A stretch of DNA of 49,226 nt from Bacteroidota bacterium (GTDB lineage: Bacteria > Bacteroidota > Ignavibacteria > UBA10030): the NCBI GenBank assembly GCA_025454835.1, contig JALONQ010000004.1, forward strand, positions 175,144-224,369, in the 5' to 3' direction. Positions 1-49,226 of this stretch are shown here, piece by piece (position 1 is the first letter of the stretch; each line of letters opens with the position of its first letter). The notes under the pieces are model-generated. The model searched no databases and was not told the DNA's origin. It worked only from the letters and a program-made list of their open reading frames with translations. Both the position numbers and the translations under genes were made by a program.

Positions 1-3000
1 CTCAGCGACCACATTGCCCGCGACATGCTTCACCAGCCGGCCGGAGTACGACGGCGCGTCGGCGACATAGACGTCGACGAGCGTGGATTCAGTCTGCACC
101 GACGCATACGTCACCTCCACGATGGGACCGTCGGAGAGCCGGATGTCCGCTCGCGGGGGCTCGTACATGGGCATGACGATGATCGCGACCGAATCCAGCG
201 TGACGTCATATGACGTGCAGACGACCTGATACTGACCCTGCGGGAGCAGCGCGGTGACCGTCGAATCGTACGTGAACGCAGCCCGAGGGGCTACGATGAA
301 CGTGGCGATGGAATCGCCCGAGACGACCGCGAAGTCGGACTCGATCTTCTGAGACCTCAGGAACGCCGCGAGGGAATCTCCCTTCATCTCCTCGAGCCGC
401 GTGAGCTCATAGAATCCCTCGGGGCCTAGCACAGTGACCACGGTCGAGTCCACCTTCGAAGGCCAGCGTATGGCGACGAGCAAGACAGACGGCGCCGGAG
501 AGGACGTGGTGAACGAATGCACCAGCGATCGGACGGGACGCCCCGCCGCCTTGGCGAGCCTGCCGTCGGGAGCCGGCGACGTCCGCGTGTCATCCTCGAT
601 CTCACGCCGAATGGCGGAGACCTCGCCATCGCCAAGGACGCTGATGCCGCGACTGCCGAAGTTGTACTCGGCCCCGACCGTCCAGTCGAAGAACACGGCA
701 CGGCCGCTGGCCCAAGCCGCCGCATAACTGTGCCAGAGATCGCCGTTCCGGTAGCGCATGGCGCCGGCCGCGTCTCCGATCCGCCAGCCTCCGATGATCG
801 GCAGGAATCCGGGTGCGTAGAATGTCACACTCAGGAGCGCATCGAAGTTCTTGCGGGCATCGAAGTAGACGAGTGGCTGGATCTCGACGATCTGGTTCGG
901 TGCGGACGGGATCCGGAAATTCCCCTGGAGCTTCGCCGACTGACCCCAGACCACGGTCAACGTGGCCGTCCCTTCGCCGAGGACCGACTGCCAATAGGAA
1001 TCGACCTTGTAGGCGCCGATCTTCGCATCCGCGCCGATCGTCATGCCGGCCCGGCTGATGGTCGCAAAGGTCTTCATGTAGATGAGCGCCCCTTCCCTTC
1101 CGACTCCGGTACCCGGATCGGGAATGGAGACCGGACCGCCGTACAGCAGCAGGACCTCGCCGGCGAACGACAATTGGCTCGGCGTCGCCAGGTTCTTGAG
1201 AGACCCCCTCATCCCTGCGAGGAGCATCCCGTTCGGCATGACGATAGCACTCTGCATGCTGGTCGCCGCCCAGTCGATGCCAATGGAATCGATCTGTGCC
1301 GGCGTACCCTTGAAGGCGATCCCGGCGCCGACCTCCCATCCACCGGGGAAGGCGATGCTGACGGACGAGTTCGCGATCTGTCCGTTCGTGATCTGCAGCC
1401 TGAAATTCTTCAGGTCGACGGCGCCAAAGTTCGCGTGCGAGATCTCGAGCAGGAGGTTCTGCACGATAAACTGCGGCGTGGGCGTGCTGACGTCGAGAAT
1501 GATGCCGGGCGTGGTTCCGCTTCCCAGCGTGACGGACAATGCGAAGACCTGCTTGATGCTGCACGAGCCCTTCAGGAGGTAGCGTGCATTCTCATAGACG
1601 ATGTCCAGGTCCTGAACCTTGACCTCGATGTTGCCGATCTTCAGGTCGCTGTTGATGTTGATGCTCAGATACTTGAGCTCCCCGTTCTGGACGATCAAAC
1701 CGGGATGCTGGACCGTGCCAAAATCACACCCGATACTGTCGGGCCCGATCGTGATTCCCGCGCCGCCGTAGAGCTTGAAGTAGTTGGAATCGCTCGCCCA
1801 CACCAGGGTCAGTCCGCGTGCTTTGATATACAGGCCCTTGACGCCGAAGCCCGCCGTGACGCCGATGTTAACGTGCTGGATCGCGCCGTTGGCGTAGACC
1901 AGACCCGGGCTGGTGCTGTCTCCCAGCAGCGCCGCCATCGTGTCCGTGGCCACGTACACGACGATGGCCCCGAAGAGCGAGAAGGCACCCGTCGGCTTGT
2001 CATACCTGAACGTCAGCGCTTTGGGCTGGATGCGGAGCTTGCTGACGTGGAAGTCGGCCGTGACGCCGACATTGAAATGCTCGAGCGAATTGCCGGCGAT
2101 GAGCATGCCCGGGTTGGCACTGTCTCCCATCAGCACTTCGATCGTATCGGCGGCCATGCCCACGGTGGCCCGGCCGTAGAGTTTGAAGAAGCCCGAATCG
2201 GCCCACACGAACGAGAGACCTCTCGGCTTGATGGCGAGGCTCGAGACCCGAAGATCGGCCGTGACGCCGAGCGAAAGCGACTTGACCGCGCCGTTGACGA
2301 TCTTGATCCCGGGCTGTTCCTTCGTTCCCGCGAAGAAGATCGTCTCTCGTCCGTCAAAGACCGACTTGAGCGAGCCGTACAGCTGCACGGTATGCGTCGA
2401 ATCGTCCCACGAGAACGTCAGGTGATCCGGCGAGAGGGTCAGACCGCCGACCTTGAATGACGCGGTCACGCCGGCCGTGACGGTCGTGACGCGGCCGTCG
2501 ACGATGCGAAGGCCCGGCAGCGTCTCCGTGCCCAGCGACAGCGCCACGGTGTCAGGACCCACGCTGACCGTCGCACCCCCCCAGATGCTGAAGATGTGCG
2601 CTTGGGCATCGTACGCCAGCGACGCCTCCGTCAGGGCGATACTCACGCCTGTCAGCTTCAATGTGTCGGTGAGCGACAGGGCCCAGCGCGTCACGGCGCC
2701 GTTGACGATCACAAATCCCGGCTTCCCCTCCGTGCCGAACGAGGCGCTGTGGGGCGATCCGTTCACGGTGACGGTCACCGAGCCGTACATCGCGAACATA
2801 TTGGTCGAGTCGGAGATCCATGAGAAGCCGATCCCATGCGGAGCGACGGTGATCCCCTTGAAGGTGAACTGCGCGCTGGCGGTGAGATGAAGCTTTGTGA
2901 GGTGCCCTCCGGCGACGACAATACCGGGATCGGCGTCGGTGCCGGCCGACACTCGGACGGTGTCCGTCGAGACCAGGAACGCGAGCGATCCGTGCATGGC

Positions 3001-6000
3001 AAATAGCGAGTCGGCCAACCACGTGAATCCAAGCGAGTCGGGAATGAACGTGAGCGCTTTGACGGTGAATCGGGCGCTGACGGCGAGATGGAGCTTCGTG
3101 AGTCGTCCTCCGGCGATCAACATGCCCGGGTTGGCTGCCGAGCCGGCCGACACCTTGATCGTATCGGCAGCAACGATCACGGAGAGTGAGCCGTGCATGG
3201 CGAAGCTGGAATCGGCGATCCAGGTAAAGCCAAGCGAATCGGGGATGAACGTCAAGGCTTTGATCGCAAACCGCGTGCTCGCCACAAGCTCGAGCTTCGA
3301 CAGGTGCCCGCCCAAAAAGACGATGCCGGGATCCCCCGACGTGCCCGCCCAGAGTCTGACCGTGTCGCTGGAGATGATCGCGGACAGTGAGCCGTGCATG
3401 GTGAAGGTGGAATCGGCCAGCCACGAGAATCCGAGCGAATCGGGGATGAGCGTCAAGGATCTGATCGAAAACTTCGCGCTGGCCAGAAGCTGGAGCTTGG
3501 AGAGATGTCCGCCCGTGAACACGATGCCGGGATGTTCCGCCGTACCTGCCGAAAGTCTGACCGTGTCGGTCGACATGATCACCGACAGAGCGCCGTGCAT
3601 CGTGAAGGTGGAGTCGGCCAGCCAAGAGAAGCCAAGGGAGTCTGGGATGAAGGTCAGCGACCTGACGGAGAACCTCGCCGTGGCCTCGAACTGGAGTTTC
3701 GTCAGTCGTCCCCCCTGGACAAGGACGCCCGGATGTGCCAGCGTGCCTGCCGAAAGCCTGACTGTATCCGCGGAAATGATGACGGTCAGAGATCCGTGCA
3801 TGGCAAAACTCGAGTCCGCCAGCCACGTGAACCCGAGCGAATCGGGCATGAACGTCAGTGTCTTGATGGAAAATCGCGCCTTCGCTTCAAGTTGGAGCTT
3901 CGAAAGTCGTCCTCCCACGACCAGAATGCCAGGATCGGCCACCGTCCCGGCCGACAGACTGATCGTGTCCTCCGAAACGATCGTGGAGAGAGAGCCATGC
4001 ATGGCAAAACTGGAGTCGGCCAGCCAGGTGAATCCCAAAGAATCCGGGATGAACCTCAATGTCTTGATCGTGAACGTCCCTTTCGCCTCGAGCTGGAGCT
4101 TCGAAAGCCCGCCTCCCGTGAAGACAACACCCGGCTCTGCCGCAGTCCCCGCTGAGACGTTGATCGTGTCCGCACCGACGAGGACCGAAAGCGATCCGTG
4201 CATGGAGAAGCCGGAATCGGCGATCCACGTGATCCCCAACGAATCGGGGATCAAGGTCAAAGAACGGATGGAGAACTTGGCGGTGGCTTCGAGCTGCAGC
4301 TTCGAAAGGTGACTGCCGACAAAGACGATCCCGGGATCTGTCATCGTGCCTGCCCTTACACTGACGGTGTCAGCGGAGACCAGCACTGCGAGCGATCCAT
4401 ACATCGTGAATGTGGAATCGGCGAGCCACGAGAACCCGAGCGAATCGGGGAGGAGCGTCAAGGACTTGATGGCGAACTTACCGTTGGCGAGGAGTTCGAG
4501 CCTGGAAAGATGGCCGCCAGCGACGACGATGCCAGGTTGAGAAACTGATCCCGCCGAAAGTCTGACCGAGTCGTTCGAGACCAACGCAGTCAGTGAGCCA
4601 TGCATCGTGAACGTGGAATCTGTGAGCCACGAGAAGCCGAGGGAATCGGGGAGGAGCGTCAAGGACTTGATGGCGAACTTACCGTTGGCGAGGAGTTCCA
4701 GCCTGGAGAGACGACCTCCTGCGACGACGATGCCAGGATGAGAGGCCGTTCCTGCCGAAAGTCTGACCGAGTCGCTCGAGACCAACGCGGTCAGCGAGCC
4801 GTACATCGTGAATGTGGAATCGGCAATCCACGAGAATCCGAGCGAATCGGGAAGAAGTGACAAAGACTTGATGGCGAACTTCCCGCTGGCGAGGAGTTCG
4901 AGCTTGGAAAGATGGCCGCCTGCGACGACGATACCAGGATGAGACGCCGTTCCCGCCGAAAGTCTGACCGAGTCACTCGAGACCAACGCGGTCAGCGAGC
5001 CATGCATCGTAAACGTGGAATCCGCGAGCCATGCAAACCCGAGCGAATCAGGAAGAAGTGACAAAGACTTGATGGCGAACTTCCCGTTGGCGAGGAGTTC
5101 CAGCCTGGAGAGACGACCTCCTGCGACGACGATGCCAGGATGAGACGCCGATCCCGCTGAGAGTCTGACCGAGTCGCTCGAGACCAACGCGGTCAGCGAG
5201 CCGTACATCGTGAATGTGGAATCGGCAATCCACGAGAATCCGAGCGAATCAGGAAGAAGTGACAAGGACTTGATGGCGAACTTTCCGCTGGCGAGGAGTT
5301 CGAGCTTGGAAAGATGGCCGCCAGCGACGACGATACCAGGTTGAGAAGCTGTTCCCGCCGAAAGTTTGACGGAGTCGCTCGAGACCAACGCGGTCAGCGA
5401 GCCATGCATCGTGAATGTGGAATCGGCAAGCCACGAGAAGCCGAGTGAATCGGGACTACACGTGAGCGTCTTGATGGAGAACGTCGCGCTCACGCTCAGG
5501 TCGATCTTCTTGAGTTTTCCGCCTGCGAAGATCATACCAGGGTTCGCGATGTTGCCCGCCGACAGGTTGACCGTGTCGGATCCCACGAGAACGGCGAGAG
5601 ACCCATGGACCCCGAAGGTCGTATCGGATGTCCAGGAGAATTGGAGGGAGTCGGGAATGAAGGTCAGACTCCGACACGTGAAGGAACGAGCGATGGCGAA
5701 GTGTACCGCGGTCAACTGGCCGGAATCGATGACGACGCCGGGATGCTCCGAGTCGCCAAGGGTGACGTGCATCGACGAATCGTCGAAGGCGACCTTGGCC
5801 CGACCGAGTATCACGAATCGATCCGCGGGTTTGTCGTACTTCAGAACGAGCGAGTCAGGAAAGATCCTCATCCCATGGATGAAGAAGGCGTCCGTGACGG
5901 TCGTGGTGGTGGAGGTGTCCGACGGTGTGAGCGTCAGTCCGGTGATGCCGGGTACAGAGATGGGAGACTGCGCGAGGGCGAGTGTTGAAAGGAAGATCAA

Positions 6001-6039
6001 ACAGAGGGCGCTCGACAGGGTCCACCGCACCGCCGACAT
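1..6039 (-). CDS. Giant secreted tandem-repeat protein, C-terminus outside the window
   Basis: The minus-strand frame starting at the ATG at 6037-6039 was checked at many points down to base 1. No stop was seen, giving 2013 codons and a gene that continues beyond the left edge. The N-terminus is a clear signal peptide (hydrophobic core LCLIFLSTLALA, likely cleavage before QSP), so the product is exported. After about 110 residues a beta-rich repeat of 67 residues begins, with recurring motifs PDSLGFSW, a GSLTALVSSDSV-like strand and PGIVVAGG. Repeats become degenerate below about position 2990. The segment below about 1000 is non-repetitive, with aromatic-rich stretches such as FFDWTVGAEYNFGS. 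A surface adhesin, stalk or matrix protein is an inference from architecture; I do not recognise the family. The C-terminal anchoring or sorting signal would lie outside the window. It is divergent from hrpB. Confidence 0.85.
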   Translation of the reverse strand, partial: MSAVRWTLSSALCLIFLSTLALAQSPISVPGITGLTLTPSDTSTTTTVTDAFFIHGMRIFPDSLVLKYDKPADRFVILGRAKVAFDDSSMHVTLGDSEHPGVVIDSGQLTAVHFAIARSFTCRSLTFIPDSLQFSWTSDTTFGVHGSLAVLVGSDTVNLSAGNIANPGMIFAGGKLKKIDLSVSATFSIKTLTCSPDSLGFSWLADSTFTMHGSLTALVSSDSVKLSAGTASQPGIVVAGGHLSKLELLASGKFAIKSLSLLPDSLGFSWIADSTFTMYGSLTALVSSDSVRLSAGSASHPGIVVAGGRLSRLELLANGKFAIKSLSLLPDSLGFAWLADSTFTMHGSLTALVSSDSVRLSAGTASHPGIVVAGGHLSKLELLASGKFAIKSLSLLPDSLGFSWIADSTFTMYGSLTALVSSDSVRLSAGTASHPGIVVAGGRLSRLELLANGKFAIKSLTLLPDSLGFSWLTDSTFTMHGSLTALVSNDSVRLSAGSVSQPGIVVAGGHLSRLELLANGKFAIKSLTLLPDSLGFSWLADSTFTMYGSLAVLVSADTVSVRAGTMTDPGIVFVGSHLSKLQLEATAKFSIRSLTLIPDSLGITWIADSGFSMHGSLSVLVGADTINVSAGTAAEPGVVFTGGGLSKLQLEAKGTFTIKTLRFIPDSLGFTWLADSSFAMHGSLSTIVSEDTISLSAGTVADPGILVVGGRLSKLQLEAKARFSIKTLTFMPDSLGFTWLADSSFAMHGSLTVIISADTVRLSAGTLAHPGVLVQGGRLTKLQFEATARFSVRSLTFIPDSLGFSWLADSTFTMHGALSVIMSTDTVRLSAGTAEHPGIVFTGGHLSKLQLLASAKFSIRSLTLIPDSLGFSWLADSTFTMHGSLSAIISSDTVRLWAGTSGDPGIVFLGGHLSKLELVASTRFAIKALTFIPDSLGFTWIADSSFAMHGSLSVIVAADTIKVSAGSAANPGMLIAGGRLTKLHLAVSARFTVKALTFIPDSLGFTWLADSLFAMHGSLAFLVSTDTVRVSAGTDADPGIVVAGGHLTKLHLTASAQFTFKGITVAPHGIGFSWISDSTNMFAMYGSVTVTVNGSPHSASFGTEGKPGFVIVNGAVTRWALSLTDTLKLTGVSIALTEASLAYDAQAHIFSIWGGATVSVGPDTVALSLGTETLPGLRIVDGRVTTVTAGVTASFKVGGLTLSPDHLTFSWDDSTHTVQLYGSLKSVFDGRETIFFAGTKEQPGIKIVNGAVKSLSLGVTADLRVSSLAIKPRGLSFVWADSGFFKLYGRATVGMAADTIEVLMGDSANPGMLIAGNSLEHFNVGVTADFHVSKLRIQPKALTFRYDKPTGAFSLFGAIVVYVATDTMAALLGDSTSPGLVYANGAIQHVNIGVTAGFGVKGLYIKARGLTLVWASDSNYFKLYGGAGITIGPDSIGCDFGTVQHPGLIVQNGELKYLSININSDLKIGNIEVKVQDLDIVYENARYLLKGSCSIKQVFALSVTLGSGTTPGIILDVSTPTPQFIVQNLLLEISHANFGAVDLKNFRLQITNGQIANSSVSIAFPGGWEVGAGIAFKGTPAQIDSIGIDWAATSMQSAIVMPNGMLLAGMRGSLKNLATPSQLSFAGEVLLLYGGPVSIPDPGTGVGREGALIYMKTFATISRAGMTIGADAKIGAYKVDSYWQSVLGEGTATLTVVWGQSAKLQGNFRIPSAPNQIVEIQPLVYFDARKNFDALLSVTFYAPGFLPIIGGWRIGDAAGAMRYRNGDLWHSYAAAWASGRAVFFDWTVGAEYNFGSRGISVLGDGEVSAIRREIEDDTRTSPAPDGRLAKAAGRPVRSLVHSFTTSSPAPSVLLVAIRWPSKVDSTVVTVLGPEGFYELTRLEEMKGDSLAAFLRSQKIESDFAVVSGDSIATFIVAPRAAFTYDSTVTALLPQGQYQVVCTSYDVTLDSVAIIVMPMYEPPRADIRLSDGPIVEVTYASVQTESTLVDVYVADAPSYSGRLVKHVAGNVVAE
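2993..5606 (-). repeat. Coding tandem repeat, 13 exact periods of 201 bp
   Basis: The recurring segment that starts TGCAT or TACAT on the plus strand occurs at 2993, 3194, 3395, 3596, 3797, 3998, 4199, 4400, 4601, 4802, 5003, 5204, 5405 and 5606, always 201 bp apart. Each period is 67 codons of the giant secreted protein. Copies between about 4400 and 5606 are nearly identical; copies further left diverge, and related but irregular units continue to about 1600. Exact period conservation with no frameshift indicates selection for the protein fold. Confidence 0.93.
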
Positions 6040-6407
6040 GTGCGATGGAGGGCGAAGTCGCACGAGTGGGACGCGCACATTGACCCGCGAGCCGCTTGAC
6101 CCGATCATCGCCAGCTCCGCATGCGGGAAGATGAAGGGCAAAGAACGACGAAAGCCTCTTTCGAATGCACGTGCACTCTCCAGAGGCTTCACGATATTGC
6201 CGACATCCCCAGTCTCTGGGGCTCGAATCGAGGTGAGTCAATCTACCACGGGTCGGAGCGACTATCAACAACAAACTGCCGCGATGCAGGATTCAGAAAC
6301 GAGAATGAGTCCGAACTTCGCCATGACTCCTCGCAGAAAGTCGAGGCCGGGCAAGCGTGGTCGCCGGGGGCGCACGTCGGGAGGACTTTTCGCATATTTG
6401 GTACGCA
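6040..6407. other. Divergent intergenic region between the repeat protein and hrpB
   Basis: This 368 bp spacer holds no convincing gene. It must contain the divergent promoters of the giant repeat protein (minus) and hrpB (plus). A sequence CATATTTG at 6393-6400 is one mismatch from the Bacteroidota -7 element TAnnTTTG, but it sits only 8 bp before the hrpB start and no good upstream element was seen, so the match is weak. Confidence 0.5.
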
Positions 6408-8891
6408 ATGTCATCCATGTCTCCCCTGCCGGTTGATGCTGTACTTCCCTCGCTCGCGGAAGCTTTGTCGCGCAATTCGTCGGCCGTCCTTGTGGCCGAC
6501 CCCGGCGCTGGTAAGACCACGCGCGTTCCCCTCGCCTTGCTCCAGGCCTCATGGCTTCAGGGACGCAAGATCATCATGCTCGAGCCTCGGCGTCTGGCTG
6601 CACGCCGGGCCGCGGAATACATGGCCCGTCAGTTGAACGAGCCGGTCGGTCGGACCGTTGGATATCGCATCCGTGGGGATGTGAAGATCGGACGGGATAC
6701 GAAGGTTGAGATCGTCACCGAAGGCATTCTGTCGCGCGTCTTGGTCGCAGACCAAGACCTACCAGGCGTCGGGCTGGTGATCTTCGACGAATTCCATGAG
6801 CGGAGCATCCATGCCGACCTCGGACTCGCCCTGACGCTCGACCTCCAAACCCATCTCCGGCCGGACCTGAAGATCCTCGTCATGTCGGCCACGTTGGATG
6901 CAGCGGCGGTCAGCGGGATCCTGGGTCAAGCGCCTGTCATCACGAGCAAAGGTCGGGTCTTCCCTGTCGACACGATCTACGCATCTCAGCGGTCGGACGC
7001 GTACCTCGAACACCGCGTGGTCGACACCGTCCGAAGGGCGCTCTCCGCGCACGAAGGGGACGTGCTCGTGTTCCTGCCGGGAATTCGGGAGATCCGAAGA
7101 ACGGACGAAGCCTTGACCGACAAGCGGCTCCCGGACGACGTGCGCGTCCATCAACTGTACGGCGACGCGGGGCTACGTCATCAGCTTGAGGCGCTCGCCC
7201 CCGCTCCGGAAGGCGTTCGCAAGGTGATCCTGTCGACGAGCATCGCCGAGACGAGCCTGACGATCGACGGGGTGCGGGTCGTGGTCGACGGCGGGCTTGC
7301 GCGGACCGTCCGCTTCGAACCGCGTCGAGGCATGACCGGACTTGTGACCGTGCCCGTGTCGAAGGCAACGGCTGATCAGCGACGAGGTCGTGCGGGCCGT
7401 CAGGCGCCGGGCGTGTGCTATCGCCTCTGGACCGAAGGCGACCATGTCTCGCTTCCCGACTATCCGACGCCAGAGATCAAAGCCACCGACCTGGCGCATC
7501 TGGCGCTCGACCTGGCCCGTTGGGGTGATCCGTCGGGCGCATCGCTCAGGTTTCTGGACCCGCCGCCCGCCGCGAACCTGCAACAGGCCCGATCGTTGCT
7601 CACATCGCTGGGTGCCGTCGATGATCGCGGATCGCTCACGCCACACGGACGCGCGATGGACGAACTGCCGATCCATCCGCGACTGGCGCACATGATCGTG
7701 CGCGGCAAAGAACGAGGCCTGGGGGCCACGGCCTGCACGTTGGCGGCGATGCTTGAAGAACGCGACGCTCTTGCGGGGCGCAGCGACGCCGATATCGGAC
7801 TCGACGCCCGATGGCAGGCCGTTATGCGCGGCAAAGCGGAGCGGGGATTGCGAGAGCGTATCGACGAACAGGCCGACCGACTTCGCGAGATCGTCGGGAT
7901 CTCAGAAACGTCCGCGAGTGATCGACATCTTTCCTTGCTGCTTGGCCTGGCGTATCCCGACCGGGTGGGTCGACGAAAAGGAGAATCGGGAAACTATCAG
8001 TTAATGGGCGGAGCAGTCGCGACGATCCCGAAGTCGAGCGCATTTTCTAAACATGAGTTCCTGGCGTTCGGCGATGTGGATGGCGCCGGCGCGACCGTGC
8101 GCGCCTACCTGGCGGCGCCTCTTGAGCGCGACGAGGTCGAAGCTGTCTTTGAGGGCCAATGGATCGACGAGCAGGACATTCGGTGGAACGCCACGTCGTC
8201 GTCCGTCACCGCTCGCAACATCCAAAGAGCCGGCTCGCTCGTACTTGATGAGCGACCGATGGAGGCCCGCGGCGAACGGGTGACGGAAGCGATGCTTGAT
8301 GGGATCCGGTCGCTTGGGTTGTCGGTGCTTCCGTGGGACAGATCGTCACGGGGGATCGTCGAACGGAGCGAGTGGCTCCGACGCGGCCGATATGTGTCCG
8401 AGGATTGGCCCGACCTCTCTGACGAGCGCTTGCTGGACGAACTCCACGACTGGTTGGCGCCTTTTATGGATGGGATCTGGAAGAAGGAACACCTCTCGCG
8501 ACTCGACCTGGCAGAGATCTTGAGGGGCCGATACACGCATCGTCAGCTGGTCGAGTTGGACCGTCTGGCGCCGACGCACATTCTCGTGCCGAGCGGCTCG
8601 AGGATCGCACTCGATTATCGTCCGGGCGAAACGCCGGTGGTGGCGGTGAAGCTGCAGGAGATGTTCGGCGAAACAAGGACCCCCTCGATCGCGGGGGGCA
8701 AGGTGAATCTGGTCGTCCATCTGTTGTCACCGGCCAAGCGTCCGCTGGCCGTGACGCAGGACCTGCCGTCGTTCTGGAAGAACACGTATCCCAAACTGCG
8801 AAATCAGATGCGGGCCGACTACCCCAAGCATCCATGGCCTGAGGATCCGCTCACAGCCATCCCTACCAAGAAAACGGTGAGGAAGCGCTGA
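6408..8891 (+). CDS. hrpB: ATP-dependent RNA helicase HrpB
   Basis: An 827-residue DEAH/RHA-type helicase of the HrpB family. Motif I PGAGKTT is at residues 32-38, the DEFH box at 127-130 (DEFHERS), motif III SAT at 160-162 and motif VI QRRGRAGR at 324-331, followed by the long HrpB-type C-terminal region. Length fits the family (about 800-850). The frame stays open to 6357, but alignment with the usual HrpB start (short leader, then LPxDAVLPxL) favours ATG 6408 or 6417. The biological substrate of HrpB is poorly defined; it is usually non-essential. It is a single-gene unit: a strong hairpin follows the stop and the next gene lies on the opposite strand. Confidence 0.93.
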   Translation: MSSMSPLPVDAVLPSLAEALSRNSSAVLVADPGAGKTTRVPLALLQASWLQGRKIIMLEPRRLAARRAAEYMARQLNEPVGRTVGYRIRGDVKIGRDTKVEIVTEGILSRVLVADQDLPGVGLVIFDEFHERSIHADLGLALTLDLQTHLRPDLKILVMSATLDAAAVSGILGQAPVITSKGRVFPVDTIYASQRSDAYLEHRVVDTVRRALSAHEGDVLVFLPGIREIRRTDEALTDKRLPDDVRVHQLYGDAGLRHQLEALAPAPEGVRKVILSTSIAETSLTIDGVRVVVDGGLARTVRFEPRRGMTGLVTVPVSKATADQRRGRAGRQAPGVCYRLWTEGDHVSLPDYPTPEIKATDLAHLALDLARWGDPSGASLRFLDPPPAANLQQARSLLTSLGAVDDRGSLTPHGRAMDELPIHPRLAHMIVRGKERGLGATACTLAAMLEERDALAGRSDADIGLDARWQAVMRGKAERGLRERIDEQADRLREIVGISETSASDRHLSLLLGLAYPDRVGRRKGESGNYQLMGGAVATIPKSSAFSKHEFLAFGDVDGAGATVRAYLAAPLERDEVEAVFEGQWIDEQDIRWNATSSSVTARNIQRAGSLVLDERPMEARGERVTEAMLDGIRSLGLSVLPWDRSSRGIVERSEWLRRGRYVSEDWPDLSDERLLDELHDWLAPFMDGIWKKEHLSRLDLAEILRGRYTHRQLVELDRLAPTHILVPSGSRIALDYRPGETPVVAVKLQEMFGETRTPSIAGGKVNLVVHLLSPAKRPLAVTQDLPSFWKNTYPKLRNQMRADYPKHPWPEDPLTAIPTKKTVRKR

Positions 8892-8902
8892 CGAGATGAA
8901 AA

Positions 8903-8959
8903 TGAAAGTGGGAAACAGCAAAGAGCAAGAAAACTGAAAGAAGCAGAAACAGAAAACAA
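8903..8959. repeat. Degenerate A-rich word array, copy A
   Basis: Overlapping variants of AACAGCAAG, AACTGAAAG and AACAGAAAAC run directly into a GC hairpin. The same block with about four changes recurs at 11005-11061, also directly before a GGCCCGG hairpin. Confidence 0.8.
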
Positions 8960-8991
8960 AAAGGCCCGGGAGGAGCACTCACCGGGCCTTT
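8960..8991. terminator. Intrinsic terminator, probably bidirectional
   Basis: A perfect 10-bp stem AAAGGCCCGG (8960-8969) pairs with CCGGGCCTTT (8982-8991) around a 12-nt loop. A-rich and T-rich flanks suit termination of hrpB (plus) and the FAD oxidoreductase (minus), whose 3' ends converge here. Confidence 0.85.
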
Positions 8992-9019
8992 GTGTTGAGA
9001 TCTGAGGTTGTGTGGGTGT

Positions 9020-10657
9020 CTACTTCCATTCCCTCATGATCTCGCCGAAGCACTCGAGTCCGCTCGGGATCACCGCGCCGTAGCCATGGCCGGGCCTTGA
9101 CCACGCGCCGGCCAGGTAAAGGTTCTTGACCGGCGTCGCATGGCCGACTCTCGTGTTCCCGGAATTATTCACCGTCTGGTCCCAACCGTAGATGGCGCCA
9201 CGGTGATGCCCCGTATACCGCATGTTCGTCAGGGGCGTTCCGATCTCCTTCACGACGATCGCTTTCGAAAGTCCCGGGAGCAATCGATCCTCCACGCGAT
9301 CGATCAGGATGCCGGCCATTCTCTCCTTCTCTTTCCGATACGCCGACTTGTTGCCGGCCCGGTAGTCCTTCTCAAACTTCTCCCAAGGTCCGAATCCCTG
9401 GAGGGCAAGGATGTTGACCGTGTTCTTTCCTGCGGGCGAGTATGACGACGAGATGTTGTCATAGAGCGAAACTCCGAGCCCGACGCGCTCCACGTCGGCA
9501 TTCAGCATGCATCCATACGCCTCGTCCGGGTCGTACGTTGTTTCGAGAAAGATCTCCGAATCCGTGATGCCGGACCGTTGGACGATCTCTTCGTTCAGGC
9601 CGAGGAACACCTGGAAGCAGGAAAGGCTGACGCTGTAGTCCTTCCACCGGGCGACGTACGACCTGGTCAGCTCGAGTTCCGGCAGCAGTCTGAGAAAGGT
9701 CTGGTGAGCGTCGGCATTCGAAACGACGACCTTCGACGTGAATTCTCCTTGTGTCGTTGCGACGCCGACGGCGGCTTCTCCCTTCATCAGGATCCCCGTC
9801 GCCGCCGTGTTGAGGAGGACCTGACCGCCGTGTGCTTCGATGAACCGCACGAATGCGTCGCTGATATCCTGCGATCGGCCTTTCGGATAGTAGCCCCCAC
9901 CCATGAGGTAGCCAAGAAACGGCAGAGCGTAGTAGAAGCATGAGAGCCGCGACGGAGGAAGCCCGTAATAGCCCCACTGTGAAGAGAGGAGCGCACGGAG
10001 CTTGGGCTCACGAATGCGCGCCGACACCATGTCGCCCCAGGTCTTCGTATACAGCCTGGCTAGGTTTGGAAAGTCGACCGGGAAGCGCGTCATGTCGACC
10101 TGTCCGCGAGCTTCGGACAGACGTCGAATGTCCTTTCCAAGACCGGCCATGTCGTCGAAGAGCCCCGAGATCCCTTCCTGCTCTTCGGGAAACAGCCGGA
10201 TCAAGGACGCGACGAAACCGGGCAGGTCCTTCTGCGCGACCTGGAGATCATGGTCTGGATAGATCGCCCGGAACAAGGTCGGATGGAGAAGGAACTCCGG
10301 TCCGGAGATCTCCGGGAAGCCGTTGATGAGGTTGGCGATGCCATCCCGTTCGCCCACGGAGGTGGAGTGCAGGGAGACGTCGAACCGGAAGCCGCCAGGC
10401 CGGTTGAACGCCGTGGCGTAGCCTCCCGGCTTGTCGTGCTGCTCGACGACGAGCGGCTTGAAACCCTGTCGCGCAAAGGCCGCGGCACAAGAGAGTCCGC
10501 CCAAGCCCGAGCCGATGATGATGGCGTCGAACTCACCCGTGATCGGATGCGGGCGCCGTGCAGCGTGAGGCATCGAGTCCCAGTCAAACGACGGAGCGGC
10601 GAAGGTCGCCGCCAGGAGTCGCAGAAAATCTCGGCGAGGAAGAGAGGGAGAGGACAT
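9020..10657 (-). CDS. Tat-exported FAD oxidoreductase, carotenoid isomerase/phytoene desaturase-like
   Basis: A 545-residue NAD(P)/FAD oxidoreductase. A twin-arginine motif LPRRDFLRLL near residues 6-15 is followed by a short hydrophobic stretch, so Tat export of a folded flavoprotein is likely. The Rossmann dinucleotide motif GSGLGG at 49-54, then VEQHDKPGGYATAFNRPGGFRFDVSLHS, is typical of the CrtISO/CrtI/retinol saturase superfamily. The C-terminal FAD segment NLYLAGAWSRPGHGYGAVIPSG is also typical. The frame is open 105 bp further upstream, but the ATG at 10657 places the Tat motif at the expected distance. Members act on polyenes or lipids; no carotenoid genes are nearby, so the substrate is unknown. 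Confidence 0.85.
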   Translation of the reverse strand: MSSPSLPRRDFLRLLAATFAAPSFDWDSMPHAARRPHPITGEFDAIIIGSGLGGLSCAAAFARQGFKPLVVEQHDKPGGYATAFNRPGGFRFDVSLHSTSVGERDGIANLINGFPEISGPEFLLHPTLFRAIYPDHDLQVAQKDLPGFVASLIRLFPEEQEGISGLFDDMAGLGKDIRRLSEARGQVDMTRFPVDFPNLARLYTKTWGDMVSARIREPKLRALLSSQWGYYGLPPSRLSCFYYALPFLGYLMGGGYYPKGRSQDISDAFVRFIEAHGGQVLLNTAATGILMKGEAAVGVATTQGEFTSKVVVSNADAHQTFLRLLPELELTRSYVARWKDYSVSLSCFQVFLGLNEEIVQRSGITDSEIFLETTYDPDEAYGCMLNADVERVGLGVSLYDNISSSYSPAGKNTVNILALQGFGPWEKFEKDYRAGNKSAYRKEKERMAGILIDRVEDRLLPGLSKAIVVKEIGTPLTNMRYTGHHRGAIYGWDQTVNNSGNTRVGHATPVKNLYLAGAWSRPGHGYGAVIPSGLECFGEIMREWK

Positions 10658-10927
10658 GATGGGCGATGCGTCGGCGCTGACCGATCGACTGCGATCGTCC
10701 ACGACCGCCATCGATGGTCGTTCAACGCCACGCCTCCTTACGTGGACATGAGGAGCAGGCATGAGTCAGATCGAAGGAACGTGACCCACGAGGGATAGTG
10801 AGGCCTACGGAAACTACCCCCGCCGGGATTCAAAGGCAACCACGCAGGACGTACAAGCCAGAAGCTCGTAGGCGCTGATTCTCATTCCAGCGAATGCGCG
10901 AGTGCGTGAACCGCTCACGACAGCACA

Positions 10928-10955
10928 AAGGCCCGAGGAGAACTCCCCGGGCCTT
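10928..10955. terminator. GGCCCG hairpin, terminator-like
   Basis: AAGGCCCG (10928-10935) pairs with CGGGCCTT (10948-10955) across a 12-nt loop, followed by a T-rich stretch. It is the second of three related hairpins between 8960 and 11092. Confidence 0.65.
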
Positions 10956-11004
10956 CATTTCTTCTGTTTGCCAGAGATGCACTTTGAAAACGATGTAGAA
11001 GAAC

Positions 11005-11061
11005 TGAAAGTGGGAAACAGCAAAAAGCAAGAAAACTGAAAGAAGCGGAAACCGAAAACAG
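11005..11061. repeat. Degenerate A-rich word array, copy B
   Basis: Near-identical (about 53 of 57 positions) to 8903-8959. Reverse-complement words (for example CTTGCCGTTTGCTGTTCG) follow the hairpin from 11093 to about 11156, so the whole block could fold into one long imperfect stem-loop. Confidence 0.8.
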
Positions 11062-11092
11062 AAAGGCCCGGGAGGAACCTCGCCGGGCCTTT
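11062..11092. terminator. Intrinsic terminator downstream of the M3 peptidase
   Basis: AAAGGCCCGG (11062-11071) pairs with CCGGGCCTTT (11083-11092), the same stem as at 8960-8991 with a different loop. Its position beyond the minus-strand stop codon at 11155 suits termination of the peptidase transcript. Confidence 0.8.
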
Positions 11093-11154
11093 GACTTTTC
11101 TTCTCTTTCTGTTCGATGTTTTCTTGCCGTTTGCTGTTCGCCTTTTTCCGTTTG

Positions 11155-13251
11155 CTACAGTAGTCCTCTTCTCTTCAGGAGTGGTTCAATCGCCGGCTTG
11201 GCGCCGCGGAAGGCCACATACTGCTTCATCGCCTCATTCGTCGCCCCCTTCGCCAGCACATGTTCGCGGAACGCGCTCGCCGTCGCCTGGTCGAACAATC
11301 CCTTCTCCTTGAACGCTTCGAACGCATCGGCGTCGAGCACGGCCGCCCAGATGTAATAGTAGTAGCCGGCGTCGTAGCCGCTGCCGGAGCCCCAGATGTG
11401 TGAGAAATACGTGCTGCGGTACCGCACAACGATCTCGGGGATGAGCCCGATCTTCTTTAGTGACGCCTGCTCGAATGCCGTCGCGTCCACGATCTTCGGC
11501 TCGGCGAATGAGTGCCAGTCCATGTCGAGGTAGCAGGCCGCGAGGTACTCGACCGTCTCGAAGCCCTGATTGAACGTGGTGCTCTTCTTGATCTTGTCCA
11601 CGAGCGCCTGCGGGATCACTTCTCCGGTCTTGTAGTGCTTCGCGTAGAGGGCCAGCACCTCCGGCTCGAACGCCCAGTTCTCCATGATCTGCGACGGCAG
11701 CTCGATGAAATCCCAGGGAACCGAGAGTGTCCGGTAGGTCTGGTCCGACAGCAGGGCATGCAGGGCGTGGCCGAACTCGTGGAACATCGTGTTGACCTCG
11801 TCGGGGCTGAGCAACGCCGGTGTGTCGCCGCTGGGACGCGAGAAGTTGCCGACGTTCGTCACGAGCGGCGTCACCATCTTGCCGTCTCGCCGTTCCTGCG
11901 ATCGGAACCCACCGCACCAGGCGCCCGCCTGCTTGTTGGACCGTGGGAAGTAGTCCGTGTAGAGGATGCCGACATGTGAGCCGTCCTTTTCCTTCACTTC
12001 GTACACGGTCACTTCGTCGTTGTACTTCGGAATGTCCTTCCGCTCGACAAATTGCAGTCCGTAGAGCCGCCCCGCAACCTCGAAGATGCCCTTGCGAACG
12101 TTCTCGAGCTCGAAATACGGACGCAGTTCGTTCTCGTCGAGGTCGTACTTCGCCTTGCGGATCTTCTCGGCATAGTACCACCAATCCCACGGTTCGATCT
12201 GGAACGTCCCGCCTTCCTGCCGGACCATCGCCTGCATCGCGTCCCGCTCCTTCTTCGCGTTCTTCAGCGCCGGAGCCCAGAGCTTGTTGAGCAACTCGTA
12301 GACGGCCTCGGGCGTCTTCGACATGTTCTTCTCTTCCACGAAGTGCGCATGGGTCTTGTAGCCCAGCAGCTTCGCCCGTTCGGACCGCAGCGACGCCATC
12401 TTCGTGATGGTCGACTTGTTGTCGAGCGAATCGTTGTGGTCGCCCTTTGTGATGTAGGCGGTCAGCAATCGCTCACGGAGCGAACGTTTACTGGCATACT
12501 GCAGGAACGGGATCATGCTCGGCTTGTGGATGGTGAACACCCACTTGCCCTCCAGGCCTGCCTTCGTGGCGGCTTCGGCTGCCCCGGCCACGGCCCGTTC
12601 CGGAAGACCCTCCAGGTCCTCTTTCTTGTCGATGACGAGCTTGAAGCCGTTCGTCGAGGCCAGGACGTTCTCGTCGAACTTCACGCCGAGGATGGAGATC
12701 TCTTCGTTGATCTGACGGAATCGTTCCTTCTTGTCGGCCGGCAGGTTTGCTCCACCGCGGACGAAGTTCTTGTACATGTCGTCCAGGAGCTTTGCCTGCT
12801 CGGTATTCAGACCGAGCGACGTCCGTTGTTCGTGGACCGCCTTGATGCGGGCGAAGAGCTGCTCGTTCAGGTTGATGTCGTCTTTGTGTTTCGCCAGAAG
12901 GGGCGCAATGTCACCGGCGATCTTCTGGATCTCATCGTTCGTGTTGGCTCCCTGCAGTCCGAAGAACACTCCCGCGACCTTGTCGAGGAGCAGTCCCGAC
13001 CGTTCGAACGCTTCGACCGTATTGGCAAAGGTTGGGGCATTTGGATCGGCGATGATGCTATCGACCTCGACCTTCTGCGCCTTCATCCCCTCCTCAAACG
13101 CGGGCATGAAATGCTCGTTCTTGATGAGGTGGAACGGCGGCGTTTCAAACGGCGTGGTGTAGGCGGTCAGGAAGGGATTCATGGGTTTCTGATCTGTTGA
13201 ACAAGCAAGTGCCAAGAAGGCCAGGGCGGAGAAGAGAAACAATCGTTTCAT
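11155..13251 (-). CDS. M3 family zinc metallopeptidase, lipoprotein (Dcp/oligopeptidase A-like)
   Basis: A 698-residue peptidase of family M3, the dipeptidyl carboxypeptidase/oligopeptidase A type. The ATG at 13251 starts a lipoprotein signal peptide (MKRLFLFSALAFLALAC), so it is probably anchored in the cell envelope and degrades peptides there. The zinc motif HEFGH occupies residues 491-495, and the third ligand is Glu517 in DFIELPSQIMENW. Between them the otherwise conserved G-T-x element that normally precedes the DF(V/I)E stretch is absent (the sequence reads TLSVPWDFIE), which would shorten a substrate-binding loop. The frame is open 69 bp upstream of this ATG, but only this start gives the lipobox. 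Confidence 0.9.
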   Translation of the reverse strand: MKRLFLFSALAFLALACSTDQKPMNPFLTAYTTPFETPPFHLIKNEHFMPAFEEGMKAQKVEVDSIIADPNAPTFANTVEAFERSGLLLDKVAGVFFGLQGANTNDEIQKIAGDIAPLLAKHKDDINLNEQLFARIKAVHEQRTSLGLNTEQAKLLDDMYKNFVRGGANLPADKKERFRQINEEISILGVKFDENVLASTNGFKLVIDKKEDLEGLPERAVAGAAEAATKAGLEGKWVFTIHKPSMIPFLQYASKRSLRERLLTAYITKGDHNDSLDNKSTITKMASLRSERAKLLGYKTHAHFVEEKNMSKTPEAVYELLNKLWAPALKNAKKERDAMQAMVRQEGGTFQIEPWDWWYYAEKIRKAKYDLDENELRPYFELENVRKGIFEVAGRLYGLQFVERKDIPKYNDEVTVYEVKEKDGSHVGILYTDYFPRSNKQAGAWCGGFRSQERRDGKMVTPLVTNVGNFSRPSGDTPALLSPDEVNTMFHEFGHALHALLSDQTYRTLSVPWDFIELPSQIMENWAFEPEVLALYAKHYKTGEVIPQALVDKIKKSTTFNQGFETVEYLAACYLDMDWHSFAEPKIVDATAFEQASLKKIGLIPEIVVRYRSTYFSHIWGSGSGYDAGYYYYIWAAVLDADAFEAFKEKGLFDQATASAFREHVLAKGATNEAMKQYVAFRGAKPAIEPLLKRRGLL

Positions 13252-13279
13252 GGGAATGACCTCGTAGAAGAGAATTGTA

Positions 13280-13343
13280 CCGCTGAGACGCAAAGCCGCA
13301 GAGCAAACCCTTATCCTCACTTTGCGACTCTGCGTCTTCGCGG
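13280..13343. repeat. Imperfect inverted repeat of CGCAGAG/CGCAAAG words
   Basis: Arms 13280-13303 and 13320-13343 (24 nt each) match at 19 positions as reverse complements around a 16-nt centre. Each arm is itself built of the words GACGCA, CGCAAAG and CGCAGAG. It lies between the pyrophosphatase stop and the M3 peptidase start. A block with the same words is at 39554-39675. Confidence 0.75.
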
Positions 13344-13361
13344 TGATTTATTCCTCGGCCG

Positions 13362-13973
13362 TCAGGTGCCGTAGATGTCTTTGTAGTCCGATATGGCGGC
13401 CTGCACGAGCGACTCGGCCCGTTCGCGCCCGTAGGTCTGCTCGATGGACACCTGCACCGGCTCGCCGGGAATGAGCTTGTAGGTCGCGAAGTAGTGCCGC
13501 AGCCGTTCAATGATAATGTCGGGAATGTCGGAGATGTCGTGAGCGTCGGCCCAGAAGCGATCGTTGTCCAATACGGCCACGATCTTATCGTCCGCCTCGC
13601 CGTGGTCGATCATCAGGATCCCGCCGATCACGCGGGCGTGGAGGATGACCTCGCCGCGGTTGATGGGACGCTCGGACAGAACGCAGATGTCGAGCGGATC
13701 ACCGTCCCCCTTCGCCGTCAGTTTCGAAATGGCGCCGACGCGGGGACCGCACAGCGTGCGCGGAACGAATCCGTACAGCGACGGGTGCTGCGAGGAGCTT
13801 CTCTGCGGGCGATCGACGCGCAGATAGCCGGTGGTCTTGTCGACCTCATACTTCATCAGGTCGAACGGCGTGATCTCGATGAAGGCGTTGACGATCTTCG
13901 GGGCGTCGGGACCCACCTCCAGTCCGTGCCACGGATGGGGACGCCAGCGGTAGAAGGGCTCGGGGAAGGACAT
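13362..13973 (-). CDS. ppa: Inorganic pyrophosphatase, soluble family I
   Basis: A 203-residue family I pyrophosphatase that hydrolyses PPi to two phosphates in the cytoplasm. The metal-binding signature [10 protein letters not shown] is present, and so are the upstream [16 protein letters not shown] and [12 protein letters not shown] segments that carry conserved active-site Lys, Glu, Arg and Tyr residues. The frame is open to 14087, but that extension is made of low-complexity repeat sequence; the ATG at 13973 ([17 protein letters not shown]) gives the family's usual start. No strong Shine-Dalgarno was seen. Confidence 0.93.
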
Positions 13974-13997
13974 GAGGGGGACCTGGGAATACCAGTG

Positions 13998-14092
13998 ATG
14001 AAAGACTTCAGACGCCAGACGTTCAAACTCCAAACAGAGTTCAGACGGCAAACATTGAAATCTCCAAACAAATCGCCAAACCATCAAATGCA
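13998..14092. repeat. Degenerate word array (CAAACTCC/CAGACG type)
   Basis: A run of variants of CCAGACG, CAAACTCC, CAAACAGAG and CGCCAAACC fills the space upstream of ppa and leads into REP-like hairpins. Confidence 0.65.
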
Positions 14093-14096
14093 GAAA

Positions 14097-14214
14097 CCCG
14101 CGACTTCAGTCAAATGCAGAAACCCACAACTTTAGTTGTGGGGCAAGAGCTCTCCCACCTCCGGCGGCCGTCTCCTGGCATACTCCTGCTCGTGTCCCAC
14201 GCCTTCAGGCGGGG
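14097..14214. repeat. Cluster of three REP-like hairpins with TTYA loops
   Basis: Three motifs share the form CCC-R-C-R-x-C-TTYA-G. At 14097-14111 the sequence is CCCGCGACTTCAGTC. At 14123-14142 CCCACAAC and GTTGTGGG form a perfect 8-bp stem around TTTA. At 14196-14214 CCCACGCC and GGCGGGG surround TTCA. Short GC-capped stems with this loop resemble the REP sequences handled by RAYT (Y1 REP-associated) transposases. No transposase gene lies in the window. Confidence 0.55.
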
Positions 14215-14234
14215 CCACCAGACATCACCCCCCC

Positions 14235-15017
14235 TTACAGCACGAGTCTGAGCGTCACCATCGGCGGAGGGGCTGAAGGCGCGATCAGGCTGCCCGTGGC
14301 CTGACGTTTATGCAACTGCGGGATCGCGTAGCCGACCGCCGCGCCAACGATGAAGCCAGCCGCAACGTCGCTCGGGAAATGCATGCCGGAAAAGACCCGC
14401 AGGGCGCCGGACGTCAGACCGATACCTGCACCCGCCACCCACAGGACCTTCGCCGTGGTCGAGCCCGGACGATATGCGTCGTACACCGTGGCCAGGAAGA
14501 TGCCGGCCGCCGTACTGATGCTTGTGTGGCCGCTGAAGAATGAACGCTTCATGTCCGCACGCATGCGTTCCTCCAAGGGAGCGCTTTCGTTGTACGCAAG
14601 CGGTCGCATGCGTCCCATCGCTTTGGTGTATTGCGGCAGAGAACTCGCAAGGACCAACGTCTGCAGATACATGCCCATGAGGTCGCCATAGTCCGGCTGG
14701 AATTCCGTCAAGACCAGCACGGGCGCGAGGACGGCGAGCCCGACCGCGATGTCGCTGGCAGCACGCACCTCCGGCGACCAGAACATCGTGGCCGGGCGAT
14801 CGAAGGACAGCACGTCGGCGCGGTCGAGCGCCGAAAGATCGGCCATGGTCAGTCCGCTGGTGTCGGACCGGAACGCGATCAGTCCACCCACGGCTACCCC
14901 GATCGTCACCGGGGTCAGCCAGGCGTCGGGTTCGGAGGCCAGGGAAAAGCGGGACTGGGAGAAGCAGACACCAGTGAACAGTAAACAGTGAACAGTGAAC
15001 AGAAGCAGGAACTTCAT
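14235..15017 (-). CDS. PAP2 superfamily membrane phosphatase
   Basis: A 260-residue type 2 phosphatidic acid phosphatase. All three catalytic motifs are visible: K132 to R138-P139 (KAMGRMRP), SGH at 162-164 (SFFSGHTS) and R207 to H213 to D217 (RVFSGMHFPSD). Substrates in the family are lipid phosphates such as phosphatidate, undecaprenyl diphosphate or phosphoglycolipids, dephosphorylated at the periplasmic face; the specific one cannot be read here. The signal peptide is encoded largely by a TTCACTG word repeat, which is odd. A short upstream frame ends in TGA overlapping this ATG, suggesting translational coupling. Confidence 0.88.
   Translation of the reverse strand: MKFLLLFTVHCLLFTGVCFSQSRFSLASEPDAWLTPVTIGVAVGGLIAFRSDTSGLTMADLSALDRADVLSFDRPATMFWSPEVRAASDIAVGLAVLAPVLVLTEFQPDYGDLMGMYLQTLVLASSLPQYTKAMGRMRPLAYNESAPLEERMRADMKRSFFSGHTSISTAAGIFLATVYDAYRPGSTTAKVLWVAGAGIGLTSGALRVFSGMHFPSDVAAGFIVGAAVGYAIPQLHKRQATGSLIAPSAPPPMVTLRLVL
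14972..15003. repeat. ACAGTGA word repeat inside the PAP2 signal-peptide codons
   Basis: On the plus strand the words AACAGTGA and AACAGTAA repeat about four times. Read on the minus strand they encode the core of the PAP2 signal peptide (FTVHCLLFTG). Confidence 0.75.
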
Positions 15018-15103
15018 TGCTCTTCCCTCCACACACGCTCGAGCACATCCCGCCAATCGTACCCGTCATCATGGACCCGGTCGAAGTTCATGACAAGATT
15101 CAT
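15014..15103 (-). CDS. Small ORF coupled to the PAP2 gene, or a gene remnant
   Basis: A 29-codon frame starts at the ATG at 15101-15103, just after AGAAGGAG, and ends in TGA overlapping the PAP2 start. It reads MNLVMNFDRVHDDGYDWRDV and ends ERVWREEQ, a plausible charged protein sequence. The frame stays open further upstream with possible TTG starts, into the region opposite the esterase start. It could be a truncated gene whose 5' part was lost. No family is recognised. Confidence 0.3.
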   Translation of the reverse strand: MNLVMNFDRVHDDGYDWRDVLERVWREEQ

Positions 15104-15220
15104 GCTCTCCTTCTGGAGATACGCCGATGGATCGTTTGCATGCTCTAACTTCGGCAAATAGGCCAAGGGATGCAAAGTATTGTGAACTTTCCATATCCTC
15201 TTGAAGAGGAGACACTCATC

Positions 15221-16090
15221 ATGTGCGTACGAACGTTACTCCCACGCTCAGTCGTGGCGGCCTGGTTGATGCTCGTGCCGGCCGACCTGCCGGCGCAGTC
15301 GCAAGTGCAGGACAGCCTCTTCGCTCCCGCATTGGGGAGGTCGATGCGATACGTCGTTGCGTTGCCGGCCGGACATGACACTTCCCGGTCCTGGCCGGGC
15401 ATCATTCTGCTCCACGGCTTCAGCGGACTCGAGACCGATTGGTCCACGTTCACTCCGTTGACTGAGATGGTTGCCGGCCTTCCCCTGGTAGTGGTGATGC
15501 CGGAGGGGAACAGCGCGTGGTACGTCAACTCGACGACGGTGCCGGGAGAGCAGTACGAAGACTACATCATGCGTGACCTGAGGCGAACGATCGCCCGACG
15601 GTACGGGGTCGATACGACCCGGCTGTCGATCGGAGGGCTGTCCATGGGTGGCTATGGTGCGCTGACGCTCGCGCTTCGGCATCCTCGGATGTTCCAGTTC
15701 GTCGCTCCGTTCAGCTCATCGCTCGACATACCGATGGACATCCCCCTGCTGGAACAACATGGGCGCCAGGGGATGCGGCCCGAACTCGAACGCGCGTTCG
15801 GTCCCACCCTCTCGGCCGCCTGGACGGCCCACGATCCCTTCACGCTCGCCTCTTCGATCGACACCGCGGGCGCCCCGTACTTCTACATCGGCACGGGCAT
15901 TCAGGACGAGTTCCGGGAGCGTCTGTCGTACCACCGCCGCTTCATCGAGGTCCTTCGGCAGCGCGGGTTCCGTTATGAGTATCACGAGTCGCCCGGACGA
16001 CACAACTGGCCTTATTGGTCAACAGCTTTGCGGGGAGCCCTGCGGGCGTGGTCCGAACGCACGGGATCCGATCATCAAGGAGTTCGGTAA
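15221..16090 (+). CDS. Secreted esterase of the FrmB/esterase D alpha/beta-hydrolase family
   Basis: A 289-residue alpha/beta hydrolase. The ATG at 15221 follows GAGGAG at 9-nt spacing and starts a signal peptide ending near LPAQSQ, so the enzyme is exported. The nucleophile elbow GLSMGGYG puts the catalytic Ser at 141, Asp229 lies in GTGIQDEF, and His261 is in PGRHNWPYW, all in the order expected for esterase D, S-formylglutathione hydrolase-like and mycolyltransferase-like proteins. The export signal argues against the cytoplasmic formaldehyde role. The stop is 5 bp from the next start, and AAGGAG for the next gene lies inside this one, so they form an operon. Confidence 0.85.
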   Translation: MCVRTLLPRSVVAAWLMLVPADLPAQSQVQDSLFAPALGRSMRYVVALPAGHDTSRSWPGIILLHGFSGLETDWSTFTPLTEMVAGLPLVVVMPEGNSAWYVNSTTVPGEQYEDYIMRDLRRTIARRYGVDTTRLSIGGLSMGGYGALTLALRHPRMFQFVAPFSSSLDIPMDIPLLEQHGRQGMRPELERAFGPTLSAAWTAHDPFTLASSIDTAGAPYFYIGTGIQDEFRERLSYHRRFIEVLRQRGFRYEYHESPGRHNWPYWSTALRGALRAWSERTGSDHQGVR

Positions 16091-16095
16091 GCGAC

Positions 16096-16608
16096 ATGGG
16101 AACGACTTCCCCTCCTCCCCCTTCCCAATTCCCACCTTCAGGTACGCCACGTCATTTGAAGAGACGGGCGTATGCATGGACGTTGCTGCAGTATGCGCTG
16201 TTGGTTGCGCTCGTCGTTGGAGGCCGATTTCCCTTTCCGTCGACTGGGTCGTTGCTGTCGATCGTTGGCTGGGGGGCCGTGACGGGAGCGGGCACGTTGA
16301 CGCTGTGGGCGCTCTGGGCCTTCCGCGCCTCGCGTCTGAATCTCACGCCCATCGTTCCCGACGGCGCAACCCACGTGACGACCGGACCCTACCGGTGGGT
16401 CCGCCATCCGATGTACGCCGCCGTTCTTCTCCTCGCCGCCGGACTGACGGCCATCGACCCCTCGTGGCTGCGGATGATCGCCGCCGTGTGCTTGGTGCCG
16501 GCCCTCGTCGGCAAGCTGACCGTTGAAGAGGCCCTGCTTCTCCGGTCGTATCCCACCTATGCCCATCATACCGGCAGCACCAAACGATTGATCCCCGGCA
16601 TCTGGTAG
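16096..16608 (+). CDS. Isoprenylcysteine methyltransferase-family membrane protein
   Basis: A 170-residue integral membrane protein of the ICMT/PEMT type. Two N-terminal membrane segments are followed by the SAM-binding signature GPYRWVRHPMYAAVLLLAAG and a C-terminal EEALLLRSYPTYAHHTGSTKRLIP segment, where the conserved Glu and Arg are expected. Bacterial members methylate small substrates or lipids; the actual substrate is unknown. Start chosen at ATG 16096, 12 nt after AAGGAG; the in-frame sequence upstream overlaps the esterase. Confidence 0.8.
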   Translation: MGTTSPPPPSQFPPSGTPRHLKRRAYAWTLLQYALLVALVVGGRFPFPSTGSLLSIVGWGAVTGAGTLTLWALWAFRASRLNLTPIVPDGATHVTTGPYRWVRHPMYAAVLLLAAGLTAIDPSWLRMIAAVCLVPALVGKLTVEEALLLRSYPTYAHHTGSTKRLIPGIW

Positions 16609-16638
16609 CCGATCACTCGACGGCGAGCCCGATCGGGG

Positions 16639-17220
16639 TCACTGCCGGATATCGAGCAGAGCGCCGCACCGCTTCCGCACAATGCGCAGCGCTTTCGTGA
16701 CCTGATTCTCGACCGTTTTCGGACTGATGCCGAGATGCGCGGCGATCTCGGCGTTCGGCCAACCTTCGAGCCGACTGAGCAAGAAGACCTCCCGACACTT
16801 GTCGGGCAAGGCGGTCCTGAGGATCTCTGAGATCGCCTCGTTCATGAGCTGCTGTCGCAGGGCCGCTTCGGGGTCCGCTCCGTCGGGCGGGATCGGCGCC
16901 GGCAGGTCCGACCCGTACTTCGCCCGCACTCCGCGACGTTTCGCCGCATCACGCACCAGGTTCCGAGCGATGCGGAGCAGGTAGCCGAGGAACGGCAGAT
17001 CGGGCCGCAACGTGCGCCGGTGGTCCCACACGCGCACGAAGGTCTCCTGAACGATCTCGTGCGCCTCGTCCCGGTCTCCAACCGCCGCCATCATCGAACG
17101 GAACAAGACCGGCTGATACCGTTCGAACAGAAGACGGAATGCCCCCTCGTCCGAAGCTCGCACGCGTTCAGTGAGTCTCTCGTCGGAAACCGTCGCCGTA
17201 TCGTCGAATCCCGTTTTCAC
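16639..17220 (-). CDS. ECF sigma factor, FecI-like
   Basis: About 193 residues with sigma region 2 (FRLLFERYQPVLFR and DEAHEIVQETFVRVWDHR) and region 4 (LPDKCREVFLLSRLEGWPNAEIAAHLGISPKTVENQVTKAL). There is no in-frame ATG near region 2; GTG at 17220 (or 17223) is the most likely start, because the frame further upstream reads through intergenic sequence. It is divergently arranged with a FecR-type gene and an STN-domain receptor, the classical layout for cell-surface signalling in Bacteroidota: the receptor senses a substrate, FecR relays the signal, and this sigma factor directs transcription of the operon. Confidence 0.88.
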   Translation of the reverse strand: MKTGFDDTATVSDERLTERVRASDEGAFRLLFERYQPVLFRSMMAAVGDRDEAHEIVQETFVRVWDHRRTLRPDLPFLGYLLRIARNLVRDAAKRRGVRAKYGSDLPAPIPPDGADPEAALRQQLMNEAISEILRTALPDKCREVFLLSRLEGWPNAEIAAHLGISPKTVENQVTKALRIVRKRCGALLDIRQ

Positions 17221-17349
17221 CACCTCAAGGATAGGGCAAACTTCACAGTCTGTAAACAGGCGAAGGAAAAATATACCGGTCGGACAGCGTAGGGGAACCG
17301 AGGCGTTCGATCGTATCCATGGTAACGACACTACAATACGCTCCTGTCC

Positions 17350-18258
17350 ATGAACTCTTTGATCAAGCGGCTCCAGCGCCTGTTGCAACGTTCCGAACCA
17401 TCGGAATCCGAGCCCGCCGCTGCCGACGCGACGCTGAAACGCGCGTTGAATCCTGTGCAGACGTCCGATCCCGACACGCACCGCCAGTGGGCGCGGCTCC
17501 AGAGCCGATTGTCAGCCGAGCGCCCGGAAACGACGATGGCCCGACGAGTTCCGCGGCTGGCCGGCACGCTCGCTTTCGCCACGCTCGCCATCGCAGCGAC
17601 CGTGGTGTTCTTCATGTCGCGCGAACCGTTGACGGACCGCTACGTCACGGCGCGCGGGGAGCAGACGAACATCCTCCTGCCCGACAGCTCGCAGGTCTCG
17701 CTCAACCATACCAGCGCCCTGGCTGTTCGACGGTTCAGTGAAGGTGATCCGCGCCGTTTGTCGCTGTCGGGTGAAGCGCTGTTCCGCGTTCAGAAGAACG
17801 GGTCGCCCTTCATCGTTTCCAACGGGTTCGCCGAGGTCGCGGTGGTCGGGACGGAATTCAACGTTCGCTCGCGAGACGGTCTTCTCGAAGTGGCCGTTCT
17901 GCACGGTACTGTCCGCGTCGCCCGGTCGAGCGTACCTTCAGGCGCCGCCTTGACGCTCACCGCCGGACAACGGGCGAGCGTGCGACGCGACGCCGATCCG
18001 GTCCGCATGGACGACATCCCTTCGCCTGAATTCCCCGGATGGCTGCACGGCAAGCTTTTCCTGACCCGCTCATCACTCGAAGATGCCTGCCGCGAGATCG
18101 AAGCACGGTTCGACGTGACCGTCCGTACCATCGCTCCTTCATCGACCACGATCACCGGCGTCCTCGAGGCCGCATCCGCCGACGACGCGCTTCGTTCACT
18201 CAGCTTGTTGACCGGCAAGGAACTGCGCAAGGATCATGGGACGTACGTTTTCGAATAG
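17350..18258 (+). CDS. FecR-family anti-sigma/sigma regulator
   Basis: 302 residues. An N-terminal cytoplasmic part of about 70 residues is followed by one membrane segment (LAGTLAFATLAIAATVVFFM). The periplasmic FecR domain contains RGEQTNILLPDSSQVSLNHTS and GEALFRVQKNGSPFIVSNGFAEVAVVGTEFNVRS. A C-terminal DUF4974-like segment (FLTRSSLEDACREIEARFDV) completes it. It should transmit a signal from the adjacent receptor to the divergent FecI-like sigma factor. The 3' end overlaps the receptor gene by 23 bp, so the two are translated together. Confidence 0.9.
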   Translation: MNSLIKRLQRLLQRSEPSESEPAAADATLKRALNPVQTSDPDTHRQWARLQSRLSAERPETTMARRVPRLAGTLAFATLAIAATVVFFMSREPLTDRYVTARGEQTNILLPDSSQVSLNHTSALAVRRFSEGDPRRLSLSGEALFRVQKNGSPFIVSNGFAEVAVVGTEFNVRSRDGLLEVAVLHGTVRVARSSVPSGAALTLTAGQRASVRRDADPVRMDDIPSPEFPGWLHGKLFLTRSSLEDACREIEARFDVTVRTIAPSSTTITGVLEAASADDALRSLSLLTGKELRKDHGTYVFE

Positions 18259-20710
18259 CCTTCTCCTTCTGCTCCTCCTCTCGGGAATGCTGTGGCCGCA
18301 GGAGACGACGGTTCGGCGCAGCTTCACGTTCCGGAGCGAAGCTCTCCGAACGGCGATCGATTCGCTGATGCGCTGGTATGGCGTTCCGATCGTGTTCCTC
18401 GAGCGCGACGTTGCCGGCCGATGGGTCGTCGCGGGATGCACCGACTGCGCGTTCGACCGCGCCCTGGCCTCGGTGCTGTCCGATCAGGGTCTGCGCGCGA
18501 CACGGATCGGCGGTCAGATCGTCATTCGAGCCGGAGAGGAGGCCCCCGCCGGCGCCACGCTCGCCGGAACGATCGTCGATTCGCTCTCGGGCGATCCGCT
18601 CCAGGGTGCCGTCGTGATCCTGCGGACCGACGAGAACGATGCACCGCAGCGCTGGGCGACCACCGGCGCTTCAGGCTTCTTCTCACTTCGCGACGTGCCC
18701 GAGGGGACGCACCGGCTTCAGGTCCGCAGGGTCGGATACGAGCCGTTCCGCGCCGCCGTCACGATCGACGACCGTTCGGAGATGGTGCAAGAGTTCCGGC
18801 TTCTGGCGCGCGAGCTGATGCAACCGCACGTCACCGTGGAGGGACGACGATCGGCCTTTGGCGCTGCCGACGGCATCTCACGCGGCGTGTTCATTCGTTC
18901 CGCGCCATCGGACCAGCACCAGTATTTCCTCGAGGGGGCGCGTATCTATCATCCGGTCCACTTCGGCGGATTGGCGAGCGCCTTCAACGGCGACGCGTTG
19001 CGCGACGTGCAATCGGTGGCCGGGGGCGTTCCGCCGTACTATGGCGGCCGGATCGGCGGGGTCATGGACCTTTCTCTGCGGACGGGCTCGCGCGACGCCG
19101 TGAAGGGTTCCGTGGAGATCGGGTCGCTCGGATCGGGGCTCGTGGTCGACGGTCCGTTGACGGGATCGACCACCTTCGTGCTGTCGGGCCGGCAGCGATA
19201 CCCCGACCTCCTGTCGCGCTTCTCGTACCCGAACGAGGTCCCGTCGGACCTTCACGCCCTCGAAGGGCTCTTCAAGGTCGAACGGATGATGGGAGATCAC
19301 CAGCGGCTCTCCGTTTCCGGCTACGTGTCTCGCGATGCCATGGACCGGGCGGTCGACGGAGGCCCGGCGCGGCGGCTCGAGAATGCGCTTCGCTGGAAGA
19401 ACGCAGCGGCCTCCGTCCGATGGCACGGTGTGGCCGATCGGGCACTGCTGTTCTCGGCGAACATGTCGTTCTCGGCGTACGATCTATCCGCCAACCATCG
19501 GTCGTTCGGCGGGGGCGGTGCCTCGGCCTTCCATGCCTCGGCGGCATCGGTTCAGGACCTTTCGCTCAGGGCTCATGCTGAGTATTTCTACGACCGGTAC
19601 CACACGATGCTCGGAGGGGTCGACGTCGTGCGGCACGGGTTGGCGGGAACGATCGACCCGTTCACGAGCCAGCTGGTCGCGGCATCGCTTGACGGGCCCG
19701 CGCCGTGGGAGCTGTCGGTGTATCTGCAGGACCAATGGCGATTGACGCCGTCGATCCAGGCGGAAGTAGGCGCTCGCGCCACGTCATTCGTCGCGGGCGA
19801 TGGTGCCTCGTCGTCCGTCGACCCCCGGTTCTCGCTGATGCTGACGCTCGACGACGATCGACGGATCACCGGTTCCATTTCCGCCGTGACGCAGTACCTG
19901 CACCCTTACCGCCACAGCGGGCTCTTTCTCTTCTATCCCTCCATCTTCTTCTACCCTACGGACCGCCGGATCCCGCCGCAGACCTCTCTGCATGGCGCCC
20001 TCGGGTATGAGCAGACTTCTCGGGACGATCGCTATCGACTGGCGCTCGAGACCTACGGCCGCGTCACGCGCGATCTGCACGAGTTCGCGGCCGACTCCAC
20101 CCGAACTTCGGCCGCCACGCTCGCTGACGCGCTGCTCCTCGGCGAAGGGACCTCCGTGGGGATGGAGGTCACGGTCGACAAGCGCACAGGAGACCTGACC
20201 GGCACGTTGCGCTACGGGTTCTCATGGACGACCAACCGGTTCGCAGCGCTCAACGGCGGGCGGCCGTTCCAGCCGAGATTCGATCGTCGGCATGAGGTCT
20301 ACGCGGCCGTCACGTATGCGCTGACCCCGTCGTGGACGCTCGGAGCGCTGGCGCTCGTGTCGTCGAATCATGTCCCTCTCGTCGGAGCGGTAACGAGTGA
20401 GGCGCGCACGGCGGGAACGGAAGGGGCGATCCTCACCGGGGCCGACGCTCGTTATGCCGAGCCGTTCGACCTGAACGGCGGGAGGTTGCCCGGCTTTCAG
20501 CGCATCGAGTTGCGGGCCTCATATGCGTTCGCGCTCTTGGATCGAACCGTCGAAGCGAGCCTCCGAATGCTGAACGGATACGGGCTCGTCGATCCGTTCC
20601 GATGGCGGCTCCTTGCCTCCTCCGACCCCCGCGCGCAGTGGGCGATCACGTATGAGCCGCCACCGTTGCTCCCGTTGTATCCGTCGTTGCATGTTCGCGT
20701 GAGATTCTGA
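18236..20710 (+). CDS. STN-domain TonB-dependent outer-membrane receptor
   Basis: 824 residues. Signal peptide (NSLLLLLLLSGMLW), then an STN secretin/TonB short N-terminal domain (RTAIDSLMRWYGVPIVFLER through GLRATRIGGQIVIRAG). A carboxypeptidase-regulatory-like beta domain follows (GTIVDSLSGDPLQGAVVI to RLQVRRVGYEPFRAAVTI). A plug-like segment (YFLEGARIYHPVHFGGLASA, then VPPYYGGRIGGVMDLSLRTG) precedes a long beta-barrel ending in ...HVRVRF with a terminal Phe, typical for outer-membrane insertion. The STN domain is the signalling module that contacts FecR. No substrate is evident; nothing nearby points to iron specifically. The stop overlaps a possible ATG for the next frame. Confidence 0.88.
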   Translation: MGRTFSNSLLLLLLLSGMLWPQETTVRRSFTFRSEALRTAIDSLMRWYGVPIVFLERDVAGRWVVAGCTDCAFDRALASVLSDQGLRATRIGGQIVIRAGEEAPAGATLAGTIVDSLSGDPLQGAVVILRTDENDAPQRWATTGASGFFSLRDVPEGTHRLQVRRVGYEPFRAAVTIDDRSEMVQEFRLLARELMQPHVTVEGRRSAFGAADGISRGVFIRSAPSDQHQYFLEGARIYHPVHFGGLASAFNGDALRDVQSVAGGVPPYYGGRIGGVMDLSLRTGSRDAVKGSVEIGSLGSGLVVDGPLTGSTTFVLSGRQRYPDLLSRFSYPNEVPSDLHALEGLFKVERMMGDHQRLSVSGYVSRDAMDRAVDGGPARRLENALRWKNAAASVRWHGVADRALLFSANMSFSAYDLSANHRSFGGGGASAFHASAASVQDLSLRAHAEYFYDRYHTMLGGVDVVRHGLAGTIDPFTSQLVAASLDGPAPWELSVYLQDQWRLTPSIQAEVGARATSFVAGDGASSSVDPRFSLMLTLDDDRRITGSISAVTQYLHPYRHSGLFLFYPSIFFYPTDRRIPPQTSLHGALGYEQTSRDDRYRLALETYGRVTRDLHEFAADSTRTSAATLADALLLGEGTSVGMEVTVDKRTGDLTGTLRYGFSWTTNRFAALNGGRPFQPRFDRRHEVYAAVTYALTPSWTLGALALVSSNHVPLVGAVTSEARTAGTEGAILTGADARYAEPFDLNGGRLPGFQRIELRASYAFALLDRTVEASLRMLNGYGLVDPFRWRLLASSDPRAQWAITYEPPPLLPLYPSLHVRVRF

Positions 20711-20760
20711 TGCGGGTTCGATGCTCGAACAACGATCGCCACGCCGAATGGAGTGCGAGC

Positions 20761-21285
20761 ATGATCAAGCCGCTTGTCGTCCTCTTGCTGGGTATGGTGA
20801 TGTCCACGTCGGCCCATCCGGACTCTACGGAGAGTCCGACATCGTTCCGGTTCTCTCCGGGGATCCGCGTCGTCGCCGTCGAATCCTCAACGTACCTGTT
20901 CTTGTATGGAGCCAACGGGGCCACGGTCGACGTCGACCTGTTCGGCCTGCCCTTCGCGACCGTTCATTCGGTCGGCGTGCGGGCGAACTACCAGGAGTAC
21001 CGCCGGGGCTTCTTTCTCGACCATCACAGGACGCAGCCACCGCACGCCTATCTCACGTCGACCTTTCTGCGGGCCAGCTACGGGAAGGCGAACACGACGA
21101 CCGAGGTCCTGCTGGGCATGAGCTCTGGCGATCCGAGAGAGTTGATCGCCAAGAATCAGTTGGCGTTTGGCATCGAGCTGCGATCTGTCGTCCTGCGTCC
21201 CGTCGGCTCGGTGTTCTTCCGCATTCTCGGCGGGCCGAACGGCGCCGCGATGCAATTCGGTTTGGCCGTGGGCTATTTCGGCTGA
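20761..21285 (+). CDS. Secreted, probably outer-membrane beta-barrel protein of unknown function
   Basis: 174 residues from the ATG at 20761, which follows GGAG at 8 nt and starts a signal peptide (MIKPLVVLLLGMVMSTSA). An in-frame ATG at 20710 overlaps the receptor stop and could be the start, but it lacks a signal peptide. The mature part alternates polar and hydrophobic residues with aromatic positions (RFSPGIRVVAVESSTYLFLYG, FGIELRSVVLRPVGSVFFRI) and ends LAVGYFG, like a small barrel. No family recognised. It sits in the FecR-receptor operon, so it may act with the receptor. Confidence 0.7.
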   Translation: MIKPLVVLLLGMVMSTSAHPDSTESPTSFRFSPGIRVVAVESSTYLFLYGANGATVDVDLFGLPFATVHSVGVRANYQEYRRGFFLDHHRTQPPHAYLTSTFLRASYGKANTTTEVLLGMSSGDPRELIAKNQLAFGIELRSVVLRPVGSVFFRILGGPNGAAMQFGLAVGYFG

Positions 21286-21355
21286 ACGAACGCATGTGCG
21301 ATCGCACGACCTCATGACGATCGCACACACATTCTATTCAGCGAGGTCATCGAAC

Positions 21356-22180
21356 ATGAACGCGCCTGGCAGATCGGTCCTCCTTCAACCGCTGCGCACA
21401 ACTGTGTTGAGCGGCATCGCCGGACTCTCGATGATCGTCGGACCGGCCTGTTCCGATCTTTCCAGCGGCCCACCCGCACGGACCTACCCGGTCATTGCCG
21501 ACCCGACGCCGATCTCGATGCATGATTCAGCGTTGCAGCGATACGTGGAGGACGCCTATCGTTTGGCCGCCCGCCATATGGAATCAACGCAGATGGCCGA
21601 CGTGAGTATCCCGGAAGAGCTCTATCGATCGCTTCTCAACGGGCTCACGCATCTCCATCGAGCGGTCAACCTGCCGGCGCGCGATTCCATCGTGGAGCGC
21701 TACGCCATCCATACTTCTGCAAGTCCGATGCTCCACGAAGTCATCCTCTACGGACTGGATACGTCCTGCACGTGGACGTCTCGGCTGATCGCCAGGGCCC
21801 TTCCGACCGGGCAACCGACGGTGGACTCCTTGTTCGCCGCGTACGACCTGACGATCAAGCAGGTCTTCGGCATCGGTCCCAGCCGTTTCGTTCTGCTCCG
21901 CTCTTCTTCGCCGCTTCACGTCTCGGCGCTGTCTCGCCGGTTCAGCGGTATCCCGTGTCTTGTGGGGGCCGAGCCCCACGGTGTCAGCGGGGACGGCAAC
22001 GACATCAGCGCCGAGGCAGAGACCGACGCATGGAAGATCACATTCTCCCTCGGCTGGGGTGACTGTCCGTCCGGATGCATCTACCGGCATTTCTGGAGGT
22101 TCCGCGTCCGCTCCGATGGTCGCGTGGAATTCCTCGAGAGCGGCGGATCGCCGATCCCTGTCGAGGGACCTCTTGGTTGA
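21356..22180 (+). CDS. Putative lipoprotein of unknown function in the FecR/receptor operon
   Basis: 274 residues from the ATG at 21356, preceded by GAGG. The N-terminal hydrophobic stretch ends SMIVGPACSDLSSG, a plausible lipobox with Cys about 32 residues in. The C-terminal half contains paired cysteines (IPCLVGAE, GDCPSGCIYRHFWRFRV), suggesting disulfides in the periplasm, and a glycine-aspartate-rich turn (GVSGDGNDISAEAETDAWK). I cannot assign a domain. Two earlier in-frame ATGs exist but would remove the signal. Confidence 0.7.
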   Translation: MNAPGRSVLLQPLRTTVLSGIAGLSMIVGPACSDLSSGPPARTYPVIADPTPISMHDSALQRYVEDAYRLAARHMESTQMADVSIPEELYRSLLNGLTHLHRAVNLPARDSIVERYAIHTSASPMLHEVILYGLDTSCTWTSRLIARALPTGQPTVDSLFAAYDLTIKQVFGIGPSRFVLLRSSSPLHVSALSRRFSGIPCLVGAEPHGVSGDGNDISAEAETDAWKITFSLGWGDCPSGCIYRHFWRFRVRSDGRVEFLESGGSPIPVEGPLG

Positions 22181-22211
22181 GCATCGACAAACGCATCACA
22201 CAGGGACTCCC

Positions 22212-24044
22212 ATGAGAACAACTCGCCTATTGATCGCCCTGTTGGCCGCGGCGTTCGTCGCGCCGCCAAACGCGGTCGCCCAATACAACTCTGAACGTGT
22301 CATGGAGAAGTCGTTCGAGCAATCCGACTTCTTCTTCATGCCGTACCGGTTCATCCCGTATGGGATCGGAGCCTTCCGCAACACGGTCTCCGGCATGCTC
22401 GACGATCCGTTTCTCGCGCTGGATGTCAATCCGGCCCGCACGTATCGCGACAGTTCCGGCTCGGGATATTTCATGGCCGACTTTCGGAACGCGCGGACGA
22501 TGACGGACCTGCAGGACCCGTACTATCCATATCCCATGCTTCGGACGGCGGCGATGACGTCGGATTACATCCTTCCGTTCCCTCGATACTACGTGCAAAC
22601 ACGGCGCGAGCTGGAGCCGGCGGTATCGCTCGGGTATCTGATGCGGCCGCTACCGGAGACCTGGAGCGCGCTCTCGCTCGGCGCGACGTATCAACTCATC
22701 ACGCAGGATGAGGACTACTACGCCATCCCGCAGGATGTCTACCGGTCGGTGATGGGGGCCGATTACAACGGAGTGCGGGCCGCGGGAACGGAGAACATCC
22801 CGATCGTCGACATGTACCGGGGAGCGAACGAGATGCATCAAGAGGGTCATTACGTATCGGCGTTCGCCGGACTGGAGCTGACGGATCGGCTGGAGGTGGG
22901 GGCGAAGATCGGCCGGGTGGTGTTCGAGCGCGAAGGTTCCTACGGGTCGAACAATCTTTGGGACAATGGCTCTGCGACATATGTCTCGTACTGGCAAAAT
23001 TGGGAAGAGCGGGAACAGTCGTACGGACACTGGGAAGGCTCCCTCGGCCTCCGGTACGCGCTCACCGGCACGACGTCGCTGGGCCTGACGGCCTCGCGGC
23101 TCGAAGGATCCGTCGACCAGACGCTTCCGCGGAATGATTCCTCCTTCTATTCCTACGGCCCCGTCGACGATCCCTCGGGAAGCTGGGGGATCAATCATTC
23201 TTCCGGCATCCAGGATATGTCGTGGAAGCATGACGGCAACACGACCGTTCTGGGAGTAGATCTCTCGGCGTCGTTGACCCCGGCGCGGCGGGTCGAGCTG
23301 CAGTATGCCTTCACTCGGCAGGACGTTGACATCACCTTGCGAGGAGACATCCGCGACGCATCGATCGGACGGTCGCGATGGTCATGGGATACGACCGTCT
23401 ACCGCTACCAATCTTCGTACGGCCTCACGGACATCCGCAGCGGAGGCGGCACCGTGACCGCCTCGTCGCACCGCCTTTCAGCGTCCTACCATTGGAAGCT
23501 GGGAGAGTCGGTCACGTTGAGTCTGGGCGGGCAGATCGAAGTGCTGGACCGGGAGACGAACACGAGTGAATCCGTGACGGCGGTGCGATGGTCGCGCTAT
23601 CAGTCGACGGGATCCTACGCATACGCCTACTTCGATTCGACGGCCGAGGTGAAGGACCTGCGCTGGAACTTCACGACGAGCATGCGACGTCTCACCATTC
23701 CCTTCTTTCTGACGTACAAGGCCTCGGAGGCGGTCGAACTGCTCCTCGGTCTCAACCGGACGGCATCGACATGGGAGGCGGAAGAAGTGACCCTGGCAGT
23801 GTTCGAGCGTCGCTTGACCGTCGACCAGAACGGCACGACGACCCGGACGATGTTCGGCGAACGCTACACACAGCCTCGCGAGCGCAGCAGCGAAGTGCGG
23901 ACATCGCTCATGGCCGGACTTGTCGTATCTCCCACGCCTTCGCTGAGCATCCGGTTCATCGGCGTACCAAACTGCGTCGACACCTACCACGGCACCGAGC
24001 TCTCCGACATCCAGCTGTGGCTTTCGTTGACGGTCCGACCCTGA
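22212..24044 (+). CDS. Large outer-membrane beta-barrel protein of unknown function
   Basis: 610 residues. Signal peptide MRTTRLLIALLAAAFVAPPNAVAQ. The mature protein has many alternating beta strands (for example VALSVD-type strands are absent, but SLGATYQLI, RVELQYAFTR and SHRLSASYHWKLGESVTLSLGG are clear) and ends IQLWLSLTVRP. An N-terminal block MLDDPFLALDVNPARTYRDS resembles the conserved NPA region of long-chain barrel proteins in Bacteroidota. No substrate is evident. The extended upstream frame overlaps the preceding gene and is a shadow. Last intact gene of the FecR-linked operon. Confidence 0.75.
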   Translation: MRTTRLLIALLAAAFVAPPNAVAQYNSERVMEKSFEQSDFFFMPYRFIPYGIGAFRNTVSGMLDDPFLALDVNPARTYRDSSGSGYFMADFRNARTMTDLQDPYYPYPMLRTAAMTSDYILPFPRYYVQTRRELEPAVSLGYLMRPLPETWSALSLGATYQLITQDEDYYAIPQDVYRSVMGADYNGVRAAGTENIPIVDMYRGANEMHQEGHYVSAFAGLELTDRLEVGAKIGRVVFEREGSYGSNNLWDNGSATYVSYWQNWEEREQSYGHWEGSLGLRYALTGTTSLGLTASRLEGSVDQTLPRNDSSFYSYGPVDDPSGSWGINHSSGIQDMSWKHDGNTTVLGVDLSASLTPARRVELQYAFTRQDVDITLRGDIRDASIGRSRWSWDTTVYRYQSSYGLTDIRSGGGTVTASSHRLSASYHWKLGESVTLSLGGQIEVLDRETNTSESVTAVRWSRYQSTGSYAYAYFDSTAEVKDLRWNFTTSMRRLTIPFFLTYKASEAVELLLGLNRTASTWEAEEVTLAVFERRLTVDQNGTTTRTMFGERYTQPRERSSEVRTSLMAGLVVSPTPSLSIRFIGVPNCVDTYHGTELSDIQLWLSLTVRP

Positions 24045-24066
24045 ATCGATCGGGAGAACGCCGGTC

Positions 24067-24410
24067 ATGACATCGGCCAACGTTGCCGCCTTTCTGCTTC
24101 CAGTTCCGCTCCTGTCGCTGGATTGTCAGCAGCCTGGCGAGCCGCTGGCGGAACGGTCGGGTCCGGTCGTTCAGTTCTCGTTCGAGTCGGACGCCGATAC
24201 GACGGGGTGGTCGGGATACGGCGGGTACCGGTTCGCCCCGGACGTCCCCTTGGGAGGGGGACGGCGATCGTTCGAAGTGTCGGGCGGATGCATCGTACGG
24301 CGCGCGATGCGGTGCGTCGTCCTCCCGCGCCACGGCCCGACGTGAGCCGCGGCGGGTTCGTCTACAGCGCGGTGCGCGTCGATCTCATCGAAGTGCGATC
24401 GGACGAGTGA
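24067..24410 (+). pseudogene. Decayed lipoprotein gene with a galactose-binding-like fold
   Basis: ATG 24067 follows GGGAG and opens with a lipoprotein-like leader (LLPVPLLSLDC), then a beta-sandwich-like segment with FESDADTTGWSGYGG and RRSFEVSGGC. That frame drifts into unrelated sequence at about 24300. A different plus-strand frame picks up just before 24350 with GGFVYSAVRVDLIEVRSDE and a stop at 24410, which looks like the natural C-terminus of the same type of protein. A frame-disrupting internal deletion is the simplest reading; two separate short genes are less likely. Confidence 0.5.
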
Positions 24411-24453
24411 GACCCGTTGAGGAGAACGCATGAATGGAGGGCGATGGAAAACA

Positions 24454-24483
24454 CAAAGCGGAGACCTTTGGGGCTCCGCTTTG
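24454..24483. terminator. Bidirectional terminator downstream of the tyrosine phenol-lyase operon
   Basis: CAAAGCGGAG (24454-24463) pairs with CTCCGCTTTG (24474-24483), a perfect 10-bp stem with a 10-nt loop. On the minus strand it is followed by TGTTTTCC, so it suits the end of the operon whose last stop is at 24518. Confidence 0.8.
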
Positions 24484-24517
24484 CGTTCTACCGAGCTGAG
24501 ACGTATGGGTTCGGAGG

Positions 24518-27065
<2,548 letters not shown>

Positions 27066-27189
27066 TCAAGAGCAAGTTTTCGCCCCTTCGTGCATCTTAC
27101 AGATATGGAGCCACGGCCATGGGGCATTGAAGGGATAGTAAAACCCCCGCATTCCGCCTCCGGGTCACTGATGACTGCTCACGGACCCC

Positions 27190-27300
27190 TCGACCGCTCG
27201 ACGGTTCGACAGGCTCACCGTCGTCCTGAGCGCTCCGCCCTGAGCAACGCGAAGGGAAGTCGAAGGGCGATTCGGCCTTCGCCAAGCTCAGGCCTCACTC
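27190..27300. repeat. CCTTCGAC/GCTCAGG-type intergenic repeat
   Basis: Contains GGTTCGACAGGCTCACC, CGTCGTCCTGAGC, GCCCTGAGCAACGCGAAGG, AAGTCGAAGGGCG and CCTTCGCCAAGCTCAGGC in succession. This wording matches a repeat type I have seen in many environmental bacterial genomes (CCCTTCGAC...GCTCAGGGTGAC). A compact copy is at 39800-39862. Confidence 0.7.
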
Positions 27301-27315
27301 GCGGCTCGGGGCATG

Positions 27316-27358
27316 CCACTGACCACTGATTACTGACAACTGATCTCTGATCTCCGTC
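27316..27358. repeat. CACTGA/TCTGAT word array upstream of the sigma factor
   Basis: Variants CCACTGAC, CACTGATTA, CTGACAA and CTGATCTC run in tandem just before the sigma factor start. Nearly the same wording occurs upstream of ccoG at 36566-36606. Confidence 0.7.
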
Positions 27359-27374
27359 CTCTCCTGTCCCTCCC

Positions 27375-27935
27375 ATGGCTCTCCCCCGGCCCTCCGCAGA
27401 ACTCGCTTCCGCCATCCGTGCCGGTTCGCCGCGGTCGAACGACGACGTGTATCGACTTTACGCCCACAGCGTGCGCCGGTACTGCGTGGGCTTGCTGGGA
27501 GAGCGTGACGATGCGGACGATTGCGTGCAGAATACATTCCTGAAGGTCTGCAGTGAGATGCGGGGGCTGGACAGCCTCGATGCGCTCCCGTCGTGGATCA
27601 TGACCGTCGCACGGAACGAGGTGTACGCCGTCTTCCGGAAGCGGCGCCACCATGTGCCCCTCGACGATGCGAGCGAACACGTGTGGGACCTGGAGACGCC
27701 TCAGCTGCGGGCCGAACGACAGGAGTTGCTCGACGCCGTCGCCGATAGTCTCGAACATCTGCTCCCGGCGTATCGCGAGGTGCTGATCCTGCGGGAAATG
27801 GAACAGTACTCGTACTCTGAGATCGCCGCCATCACCGATTCGACGGTCAGCGCCGTCGAGTCACGATTGTTCAAAGCCCGCAAGGCGCTTGCCCGCCGGC
27901 TGGCCCCGCTGCTGCACGAAAGGAGTTCGTCATGA
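27375..27935 (+). CDS. ECF RNA polymerase sigma factor
   Basis: 186 residues. Region 2 is visible at DDVYRLYAHSVRRYCVGLLGERDDADDCVQNTFLKV with WIMTVARNEVY, and region 4 at LPAYREVLILREMEQYSYSEIAAITDSTVSAVESRLFKARKAL. The gene overlaps the following zinc-finger anti-sigma gene by ATGA, so the pair are co-translated. Regulated promoters cannot be read here; autoregulation of this three-gene unit is typical of the family. Confidence 0.9.
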   Translation: MALPRPSAELASAIRAGSPRSNDDVYRLYAHSVRRYCVGLLGERDDADDCVQNTFLKVCSEMRGLDSLDALPSWIMTVARNEVYAVFRKRRHHVPLDDASEHVWDLETPQLRAERQELLDAVADSLEHLLPAYREVLILREMEQYSYSEIAAITDSTVSAVESRLFKARKALARRLAPLLHERSSS

Positions 27936-28336
27936 ACTGCACCGACGCTCAACCGCTCATCAGCCGTCTGTTGGACGGAGAATTGCCGGACGCCGACGCC
28001 GCCGCGGTCTTCGCGCATCTGTCCGGATGCACCGATTGCCGTCGGTTCATGAGCGATACCGTTCGCATACAAGCCGCCGTCAGAAGCCTCGCCGCGGCGC
28101 CGCTGCACCATGCTGGGGTCCAGCGCCCGGTCCCTGCACGCCTGCGACCGCCCACATGGGTCTCGTATGTCGCCGTAGCTTCTGCCGCCATTGCTCTGAT
28201 CGTCATCGGGGCTCTCGGGACACTGGCCGTCACCCGGTTCGAGCGGCCGGCCGATCAAGAGACCACGACCCGCGTTGTGTGGGTCTTGCCAGAACGTGAG
28301 ATCACGTCTTCATCCATTCAAGTCCACTGGAGGTAG
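27932..28336 (+). CDS. Zinc-finger anti-sigma factor, membrane anchored
   Basis: 134 residues. The N-terminal putative zinc-finger (zf-HC2) has the H-x3-C-x2-C pattern in FAHLSGCTDCRRF after an early Cys in MNCTDAQPLI. A single membrane helix (VSYVAVASAAIALIVIGALGTLAV) leaves about 30 residues outside. It should hold the upstream sigma factor inactive until a membrane or redox signal releases it. Overlaps the sigma gene by 4 bp. Confidence 0.87.
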   Translation: MNCTDAQPLISRLLDGELPDADAAAVFAHLSGCTDCRRFMSDTVRIQAAVRSLAAAPLHHAGVQRPVPARLRPPTWVSYVAVASAAIALIVIGALGTLAVTRFERPADQETTTRVVWVLPEREITSSSIQVHWR

Positions 28337-28338
28337 CC

Positions 28339-28710
28339 ATGCTACGTCGCTTGCCCATCTTGCTCGCCGCCGTCTCCGTCGTCCTGTCGGCCGATACCAT
28401 TCAGGACAAGAGCTCAGCCCAGGATCCCCCGGTCGTCGTCAAGCGGGTCGACCCGGTCTATCCCAAACCGATCCCGAAAGACTCCGCCGAAGGGACCGTG
28501 TTCGTGCAACTCAAGGTCGACAAGAAGGGGGACGTCTTCGAGGCCACCATCCTGAAGTCTCAGGCGGGAGAGGCGCTTCAGAAGGCGGCGTTGGAGGCGG
28601 CCAGGCAATGGAAGTTCGGCCCGTCGGACAAGGAGATGACGCGTGCCCTCGTCCTGCCGTTCAAGTTCAAGCTGAGCGATGAGAAGAAAGAAGTGCAGGA
28701 GAAGAAGTAG
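28339..28710 (+). CDS. TonB C-terminal-domain periplasmic protein
   Basis: 123 residues. An N-terminal signal sequence or anchor (LPILLAAVSVVLSA) is followed by the TonB_C fold (PPVVVKRVDPVYPKPIPKDSAEGTVFVQLKVDKKGDVFEATILKS and AALEAARQWKFGP). The long proline-rich linker and strong membrane anchor of true TonB are missing, so it is probably a TonB-like periplasmic domain protein rather than the energy transducer. It starts 2 bp after the anti-sigma stop and is presumably part of the sigma regulon. Confidence 0.85.
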   Translation: MLRRLPILLAAVSVVLSADTIQDKSSAQDPPVVVKRVDPVYPKPIPKDSAEGTVFVQLKVDKKGDVFEATILKSQAGEALQKAALEAARQWKFGPSDKEMTRALVLPFKFKLSDEKKEVQEKK

Positions 28711-28740
28711 ACGCGGGACACAGCCGGAGGCCCATGACCG

Positions 28741-28823
28741 TTGTCGCCGCGAGGCGACAAGCAACTCTCCCACAGGCTGCACAGAGGTCCACAGAGGATG
28801 ATCATGCTCCCTCGGTGGACCTC
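28741..28823. terminator. Two stem-loops between convergent genes
   Basis: TTGTCGCC (28741-28748) pairs with GGCGACAA (28753-28760) around GCGA. GAGGTCCAC (28784-28792) pairs with GTGGACCTC (28815-28823), followed by a T-rich tail (GTCTTTTCTC). They lie between the TonB-domain gene (plus) and the outer-membrane protein gene (minus) and likely terminate both. Confidence 0.75.
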
Positions 28824-28859
28824 CGTCTTTTCTCTGTGGGACTCTGTGAAACGTTTTAC

Positions 28860-30110
28860 CTACAAGTCCCGCTCCACCGACCGGCCGAACAGCCCATAGC
28901 TCAGCGTGAACGAGACGATCGTTCCCTTCGCATACGGGATATGCGTGCTCGTTGGCATGACGGCCACCCGGGCCCGCAGCATGTGGTAGCCTCGCTCGAG
29001 CCCGTCGAGTCGTTCCCCTTCGTCCGTCCGGAAGATCGGCAGATCGACATTCACTCCGGCGACTCCCGCTCCAAGATCGATCTTCCCGTCGAATCCCGTC
29101 TTCGTCCGCTCCTGCTCGGGAGGCGAGATGTCGACGTACGCCCAACCGACGTGCGGCGTCACGATGATCGAACGGCTGAGATGGAAGGTGTAGCCGACCG
29201 CCAGGGCCGCCCCGCTGGGCGAGACGGCGGTGCCGGTGAACCAGGTGTCATGATAGACGAACGTTGAACGGACCTCGCTGAGCGACCCCAGGGTTGTCCA
29301 CAACATGACGTACCACTGCCGATACGAGACCTCGCCCCACAGGTCGAAACTGAGGCCGCTCGTGAGCCATCGGCTGAGCTCCCCCTCGAAGCGCATTCCT
29401 CCCATTCCGACTCCAAGCGCGTACGCCCACGGCGACGGCCGCAGAACGACACGCATGTAGCGTCGGACGAACGTCTCGTACGTCGAGCGTGGGTACATGG
29501 CAAGGAATTCATTCGCTTCGTCGTTCAACTGCCGACGATATGCAGCATGTCCGTCGGAGGCGGCGGGCTCGGGCCCGATGAGGACGGCCACGAAGAGGCG
29601 GAGAAAATCACGCTGTTCGACGCCGAGGGGGGACGATACGACCCGCGCGATCAGCTCGGCCCGATGTTCCCGGGCGTGGTCGACCAGATCCTCAAGCAGC
29701 AGGTCGCGATCGGGAGTCAATCGGGGACGGCGATACGGCATCGCTCCCGGGTCAGACTCCCACGTCAGCTCCGCGGCGCGCTCCGGATCGGCCAAGACGC
29801 GCTCAAACTTACCCGCCCAGAACTCGGCCAGCAAGCGCTCGCGCGGCTGGAGCACGATGATCCTGGACGAATCAAACAACGCATCGAGGTATTGGAGGAC
29901 GCGGCCCGTCTTCTCGATGTCGCCGGTCAGGATGGATCGTCCGAGAAGTCCGCGCGCCTTTCCCAACAGGTGAAGGTCGGATCCGGGGAGGGCACCGATC
30001 TCATCGGCGATAGCACGCAACGAGTCTGGCAGGACGGAATGTTGCGAGACGGATGGGGCTGCCAGGGCAACGAAGAGGAAGAGAAGGAAACTGGACCCAG
30101 GGAGACGCAT
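28860..30110 (-). CDS. Outer-membrane protein with an N-terminal helical domain, unknown function
   Basis: 416 residues from the ATG at 30110 with signal peptide LLFLFVALAAPSVSQ. About 200 residues of helical, charged sequence (LPDSLRAIADEIGALPGSD, LLGRSILTGDIEKTGRVLQYLDALFDSSR) come first. A C-terminal barrel-like half has alternating strands (YALGVGMGGMRF, ALAVGYTFHLSRSIIVTPHVGWAYVDI, TIVSFTLSYGLFG). I do not recognise a family. It is divergent from ccoI. Confidence 0.75.
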   Translation of the reverse strand: MRLPGSSFLLFLFVALAAPSVSQHSVLPDSLRAIADEIGALPGSDLHLLGKARGLLGRSILTGDIEKTGRVLQYLDALFDSSRIIVLQPRERLLAEFWAGKFERVLADPERAAELTWESDPGAMPYRRPRLTPDRDLLLEDLVDHAREHRAELIARVVSSPLGVEQRDFLRLFVAVLIGPEPAASDGHAAYRRQLNDEANEFLAMYPRSTYETFVRRYMRVVLRPSPWAYALGVGMGGMRFEGELSRWLTSGLSFDLWGEVSYRQWYVMLWTTLGSLSEVRSTFVYHDTWFTGTAVSPSGAALAVGYTFHLSRSIIVTPHVGWAYVDISPPEQERTKTGFDGKIDLGAGVAGVNVDLPIFRTDEGERLDGLERGYHMLRARVAVMPTSTHIPYAKGTIVSFTLSYGLFGRSVERDL

Positions 30111-30238
30111 GATCGCCTCGTGAGAGTGCTCGTGGATCACGGGGGGGGGTGCTCTCGCGGGATGATCCACAGGACGATCGCTTGAACACACCCTGTGCAT
30201 CATTCACTCGGGCAACGATATTGTACGGAATTGGAGCA

Positions 30239-30318
30239 AACTTTGGCGGCACCGCATCGTCACCGACTCCGCCAAGTTGTGTGGATCATTCTTGCGAAAT
30301 CCATTGAAGTTCTTTCAA
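30239..30318. promoter_or_regulatory. Inverted repeats upstream of ccoI, candidate operator
   Basis: ATTGAA (30303-30308) and TTCAAT (30314-30319) form perfect 6-bp arms 5 bp apart, resembling the two-fold TTGA...TCAA layout of CRP/FNR-type sites (canonical FNR spacing gives 14 bp for the TTGAT half-sites). An imperfect palindrome AACTTTGGCGG/CCGCCAAGTT lies just upstream at about 30238-30280. Position about 70 bp before the start of the oxidase locus suits oxygen control. Confidence 0.45.
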
Positions 30319-30385
30319 TTTTCGCCGAATATGTCGCCGATCCGATGCGCCCAGCCGTTGCGCTACGGCCGCTCGACAGTTCCAG

Positions 30386-32836
30386 ATGACGATCCAACCC
30401 CTCATTCCATTCTCCTCCACACCTTCCACGATGGAGGGTGCCGTGGAGGCCGTCTGCTACCACTGCGGCGATCCGGTCGGACCGACCGGTGTGCATGCCG
30501 ACGGCAAGGCCTTCTGCTGCAATGGCTGCAAGGTGGTCTACGAGGTCCTGCAGAAGAACGACCTCTGCACGTACTACACGCTCGACTCGACCCCCGGCCA
30601 TGCTCCCATCATCCATGCGTCCGGCCAGTATGCGTTCCTTGACGATGAGACCGTTGCCCGTCCGTTGCTGACATTCCGGTCCGGCGACCGTGCGGGCGTG
30701 ACGCTCAGCATTCCGGGCATGCACTGCGCATCCTGCGTCTGGCTGCTCGAGCAGCTCTATACGCTCGACCCGGGCATCATCGAATCGCGCGTCGATCTTC
30801 TGAAGAAGCAGGTTGCCGTGCAGTTCGACACGACCCGCACGACGCTTCGCGCCGTCGTCGAACTGTTCGCCTCGCTCGGCTACGAACCCGAGATCAATCT
30901 GGGCAGTCTGGAGCAGAAGGCTGAATCGTTGGCGACGCGGGCGCTCGTGGCCAAGGTGGGGGTGGCGGGATTCTGCTTCGGGAACATCATGATGCTGAGC
31001 TTCCCGGAGTACTTCGCCACGTCGGACATCGACGAAGGCATGCGCCGGGTGTTCGACTGGGTGATGCTCGGTCTTTCGCTCCCCGTCTTCTTCTACTCGG
31101 CAAGCGAGTACTTTACCTCGGCCTGGGGCGGATTGCGCCGGGGGATCATCAACATCGACGTTCCCCTCGCGCTCGGCATCTTCATTCTCTTCACGCGCAG
31201 CGTCGTCGACGTGACCATCATCGGCCGGGCCGGCTACTTCGACTCTCTGGCCGGGCTCGTCTTCTTCCTCCTCATCGGCAAGGTCTTCCAGTCGAAGACC
31301 TACGACCGGCTCAACTTCGACCGCCAATACACCTCCTATTTTCCGCTGGCCGTCACGCTCCGCAAGCGCGGCGAAGAGCGTTCCGTACCGGTGACGACCC
31401 TCTCCGTCGGCGACAAGATCCTCATCCGGCACAACGAGATCATTCCGTGCGACGCCATCGTCATGAACGGAACGGCGCATGTGGATTACAGCTTTGTGAC
31501 GGGAGAATCCACGCCCGTGACGATGGCGCCGGGGTCGTTCGTCTACGCCGGCGGGCGCCAGACCGGGGGCGTGGTGGAGTTGGAAGTGACGAAAGAAGTG
31601 TCGCAGAGCCACCTGACGCAGCTGTGGAACCGTCACGACGCGGAACACGACGAGAAGAGCCGTTTGCTGACGCTGTCGAACCAGGTGGGCAAGTGGTTCA
31701 CTGCGGGGGTGCTCGTCGTGGCCGGCGCCGCGGCAGCCTATTGGCTGCTCGGGCAGGCCCCGCTGGTGGCGCTCGATGCCGTCACAGGGATCCTCATCGT
31801 GGCCTGCCCGTGCGCGTTCGCGCTCGCGGCGCCGTTCACCTACGGGGCCGTGCAGCGCCTCTTCGGCCGCCACCGGTTCTACCTGAAGAACGCCACGGTC
31901 GTGGAAGCGATGTCGCGCACCATGACGGTCGTGTTCGACAAGACCGGAACGCTGACGCACGGCCGCGCCCGGCTGGTGCAGTTCCTCGGCGAGCCGATGA
32001 CGCAATCGCATCGATCGCTCGTCGCCACACTGGCTCGCGCTTCGACACACCCCCTCAGCCGCGCCATCGAGCGATCGTTGGCGGGCGCCGCTTCGGGGTC
32101 TTTGGCCGACCTCGACGAGATACCGGGATCCGGGATCCGCGGAACCGTCGATGGCGTGGAGGTCCGTCTCGGCTCGCGCGCGTTCGCCGGACCAGGCCAC
32201 GAAGCTCCCGTCGAAGAAGCGACCGACGCCGCGCGCGTTCACGTCGCCATCGCCGGCCTGCCGATCGGCCTGTTCGTCGTACGGCAACAATACCGTGACG
32301 GCCTTCGTGACGTCATCGGCTCCATCGGTGCGCGTCATCGCGTCGCGCTCCTGTCGGGGGATCATCAAGGAGAGCGCGCGAAGCTCGAGGCCATGTTCCC
32401 TGCCGGCACGGAGATGCGGTTCGACCAGTCGCCGTTCGACAAGCGCGACGTCATCGAGCAGATCCAGTCGGGCGGACAGGCGGTCGTGATGGTCGGCGAC
32501 GGCCTCAACGACGCGGGGGCCTTGCGCCGGGCGAACGTCGGGATCGCCGTGACGGACGATGTCAACGCTTTTTCGCCAGCGTGTGACGCGATCCTCGAGG
32601 GAGACAGCCTGCGATATTTGCCGGCCTTCCTGCGTCTCAGCCGGCGTTCGGTTCAGATCATCTTGTTCAGTTTCTTCGTATCCTTCATGTACAATGTGGC
32701 GGCGTTAAGCATCGCCGTGCAGGGTACGTTGTCTCCCGTTCTCGCAGCTATTCTCATGCCGGTCAGCAGCGTTACGGTCGTGTCCCTTTCGATCGGTCTC
32801 GTTCGTCTTGCTGCCCGTCGGGAGGGGCTGGTATGA
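30386..32836 (+). CDS. ccoI: Copper-translocating P1B-type ATPase for cbb3 oxidase assembly
   Basis: 816 residues. An N-terminal Cys-rich domain (VCYHCGDPVG, KAFCCNGCKVVY) is the metal-binding region typical of CcoI/FixI, followed by an HMA-type domain with GMHCASC (Cys114, Cys117). The transmembrane ion motif CPC is at 474-476 (VACPCAFALAAP) and the phosphorylated Asp518 is in DKTGTLTHG, with GDGLNDAGAL near the C-terminus. It exports copper to the periplasm for CuB insertion into CcoN. ATG 30386 is used; ATG 30431 is an alternative. The stop overlaps ccoS by ATGA. Confidence 0.93.
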   Translation: MTIQPLIPFSSTPSTMEGAVEAVCYHCGDPVGPTGVHADGKAFCCNGCKVVYEVLQKNDLCTYYTLDSTPGHAPIIHASGQYAFLDDETVARPLLTFRSGDRAGVTLSIPGMHCASCVWLLEQLYTLDPGIIESRVDLLKKQVAVQFDTTRTTLRAVVELFASLGYEPEINLGSLEQKAESLATRALVAKVGVAGFCFGNIMMLSFPEYFATSDIDEGMRRVFDWVMLGLSLPVFFYSASEYFTSAWGGLRRGIINIDVPLALGIFILFTRSVVDVTIIGRAGYFDSLAGLVFFLLIGKVFQSKTYDRLNFDRQYTSYFPLAVTLRKRGEERSVPVTTLSVGDKILIRHNEIIPCDAIVMNGTAHVDYSFVTGESTPVTMAPGSFVYAGGRQTGGVVELEVTKEVSQSHLTQLWNRHDAEHDEKSRLLTLSNQVGKWFTAGVLVVAGAAAAYWLLGQAPLVALDAVTGILIVACPCAFALAAPFTYGAVQRLFGRHRFYLKNATVVEAMSRTMTVVFDKTGTLTHGRARLVQFLGEPMTQSHRSLVATLARASTHPLSRAIERSLAGAASGSLADLDEIPGSGIRGTVDGVEVRLGSRAFAGPGHEAPVEEATDAARVHVAIAGLPIGLFVVRQQYRDGLRDVIGSIGARHRVALLSGDHQGERAKLEAMFPAGTEMRFDQSPFDKRDVIEQIQSGGQAVVMVGDGLNDAGALRRANVGIAVTDDVNAFSPACDAILEGDSLRYLPAFLRLSRRSVQIILFSFFVSFMYNVAALSIAVQGTLSPVLAAILMPVSSVTVVSLSIGLVRLAARREGLV

Positions 32837-33051
32837 CGGTCATTTATGTTCTCATCGCCCTGAGCCTCACGGTCGCGGTCGGGTTCCTGATCGCCTTCCT
32901 GTGGGCCGTTCGCAGCGGCCAGTACGACGACACGCATACGCCGGGGATGAGGGTGCTGTTTGACGACACGAAGAAAACGTCCCAAACGTCCCAGACATCC
33001 CAAACGCCAAACAAACGTCCAGAACCGAAAGCAAACGCGCCAAACCGCTGA
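32833..33051 (+). CDS. ccoS: cbb3 oxidase maturation protein CcoS with a repeat-encoded tail
   Basis: 72 residues. The first ~45 residues are classical CcoS: one membrane helix (YVLIALSLTVAVGFLIAFLWAVRSGQYDD) and a short TPGMRVLFDD segment. CcoS is needed for metal and haem loading of the oxidase. The last ~27 residues (TKKTSQTSQTSQTPNKRPEP and beyond) are encoded by a degenerate CGTCCCAAA word array and look like repeat sequence translated by chance or captured. It overlaps ccoI by 4 bp. Confidence 0.9.
   Translation: MTVIYVLIALSLTVAVGFLIAFLWAVRSGQYDDTHTPGMRVLFDDTKKTSQTSQTSQTPNKRPEPKANAPNR
32968..33045. repeat. CGTCCCAAA word array inside the 3' end of ccoS
   Basis: Words ACGTCCCAA, ACGTCCCAG, ACATCCCAA, ACGCCAAAC, AAACGTCCAG and CGCCAAACC follow one another. 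A TTCTCAA/TTGAGAA inverted repeat (about 33091-33116) lies between this and ccoNO. Confidence 0.72.
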
Positions 33052-33158
33052 GAACGTTCGGCCGTCTTGCTGAACGCCGAGCGCTTCTCAAGCTCAGAAT
33101 TCATTGAGAACTCCATTACTGCTGTTTTTCACTCCAGTCCACCTACCAGGCTCATCGC

Positions 33159-35273
33159 ATGCAACTGGAACGTTTCGAGTATGACAATCGCCCCGTGCGG
33201 CTGTTCGCGATCGCGACAGTCGTCTGGGGCATCGTCGGCATGGTCGTGGGCGTCCTGATCGCGTCGCAGCTGTTTCATGTCGCGGCGAATCTGGGGCTCC
33301 CCTACACATCCTTCGGCCGACTTCGGCCCGTGCATACGAACGCGGTCATCTTCGCGTTCGTCGGCAACGCGATTTTCATGGGCATTTACTACTCCCTCCC
33401 CCGGTTGTGCAAAGCGCCGATGTTCAGCAAGGCGCTGACGGCCCTCCATTTCTGGGGCTGGCAGCTGATCATCGTCCTGGCGGCGGTGACGCTGGCCTTC
33501 GGTGCGACGACGAGCAAGGAGTACGCGGAGCTCGAATGGCCGCTCGATATCCTGATCGCGGTCGTCTGGGTGGCGTTCATCATCAACATGTTCGGCACGA
33601 TCCTGAAGCGACGCGAGAAGCACATCTACGTCGCGATCTGGTTCTATATCGCCACGGTGCTGACGGTCGCGATGCTGCACATCGTGAACTCGATCGAGGT
33701 CCCGGTATCGCTCCTGAAGAGCTACCCAGTGTATGCCGGCGTGCAGGACGCGCTCGTGCAGTGGTGGTACGGTCACAACGCCGTCGCATTCTTCCTGACG
33801 ACGCCGTTCCTCGGTCTGATGTACTACTACCTGCCCAAAGCGGCCAACCGGCCGGTCTATTCGTACCGCCTCTCGATCCTCCACTTCTGGTCGCTCATCT
33901 TCCTCTACATCTGGGCGGGACCGCACCACCTGCTCTACACGGCCCTGCCGGACTGGGCGCAATCGCTGGGCACGGTCTTCTCCGTCATGCTTCTGGCGCC
34001 GTCGTGGGGGGGTATGATCAACGGCCTGTTGACGCTGCGTGGGGCGTGGGACCGGGTGCGGGACGACGTCATTCTGAAGATGTTCGTCGTGGCCGTGACG
34101 GCCTACGGCATGTCGACGTTCGAAGGACCGATGCTGTCGTTCAAGAACGTGAACGCGTTCTCGCACTACACCGACTGGACGATCGGGCATGCGCACATCG
34201 GCGCGCTCGGCTGGAACGGGTTCATGACGTTCGCCATCCTGTACTGGCTCATCCCGCGGCTGTGGAACACGACGCTGTATTCGAAGAAAGCTGCCAACTT
34301 CCATTTCTGGATCGGGTTCCTGGGCATCGCCGTCTACGCGGTGCCGCTCTACTGGGCGGCCATCGTGCAGCAACTGATGTGGCGGCAATTCACGCCTTTC
34401 GGCGTGCTGCAGTACCCGAACTTCCTCGAGACGGTCACGCAGATCTTGCCGATGTACATGATCCGCGCCGTCGGCGGCACACTCTATCTGACCGGCGTCA
34501 TCGTCATGGTGGTGAACCTCTTCAAGACGGCCAAGCAAGGCTCGTTCGTGAAGACCGAAGCGGCCGAAGCGCCTCCGCTGGAGGCGACGACCGCACACGG
34601 CATGACGAACAAGCATCGATGGCTGGAGAAGCGGCCGATCCAGTTCGCGCTCTTGTCCTTCGTGGCCGTGGCGATCGGCGGCATGATCGAGATCATCCCG
34701 ACGGTCGTCGTCAAATCGAACATCCCGACGATCACGTCGGTGCGCCCCTACACGCCGCTCGAGGTCGAAGGCCGCGACATCTACATCCGTGAAGGCTGCA
34801 ACACCTGTCATTCGCAGATGGTCCGGCCGTTCCGGTTCGAAACGGAGCGCTACGGCGAGTATTCGAAGGCGGGCGAGTTCGTCTATGACCATCCGTTCCT
34901 GTGGGGGTCGAAGCGCACCGGTCCGGACCTCCACCGCGTCGGCGGGAAGTATTCGAACCTGTGGCATTACCTCCACATGCAGGACCCGGTGTCGATGTCT
35001 CCGGGGTCGATCATGCCGAGGTATCCGTGGCTGCTCGAAGACGCGCTCGACGTTTCCACCACGCCGGCGAAGATCTCCGCGCTCCGGACGATCGGCGTGC
35101 CCTATCCGGAAGGCTACGAGGAGCAGGCCGTGACGGACCTGACCCTGCAGGCGGAGAATATCGCGAAGGACCTGCAGACGCAGGGCGTGCCGGCCGATCC
35201 GGACAAGGAGATCATTGCGCTCATTGCGTACCTGCAGCGGCTGGGGACAGACATTAAGGGCGTGAAGCGATGA
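33159..35273 (+). CDS. ccoNO: cbb3 cytochrome c oxidase, fused catalytic subunit CcoN and haem c subunit CcoO
   Basis: 704 residues. The first ~470 are CcoN: multi-span haem-copper oxidase subunit I with ligand-bearing segments RPVHTNAVIFAF, WWYGHNAVAFF, WAGPHHLLYTALPDW (adjacent His pair for CuB) and WTIGHAHIGALGWNGFM. A cytoplasmic linker and one membrane segment lead into CcoO with a single c-type haem motif CNTCH (Cys547-His551) and downstream GSKRTGPDLHRVGGKYSN. Reduces oxygen to water with proton pumping at low oxygen. Such fusions are known in Bacteroidota and relatives. Codon usage and composition match the neighbours. Confidence 0.94.
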   Translation: MQLERFEYDNRPVRLFAIATVVWGIVGMVVGVLIASQLFHVAANLGLPYTSFGRLRPVHTNAVIFAFVGNAIFMGIYYSLPRLCKAPMFSKALTALHFWGWQLIIVLAAVTLAFGATTSKEYAELEWPLDILIAVVWVAFIINMFGTILKRREKHIYVAIWFYIATVLTVAMLHIVNSIEVPVSLLKSYPVYAGVQDALVQWWYGHNAVAFFLTTPFLGLMYYYLPKAANRPVYSYRLSILHFWSLIFLYIWAGPHHLLYTALPDWAQSLGTVFSVMLLAPSWGGMINGLLTLRGAWDRVRDDVILKMFVVAVTAYGMSTFEGPMLSFKNVNAFSHYTDWTIGHAHIGALGWNGFMTFAILYWLIPRLWNTTLYSKKAANFHFWIGFLGIAVYAVPLYWAAIVQQLMWRQFTPFGVLQYPNFLETVTQILPMYMIRAVGGTLYLTGVIVMVVNLFKTAKQGSFVKTEAAEAPPLEATTAHGMTNKHRWLEKRPIQFALLSFVAVAIGGMIEIIPTVVVKSNIPTITSVRPYTPLEVEGRDIYIREGCNTCHSQMVRPFRFETERYGEYSKAGEFVYDHPFLWGSKRTGPDLHRVGGKYSNLWHYLHMQDPVSMSPGSIMPRYPWLLEDALDVSTTPAKISALRTIGVPYPEGYEEQAVTDLTLQAENIAKDLQTQGVPADPDKEIIALIAYLQRLGTDIKGVKR

Positions 35274-35283
35274 AGATCTCCGT

Positions 35284-35425
35284 GAGATTGTCGATTTGCG
35301 ATTTGCGAGTGTCGATTATCGGGGATCGCCGGACCGAGATGTATTGATCGAAAGTCGCACATCACAGGTCGACTGTGACTGAGGTTTTCAGGCCATTCGT
35401 CAATCGACACTCGACAATCGACATT
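35284..35425. repeat. Word-array inverted repeat between ccoNO and ccoQ
   Basis: Left arm words GATTGTCGA, GATTTGCGA, CGAGTGTCGATT (35286-35317); right arm AATCGACACTCG (35402-35413) and TCGACAATC (35411-35419) are their reverse complements in nested order. The centre contains a small CACAG/CTGTG hairpin (35363-35377). Confidence 0.8.
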
Positions 35426-35430
35426 CTATC

Positions 35431-35628
35431 GTGCTACAACAATACCTTCAATCGCTGGACGGCATGGTGACCTACCAGGTCATCTCCTTCATCCTGTTCC
35501 TTACTGTGGCCGCCGGGGTGACGATCTGGGTGCTCCGGATGAAGCGCGAACATGCCGATCGGATGGCGCGCATGCCGCTCGACGACCAGACCTTGAACCG
35601 CGACTCCAATACCGAGGTGCGTTCGTGA
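35431..35628 (+). CDS. ccoQ: cbb3 oxidase small subunit CcoQ
   Basis: 65 residues from a GTG start. One membrane helix (VISFILFLTVAAGVTIWVLRM) followed by a charged cytoplasmic tail, the usual CcoQ layout; CcoQ stabilises the assembled oxidase. Overlaps ccoP by 4 bp (GTGA at its stop), so translation is coupled. Assignment rests on position and topology more than sequence. Confidence 0.85.
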   Translation: MLQQYLQSLDGMVTYQVISFILFLTVAAGVTIWVLRMKREHADRMARMPLDDQTLNRDSNTEVRS

Positions 35629-36440
35629 CTCTTCTATCTAGAGCCCTGAATCGTAAATCGATTTACGTTGTTATGGCCCTGTTTCTTCCCCTCTCCGAAG
35701 CCCGCGCCGAGGGGGCCGGCGACATCGCGGTGCTGATCACCGGCGTCAGTACGGTCGTCATCATGATGCTGTTGCTGTTCATCGTGTTCGTGATGAACGC
35801 CGACGTCGCGCCGATGACGCGGCTCCTCGCGACGCTCCGCAACCGGTTCTGGACCGGCGCCTACACCGAGCAGAAGATCGGCGTCGACCACGACTTCGAC
35901 GGGATCACGGAGCTCGACAACCGCATTCCACCCTGGTTCAACTATCTGTTCTACGGGTCGGTGGTCTTCGGCATCGGCTACTTCATCCATTTCCACGTGC
36001 TGGGCGGAACGTTGAGCGCCGGCGAGTACGAGCAGCAGATGGCGGCCGCGGCGATCGAACGACGCGTCGTGCTGGCCAACGAGGGATCGATCGACGAGAA
36101 CAACATCGCCGTCCTGACAGCCGCGGATGCGCTTGCGAATGGCGAGGGGAACTACCAGAAGTACTGTGTCTCCTGCCACGCGAAGGACGGCGGCGGCATC
36201 GTTGGACCGAACCTGACCGACCAGTACTGGATCCATGGCGGGGGCGTGAAGGACGTGTACGGGATCATCAAGAACGGCGTTGCGGCCAAGGGGATGATCA
36301 GCTGGCAGCTGGTGTTCACGCCCAAGCAGATGCAGGAACTGGCCAGCTATGTGCTGACCCTGCAAGGGACGAAGCCCCTGGCACCCAAGAAAGCCGAAGG
36401 GGAGCTGTTTGTGGTCAAGGCGGATAGCCTGAAGAAGTGA
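35625..36440 (+). CDS. ccoP: cbb3 oxidase subunit CcoP, one-haem form
   Basis: 271 residues. Two membrane helices (AVLITGVSTVVIMMLLLFIVFVMN and WFNYLFYGSVVFGIGYFIHFHVLGG) with the CcoP signature DFDGITELDNRIPPWFNY between. Only one c-type haem site is present, CVSCH at 181-185, followed by VGPNLTDQYWIHGG and an axial Met region (KGMISW). Proteobacterial CcoP has two haems; one-haem forms occur in Bacteroidota. The protein transfers electrons to CcoNO. The start overlaps ccoQ. Confidence 0.92.
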   Translation: MTLLSRALNRKSIYVVMALFLPLSEARAEGAGDIAVLITGVSTVVIMMLLLFIVFVMNADVAPMTRLLATLRNRFWTGAYTEQKIGVDHDFDGITELDNRIPPWFNYLFYGSVVFGIGYFIHFHVLGGTLSAGEYEQQMAAAAIERRVVLANEGSIDENNIAVLTAADALANGEGNYQKYCVSCHAKDGGGIVGPNLTDQYWIHGGGVKDVYGIIKNGVAAKGMISWQLVFTPKQMQELASYVLTLQGTKPLAPKKAEGELFVVKADSLKK

Positions 36441-36510
36441 ATAGAGAATAGAGAATAGAGAATAGAGAATGGAGAATGGAGAATGGAGAATGGAGAATGG
36501 AGAATGGAGA
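36441..36510. repeat. Ten 7-bp tandem units after ccoP
   Basis: Four copies of ATAGAGA (36441-36468) then six of ATGGAGA (36469-36510), starting directly at the ccoP stop codon. Copy number could vary by slippage. Confidence 0.95.
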
Positions 36511-36555
36511 ATCGACACAAGCAAAGCGAATACCGGAGAGAGCTCCTCTGCTGCT

Positions 36556-36606
36556 CTCTAACTCCTAACCACTGACCCCTGATCTCTGACCACTGACCTC
36601 TGAATT
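36556..36606. repeat. CCACTGACC word array before ccoG
   Basis: Words CTAACTCCTAA, CCACTGACC, CCTGATCTC, TGACCACTGACC and TCTGAATTC precede the GTG start. The wording is shared with 27316-27358. Confidence 0.72.
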
Positions 36607-36612
36607 CTCCCC

Positions 36613-38010
36613 GTGTCCTCCTCTGACTCCTACAGAGACCGCCTGGGCCTTGTCACCGAAGAAGGCGCGCGAAGCTGGATCTACCCCAAGCAGCCGTCGG
36701 GCCGTTACTACACTGCCCGCACGATCCTGAGCTTCCTCCTTCTGGCCGTGCTGTTCGGAACGCCGTTGATCAAGATCGACGGCCATCCGTTCATGATGTT
36801 CAACGTCGTCGAAGGCCAGTTCATCCTGTTCGGCGCCGGATTCGGCACGCACGACTTCTTCATCCTCGGATTGCTGACGATCTCGTTCATCGTCTTCATT
36901 CTCCTGTTCACCGTCGTGTTCGGCCGGCTGTTCTGCGGATGGGTCTGTCCGCAGACAGTGTTCATGGAGATGGTCTTCCGGAAGATCGAGTACTGGCTTG
37001 AGGGAGATTTCCGCGAGCAACAGCGGCTCAACGCGGCCCCGTGGACGGCCGGCAAGGCCGCCCGGAAGCTGACGAAGTATGGCATCTTCTTTGCGATCGC
37101 CTTCCTGATCGGCAACACTCTGCTCGCCTGGATCATCGGCGTCGACCAGTTGTGGAAGATCGTCACCGACCCGCCGGCGGAGCACGTCGCCGGCCTGACA
37201 GCCATGTTCGTCTTCAGCGGCATCTTCTACTGGATCTTCGCCTGGTTCCGCGAGCAGGCGTGCATTCTCGTCTGTCCCTACGGGCGGCTCCAGGGGGTCC
37301 TGCTCGACAAGGACTCGATCGTCATCGCGTACGACCGGGTGCGCGGCGAACCGCGCGGCAAGCTCACGAAGGGTGAGGAGCGGACGAAGGGAGACTGCAT
37401 CGACTGCGGCCTGTGCGTCGACGTCTGTCCGACCGGCATCGACATTCGGAACGGCACGCAGCTCGAATGCGTCAACTGCACCGCCTGCATCGACGCGTGC
37501 GACCCGGTGATGGACAAGATCGGCAAACCGCGCGGGCTTATCCGCTATGACTCGGAGAACAACATCGTCAACAAGGTCCGGAAGATCTGGACTCCACGCG
37601 TCGTCGGCTACACAGCGGTCCTGACGGTCCTCGTCGGTCTCCTCACATACCTGCTGACGACCCGGTCGTTGTTCGATGCGACGATCCTCCGGTCGCCCGG
37701 GATGTTCTTCCAGGAACAGACGGACGGCCGCGTGAGCAACATCTATGACGTGAAGGTGACGAACAAGACGTTCGAGGCGGCGACGGTCAGCATCCGCGTG
37801 GAGAGCGACCCGAATGCCGAGGTGCGCTTCATCGGCGGCGACCTGGCGGTGGGGCCTCAGCAAGCGATCCAGGGCAAGGCGATGATCCTTCGCGACCGGG
37901 CGTCGATCACCAAGATGAGCATGCCGTTGCAGATCGGCGTGTATGTCGGCAACGAACGTGTGGCGGGAACGGGGACGACTTTTCTGGGACCAACTATAGG
38001 AAGTAAGTAG
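36613..38010 (+). CDS. ccoG: cbb3 oxidase assembly ferredoxin CcoG
   Basis: 465 residues from a GTG start. Several membrane helices, the FCGWVCPQ motif, and a bacterial ferredoxin domain with two 4Fe-4S sites (CIDCGLCVDVCPTG from residue 262, CVNCTACIDACDP). A C-terminal Ig-like FixG_C domain (NIYDVKVTNKTFEAATVSI) is present. CcoG reduces Cu(II) to Cu(I) during CuB delivery to CcoN. The C-terminal residues and stop codon run directly into a word array. Confidence 0.93.
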   Translation: MSSSDSYRDRLGLVTEEGARSWIYPKQPSGRYYTARTILSFLLLAVLFGTPLIKIDGHPFMMFNVVEGQFILFGAGFGTHDFFILGLLTISFIVFILLFTVVFGRLFCGWVCPQTVFMEMVFRKIEYWLEGDFREQQRLNAAPWTAGKAARKLTKYGIFFAIAFLIGNTLLAWIIGVDQLWKIVTDPPAEHVAGLTAMFVFSGIFYWIFAWFREQACILVCPYGRLQGVLLDKDSIVIAYDRVRGEPRGKLTKGEERTKGDCIDCGLCVDVCPTGIDIRNGTQLECVNCTACIDACDPVMDKIGKPRGLIRYDSENNIVNKVRKIWTPRVVGYTAVLTVLVGLLTYLLTTRSLFDATILRSPGMFFQEQTDGRVSNIYDVKVTNKTFEAATVSIRVESDPNAEVRFIGGDLAVGPQQAIQGKAMILRDRASITKMSMPLQIGVYVGNERVAGTGTTFLGPTIGSK

Positions 38011-38166
38011 TAAGCAGGCCATTGAGGAAGGATTCCAGTAGAAGCAGGCAGTAGGCAGGTTCGTTCAGGCCCGATCAGGCGGAAGTCGAGGGACAAAGAT
38101 CAGCGATCTGTTGCTTTGGACTCAACCTGCAGCGTCCTGAGTGTACCTGCTTACTGCATACTACAT
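38001..38166. repeat. Word-array inverted repeat between ccoG and ccoH
   Basis: Left words AGTAAGTAG, AGTAAGCAGG (38009-38018), AGAAGCAGGCAGTAGGCAGG; right words CCTGCTTACT (38146-38155) and GCATACTACA. The right arm is the reverse complement of the left. The centre of about 90 bp is unique. Confidence 0.78.
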
Positions 38167-38186
38167 GTGAACTTCAGACGACTTCA

Positions 38187-38639
38187 ATGAAACGCACTTG
38201 GGAATTCGCCGTTGCCGGTTTCTTCCTCTTCTTCATCCTTGGCGTGCTCGCGGTCGCATTTCTCACGCTCGACGACCGTAACGACCTGGTCACCGAGCAC
38301 TACTACGACGCCGAGATCCAGTACCAGCAACAGATCGACCGGGTCGACCGGACGAAAGCCCTGAATGAACAGCCGAGCATTGAACTTGTCGCTGAAGGGG
38401 TCAGGATCCGGTTCCCGAAGGAATTTCAGCGCGGCGATCTGACGGGAACGGTCCATGTCTACCGTCCCGATGACAAGCGACTGGACTTGATGATCCCCAT
38501 CGGCCCCGATTCAGCCAATCGCCAACTCATCCCGATCGGCCTTCTGCAGCCGGGATCGTGGAATGTGCAGGTGATGTGGAATGGGAGGAGCGTGGGGTAT
38601 TACAGTGAAGGGAAGTTCTTGGTGGGAAGCACTCGGTAG
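38187..38639 (+). CDS. ccoH: cbb3 oxidase assembly protein CcoH/FixH
   Basis: 150 residues. One N-terminal membrane helix (FAVAGFFLFFILGVLAVAFLTL-like), then the FixH motif LVTEHYYDAEIQYQQQIDRVDR and a periplasmic beta domain (GTVHVYRPDDKRLDLMIPI, LQPGSWNVQVMWNGRSVGYYSE). FixH/CcoH interacts with CcoP during assembly. Position after ccoG is canonical. Confidence 0.9.
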   Translation: MKRTWEFAVAGFFLFFILGVLAVAFLTLDDRNDLVTEHYYDAEIQYQQQIDRVDRTKALNEQPSIELVAEGVRIRFPKEFQRGDLTGTVHVYRPDDKRLDLMIPIGPDSANRQLIPIGLLQPGSWNVQVMWNGRSVGYYSEGKFLVGSTR

Positions 38640-38837
38640 GAATTTCGGAATGCGGAATGTCGATTTCGGATTATCGGTGAAGATTTCACGCTAATATTCC
38701 GAAATCCTCAATTCGAAATCCGCTATCCTCACTGCGTACTCACATTTACCATATCGGATCATCGGCAAAGACCTCCGACAGCTAATCCGCAATCCCCGAT
38801 CCGCAATCCGCAATCCCCGATCCGCAATCCGCAATCC
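38640..38837. repeat. Word-array inverted repeat and 21-bp tandem repeat before the TauE-like gene
   Basis: Left words GGAATTTCGG, AATGCGGAATG, GATTTCGGA (38662-38670) face right words TCCGAAATC (38698-38706), AATTCGAAATCCGC. Two perfect 21-bp units, starting CCCCGATCCG, occupy 38794-38835, next to the AGGAG of the following gene. Confidence 0.85.
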
Positions 38838-38849
38838 TAGGAGCATTCC

Positions 38850-39542
38850 ATGGACCTCCTCACCGCGTTTTCCATTGGTGCATTAGGTAGTCTCCATTGC
38901 GTCGGCATGTGCGGACCGCTCGCGCTGGCACTGCCGATCGGCGCCGGCTCGACCGTGACGTTCCTCGTCGGCCGCGTTCTCTACAACGTCGGCCGAGTCG
39001 CGACCTACGGCGTGATGGGGTTGCTGGCCGGGCTCATCGGACAGAAGATCGTCTTCTACGGCTTCCAGCAGACCGTCAGCATCGCGGCCGGTGCGTTGAT
39101 GATCGGCGCGTATGCCTTCCCGGTCCTGATCGGACGTCACCTTGCCAAGCTTTCCTTCCTCAACGCCCTTTCCAACCGCGTTCAGACCGCCTTCGCGAAC
39201 CTGCTCGCCCGCCGATCCGTGCTGACGATGTTTCTCATCGGCCTTGTCAACGGCCTGCTGCCCTGTGGATTGGTCTATGTCGCGCTGGCGGGATCGGCCT
39301 TGACCGGAGATCCGCTACGCGGAGCGCTCTATGCCTCCGTGTTCGGCCTCGGAACGGTCCCGATGATGTTCGTCGTGTCGATCCTTGGCCGCCGCGTATC
39401 GCCAGACCTTCGCCGCCGCATCGCGAGACTCGTGCCCGTGTTCATGATCGCCTTGGGTGCGCTGTTCATTCTGCGCGGGATGAACTTGGGGATCCCGATG
39501 GTGAGTCCCAAGGTGGGAGTGGAAACACAAAGGCATTATTGA
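38850..39542 (+). CDS. TauE/SafE-like (DsbD_2) membrane protein of the cbb3 locus
   Basis: 230 residues with about six membrane helices and the hallmark GALGSLHCVGMCGPLALALP near the N-terminus, plus a second conserved GLVNGLLPCGLVYVALAGSA. The paired Cys motifs occur in the sulfite-exporter/DsbD_2 group that is regularly placed at the end of ccoGHIS clusters and is linked to copper handling or oxidase assembly. The ATG follows AGGAG. Transported substrate is not determined; a role in oxidase maturation is inferred from position. Confidence 0.85.
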   Translation: MDLLTAFSIGALGSLHCVGMCGPLALALPIGAGSTVTFLVGRVLYNVGRVATYGVMGLLAGLIGQKIVFYGFQQTVSIAAGALMIGAYAFPVLIGRHLAKLSFLNALSNRVQTAFANLLARRSVLTMFLIGLVNGLLPCGLVYVALAGSALTGDPLRGALYASVFGLGTVPMMFVVSILGRRVSPDLRRRIARLVPVFMIALGALFILRGMNLGIPMVSPKVGVETQRHY

Positions 39543-39553
39543 AAGAGGCATTT

Positions 39554-39675
39554 CGCGCAGAGCCCGCAGCGAGCGCAAAGACCGCAGAGAAAGAAAGCGA
39601 TGTCGTGACTCGATTTTTTCTGATAGGTCCACACTTCGTTCTACGATGTGCTCTGCGACCGCTGCGTTCTCCGCG
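39554..39675. repeat. CGCAGAG/CGCAAAG word-array inverted repeat
   Basis: Left words GCGCAGAGCCCGCAGCGAG, GCGCAAAGACCGCAGAG (39554-39588); right arm CTCTGCGACCGCTGCG, TTCTCCGCG (39651-39675) reads as their reverse complement. Same word type as 13280-13343. Confidence 0.72.
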
Positions 39676-39677
39676 TC

Positions 39678-39716
39678 CCTGCCTGCCGGTTCGATGCGCT
39701 CTCAGCGGCAGGCAGG
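39678..39716. repeat. CCTGCCTGCCG inverted repeat
   Basis: CCTGCCTGCCG (39678-39688) and CGGCAGGCAGG (39706-39716) are perfect 11-bp reverse complements with a 17-nt loop. Confidence 0.9.
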
Positions 39717-39729
39717 TCTGCGTGCCATC

Positions 39730-39804
39730 TTATCTTCTTCCGAGCACCGAGATCCGATACGACACTCCCACCCCGATGAACCACGGTTTCGGCTCCGTCG
39801 TCAC
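39730..39804 (-). pseudogene. Duplicated C-terminal fragment of the neighbouring barrel gene
   Basis: The minus frame encodes VTTEPKPWFIGVGVSYRISV plus four residues and a TAA at 39730-39732. The end of the intact gene at 39883 reads LTTNPKPWFVGVGISYRFAF plus two residues. The shared PKPWF-GVG-SYR core and equal spacing to the stop show a paralogous tail. No upstream part of such a gene exists here; a CCCTTCGAC-type repeat abuts it directly. Remnant of a tandem duplicate. Confidence 0.75.
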
Positions 39805-39862
39805 CCTTCGACTTCGCCGCGTGTACGGGATGGTCTACTGACGCGGCTGCGCTCAGGGTGAC
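39800..39862. repeat. CCCTTCGAC/CTCAGGGTGAC inverted repeat
   Basis: GTCACCCT (39800-39807) and AGGGTGAC (39855-39862) form the outer stem, CCGCG and CGCGG the inner one, with TCGACTTCG opposite CTGCGCTC as an internal loop. Same type as 27190-27300. Confidence 0.78.
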
Positions 39863-39882
39863 TGTGCGCCCTTGAGCAGCCT

Positions 39883-40641
39883 CTACTTCGTAAACGCAAA
39901 CCGATATGAAATCCCGACTCCGACGAACCAAGGTTTCGGGTTCGTCGTCAACCCCAGCCCCAACGCCGCGTCGAGCTGGAGATCATCGTTCGCCAGCCAC
40001 GTCACACCGCCATTGATGCGGTGGTCTGACGCCGTTCCGTCCTCCGAAACGAACCCATAGACCTCACCGTACCATCCCACATCCTCTGTCAGCGACGAAC
40101 CAAGAGCCGCTGTGTAGATCGCGACCGCCGGACCGCCACCGGCATCCCACTCTATACCCGCGGTCACTCCCAACCTCCAGTTTTCGCCCAAGGGTGTCGC
40201 AGCCGTCATTCGTATCAACGGTGCTGCCCGCGATCTTTTGAAGACGGCCGACGCCAGATGCGGTAGTTGCAGATGCGCAATGAACGACAAGGCGGATGCT
40301 CCGTCGTCCGACCGCCAGAGCCCGGCCTTGAATCCGAACTCCATCGGTAGAATGCCCCGGATCGTCGGCGCGCCGTACGAAGACATCGTGACGGGCTCGA
40401 GCACGGTCCGGACCTCGAGCCGATCGCTCACGCCAAACCTGAGCAGCGTTGAATGATGTGCGACGAGCGACATCCCGCCTTCACGCTCGGAGGCGACACC
40501 ATCTTCCCCCTGCACGTGCTTCGCGGACGAAAGCGAAATCGCTTCGGTCTGGATCTGGCCGGTCGGCCTCAATGGGACCAAAACTGTGCAACTGCGCAGA
40601 AATGGACGCGCGATCATCAGTATCATTGTAGGTCGGTTCAT
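39883..40641 (-). CDS. Outer-membrane barrel protein, phenol MetA-degradation transporter-like
   Basis: 252 residues. The pattern QTEAISLSSAKHVQGEDG, LLRFGVSDRLEVRTVLEPV, GFKAGLWRSDDGASALSFIAHLQLP and the terminal SDHRINGGVTWLANDDLQLDAALGLGL...KPWFVGVGISYRF is that of the Phenol_MetA_deg (transporter) outer-membrane family common in Bacteroidota. The N-terminus (MILMIARPFLRSCTVLVPL) may serve as signal peptide but is not ideal. A 22-bp palindrome lies 13 bp upstream of the ATG and a duplicated tail fragment lies downstream. Substrate unknown; a link to phenol from tyrosine phenol-lyase would be speculation. Confidence 0.78.
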   Translation of the reverse strand: MNRPTMILMIARPFLRSCTVLVPLRPTGQIQTEAISLSSAKHVQGEDGVASEREGGMSLVAHHSTLLRFGVSDRLEVRTVLEPVTMSSYGAPTIRGILPMEFGFKAGLWRSDDGASALSFIAHLQLPHLASAVFKRSRAAPLIRMTAATPLGENWRLGVTAGIEWDAGGGPAVAIYTAALGSSLTEDVGWYGEVYGFVSEDGTASDHRINGGVTWLANDDLQLDAALGLGLTTNPKPWFVGVGISYRFAFTK

Positions 40642-40653
40642 CCTTCCTTCTCA

Positions 40654-40675
40654 TGATTCTCATTTGTGAGAATCA
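40654..40675. promoter_or_regulatory. Perfect 22-bp palindrome, candidate Fur-family operator
   Basis: TGATTCTCA (40654-40662) and TGAGAATCA (40667-40675) are perfect 9-bp arms around TTTG. Half-sites with TGAGAAT resemble Fur-superfamily boxes. It lies between two divergent genes, 13 bp from the barrel gene start and 72 bp from the membrane protein start. Confidence 0.6.
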
Positions 40676-40746
40676 ACACATGTGCTCCGAACACCACAAC
40701 GCAAGTGGGATGTTTCTCCTCGCACGCGGAATTGCTATACTCTCGC

Positions 40747-42165
40747 ATGGCAAACTCATCCACCATCTTCCTCTCCCTCTTCGGAGGGGTCTTTCTTCTG
40801 GCCGGACTCGCGATGCTCATCTCGGGCCTGGGCGATATCGGAGTCGCCGAGAACGACGATCAGTGGGTCCTCGTCGTCATGGGGATCATCTTCGCCGCAG
40901 CTGGCGGGGCGGTCATCGCGGCGGGCTTCCGACATGGGGCCGAGGTCAAGGCGATCGAGGCGGCGAAGCAGCGCCATCCGTCTGAACCTTGGATGTGGGA
41001 ACGCACGTGGACCTCGCGCCGGATCGAGCATGACGCGGGTTCGACCACGGTCGCGCTCTGGGCCTTCGCTCTCATCTGGAACGCCATCGTGATCACCGCC
41101 GGCATTCTCGGGTGGGAGGAAATGGCCGCTCAGGTCTCTGAGGAACCCGCCGTACTGTTCGTGCTCCTCTTCCCCGTCGTCGGCATCGGTGTCTTCATCG
41201 CCGCCGTCCGCTCGACGATGCAGTGGCGCCGGTTCGGTACCTCGGCTTTGGTGCTGCGGCGCATCCCGGTCGCATTGGGCCGCGACTTCACGGGGACGCT
41301 CGAACTGCCTGCCGACGTTCGCGAAGCGGACGAGATCATGGTCTCCTTGCGGTGTCTCCGGACCACGAAAAGCGGAAAGAATACCTCGACGGCCGTCATC
41401 TGGAGCGACGAGCAGCGGTATCCGCGCACGTTGATCGGTTCCGGCCCCTCCGGCCCAACGTTGGCTGTCAGCTTCCGCGTACCCGCCGACGAGCCCGAGA
41501 CCTCCGTTGGGAGCGGCTATCCGTCGATCCGCTGGGAACTGAACGTCTCCGCCGCCGTCGCCGGCGTCGACTTTGGCGCTTCATACCGCCTGCCGGTCTT
41601 CCGGACGCACGACACGCACGAGCCCGGTGCTTCATCCGAGGAGGCCCCGAGTCCCCGCGCTGAGCGCGCGTTCGGTGTGGTGGAGCGCACGATCGTACGC
41701 CAACGCGGGGCCGACGGATCGTCGGTCTGGCACTATCCCCCGTTGCGGGCCCCGTCGGCGGCCGTCTTCCTGACCGGATTCACGATCGTCTGGAGCGTGG
41801 TCGTGTACTTCCTGGCCTCGTCGGACGCCCCCGGGATCTTCACCGCCCTCTTCGGCTTCTTCGAGATCCTGCTCATCATGGGAACGGTGGATGTTCTGCT
41901 GGGACGCGTGACCGTGACCATCGACCGTCGTGGGATGAGCGTCCTGGGCGGACCGGGATTCTCGATGAATACGCGCGTCGTGCCTCTGGCCGACGTGCAG
42001 CAGTTTCGGGTCAAGGGCGGCATGACCGTCGGCTCGACGGTGTATCATTCGATCGAAGCGTCACTGGCCAACGGGAAGACGGTGACGGTGGGCAAGTACC
42101 TCCGGTCGAGAGCGGAAGCCGAAGAGATTGTGGAGGAAATGGAGGAAGAGTTGAAGAGGGGGTGA
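40747..42165 (+). CDS. Multi-span membrane protein, DUF3592-like, unknown function
   Basis: 472 residues from the ATG at 40747. Two N-terminal helices (IFLSLFGGVFLLAGLAMLISGLG, VLVVMGIIFAAAGGAVIAAG), two more near residues 110-160, a soluble beta-rich domain of about 150 residues (DFTGTLELPADVREADEIMV, AVSFRVPADEPETSVGSG), two further helices, and a C-terminal PH-like beta segment (RVTVTIDRRGMSVLGG, VPLADVQQFRVKGG). The layout is typical of DUF3592-type envelope proteins. The C-terminus is acidic (EEIVEEMEEELKRG). The longer upstream frame crosses the palindrome and is not used. Confidence 0.72.
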   Translation: MANSSTIFLSLFGGVFLLAGLAMLISGLGDIGVAENDDQWVLVVMGIIFAAAGGAVIAAGFRHGAEVKAIEAAKQRHPSEPWMWERTWTSRRIEHDAGSTTVALWAFALIWNAIVITAGILGWEEMAAQVSEEPAVLFVLLFPVVGIGVFIAAVRSTMQWRRFGTSALVLRRIPVALGRDFTGTLELPADVREADEIMVSLRCLRTTKSGKNTSTAVIWSDEQRYPRTLIGSGPSGPTLAVSFRVPADEPETSVGSGYPSIRWELNVSAAVAGVDFGASYRLPVFRTHDTHEPGASSEEAPSPRAERAFGVVERTIVRQRGADGSSVWHYPPLRAPSAAVFLTGFTIVWSVVVYFLASSDAPGIFTALFGFFEILLIMGTVDVLLGRVTVTIDRRGMSVLGGPGFSMNTRVVPLADVQQFRVKGGMTVGSTVYHSIEASLANGKTVTVGKYLRSRAEAEEIVEEMEEELKRG

Positions 42166-42179
42166 GGGGAGGGGGAGAG

Positions 42180-42260
42180 TGAGCGGGGAGCGGTGATCGG
42201 GGATTGGGGATTCGGTATTGGGTATCAGCGATCGGGTATCGGTGATCGGGAGTGAACGGT
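42180..42260. repeat. GATCGGG/GGGGATT word array, left arm
   Basis: Words GATCGGGGATTGGGGATTCGG, GTATTGGGTAT, GATCGGGTATCGGTGATCGGG. A segment at 42198-42222 matches the reverse complement of 42919-42944 over its first 18 positions with one change. Confidence 0.8.
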
Positions 42261-42514
42261 TGAGAGCGAAGCTGACCAGAAAGCGCGGGGCGAAGAGGGC
42301 GCCGCTACGACAAGGGCGGCTGGTTCCGAGGGATGAGGTGGCGAGACCGGCAACGGTCGCTCCGGAAGAACCGCCGCTGTACTGCGATTTCACATGCCCG
42401 AAGGCTGACTTCCCTCCCGCTGATGCGGTGGGCGCGTGCCGGAGAGAGCAGGCGGTTTGGTGCAGCGTGCTGAGGGAGTTCAATACGAAGAACAGCAGGT
42501 GCAAAGCGAAGTAA
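42242..42514 (+). CDS. Small cysteine-rich protein, unknown function
   Basis: About 90 residues if started at GTG 42242; a TTG at 42218 and a TTG further on are alternatives, and the N-terminal codons run through a word array, so the start is uncertain. The C-terminal half is distinctive: YCDFTCPKADFPPADAVGAC, then RREQAVWCSVLREFNTKNSRC, five cysteines with CxxxC spacing and an acidic DFPPADAVGACR core. This looks like a conserved metal-binding or disulfide module rather than random coding. Family not recognised. Confidence 0.6.
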   Translation: MIGSERLRAKLTRKRGAKRAPLRQGRLVPRDEVARPATVAPEEPPLYCDFTCPKADFPPADAVGACRREQAVWCSVLREFNTKNSRCKAK

Positions 42515-42631
42515 GATATGTTAAGTAAGATATTTTAGATACAGCGCGAATTGGGGGCCGCGCAGAGACTCCAAGTGGCTTCCCGTCCGCGCCTTATCTT
42601 TCACTTCACCCTTTTCACTTACTACTTTTCC

Positions 42632-42820
42632 TCAGTCTTCGTGTTCCGCCGCCGCCATGCCTTCCGCTCCGGGGAGCTTTCCGACGAGCGCTTGAGGATT
42701 ATGGATCAGCACCGGCAGGTGTTGCGGACAGATGAGGAAAGACCTGTCCTGATACGAAAGTGTGATCAGCGGAACCTCGGACTGGGTCCGGCCGCAGGCG
42801 AGACAGGTGGGTGTAGGCAT
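42632..42820 (-). CDS. Small zinc-ribbon-like protein
   Basis: 62 residues from the ATG at 42820. CLACGRTQSEVPLITLSYQD, then SFLICPQHLPVLIHNPQALV: a CxxC pair and a CPQHLPxLIH segment give a Cys2-Cys/His metal site in a short stand-alone protein. The even spacing and the LIH-x-P-x-x-L tail suggest a real conserved gene. It faces the cysteine-rich gene (convergent) and both lie between inverted word arrays. Confidence 0.65.
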   Translation of the reverse strand: MPTPTCLACGRTQSEVPLITLSYQDRSFLICPQHLPVLIHNPQALVGKLPGAEGMAAAEHED

Positions 42821-42884
42821 TAATGGAGTACCAAGTAGGTAGATGGAAGTAGTCAGACTGAAGCACAAATTACGGCTGCCCTAT

Positions 42885-42957
42885 TCTAGTTTCAGGTTTC
42901 GAATTCCAGGCTCCGAGTCCCGGGTTCCGAGTCCCCAATCCCCGACTACCACCCCCA
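42885..42957. repeat. CCGAGTCCC word array, right arm
   Basis: Words AGTTTCAGGTTTCGAATTCC, GGCTCCGAGTCCC, GGGTTCCGAGTCCCC, AATCCCCGAC. It is the inverted counterpart of 42180-42260 and abuts the GH47 stop codon. Confidence 0.75.
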
Positions 42958-44283
42958 TCAGTTCTTTCGATACGGATGAGCCTCCGTATTCAGCACATGC
43001 GCATCCAGATCGAACGCGCTCTTCTCCGCGAACAGCAGATACAGATACTTCAACGTCTCCGCAAAGAAGAAGCTCTCCATCGCATCCTTTTTTTCCTTCG
43101 TCACGACGTTCTTCAGATGCGCGAAGCCGGCATCAGTCCGGCAGTAGCTCACCAGGTCCCGGTAGAACGTTTCCCCCATCTCACGATAGACCGGGTCTCC
43201 GGTCGTTCTCCACAGATAGTACGCTGATTCGATGATCTCGGGCCGAAGTGGATATCCGGGATGGACGACGGTCATCGCCCCATAGTCCAATCCCTCCGGC
43301 TCGATGCCATGCAGGTTCCACATCCGATAGCCCGATGATTGCAGCGCCTTCGCACGCTTCAGATCCCCTCCCAGCAGGAGCATGCCCGGCATGAACGCCT
43401 CGAGCGCGCCGTAACGCCGGCTCATCCGCACGCCGGTCTGCATGTTCACCCGTCCGTACCACAACGATCCGTTCACCGTGTCGGCCACGTAACGATTCAC
43501 CGCCGTCATGTGCACATCGTACATCCGCCGGAGCGAGGAGTCGCCGAAGAGGATCGATCCCTTCAGGAGATACTCGTAGTACGAATCGATGGCTCCACCG
43601 ACATGGCTGGAGGTGTTCGTCCAATCGCCCGAGACCACATCGATCCAGGTGCCGACAAGGTCGATCGAGGAACGACGGTCGAACAAGACGTCGACGGCGC
43701 GTCTCGCCTTCTGAGCGTACACCGGATCTCCCGTGTGCCGGCTCAGCATTCCGAACTCGAGCAGGAGCGTCCCGATCTCCGCCGGATTGTTGACGGAATC
43801 GCGGACGGCACCCGTCTGCAGATGCACGAAGCGGAACGGCAGTCCGGTGGGGCTGTCGAAGATGGGCATCAACCGATCGCCGAGATCTCTGGCCGACGCG
43901 AGGAATCTCGGATCGCCGTCGAGTTCGTACGCCGACAGCAATCCGCCCAGGAGACGTATCACCACTTCGAACGCCTGCACCTCCGCGTCGACGTCGAACG
44001 TCAGCCGGCTCAGGATCAGTTGCTTCGCTTCCGCGGCTTCGTCCCTCAATCCCATCATGAGCATCGTGTCGAACGCGTCGACCGGGGTCATGAGGAGCGA
44101 TGTGCGATACCAGTCGTGAGGAGTGCGGCTCAATGGCTTGAGCGCATCGTGTCCCCAGGCATGCGCGCGGTATCCGTTCCACGCATGACGGAATTGCGCC
44201 ACGACCGAATCAGCATAGGGCGAGCGGTCCTGGGCGAGAGCGGGAACGACAAGGACGACCAGAAGGAGGCTGCGGAAGAGCAT
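42958..44283 (-). CDS. Glycoside hydrolase family 47 (alpha-1,2-mannosidase-like), secreted
   Basis: 441 residues. Signal peptide LLLVVLVVPALAQ. The family signatures are present: FRHAWNGYRAHAWGHDALKPLS near the N-terminus, DAFDTMLMMGL (TPVDAFDTM), FEVVIRLLGGLLSAYEL, the acidic GTLLLEFGML, LRPEIIESAYYLWRTTGD with a catalytic-type Glu pair, and the terminal TEAHPY with the calcium-binding Thr433. GH47 enzymes are inverting alpha-mannosidases best known from eukaryotic ER and Golgi N-glycan trimming; bacterial members exist but are uncommon. Likely acts on extracellular mannose-containing glycans. Confidence 0.9.
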   Translation of the reverse strand: MLFRSLLLVVLVVPALAQDRSPYADSVVAQFRHAWNGYRAHAWGHDALKPLSRTPHDWYRTSLLMTPVDAFDTMLMMGLRDEAAEAKQLILSRLTFDVDAEVQAFEVVIRLLGGLLSAYELDGDPRFLASARDLGDRLMPIFDSPTGLPFRFVHLQTGAVRDSVNNPAEIGTLLLEFGMLSRHTGDPVYAQKARRAVDVLFDRRSSIDLVGTWIDVVSGDWTNTSSHVGGAIDSYYEYLLKGSILFGDSSLRRMYDVHMTAVNRYVADTVNGSLWYGRVNMQTGVRMSRRYGALEAFMPGMLLLGGDLKRAKALQSSGYRMWNLHGIEPEGLDYGAMTVVHPGYPLRPEIIESAYYLWRTTGDPVYREMGETFYRDLVSYCRTDAGFAHLKNVVTKEKKDAMESFFFAETLKYLYLLFAEKSAFDLDAHVLNTEAHPYRKN

Positions 44284-44322
44284 TGCGAAGGAGGATGGAA
44301 AGGCGCAAGCGGAGAGTCTCGA

Positions 44323-44718
44323 TCAGTCCACTTCTTCAAGCGCCGTACCGAGAAGTCGCTTGGCGAGCGACTGCAGTTCCCTACCGTCGACCGGCTTGAC
44401 GAGCACGTCAGCGGCGCCGGAGATGCGCGCGGTCTCGGCGTCCGCGGCCGTGCGCAGTGCCGTCACGATCACCACGGGGATATGTCTCGTGGCCGGATGA
44501 TGCCGCAGGTCCCGAAGGAGGTCGAAGCCCGATTTGCCGGGCATCATGACGTCGGCGAGAATGAGGCGCACCGGTTCCTTCTGCGCAAGCTCCATCGCCT
44601 CGCCATGGTTGTTCGCCGTGACGGTGCGAAAGCCGGCGAACGTAAGGTACTGGCTGGCGATCAGACGGATCGATTCTTCGTCGTCCACGATCAGGATGGT
44701 CTTCTTGCGGAACGCCAT
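44323..44718 (-). CDS. Single-domain response regulator (CheY-like)
   Basis: 131 residues, only a receiver domain. Acidic pair Asp12-Asp13, phospho-acceptor Asp56 (LILADVMMPGKSG), Thr86 (VVIVTAL) and Lys108 (VLVKPV) are all in place. No output domain, so it probably acts through protein contacts. The cognate kinase is not in the window. It ends about 40 bp before the GH47 start on the same strand, so they may be co-transcribed. Confidence 0.9.
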   Translation of the reverse strand: MAFRKKTILIVDDEESIRLIASQYLTFAGFRTVTANNHGEAMELAQKEPVRLILADVMMPGKSGFDLLRDLRHHPATRHIPVVIVTALRTAADAETARISGAADVLVKPVDGRELQSLAKRLLGTALEEVD

Positions 44719-45035
44719 GGTGTCGGAAGTCGATTAGACGCGGTCATCAAGAGCGGACCTGATCCGTTGGCGTGACCGCCGGGGTCACGCTCTCTCGGTC
44801 CGGTGAGGTGCCCTAATATAGGCAGGCGCGCCGTCGAATGGAACCCCCCGGTGATCTCGCCCGCCCTGCCGTGCAAGGGACGACAGATCGCCCCTTCTGG
44901 CGGCTGCAACGGCCTCTGAGCAACGGTTGCCTCGCCATGGCAGAGCACAGGCCCACCGTTCCTGCCGTGGTCGTGGTCCGTCTGGCGGCTCCGCCCCGCA
45001 TCAAGTACATTGGTCCCTGTCTTCAAGGAGGGCAC
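44719..45035. promoter_or_regulatory. Divergent region with a perfect 8-bp hairpin
   Basis: GCGTGACC (44770-44777) and GGTCACGC (44783-44790) flank a 5-nt loop, between the response regulator and the GNAT-like gene. Being upstream of both genes it is more likely an operator or leader structure than a terminator. The remaining 250 bp hold no supported gene; the Shine-Dalgarno AAGGAGG of the next gene is at 45025-45031. Confidence 0.5.
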
Positions 45036-46160
45036 ATGCCCCTGACCATTCGTCCCGTGCGGACCCGCCGTGGTCTCCGGAGGTTCATCAGCGTACCCTT
45101 CGGGATCTACCAGAATAGCCCCTACTGGGTTCCGCCCCTGATCATCGAAGAGGTCAAGACGCTCCGGCAGGATGTGAACCCGGCGTTCGATTTCTGCCGC
45201 GCCGAGTACTGGATCGCCGAACGGGATGGCGTACCCGTCGGTCGGATCGCGGGTATCATCAACGATGCTTTCAATCTCCGGTGGAACAGCCGGCATGTGC
45301 GGTTCGGTTGGATCGACTTCGTTGATGACGAGGAGGTGTCGTCCCTCCTCTTCTCCACCGTCGAAGCCTGGGGGAGATCGCAGGGGATGGACACAGTTCA
45401 CGGTCCGCTCGGCTTCACCGATATGGACCACGAGGGGATGCTCATCGAGGGATTCGGCGAGCTCGGGACGATGGCCACCATTTACAACCATCCCTACTAT
45501 CCCGTCCACACCGAACGGTTCGGCTACCGCAAAGACGTCGACTGGGTGGAGTACGAGGTCGTCATCCCCAAACAGATACCGGAGAAGGCCGTTCGAGTTG
45601 CCGCTATCGCGCTCGAAAAGCGAAAGCTGCATATGCTCGAAGCCAGGCGTGCCAAGGACATGTTGCCGTATGCCCGCGGCATGTTCGAGCTGATCAATGC
45701 GGTCTTCGATCATCTCTACGGTTTTGTCCCGCTGACGCCCCGCGTGGTTGACTCGCTGATCGACCAGTATTTTCGCAATGTCGACCCCGATTTCCTCAAG
45801 GTCGTCCTGGACGAGGAGAACAAGGTGGGAGGCGTCGTGATCGCCTTCCCGTCGCTGTCACGCGCCCTGCAAAGGTCCCGCGGACGTCTCTTCCCGTTCG
45901 GATGGTATCATCTGCTGGCGGCCCTCAAGCGGCCGAAATACGTCGACCTCTATCTTGGTGCGGTCCGCAAAGACCTGCAAGGGAAGGGGGCCGATGCGTT
46001 GCTGATGATGGAACTGAACAAGTCATGCGTGGCGAGGGGTATCGTCTCCGTCGAGTCGAATCCGGAGCTTGAGACCAATATGCAGGTCCGTGGACACTGG
46101 AAGAGCTACGAACACCGGCAGCACAAACGCCGGCGGTGCTACATCAAGCACATCGCGTAG
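45036..46160 (+). CDS. GNAT-fold N-acetyltransferase-like protein
   Basis: 374 residues from the ATG at 45036, 4 nt after AAGGAGG. N-terminal segment TRRGLRRFISVPFGIYQNSPYWVPPLI and YWIAERDGVPVGRIAGIIND is common to large GNAT-related proteins of the YghO type; the acetyl-CoA loop appears as VRKDLQGKGADALLMMELNKS near residues 310-330, followed by ARGIVSVESNPELETNMQVRGHWKSYEH. No hint of the acceptor substrate. Upstream in-frame sequence lacks a Shine-Dalgarno and is not used. Confidence 0.8.
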   Translation: MPLTIRPVRTRRGLRRFISVPFGIYQNSPYWVPPLIIEEVKTLRQDVNPAFDFCRAEYWIAERDGVPVGRIAGIINDAFNLRWNSRHVRFGWIDFVDDEEVSSLLFSTVEAWGRSQGMDTVHGPLGFTDMDHEGMLIEGFGELGTMATIYNHPYYPVHTERFGYRKDVDWVEYEVVIPKQIPEKAVRVAAIALEKRKLHMLEARRAKDMLPYARGMFELINAVFDHLYGFVPLTPRVVDSLIDQYFRNVDPDFLKVVLDEENKVGGVVIAFPSLSRALQRSRGRLFPFGWYHLLAALKRPKYVDLYLGAVRKDLQGKGADALLMMELNKSCVARGIVSVESNPELETNMQVRGHWKSYEHRQHKRRRCYIKHIA

Positions 46161-46278
46161 GCGCGCACGCGAAGTCAGTGGAGAGCGATGGGGTGAATTT
46201 CCGCGACGGACGGCCCGCAGCCATTGTCATGCGACGACGTTGACGAGCGCACGTTCCAGACCCCTTCCAATAGGAAGA

Positions 46279-46313
46279 GCCCTGCCGCGTGCGATGGATA
46301 CGCGCGACAGGGC
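46279..46313. terminator. Terminator hairpin between convergent genes
   Basis: GCCCTG (46279-46284) pairs with CAGGGC (46308-46313), extended inward by CGCG pairs, followed by a T-containing tail. It separates the GNAT-like gene (plus) and the M1 peptidase (minus). Confidence 0.75.
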
Positions 46314-46392
46314 CCTTTGGAAATGGACTTCATGCAGCTGCTTCTCCCGTCTGGATCCTCCCCACCACCACACTCCTTACACCTCTCTCCTC

Positions 46393-48369
46393 CTATTTGC
46401 TCTCCTCCGCCTTCGTCCACACGTTGTTCTTCCGGTCGATGTCGGCGAAATAGTACTTGGGGTCGATCTCGACCTTCACAACCGGAGAGCCGGGCTTGAC
46501 GGTCACGGTGGTCTTCGTGCGGCCGATGAGCCACTCCTCCTCCGACAGCCGCAGGTCTTCCGTCGAACCGTCCGCGCGCGTCACCGTCAGCAGGACCGGC
46601 ATCGGAACCCAGCCTTTGTCTTCGACGGTGATCTCCGTTCCGACGGCCGTTTCCTTCACACCCGTCACGGCGTGGTCCAGCGTCCAGGTCTCGTAGTACC
46701 ATGATCGGACGAACCAGTCGAGGTTCTTTCCGCTCACGGTCGAGAAGGTGTTGAACATGTCCCATGGATACGGATGTTTGAAGGCCCACGCCTTGATGAA
46801 CGTTCGGAAGGCCTTCAGGAACATCTCTTCGCCCAGGACGCCGCGGAGCATGTGCAAGATCGACGCGGGCTTGGGGTACGACGCCACGCCGTACGCCATG
46901 CCGTTGTTGTGGAAGTTCGACCACCGCATGATCTCTCCCTCACCCTCCATCCTCGCCAGCATCAGGTATCCGGAGAAGCGGCTGTCGGGCCTCGGCTTGA
47001 GCGAATCGGGAGGGATCGCCCGCATCGCTTCATCGGTGTGAAACGACGTCGTTCCTTCGTCCATCCAGCCGTACCGCCTCTCGTCGGTGTTCACGATCAT
47101 CGGCATCCACATATGCGCCTCTTCGTGCGCCGTCACGCCCAGCAACGCCATGTCTCCGGCGTTGTTGTAGCCGCCGATGAGGGTCATCATGGGAAACTCC
47201 ATGCCGCCCCCCATGATCTTGTCTCCTTCGACGGCGGTCATGTGCGGCCAGGGATACGGAAGTCCGGTGAACTCCGAAAGGAACGCGATCGACTTCTGCG
47301 TGTACTCCACGGACCGCGCCCAGCGAAAGTACGCGGGACGCCAGAAGGCATGGCACATCGCATAGTCCGCTTTGCCGTCGCCGTCGCGGTCACCCACCTT
47401 CGTGCGGGCCGCCTCCCAGATCGACGACCGCGTGGCCACGAAGGCCACGTCGCGCACCTGTTCAGCTTTGAACTTCCACGTATGCCATCCGTTCTTGCCG
47501 GGACGCGTGGCCTTGCCGAAGTCTTCCGGACCGGCGATACGCACCGTGGCGTCGCTCTTCTCGGCTTGCGACAATCGTTTCAGCGTCTCGTCCGACAGCG
47601 TCTCCTTCGGATTCTGGAGCACGCCCGTGCCATGGACCAGCCAATCGTCGGGAATGTCGACGGCATAGTCGTACGTGCCGAACGGCGAATAGAACTCCGC
47701 CATGCCGAAGAACGGATCATCCTGCCAGCCGACGACGTCGTTGAAGACCGCCATTTGGGGATACCAATAGCCGAAGTAGAAGAGGCTGTCGGTGTCATAG
47801 CCCATGCGGCCCGAGATGCCCGCCTTGGGGACCTGATACGCAAAATCGACCTCGATCGTGGCACTCCCCTTGGGCGGGACCGGCGTGGATGGCATGATCG
47901 CCATCATCGTGCCGTTGACCATGTAGCGCGCCCCGGTGCGGCCGCCCTGCTTCAGCCGCTCACCGTTGGCGATGACCGTGTTCAGCACATATCCTTCGGT
48001 CACCTCCTGCGGGATCAGGCGCATCGCTCCTTTGGAGTGGATGTTCTGGAGCAACTGAACGCGGAGCGAGCGGAGCGTGTCGGGGCCGTTGTGGCGGTAC
48101 GTGATCGCGACGCGGCCTTCCAGCCGCTTGAGCTCGGGCAGCACCCGGACGTGAATGCGATAGTCGGCGGTGTTCTGCCAGTACTTCGGTCCGGGAATGC
48201 CCGTGGACATGCGCGTGCCGGCCTCGATCGCTTCGCGGAATCCCTTGTCGGGCACGACGGGATAGGGGCGGGGGCGTTGGGCAAGAACAAGTGAGGTGCT
48301 GAGGAGGAGAAGCGCGAGGAGAACCAAGTGCGATGCCGAATTGCGAATTGCCGAATGCGGACTATCCAT
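46393..48369 (-). CDS. M1 family metallopeptidase, secreted
   Basis: 658 residues. Signal peptide with a long hydrophobic core (LVLLALLLLSTSLVLAQ). The zinc site HEEAH-x18-E is exact: His415, Glu416, His419 and Glu438 (WMDEGTTSF). The exopeptidase motif GAMEN is replaced by GGGMEFP just upstream, as in many Bacteroidota M1 proteins, so aminopeptidase activity is likely but not certain. N-terminal beta domain (YRIHVRVLPELKRLEGRVAITYRHNG) and C-terminal beta domain complete it. The first dozen codons are built from a word repeat. Likely digests peptides outside the cytoplasm. Confidence 0.92.
   Translation of the reverse strand: MDSPHSAIRNSASHLVLLALLLLSTSLVLAQRPRPYPVVPDKGFREAIEAGTRMSTGIPGPKYWQNTADYRIHVRVLPELKRLEGRVAITYRHNGPDTLRSLRVQLLQNIHSKGAMRLIPQEVTEGYVLNTVIANGERLKQGGRTGARYMVNGTMMAIMPSTPVPPKGSATIEVDFAYQVPKAGISGRMGYDTDSLFYFGYWYPQMAVFNDVVGWQDDPFFGMAEFYSPFGTYDYAVDIPDDWLVHGTGVLQNPKETLSDETLKRLSQAEKSDATVRIAGPEDFGKATRPGKNGWHTWKFKAEQVRDVAFVATRSSIWEAARTKVGDRDGDGKADYAMCHAFWRPAYFRWARSVEYTQKSIAFLSEFTGLPYPWPHMTAVEGDKIMGGGMEFPMMTLIGGYNNAGDMALLGVTAHEEAHMWMPMIVNTDERRYGWMDEGTTSFHTDEAMRAIPPDSLKPRPDSRFSGYLMLARMEGEGEIMRWSNFHNNGMAYGVASYPKPASILHMLRGVLGEEMFLKAFRTFIKAWAFKHPYPWDMFNTFSTVSGKNLDWFVRSWYYETWTLDHAVTGVKETAVGTEITVEDKGWVPMPVLLTVTRADGSTEDLRLSEEEWLIGRTKTTVTVKPGSPVVKVEIDPKYYFADIDRKNNVWTKAEESK
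48334..48360. repeat. GAATTGC word repeat inside the M1 peptidase N-terminus
   Basis: TGCCGAATTGCGAATTGCCGAATGCGG-type words (plus strand, 27 nt) encode residues 4-12 of the peptidase on the minus strand, between the start codon and the signal-peptide core. Confidence 0.65.
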
Positions 48370-48576
48370 GGGGGGCCTTTCGTGAGGTGGTCAGTATTCC
48401 TCTAACGGATTGACGTGCATGAAGTTGCAGCTGGCGTTAACGGCGGCAGGCCGTTTGGATGGCCCATGGGGGAGCGGACCGGCGAGAAGCGCCTCCCGTA
48501 TCGGCTGGTCCTCCCGACCATTTGACGGCACCGAAAGATTCCGCACCTTGGCTCTTCATTCTTTGAAGAGGTCTCC

Positions 48577-48966
48577 ATGGTCCGATCTGTGCTGCACCGC
48601 CGCATTCTCCTCGCCGGAGGCATCTGGAACCTGGCGATGGGCATCCCCATCACCCTCCTCGTGCCCTGGCTGCCAGCGCTCCTGAAGATCGAAGAACCGC
48701 GTTTTCCGATCTTCATCTATTTCAACCTGATGACGGTCACGATGTTCGGGTTCGTGGCGTTGACGATGGCCCGACACCTGGCCGCCATGCGTCCGCTGCT
48801 CCCCGTCCTCGTGTGGTCGAAGGTCCTGACATTCGGCGTCTTCATCGCCGCCGTGCTCTGGCTGCCGATGCCGCGCGAACTGACCGAGTTCCTGGCCGGC
48901 GGCATGGTCGTCGACCTGATCCTGGGCTTGCTCTACTGGAGGATCTGGGTCGAGACGAAAGCGTGA
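48577..48966 (+). CDS. Small four-helix membrane protein, unknown function
   Basis: 129 residues with four predicted membrane helices (IWNLAMGIPITLLVPWLPAL, FIYFNLMTVTMFGFVALTMA, LLPVLVWSKVLTFGVFIAAVLW, FLAGGMVVDLILGLLYW). The motif GIWNLAMGIP is recurrent in small DUF-type membrane proteins. No function can be assigned. GAAGAGG lies about 8 nt upstream of the ATG. Confidence 0.75.
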   Translation: MVRSVLHRRILLAGGIWNLAMGIPITLLVPWLPALLKIEEPRFPIFIYFNLMTVTMFGFVALTMARHLAAMRPLLPVLVWSKVLTFGVFIAAVLWLPMPRELTEFLAGGMVVDLILGLLYWRIWVETKA

Positions 48967-49135
48967 AGAAGAGCGGGTATCGAAAATTGGGGAGAAGCGG
49001 TCTCATAAATAACTTCTCGCCACGGCGCCACGACCGCAACGTTACAAGATCTGTGAAATCGCCGCCAGATCGACATAGTTCCTATCGTTGCTGTCGTTGC
49101 GACTTTGCGAGATACGTTTTTGAGATGGCTTCTAG

Positions 49136-49226
49136 CAGGCTGCTGAAAAACTCTGTTTGACGGTCGTTGTTGTGCAACAAAAGAGTCGCTCGTACGTTGT
49201 TTGCGGTATCACGCTCAAGGGAGTCA
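49136..49226. mobile_element. Possible left end of an insertion sequence
   Basis: CAGGCTGCTGAAAAACTC (49136-49153) resembles terminal inverted repeats of several IS families that begin GGCTGCTGAAAAA. Any transposase would lie beyond the right edge. 48967-49135 shows no gene. Confidence 0.35.

Follow-up and report, generated by a model that had tools for sequence, protein, structure and literature searches.

Degenerate heptad arrays with many words in the intergenic spacers of a Bacteroidota genome

The window, i.e., the whole stretch of 49,226 bp that was analysed (C3:175144-224369), belongs to a genome (G000) of 3,225,489 bp in 47 contigs. Gene boundaries were set with a codon model built for the analysis, and the listed spacers were also inspected directly. 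A run of cbb3-oxidase-like genes (32833-39542) displays COX1, FixO, FixP and FixG domains, and COX1 and FixO are fused there in one open reading frame (33159-35273). Among the six called spacers of this run, three contain tandem arrays of degenerate 7-nt units, or heptad arrays (35274-35430, 36441-36612 and 38640-38849), and a fourth carries a dispersed inverted-repeat element, AGTARGC. Elsewhere in the window, a called minus-strand gene (1-6108) contains two sets of 201-bp tandem repeats, with ~5 copies each (2990-4251 and 4391-5455). The features are given below with the p-value of a per-place test, which used bounds that we set ourselves, lags of 4-14 and 1000 dinucleotide shuffles, with a floor of p = 0.001; all are single-place values without correction.

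8900-8992, plus strand: 93-bp repeat, copy 1, with a purine-rich tract and a terminator-like hairpin (GGCCCGG...CCGGGCC), at the place named AACAGCAAG; p = 0.31
11002-11093, plus strand: 93-bp repeat, copy 2, 91% identical to 8900-8992; p = 0.52
13281-13345, no strand: imperfect inverted pair CGCAAAG..CGCAGAG / CTTTGCG..CTCTGCG, from direct reading; lag test p = 0.12
13998-14090, no strand: weak degenerate array CAAACTCC; best lag 12, p = 0.02
14972-15002, no strand: heptad array AACAGTGA, inside the 5′ end of a called gene (14235-15017); TRF period 7, p = 0.001
27316-27354, no strand: heptad array CTGACCA/CTGATCT, directly before the called gene at 27375; p = 0.001
32975-33006, no strand: period-9 array AAACGTCCC, at the 3′ end of a called gene (32833-33051); p = 0.001
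35286-35321, no strand: heptad array GTCGATT, 3′ of the COX1 and FixO gene; p = 0.001
35394-35426, no strand: heptad array AATCGAC, directly before the called gene at 35431; p = 0.002
36436-36515, no strand: heptad array GAATAGA then GAATGGA, beginning at the stop of the FixP-like gene; TRF 10.6 copies, 98% match, p = 0.001
36558-36603, no strand: heptad array ACCACTG/ACCTCTG, directly before the FixG-like gene (36613); p = 0.001
38002-38019, no strand: further AGTARGC half-site, at the place named AGTAAGCAGG
38043-38162, no strand: one copy of the AGTARGC dispersed inverted-repeat element, from a half-site search, paired half-sites and aligned copies
38784-38837, no strand: heptad array AATCCGC/AATCCCC/GATCCGC, directly before the called gene at 38850; p = 0.001
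39555-39590, no strand: CGCAGAG/CGCAAAG words; place test p = 0.10, whole-spacer p = 0.015 at lag 18
42181-42249, no strand: heptad array GGGGATT/GGGTATC-like (GATCGGG), 3′ of a called gene (40747-42165); p = 0.001
42884-42935, no strand: period-14 array CCGAGTCCC, at the opposite edge of the convergent spacer shared with 42181-42249; p = 0.001
48334-48356, no strand: short weak array TGCCGAAT, from TRF; p = 0.033

The initial annotation had named 17 places as repeats of 7-10 bp words, and 11 of these displayed periodicity in the place test, nine at p = 0.001 (14972, 27316, 32968, 35286, 36441, 36566, 38783, 42190 and 42910) and two more weakly (13998, p = 0.02, best lag 12; 48334, p = 0.033). 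The other six failed, as periodicity was not significant at 8903 (p = 0.31), 11005 (0.52), 13280 (0.12), 26930 (0.19), 38009 (0.21) and 39554 (0.10). The word length reduces mostly to a 7-bp period: among the nine strongest places, seven have a best lag of 7, one of 14 (42910) and one of 9 (32968). The listed places mix at least two kinds of thing, since those at 8903 and 11005 are a terminator-bearing repeat and that at 38009 is a half-site beside an inverted-repeat element; moreover, the exact word AACAGCAAG is missing from both stretches for which it had been named. The statement that each spacer has a different word is only partly correct, as AACAGTG, AATAGAG/AATGGAG, ACCCGAT and others recur across several arrays.

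On a genomic scale, the lag identity of 188 spacers was compared, against dinucleotide shuffles, with that of 188 length-matched coding fragments. Values of p ≤ 0.01 were found for 39 spacers and 3 coding fragments, and values of p ≤ 0.05 for 67 and 12, respectively (5 and 10 out of 30 spacers when the window is taken alone). Shuffled spacers thus yield such arrays less often than real ones, a check that the initial annotation had proposed. The best lag was 7 in 24 of the 39 spacers with p ≤ 0.01, compared to 7.1% in shuffles. In addition, a scan of 795,671 bp of the genome identified 88 strong arrays (score ≥ 12), with period 7 in 38 and period 14 in 12, and one shuffle of the same DNA gave 9 arrays, none with period 7. 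Almost all of these arrays are mostly non-coding (36/38 with period 7 and 11/12 with period 14), while non-coding sequence represents 10% of the DNA; a weaker second class, with periods of 9 and 10, comprises 8 and 4 mostly non-coding arrays. Within the 21 arrays of at least 42 bp, identity is 0.81, 0.82, 0.79 and 0.75 at lags 7, 14, 21 and 28, and 0.24-0.28 at lags 5, 6, 8 and 9. A 50-kb stretch of E. coli contained zero arrays scoring ≥ 12, and the window gave no match to Rfam. Degenerate tandem arrays, mostly heptads, are therefore real in this genome, with a 7-nt tandem unit beyond chance and a concentration outside genes, as in heptanucleotide SSRs. Coding DNA largely excludes heptad arrays because a 7-nt step shifts the reading frame.

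The STRR (short tandemly repeated repetitive) sequences of cyanobacteria are degenerate heptads between genes, and by this description resemble the G000 heptads. The initial annotation could name no family, yet published work describes heptanucleotide repeats (PMC4679880, PMC4692102). Through them, Mrazek et al. (2007) are reported to have found the 7-nt unit to be the most abundant among long SSRs of prokaryotes and to have proposed slippage, and the idea of a polymerase contact for 7 nt is also Mrazek's. The G000 arrays share this 7-nt unit, but those of G000 and of G001, a same-genus relative of a separate species, differ from the SSRs so reported by their degenerate copies and by the many words found in two genomes of one genus. 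Each of the two papers treats one word family, for which word-specific functions are proposed. The GGGNATC repeats of Xanthomonas and Nostoc (PMC4692102) have related words in tandem in a few G000 arrays only, at C37:36754-36802 (GGGAATC, GGGTATC) and 42181-42249 (GGGGATT/GGGTATC). That paper describes these repeats as placed outward from genes; in G000, the G-rich strand points outward at 42181-42249 and C37:34476-34555, with C37:36754 as an exception, and the orientation extends to many words without G-tracts. As for TAACTGA, its repeats in Beggiatoaceae, cyanobacteria and Bacteroidetes are mostly intergenic heptads, mixed with other heptads in Microcystis, and Table 1 of PMC4679880 gives 132+15 sets towards start codons versus 12 towards stop codons, which agrees with the outward reading of the G000 arrays. 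Tandem TAACTGA is missing from the 30 exact-word classes of G000.

In this genus, roughly one in seven of the spacers sampled contains arrays, and these comprise many words. The counts are 53/359 and 25/177 for G000 (49 and 25 when AGTARGC arms are excluded) and 41/291 for G001, compared to 1/111 for ten more distant relatives. The individual arrays are not conserved between the two species: none of 31 colinear gaps has an array in both genomes (1.2 expected by independence), with 9 arrays in G000, of which 3 are AGTARGC arms, and 4 in G001. Words are thus not retained at orthologous spacers, the second check that had been proposed. As an example, the spacer at C3:166881-167106 contains AACAGTGA and CATCTTA arrays in G000 and the corresponding 105-bp gap of G001 has neither, while at C3:164888-165172 an array (CTTCTGA) occurs in G001 only. 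Five exact word classes are common to both genomes, versus 1 when reversed and 0.88 expected by chance.

Beyond the genus, a search of public genome contigs for the GAACAGT array gave at least 115 stretches that carry it (a plain count of this word), and the matches listed include cyanobacteria, Acidobacteria, Bacteroidetes, Planctomycetota, Nitrospirae, Chloroflexi and Gammaproteobacteria. In the 115 listed loci, which were chosen for their heptad array, 180 further heptad-type arrays occur in 83 loci, and TAACTGA is present in 17. A fixed vocabulary across phyla was rejected: once the GAACAGT class is set aside, a G000 word class is matched by 6 of the 129 arrays from other phyla, and by 7 of 129 when the words are reversed. 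The AACAGTGA array occurs in 4 of 395 genomes of a phylum sample and its backward control in 7; viral contigs gave 8 stretches versus 5 backward, and 11 versus 2 for GAATGGA.

The orientation of the arrays relative to genes is biased. It was scored in a discovery set of 68 arrays, with all tests rerun without the 5 that are AGTARGC arms, and in a hold-out of fresh 380,374 bp sampled after the discovery set. G and C are unequal in 67 of the discovery arrays and, reading 5′ to 3′ outward from the nearest gene edge, G exceeds C in 55 of these (50/62 without the arms); the ratio in the hold-out is 27:5. Similar arrays from different spacers display the same outward orientation in 96 of 111 pairs (threshold 0.7; p = 0.0002 with random flips), compared to 69 and 59 when the same 111 pairs are scored by mRNA strand and by contig strand, and in 72 of 86 pairs without the arms (p = 0.0002). 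In the hold-out, 25 of 32 arrays match the orientation of their best discovery partner (p = 0.002), with 19 of 25 at a stricter threshold; for G001, the agreement is 27/42, 27/40 and 23/32 at thresholds of 0.6, 0.65 and 0.7 (p = 0.09, 0.04 and 0.02).

The two kinds of gene edge behave differently. At start edges, G exceeds C outward at 251:82 without arrays and at 43:4 for arrays, which is only a moderate excess (p = 0.014), and array orientation there for the most part mirrors the base composition of leaders without arrays. At stop edges, the ratio is 39:13 for arrays versus 153:136 for array-free edges (p = 0.0037), an excess that leader composition does not explain; it becomes 29:12 (p = 0.043) after removal of gene-touching arrays and 26:12 (p = 0.084) after removal of the AGTARGC arms too, and stop edges of G001 are near even (arrays 15:12; array-free 74:101). 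Convergent spacers display outward polarity in our genome (9:3) and in other phyla (32:12), a bias that is not significant without gene-touching arrays (7:3 and 14:7, respectively), and divergent spacers of other phyla have no polarity (10:11). Note that words bearing a stop codon bias gene calling at stop edges. The polarity first seen for GAACAGT at stops in other phyla (41/48 within 50 bp) was rejected as inflated, because the TGA in this word ends reading frames; corrected by counting arrays located 3-100 bp outside genes, it is 19/28 at stops and 12/17 at starts. In the open-licence literature, we found no statement of outward orientation as a rule across words, and the orientation described here, over many words, extends the published GGGNATC observation. 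Taken as a whole, this is a real and known kind of repeat, to which are added the many-word set at the genus level, the lack of sharing at orthologous gaps and the outward orientation. As a separate observation, C exceeds G upstream of array-free starts in G000 (251:82), in G001 (132:72) and in a small same-family sample (21:9), and this skew is absent in sampled same-order relatives (18:27).

Arrays at both edges of one spacer were often inverted copies of the same word. In 13 discovery spacers with 14 such pairs, the inverted similarity from edge to edge is 0.57 versus 0.471 for permuted partners (p = 0.0012); 11 of the 14 pairs are closer inverted than direct and three are not, and without the AGTARGC arms 10 of 13 are (p = 0.003). 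The same was observed for 5 of 6 pairs in the hold-out and, as a plain count, for 48 of 59 in other phyla. As an example, the GTCGATT and AATCGAC arrays (35286-35321 and 35394-35426) are inverted partners, with a similarity of 0.74 inverted versus 0.51 direct.

The best explanation is probably 7-nt slippage in unconstrained spacers, with some copying between edges and between spacers. As the mutational step, short seeds in such spacers would expand through slippage during replication or through unequal exchange, with a step of 7 nt (or else 14 or 21), and the arrays would then drift by point mutation and be lost or replaced by another word; seed expansion, drift and word replacement would together lead to one architecture with interchangeable words. 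The array at 38784-38837, in which three variant heptads form a 21-bp block that recurs exactly (2.6 copies, 100%, TRF), has the pattern expected from multi-unit duplication. As the selective step, a compositional filter on leaders, present in array-free spacers of the genus too, may set most of the orientation on the start-codon side. Since slippage alone predicts neither one outward orientation of similar words nor a common unit order, some words would be copied inverted to the opposite edge of the spacer and others between spacers; template switching, which makes inverted copies (PMC8794818), is a candidate for the former. Finally, a few ‘words’ are arms of dispersed inverted-repeat elements. 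The common generating process proposed by the initial annotation gains from this in part: period 7 dominates many words, multi-unit duplication is seen and arrays are unconserved at orthologous spacers, but 6 of the 17 places are unsupported, some words are dispersed repeats and some sharing looks copied.

Alternatively, copying could be the main process, with arrays being arms or pieces of MITE- or REPIN-like elements that have their own word per family and are placed between genes, a reading that we hold to be the less probable one. AGTARGC is such an element. Its half-sites number 34 genome-wide (≤ 2 mismatches) versus 1 for the backward control, and 11 convergent pairs can be formed from them, each 102-128 bp long (one more pair in the list, at 161 bp, takes the window's right half-site a second time and is not counted here); 8 aligned copies share a conserved centre, and in G001 matches are no more numerous than for the backward control. 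Its inverted ends, its size near 123 bp and the dispersal of several copies of about equal length are the features by which it resembles MITEs and REPINs. The arms of the GTCGATT family keep their unit order in 4 two-armed spacers, among the 40 best array pairs, which are not independent, 15 have a common unit order, and one similarity component holds 77 of 536 spacers, all of which point to copying. In contrast, the centres of the GTCGATT family fail to align, and no heptad array lies in the 2.1 and 3.2 kb around the two Y1_Tnp (RAYT-like) genes of G000 (C33:275-616 and C30:5231-5413). The RAYT link expected of a REPIN also failed for AGTARGC, as the Y1_Tnp genes are not flanked by the repeat. 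Palindromic repeats do occur near the gene at C33:275-616 and are unlike the heptad words.

A broader claim, which we consider rather doubtful, is that a single process in scattered lineages of many phyla writes 7-nt repeats with changing words at gene edges, mostly outward and in many cases with the two edges of a spacer inverted relative to each other, with STRRs, TAACTGA and GGGNATC as instances. If the outward tendency holds widely, explanations based on a single word (G-quadruplex, TAACTGA-binding protein) would not be broad enough, and the focus would move to the mutational process and to the tolerance of spacers beside start codons.

It is unlikely that the arrays are selected regulatory parts of mRNA, such as leader or intercistronic hairpins or G-quadruplexes. 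Their location is consistent with this role, as 14 of 37 co-directional arrays end at most 16 bp from the downstream start, and similar proposals were published for TAACTGA and GGGNATC (PMC4679880, PMC4692102). Convergent spacers also fold more strongly with arrays (mean z -3.8, n = 4) than without (-1.78, n = 32). Co-directional spacers with arrays, on the other hand, do not exceed those without arrays in the strength of RNA folding (mean z -0.89, n = 40, versus -1.27, n = 191), and 0 of 31 orthologous gaps share an array. RNA hairpins were rejected as a general cause on the same comparison, the four convergent spacers excepted; the folding of arrays taken alone resembles that of shuffles (mean z -0.11 over 84 array strands).

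The addition of words, templated or untemplated, to DNA ends at breaks in spacers would account for outward orientation at both edges and for the same word inverted within a spacer; this seems very improbable to us, as the start-edge bias is largely common to array-free leaders, the stop-edge arrays of G001 are near even and the bias in convergent spacers loses significance without gene-touching arrays. Chance low complexity of spacers, to which the six places without significance among the 17 could be ascribed, is refuted for the strong arrays by the shuffle and coding controls and by the E. coli stretch, and has next to no credibility.

Some further words adjoin the arrays. At 27184-27300, inverted words of the GACAGGCTCA / CTGAGC type lie next to the CACTGA array, and in the spacers at C1:176081, C2:67430 and C37:7692 similar arrays are joined to a CCCTCGACTCG tract, and two of these three spacers carry CGGGGCATG as well. 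Finally, GAAGCGGTCTCA / TGAGATGGCTTC arms at 48984-49150 may represent a further miniature element, and such arms are also located at C37:33721-33971 in G000 and beside an AGTARGC element in L321.
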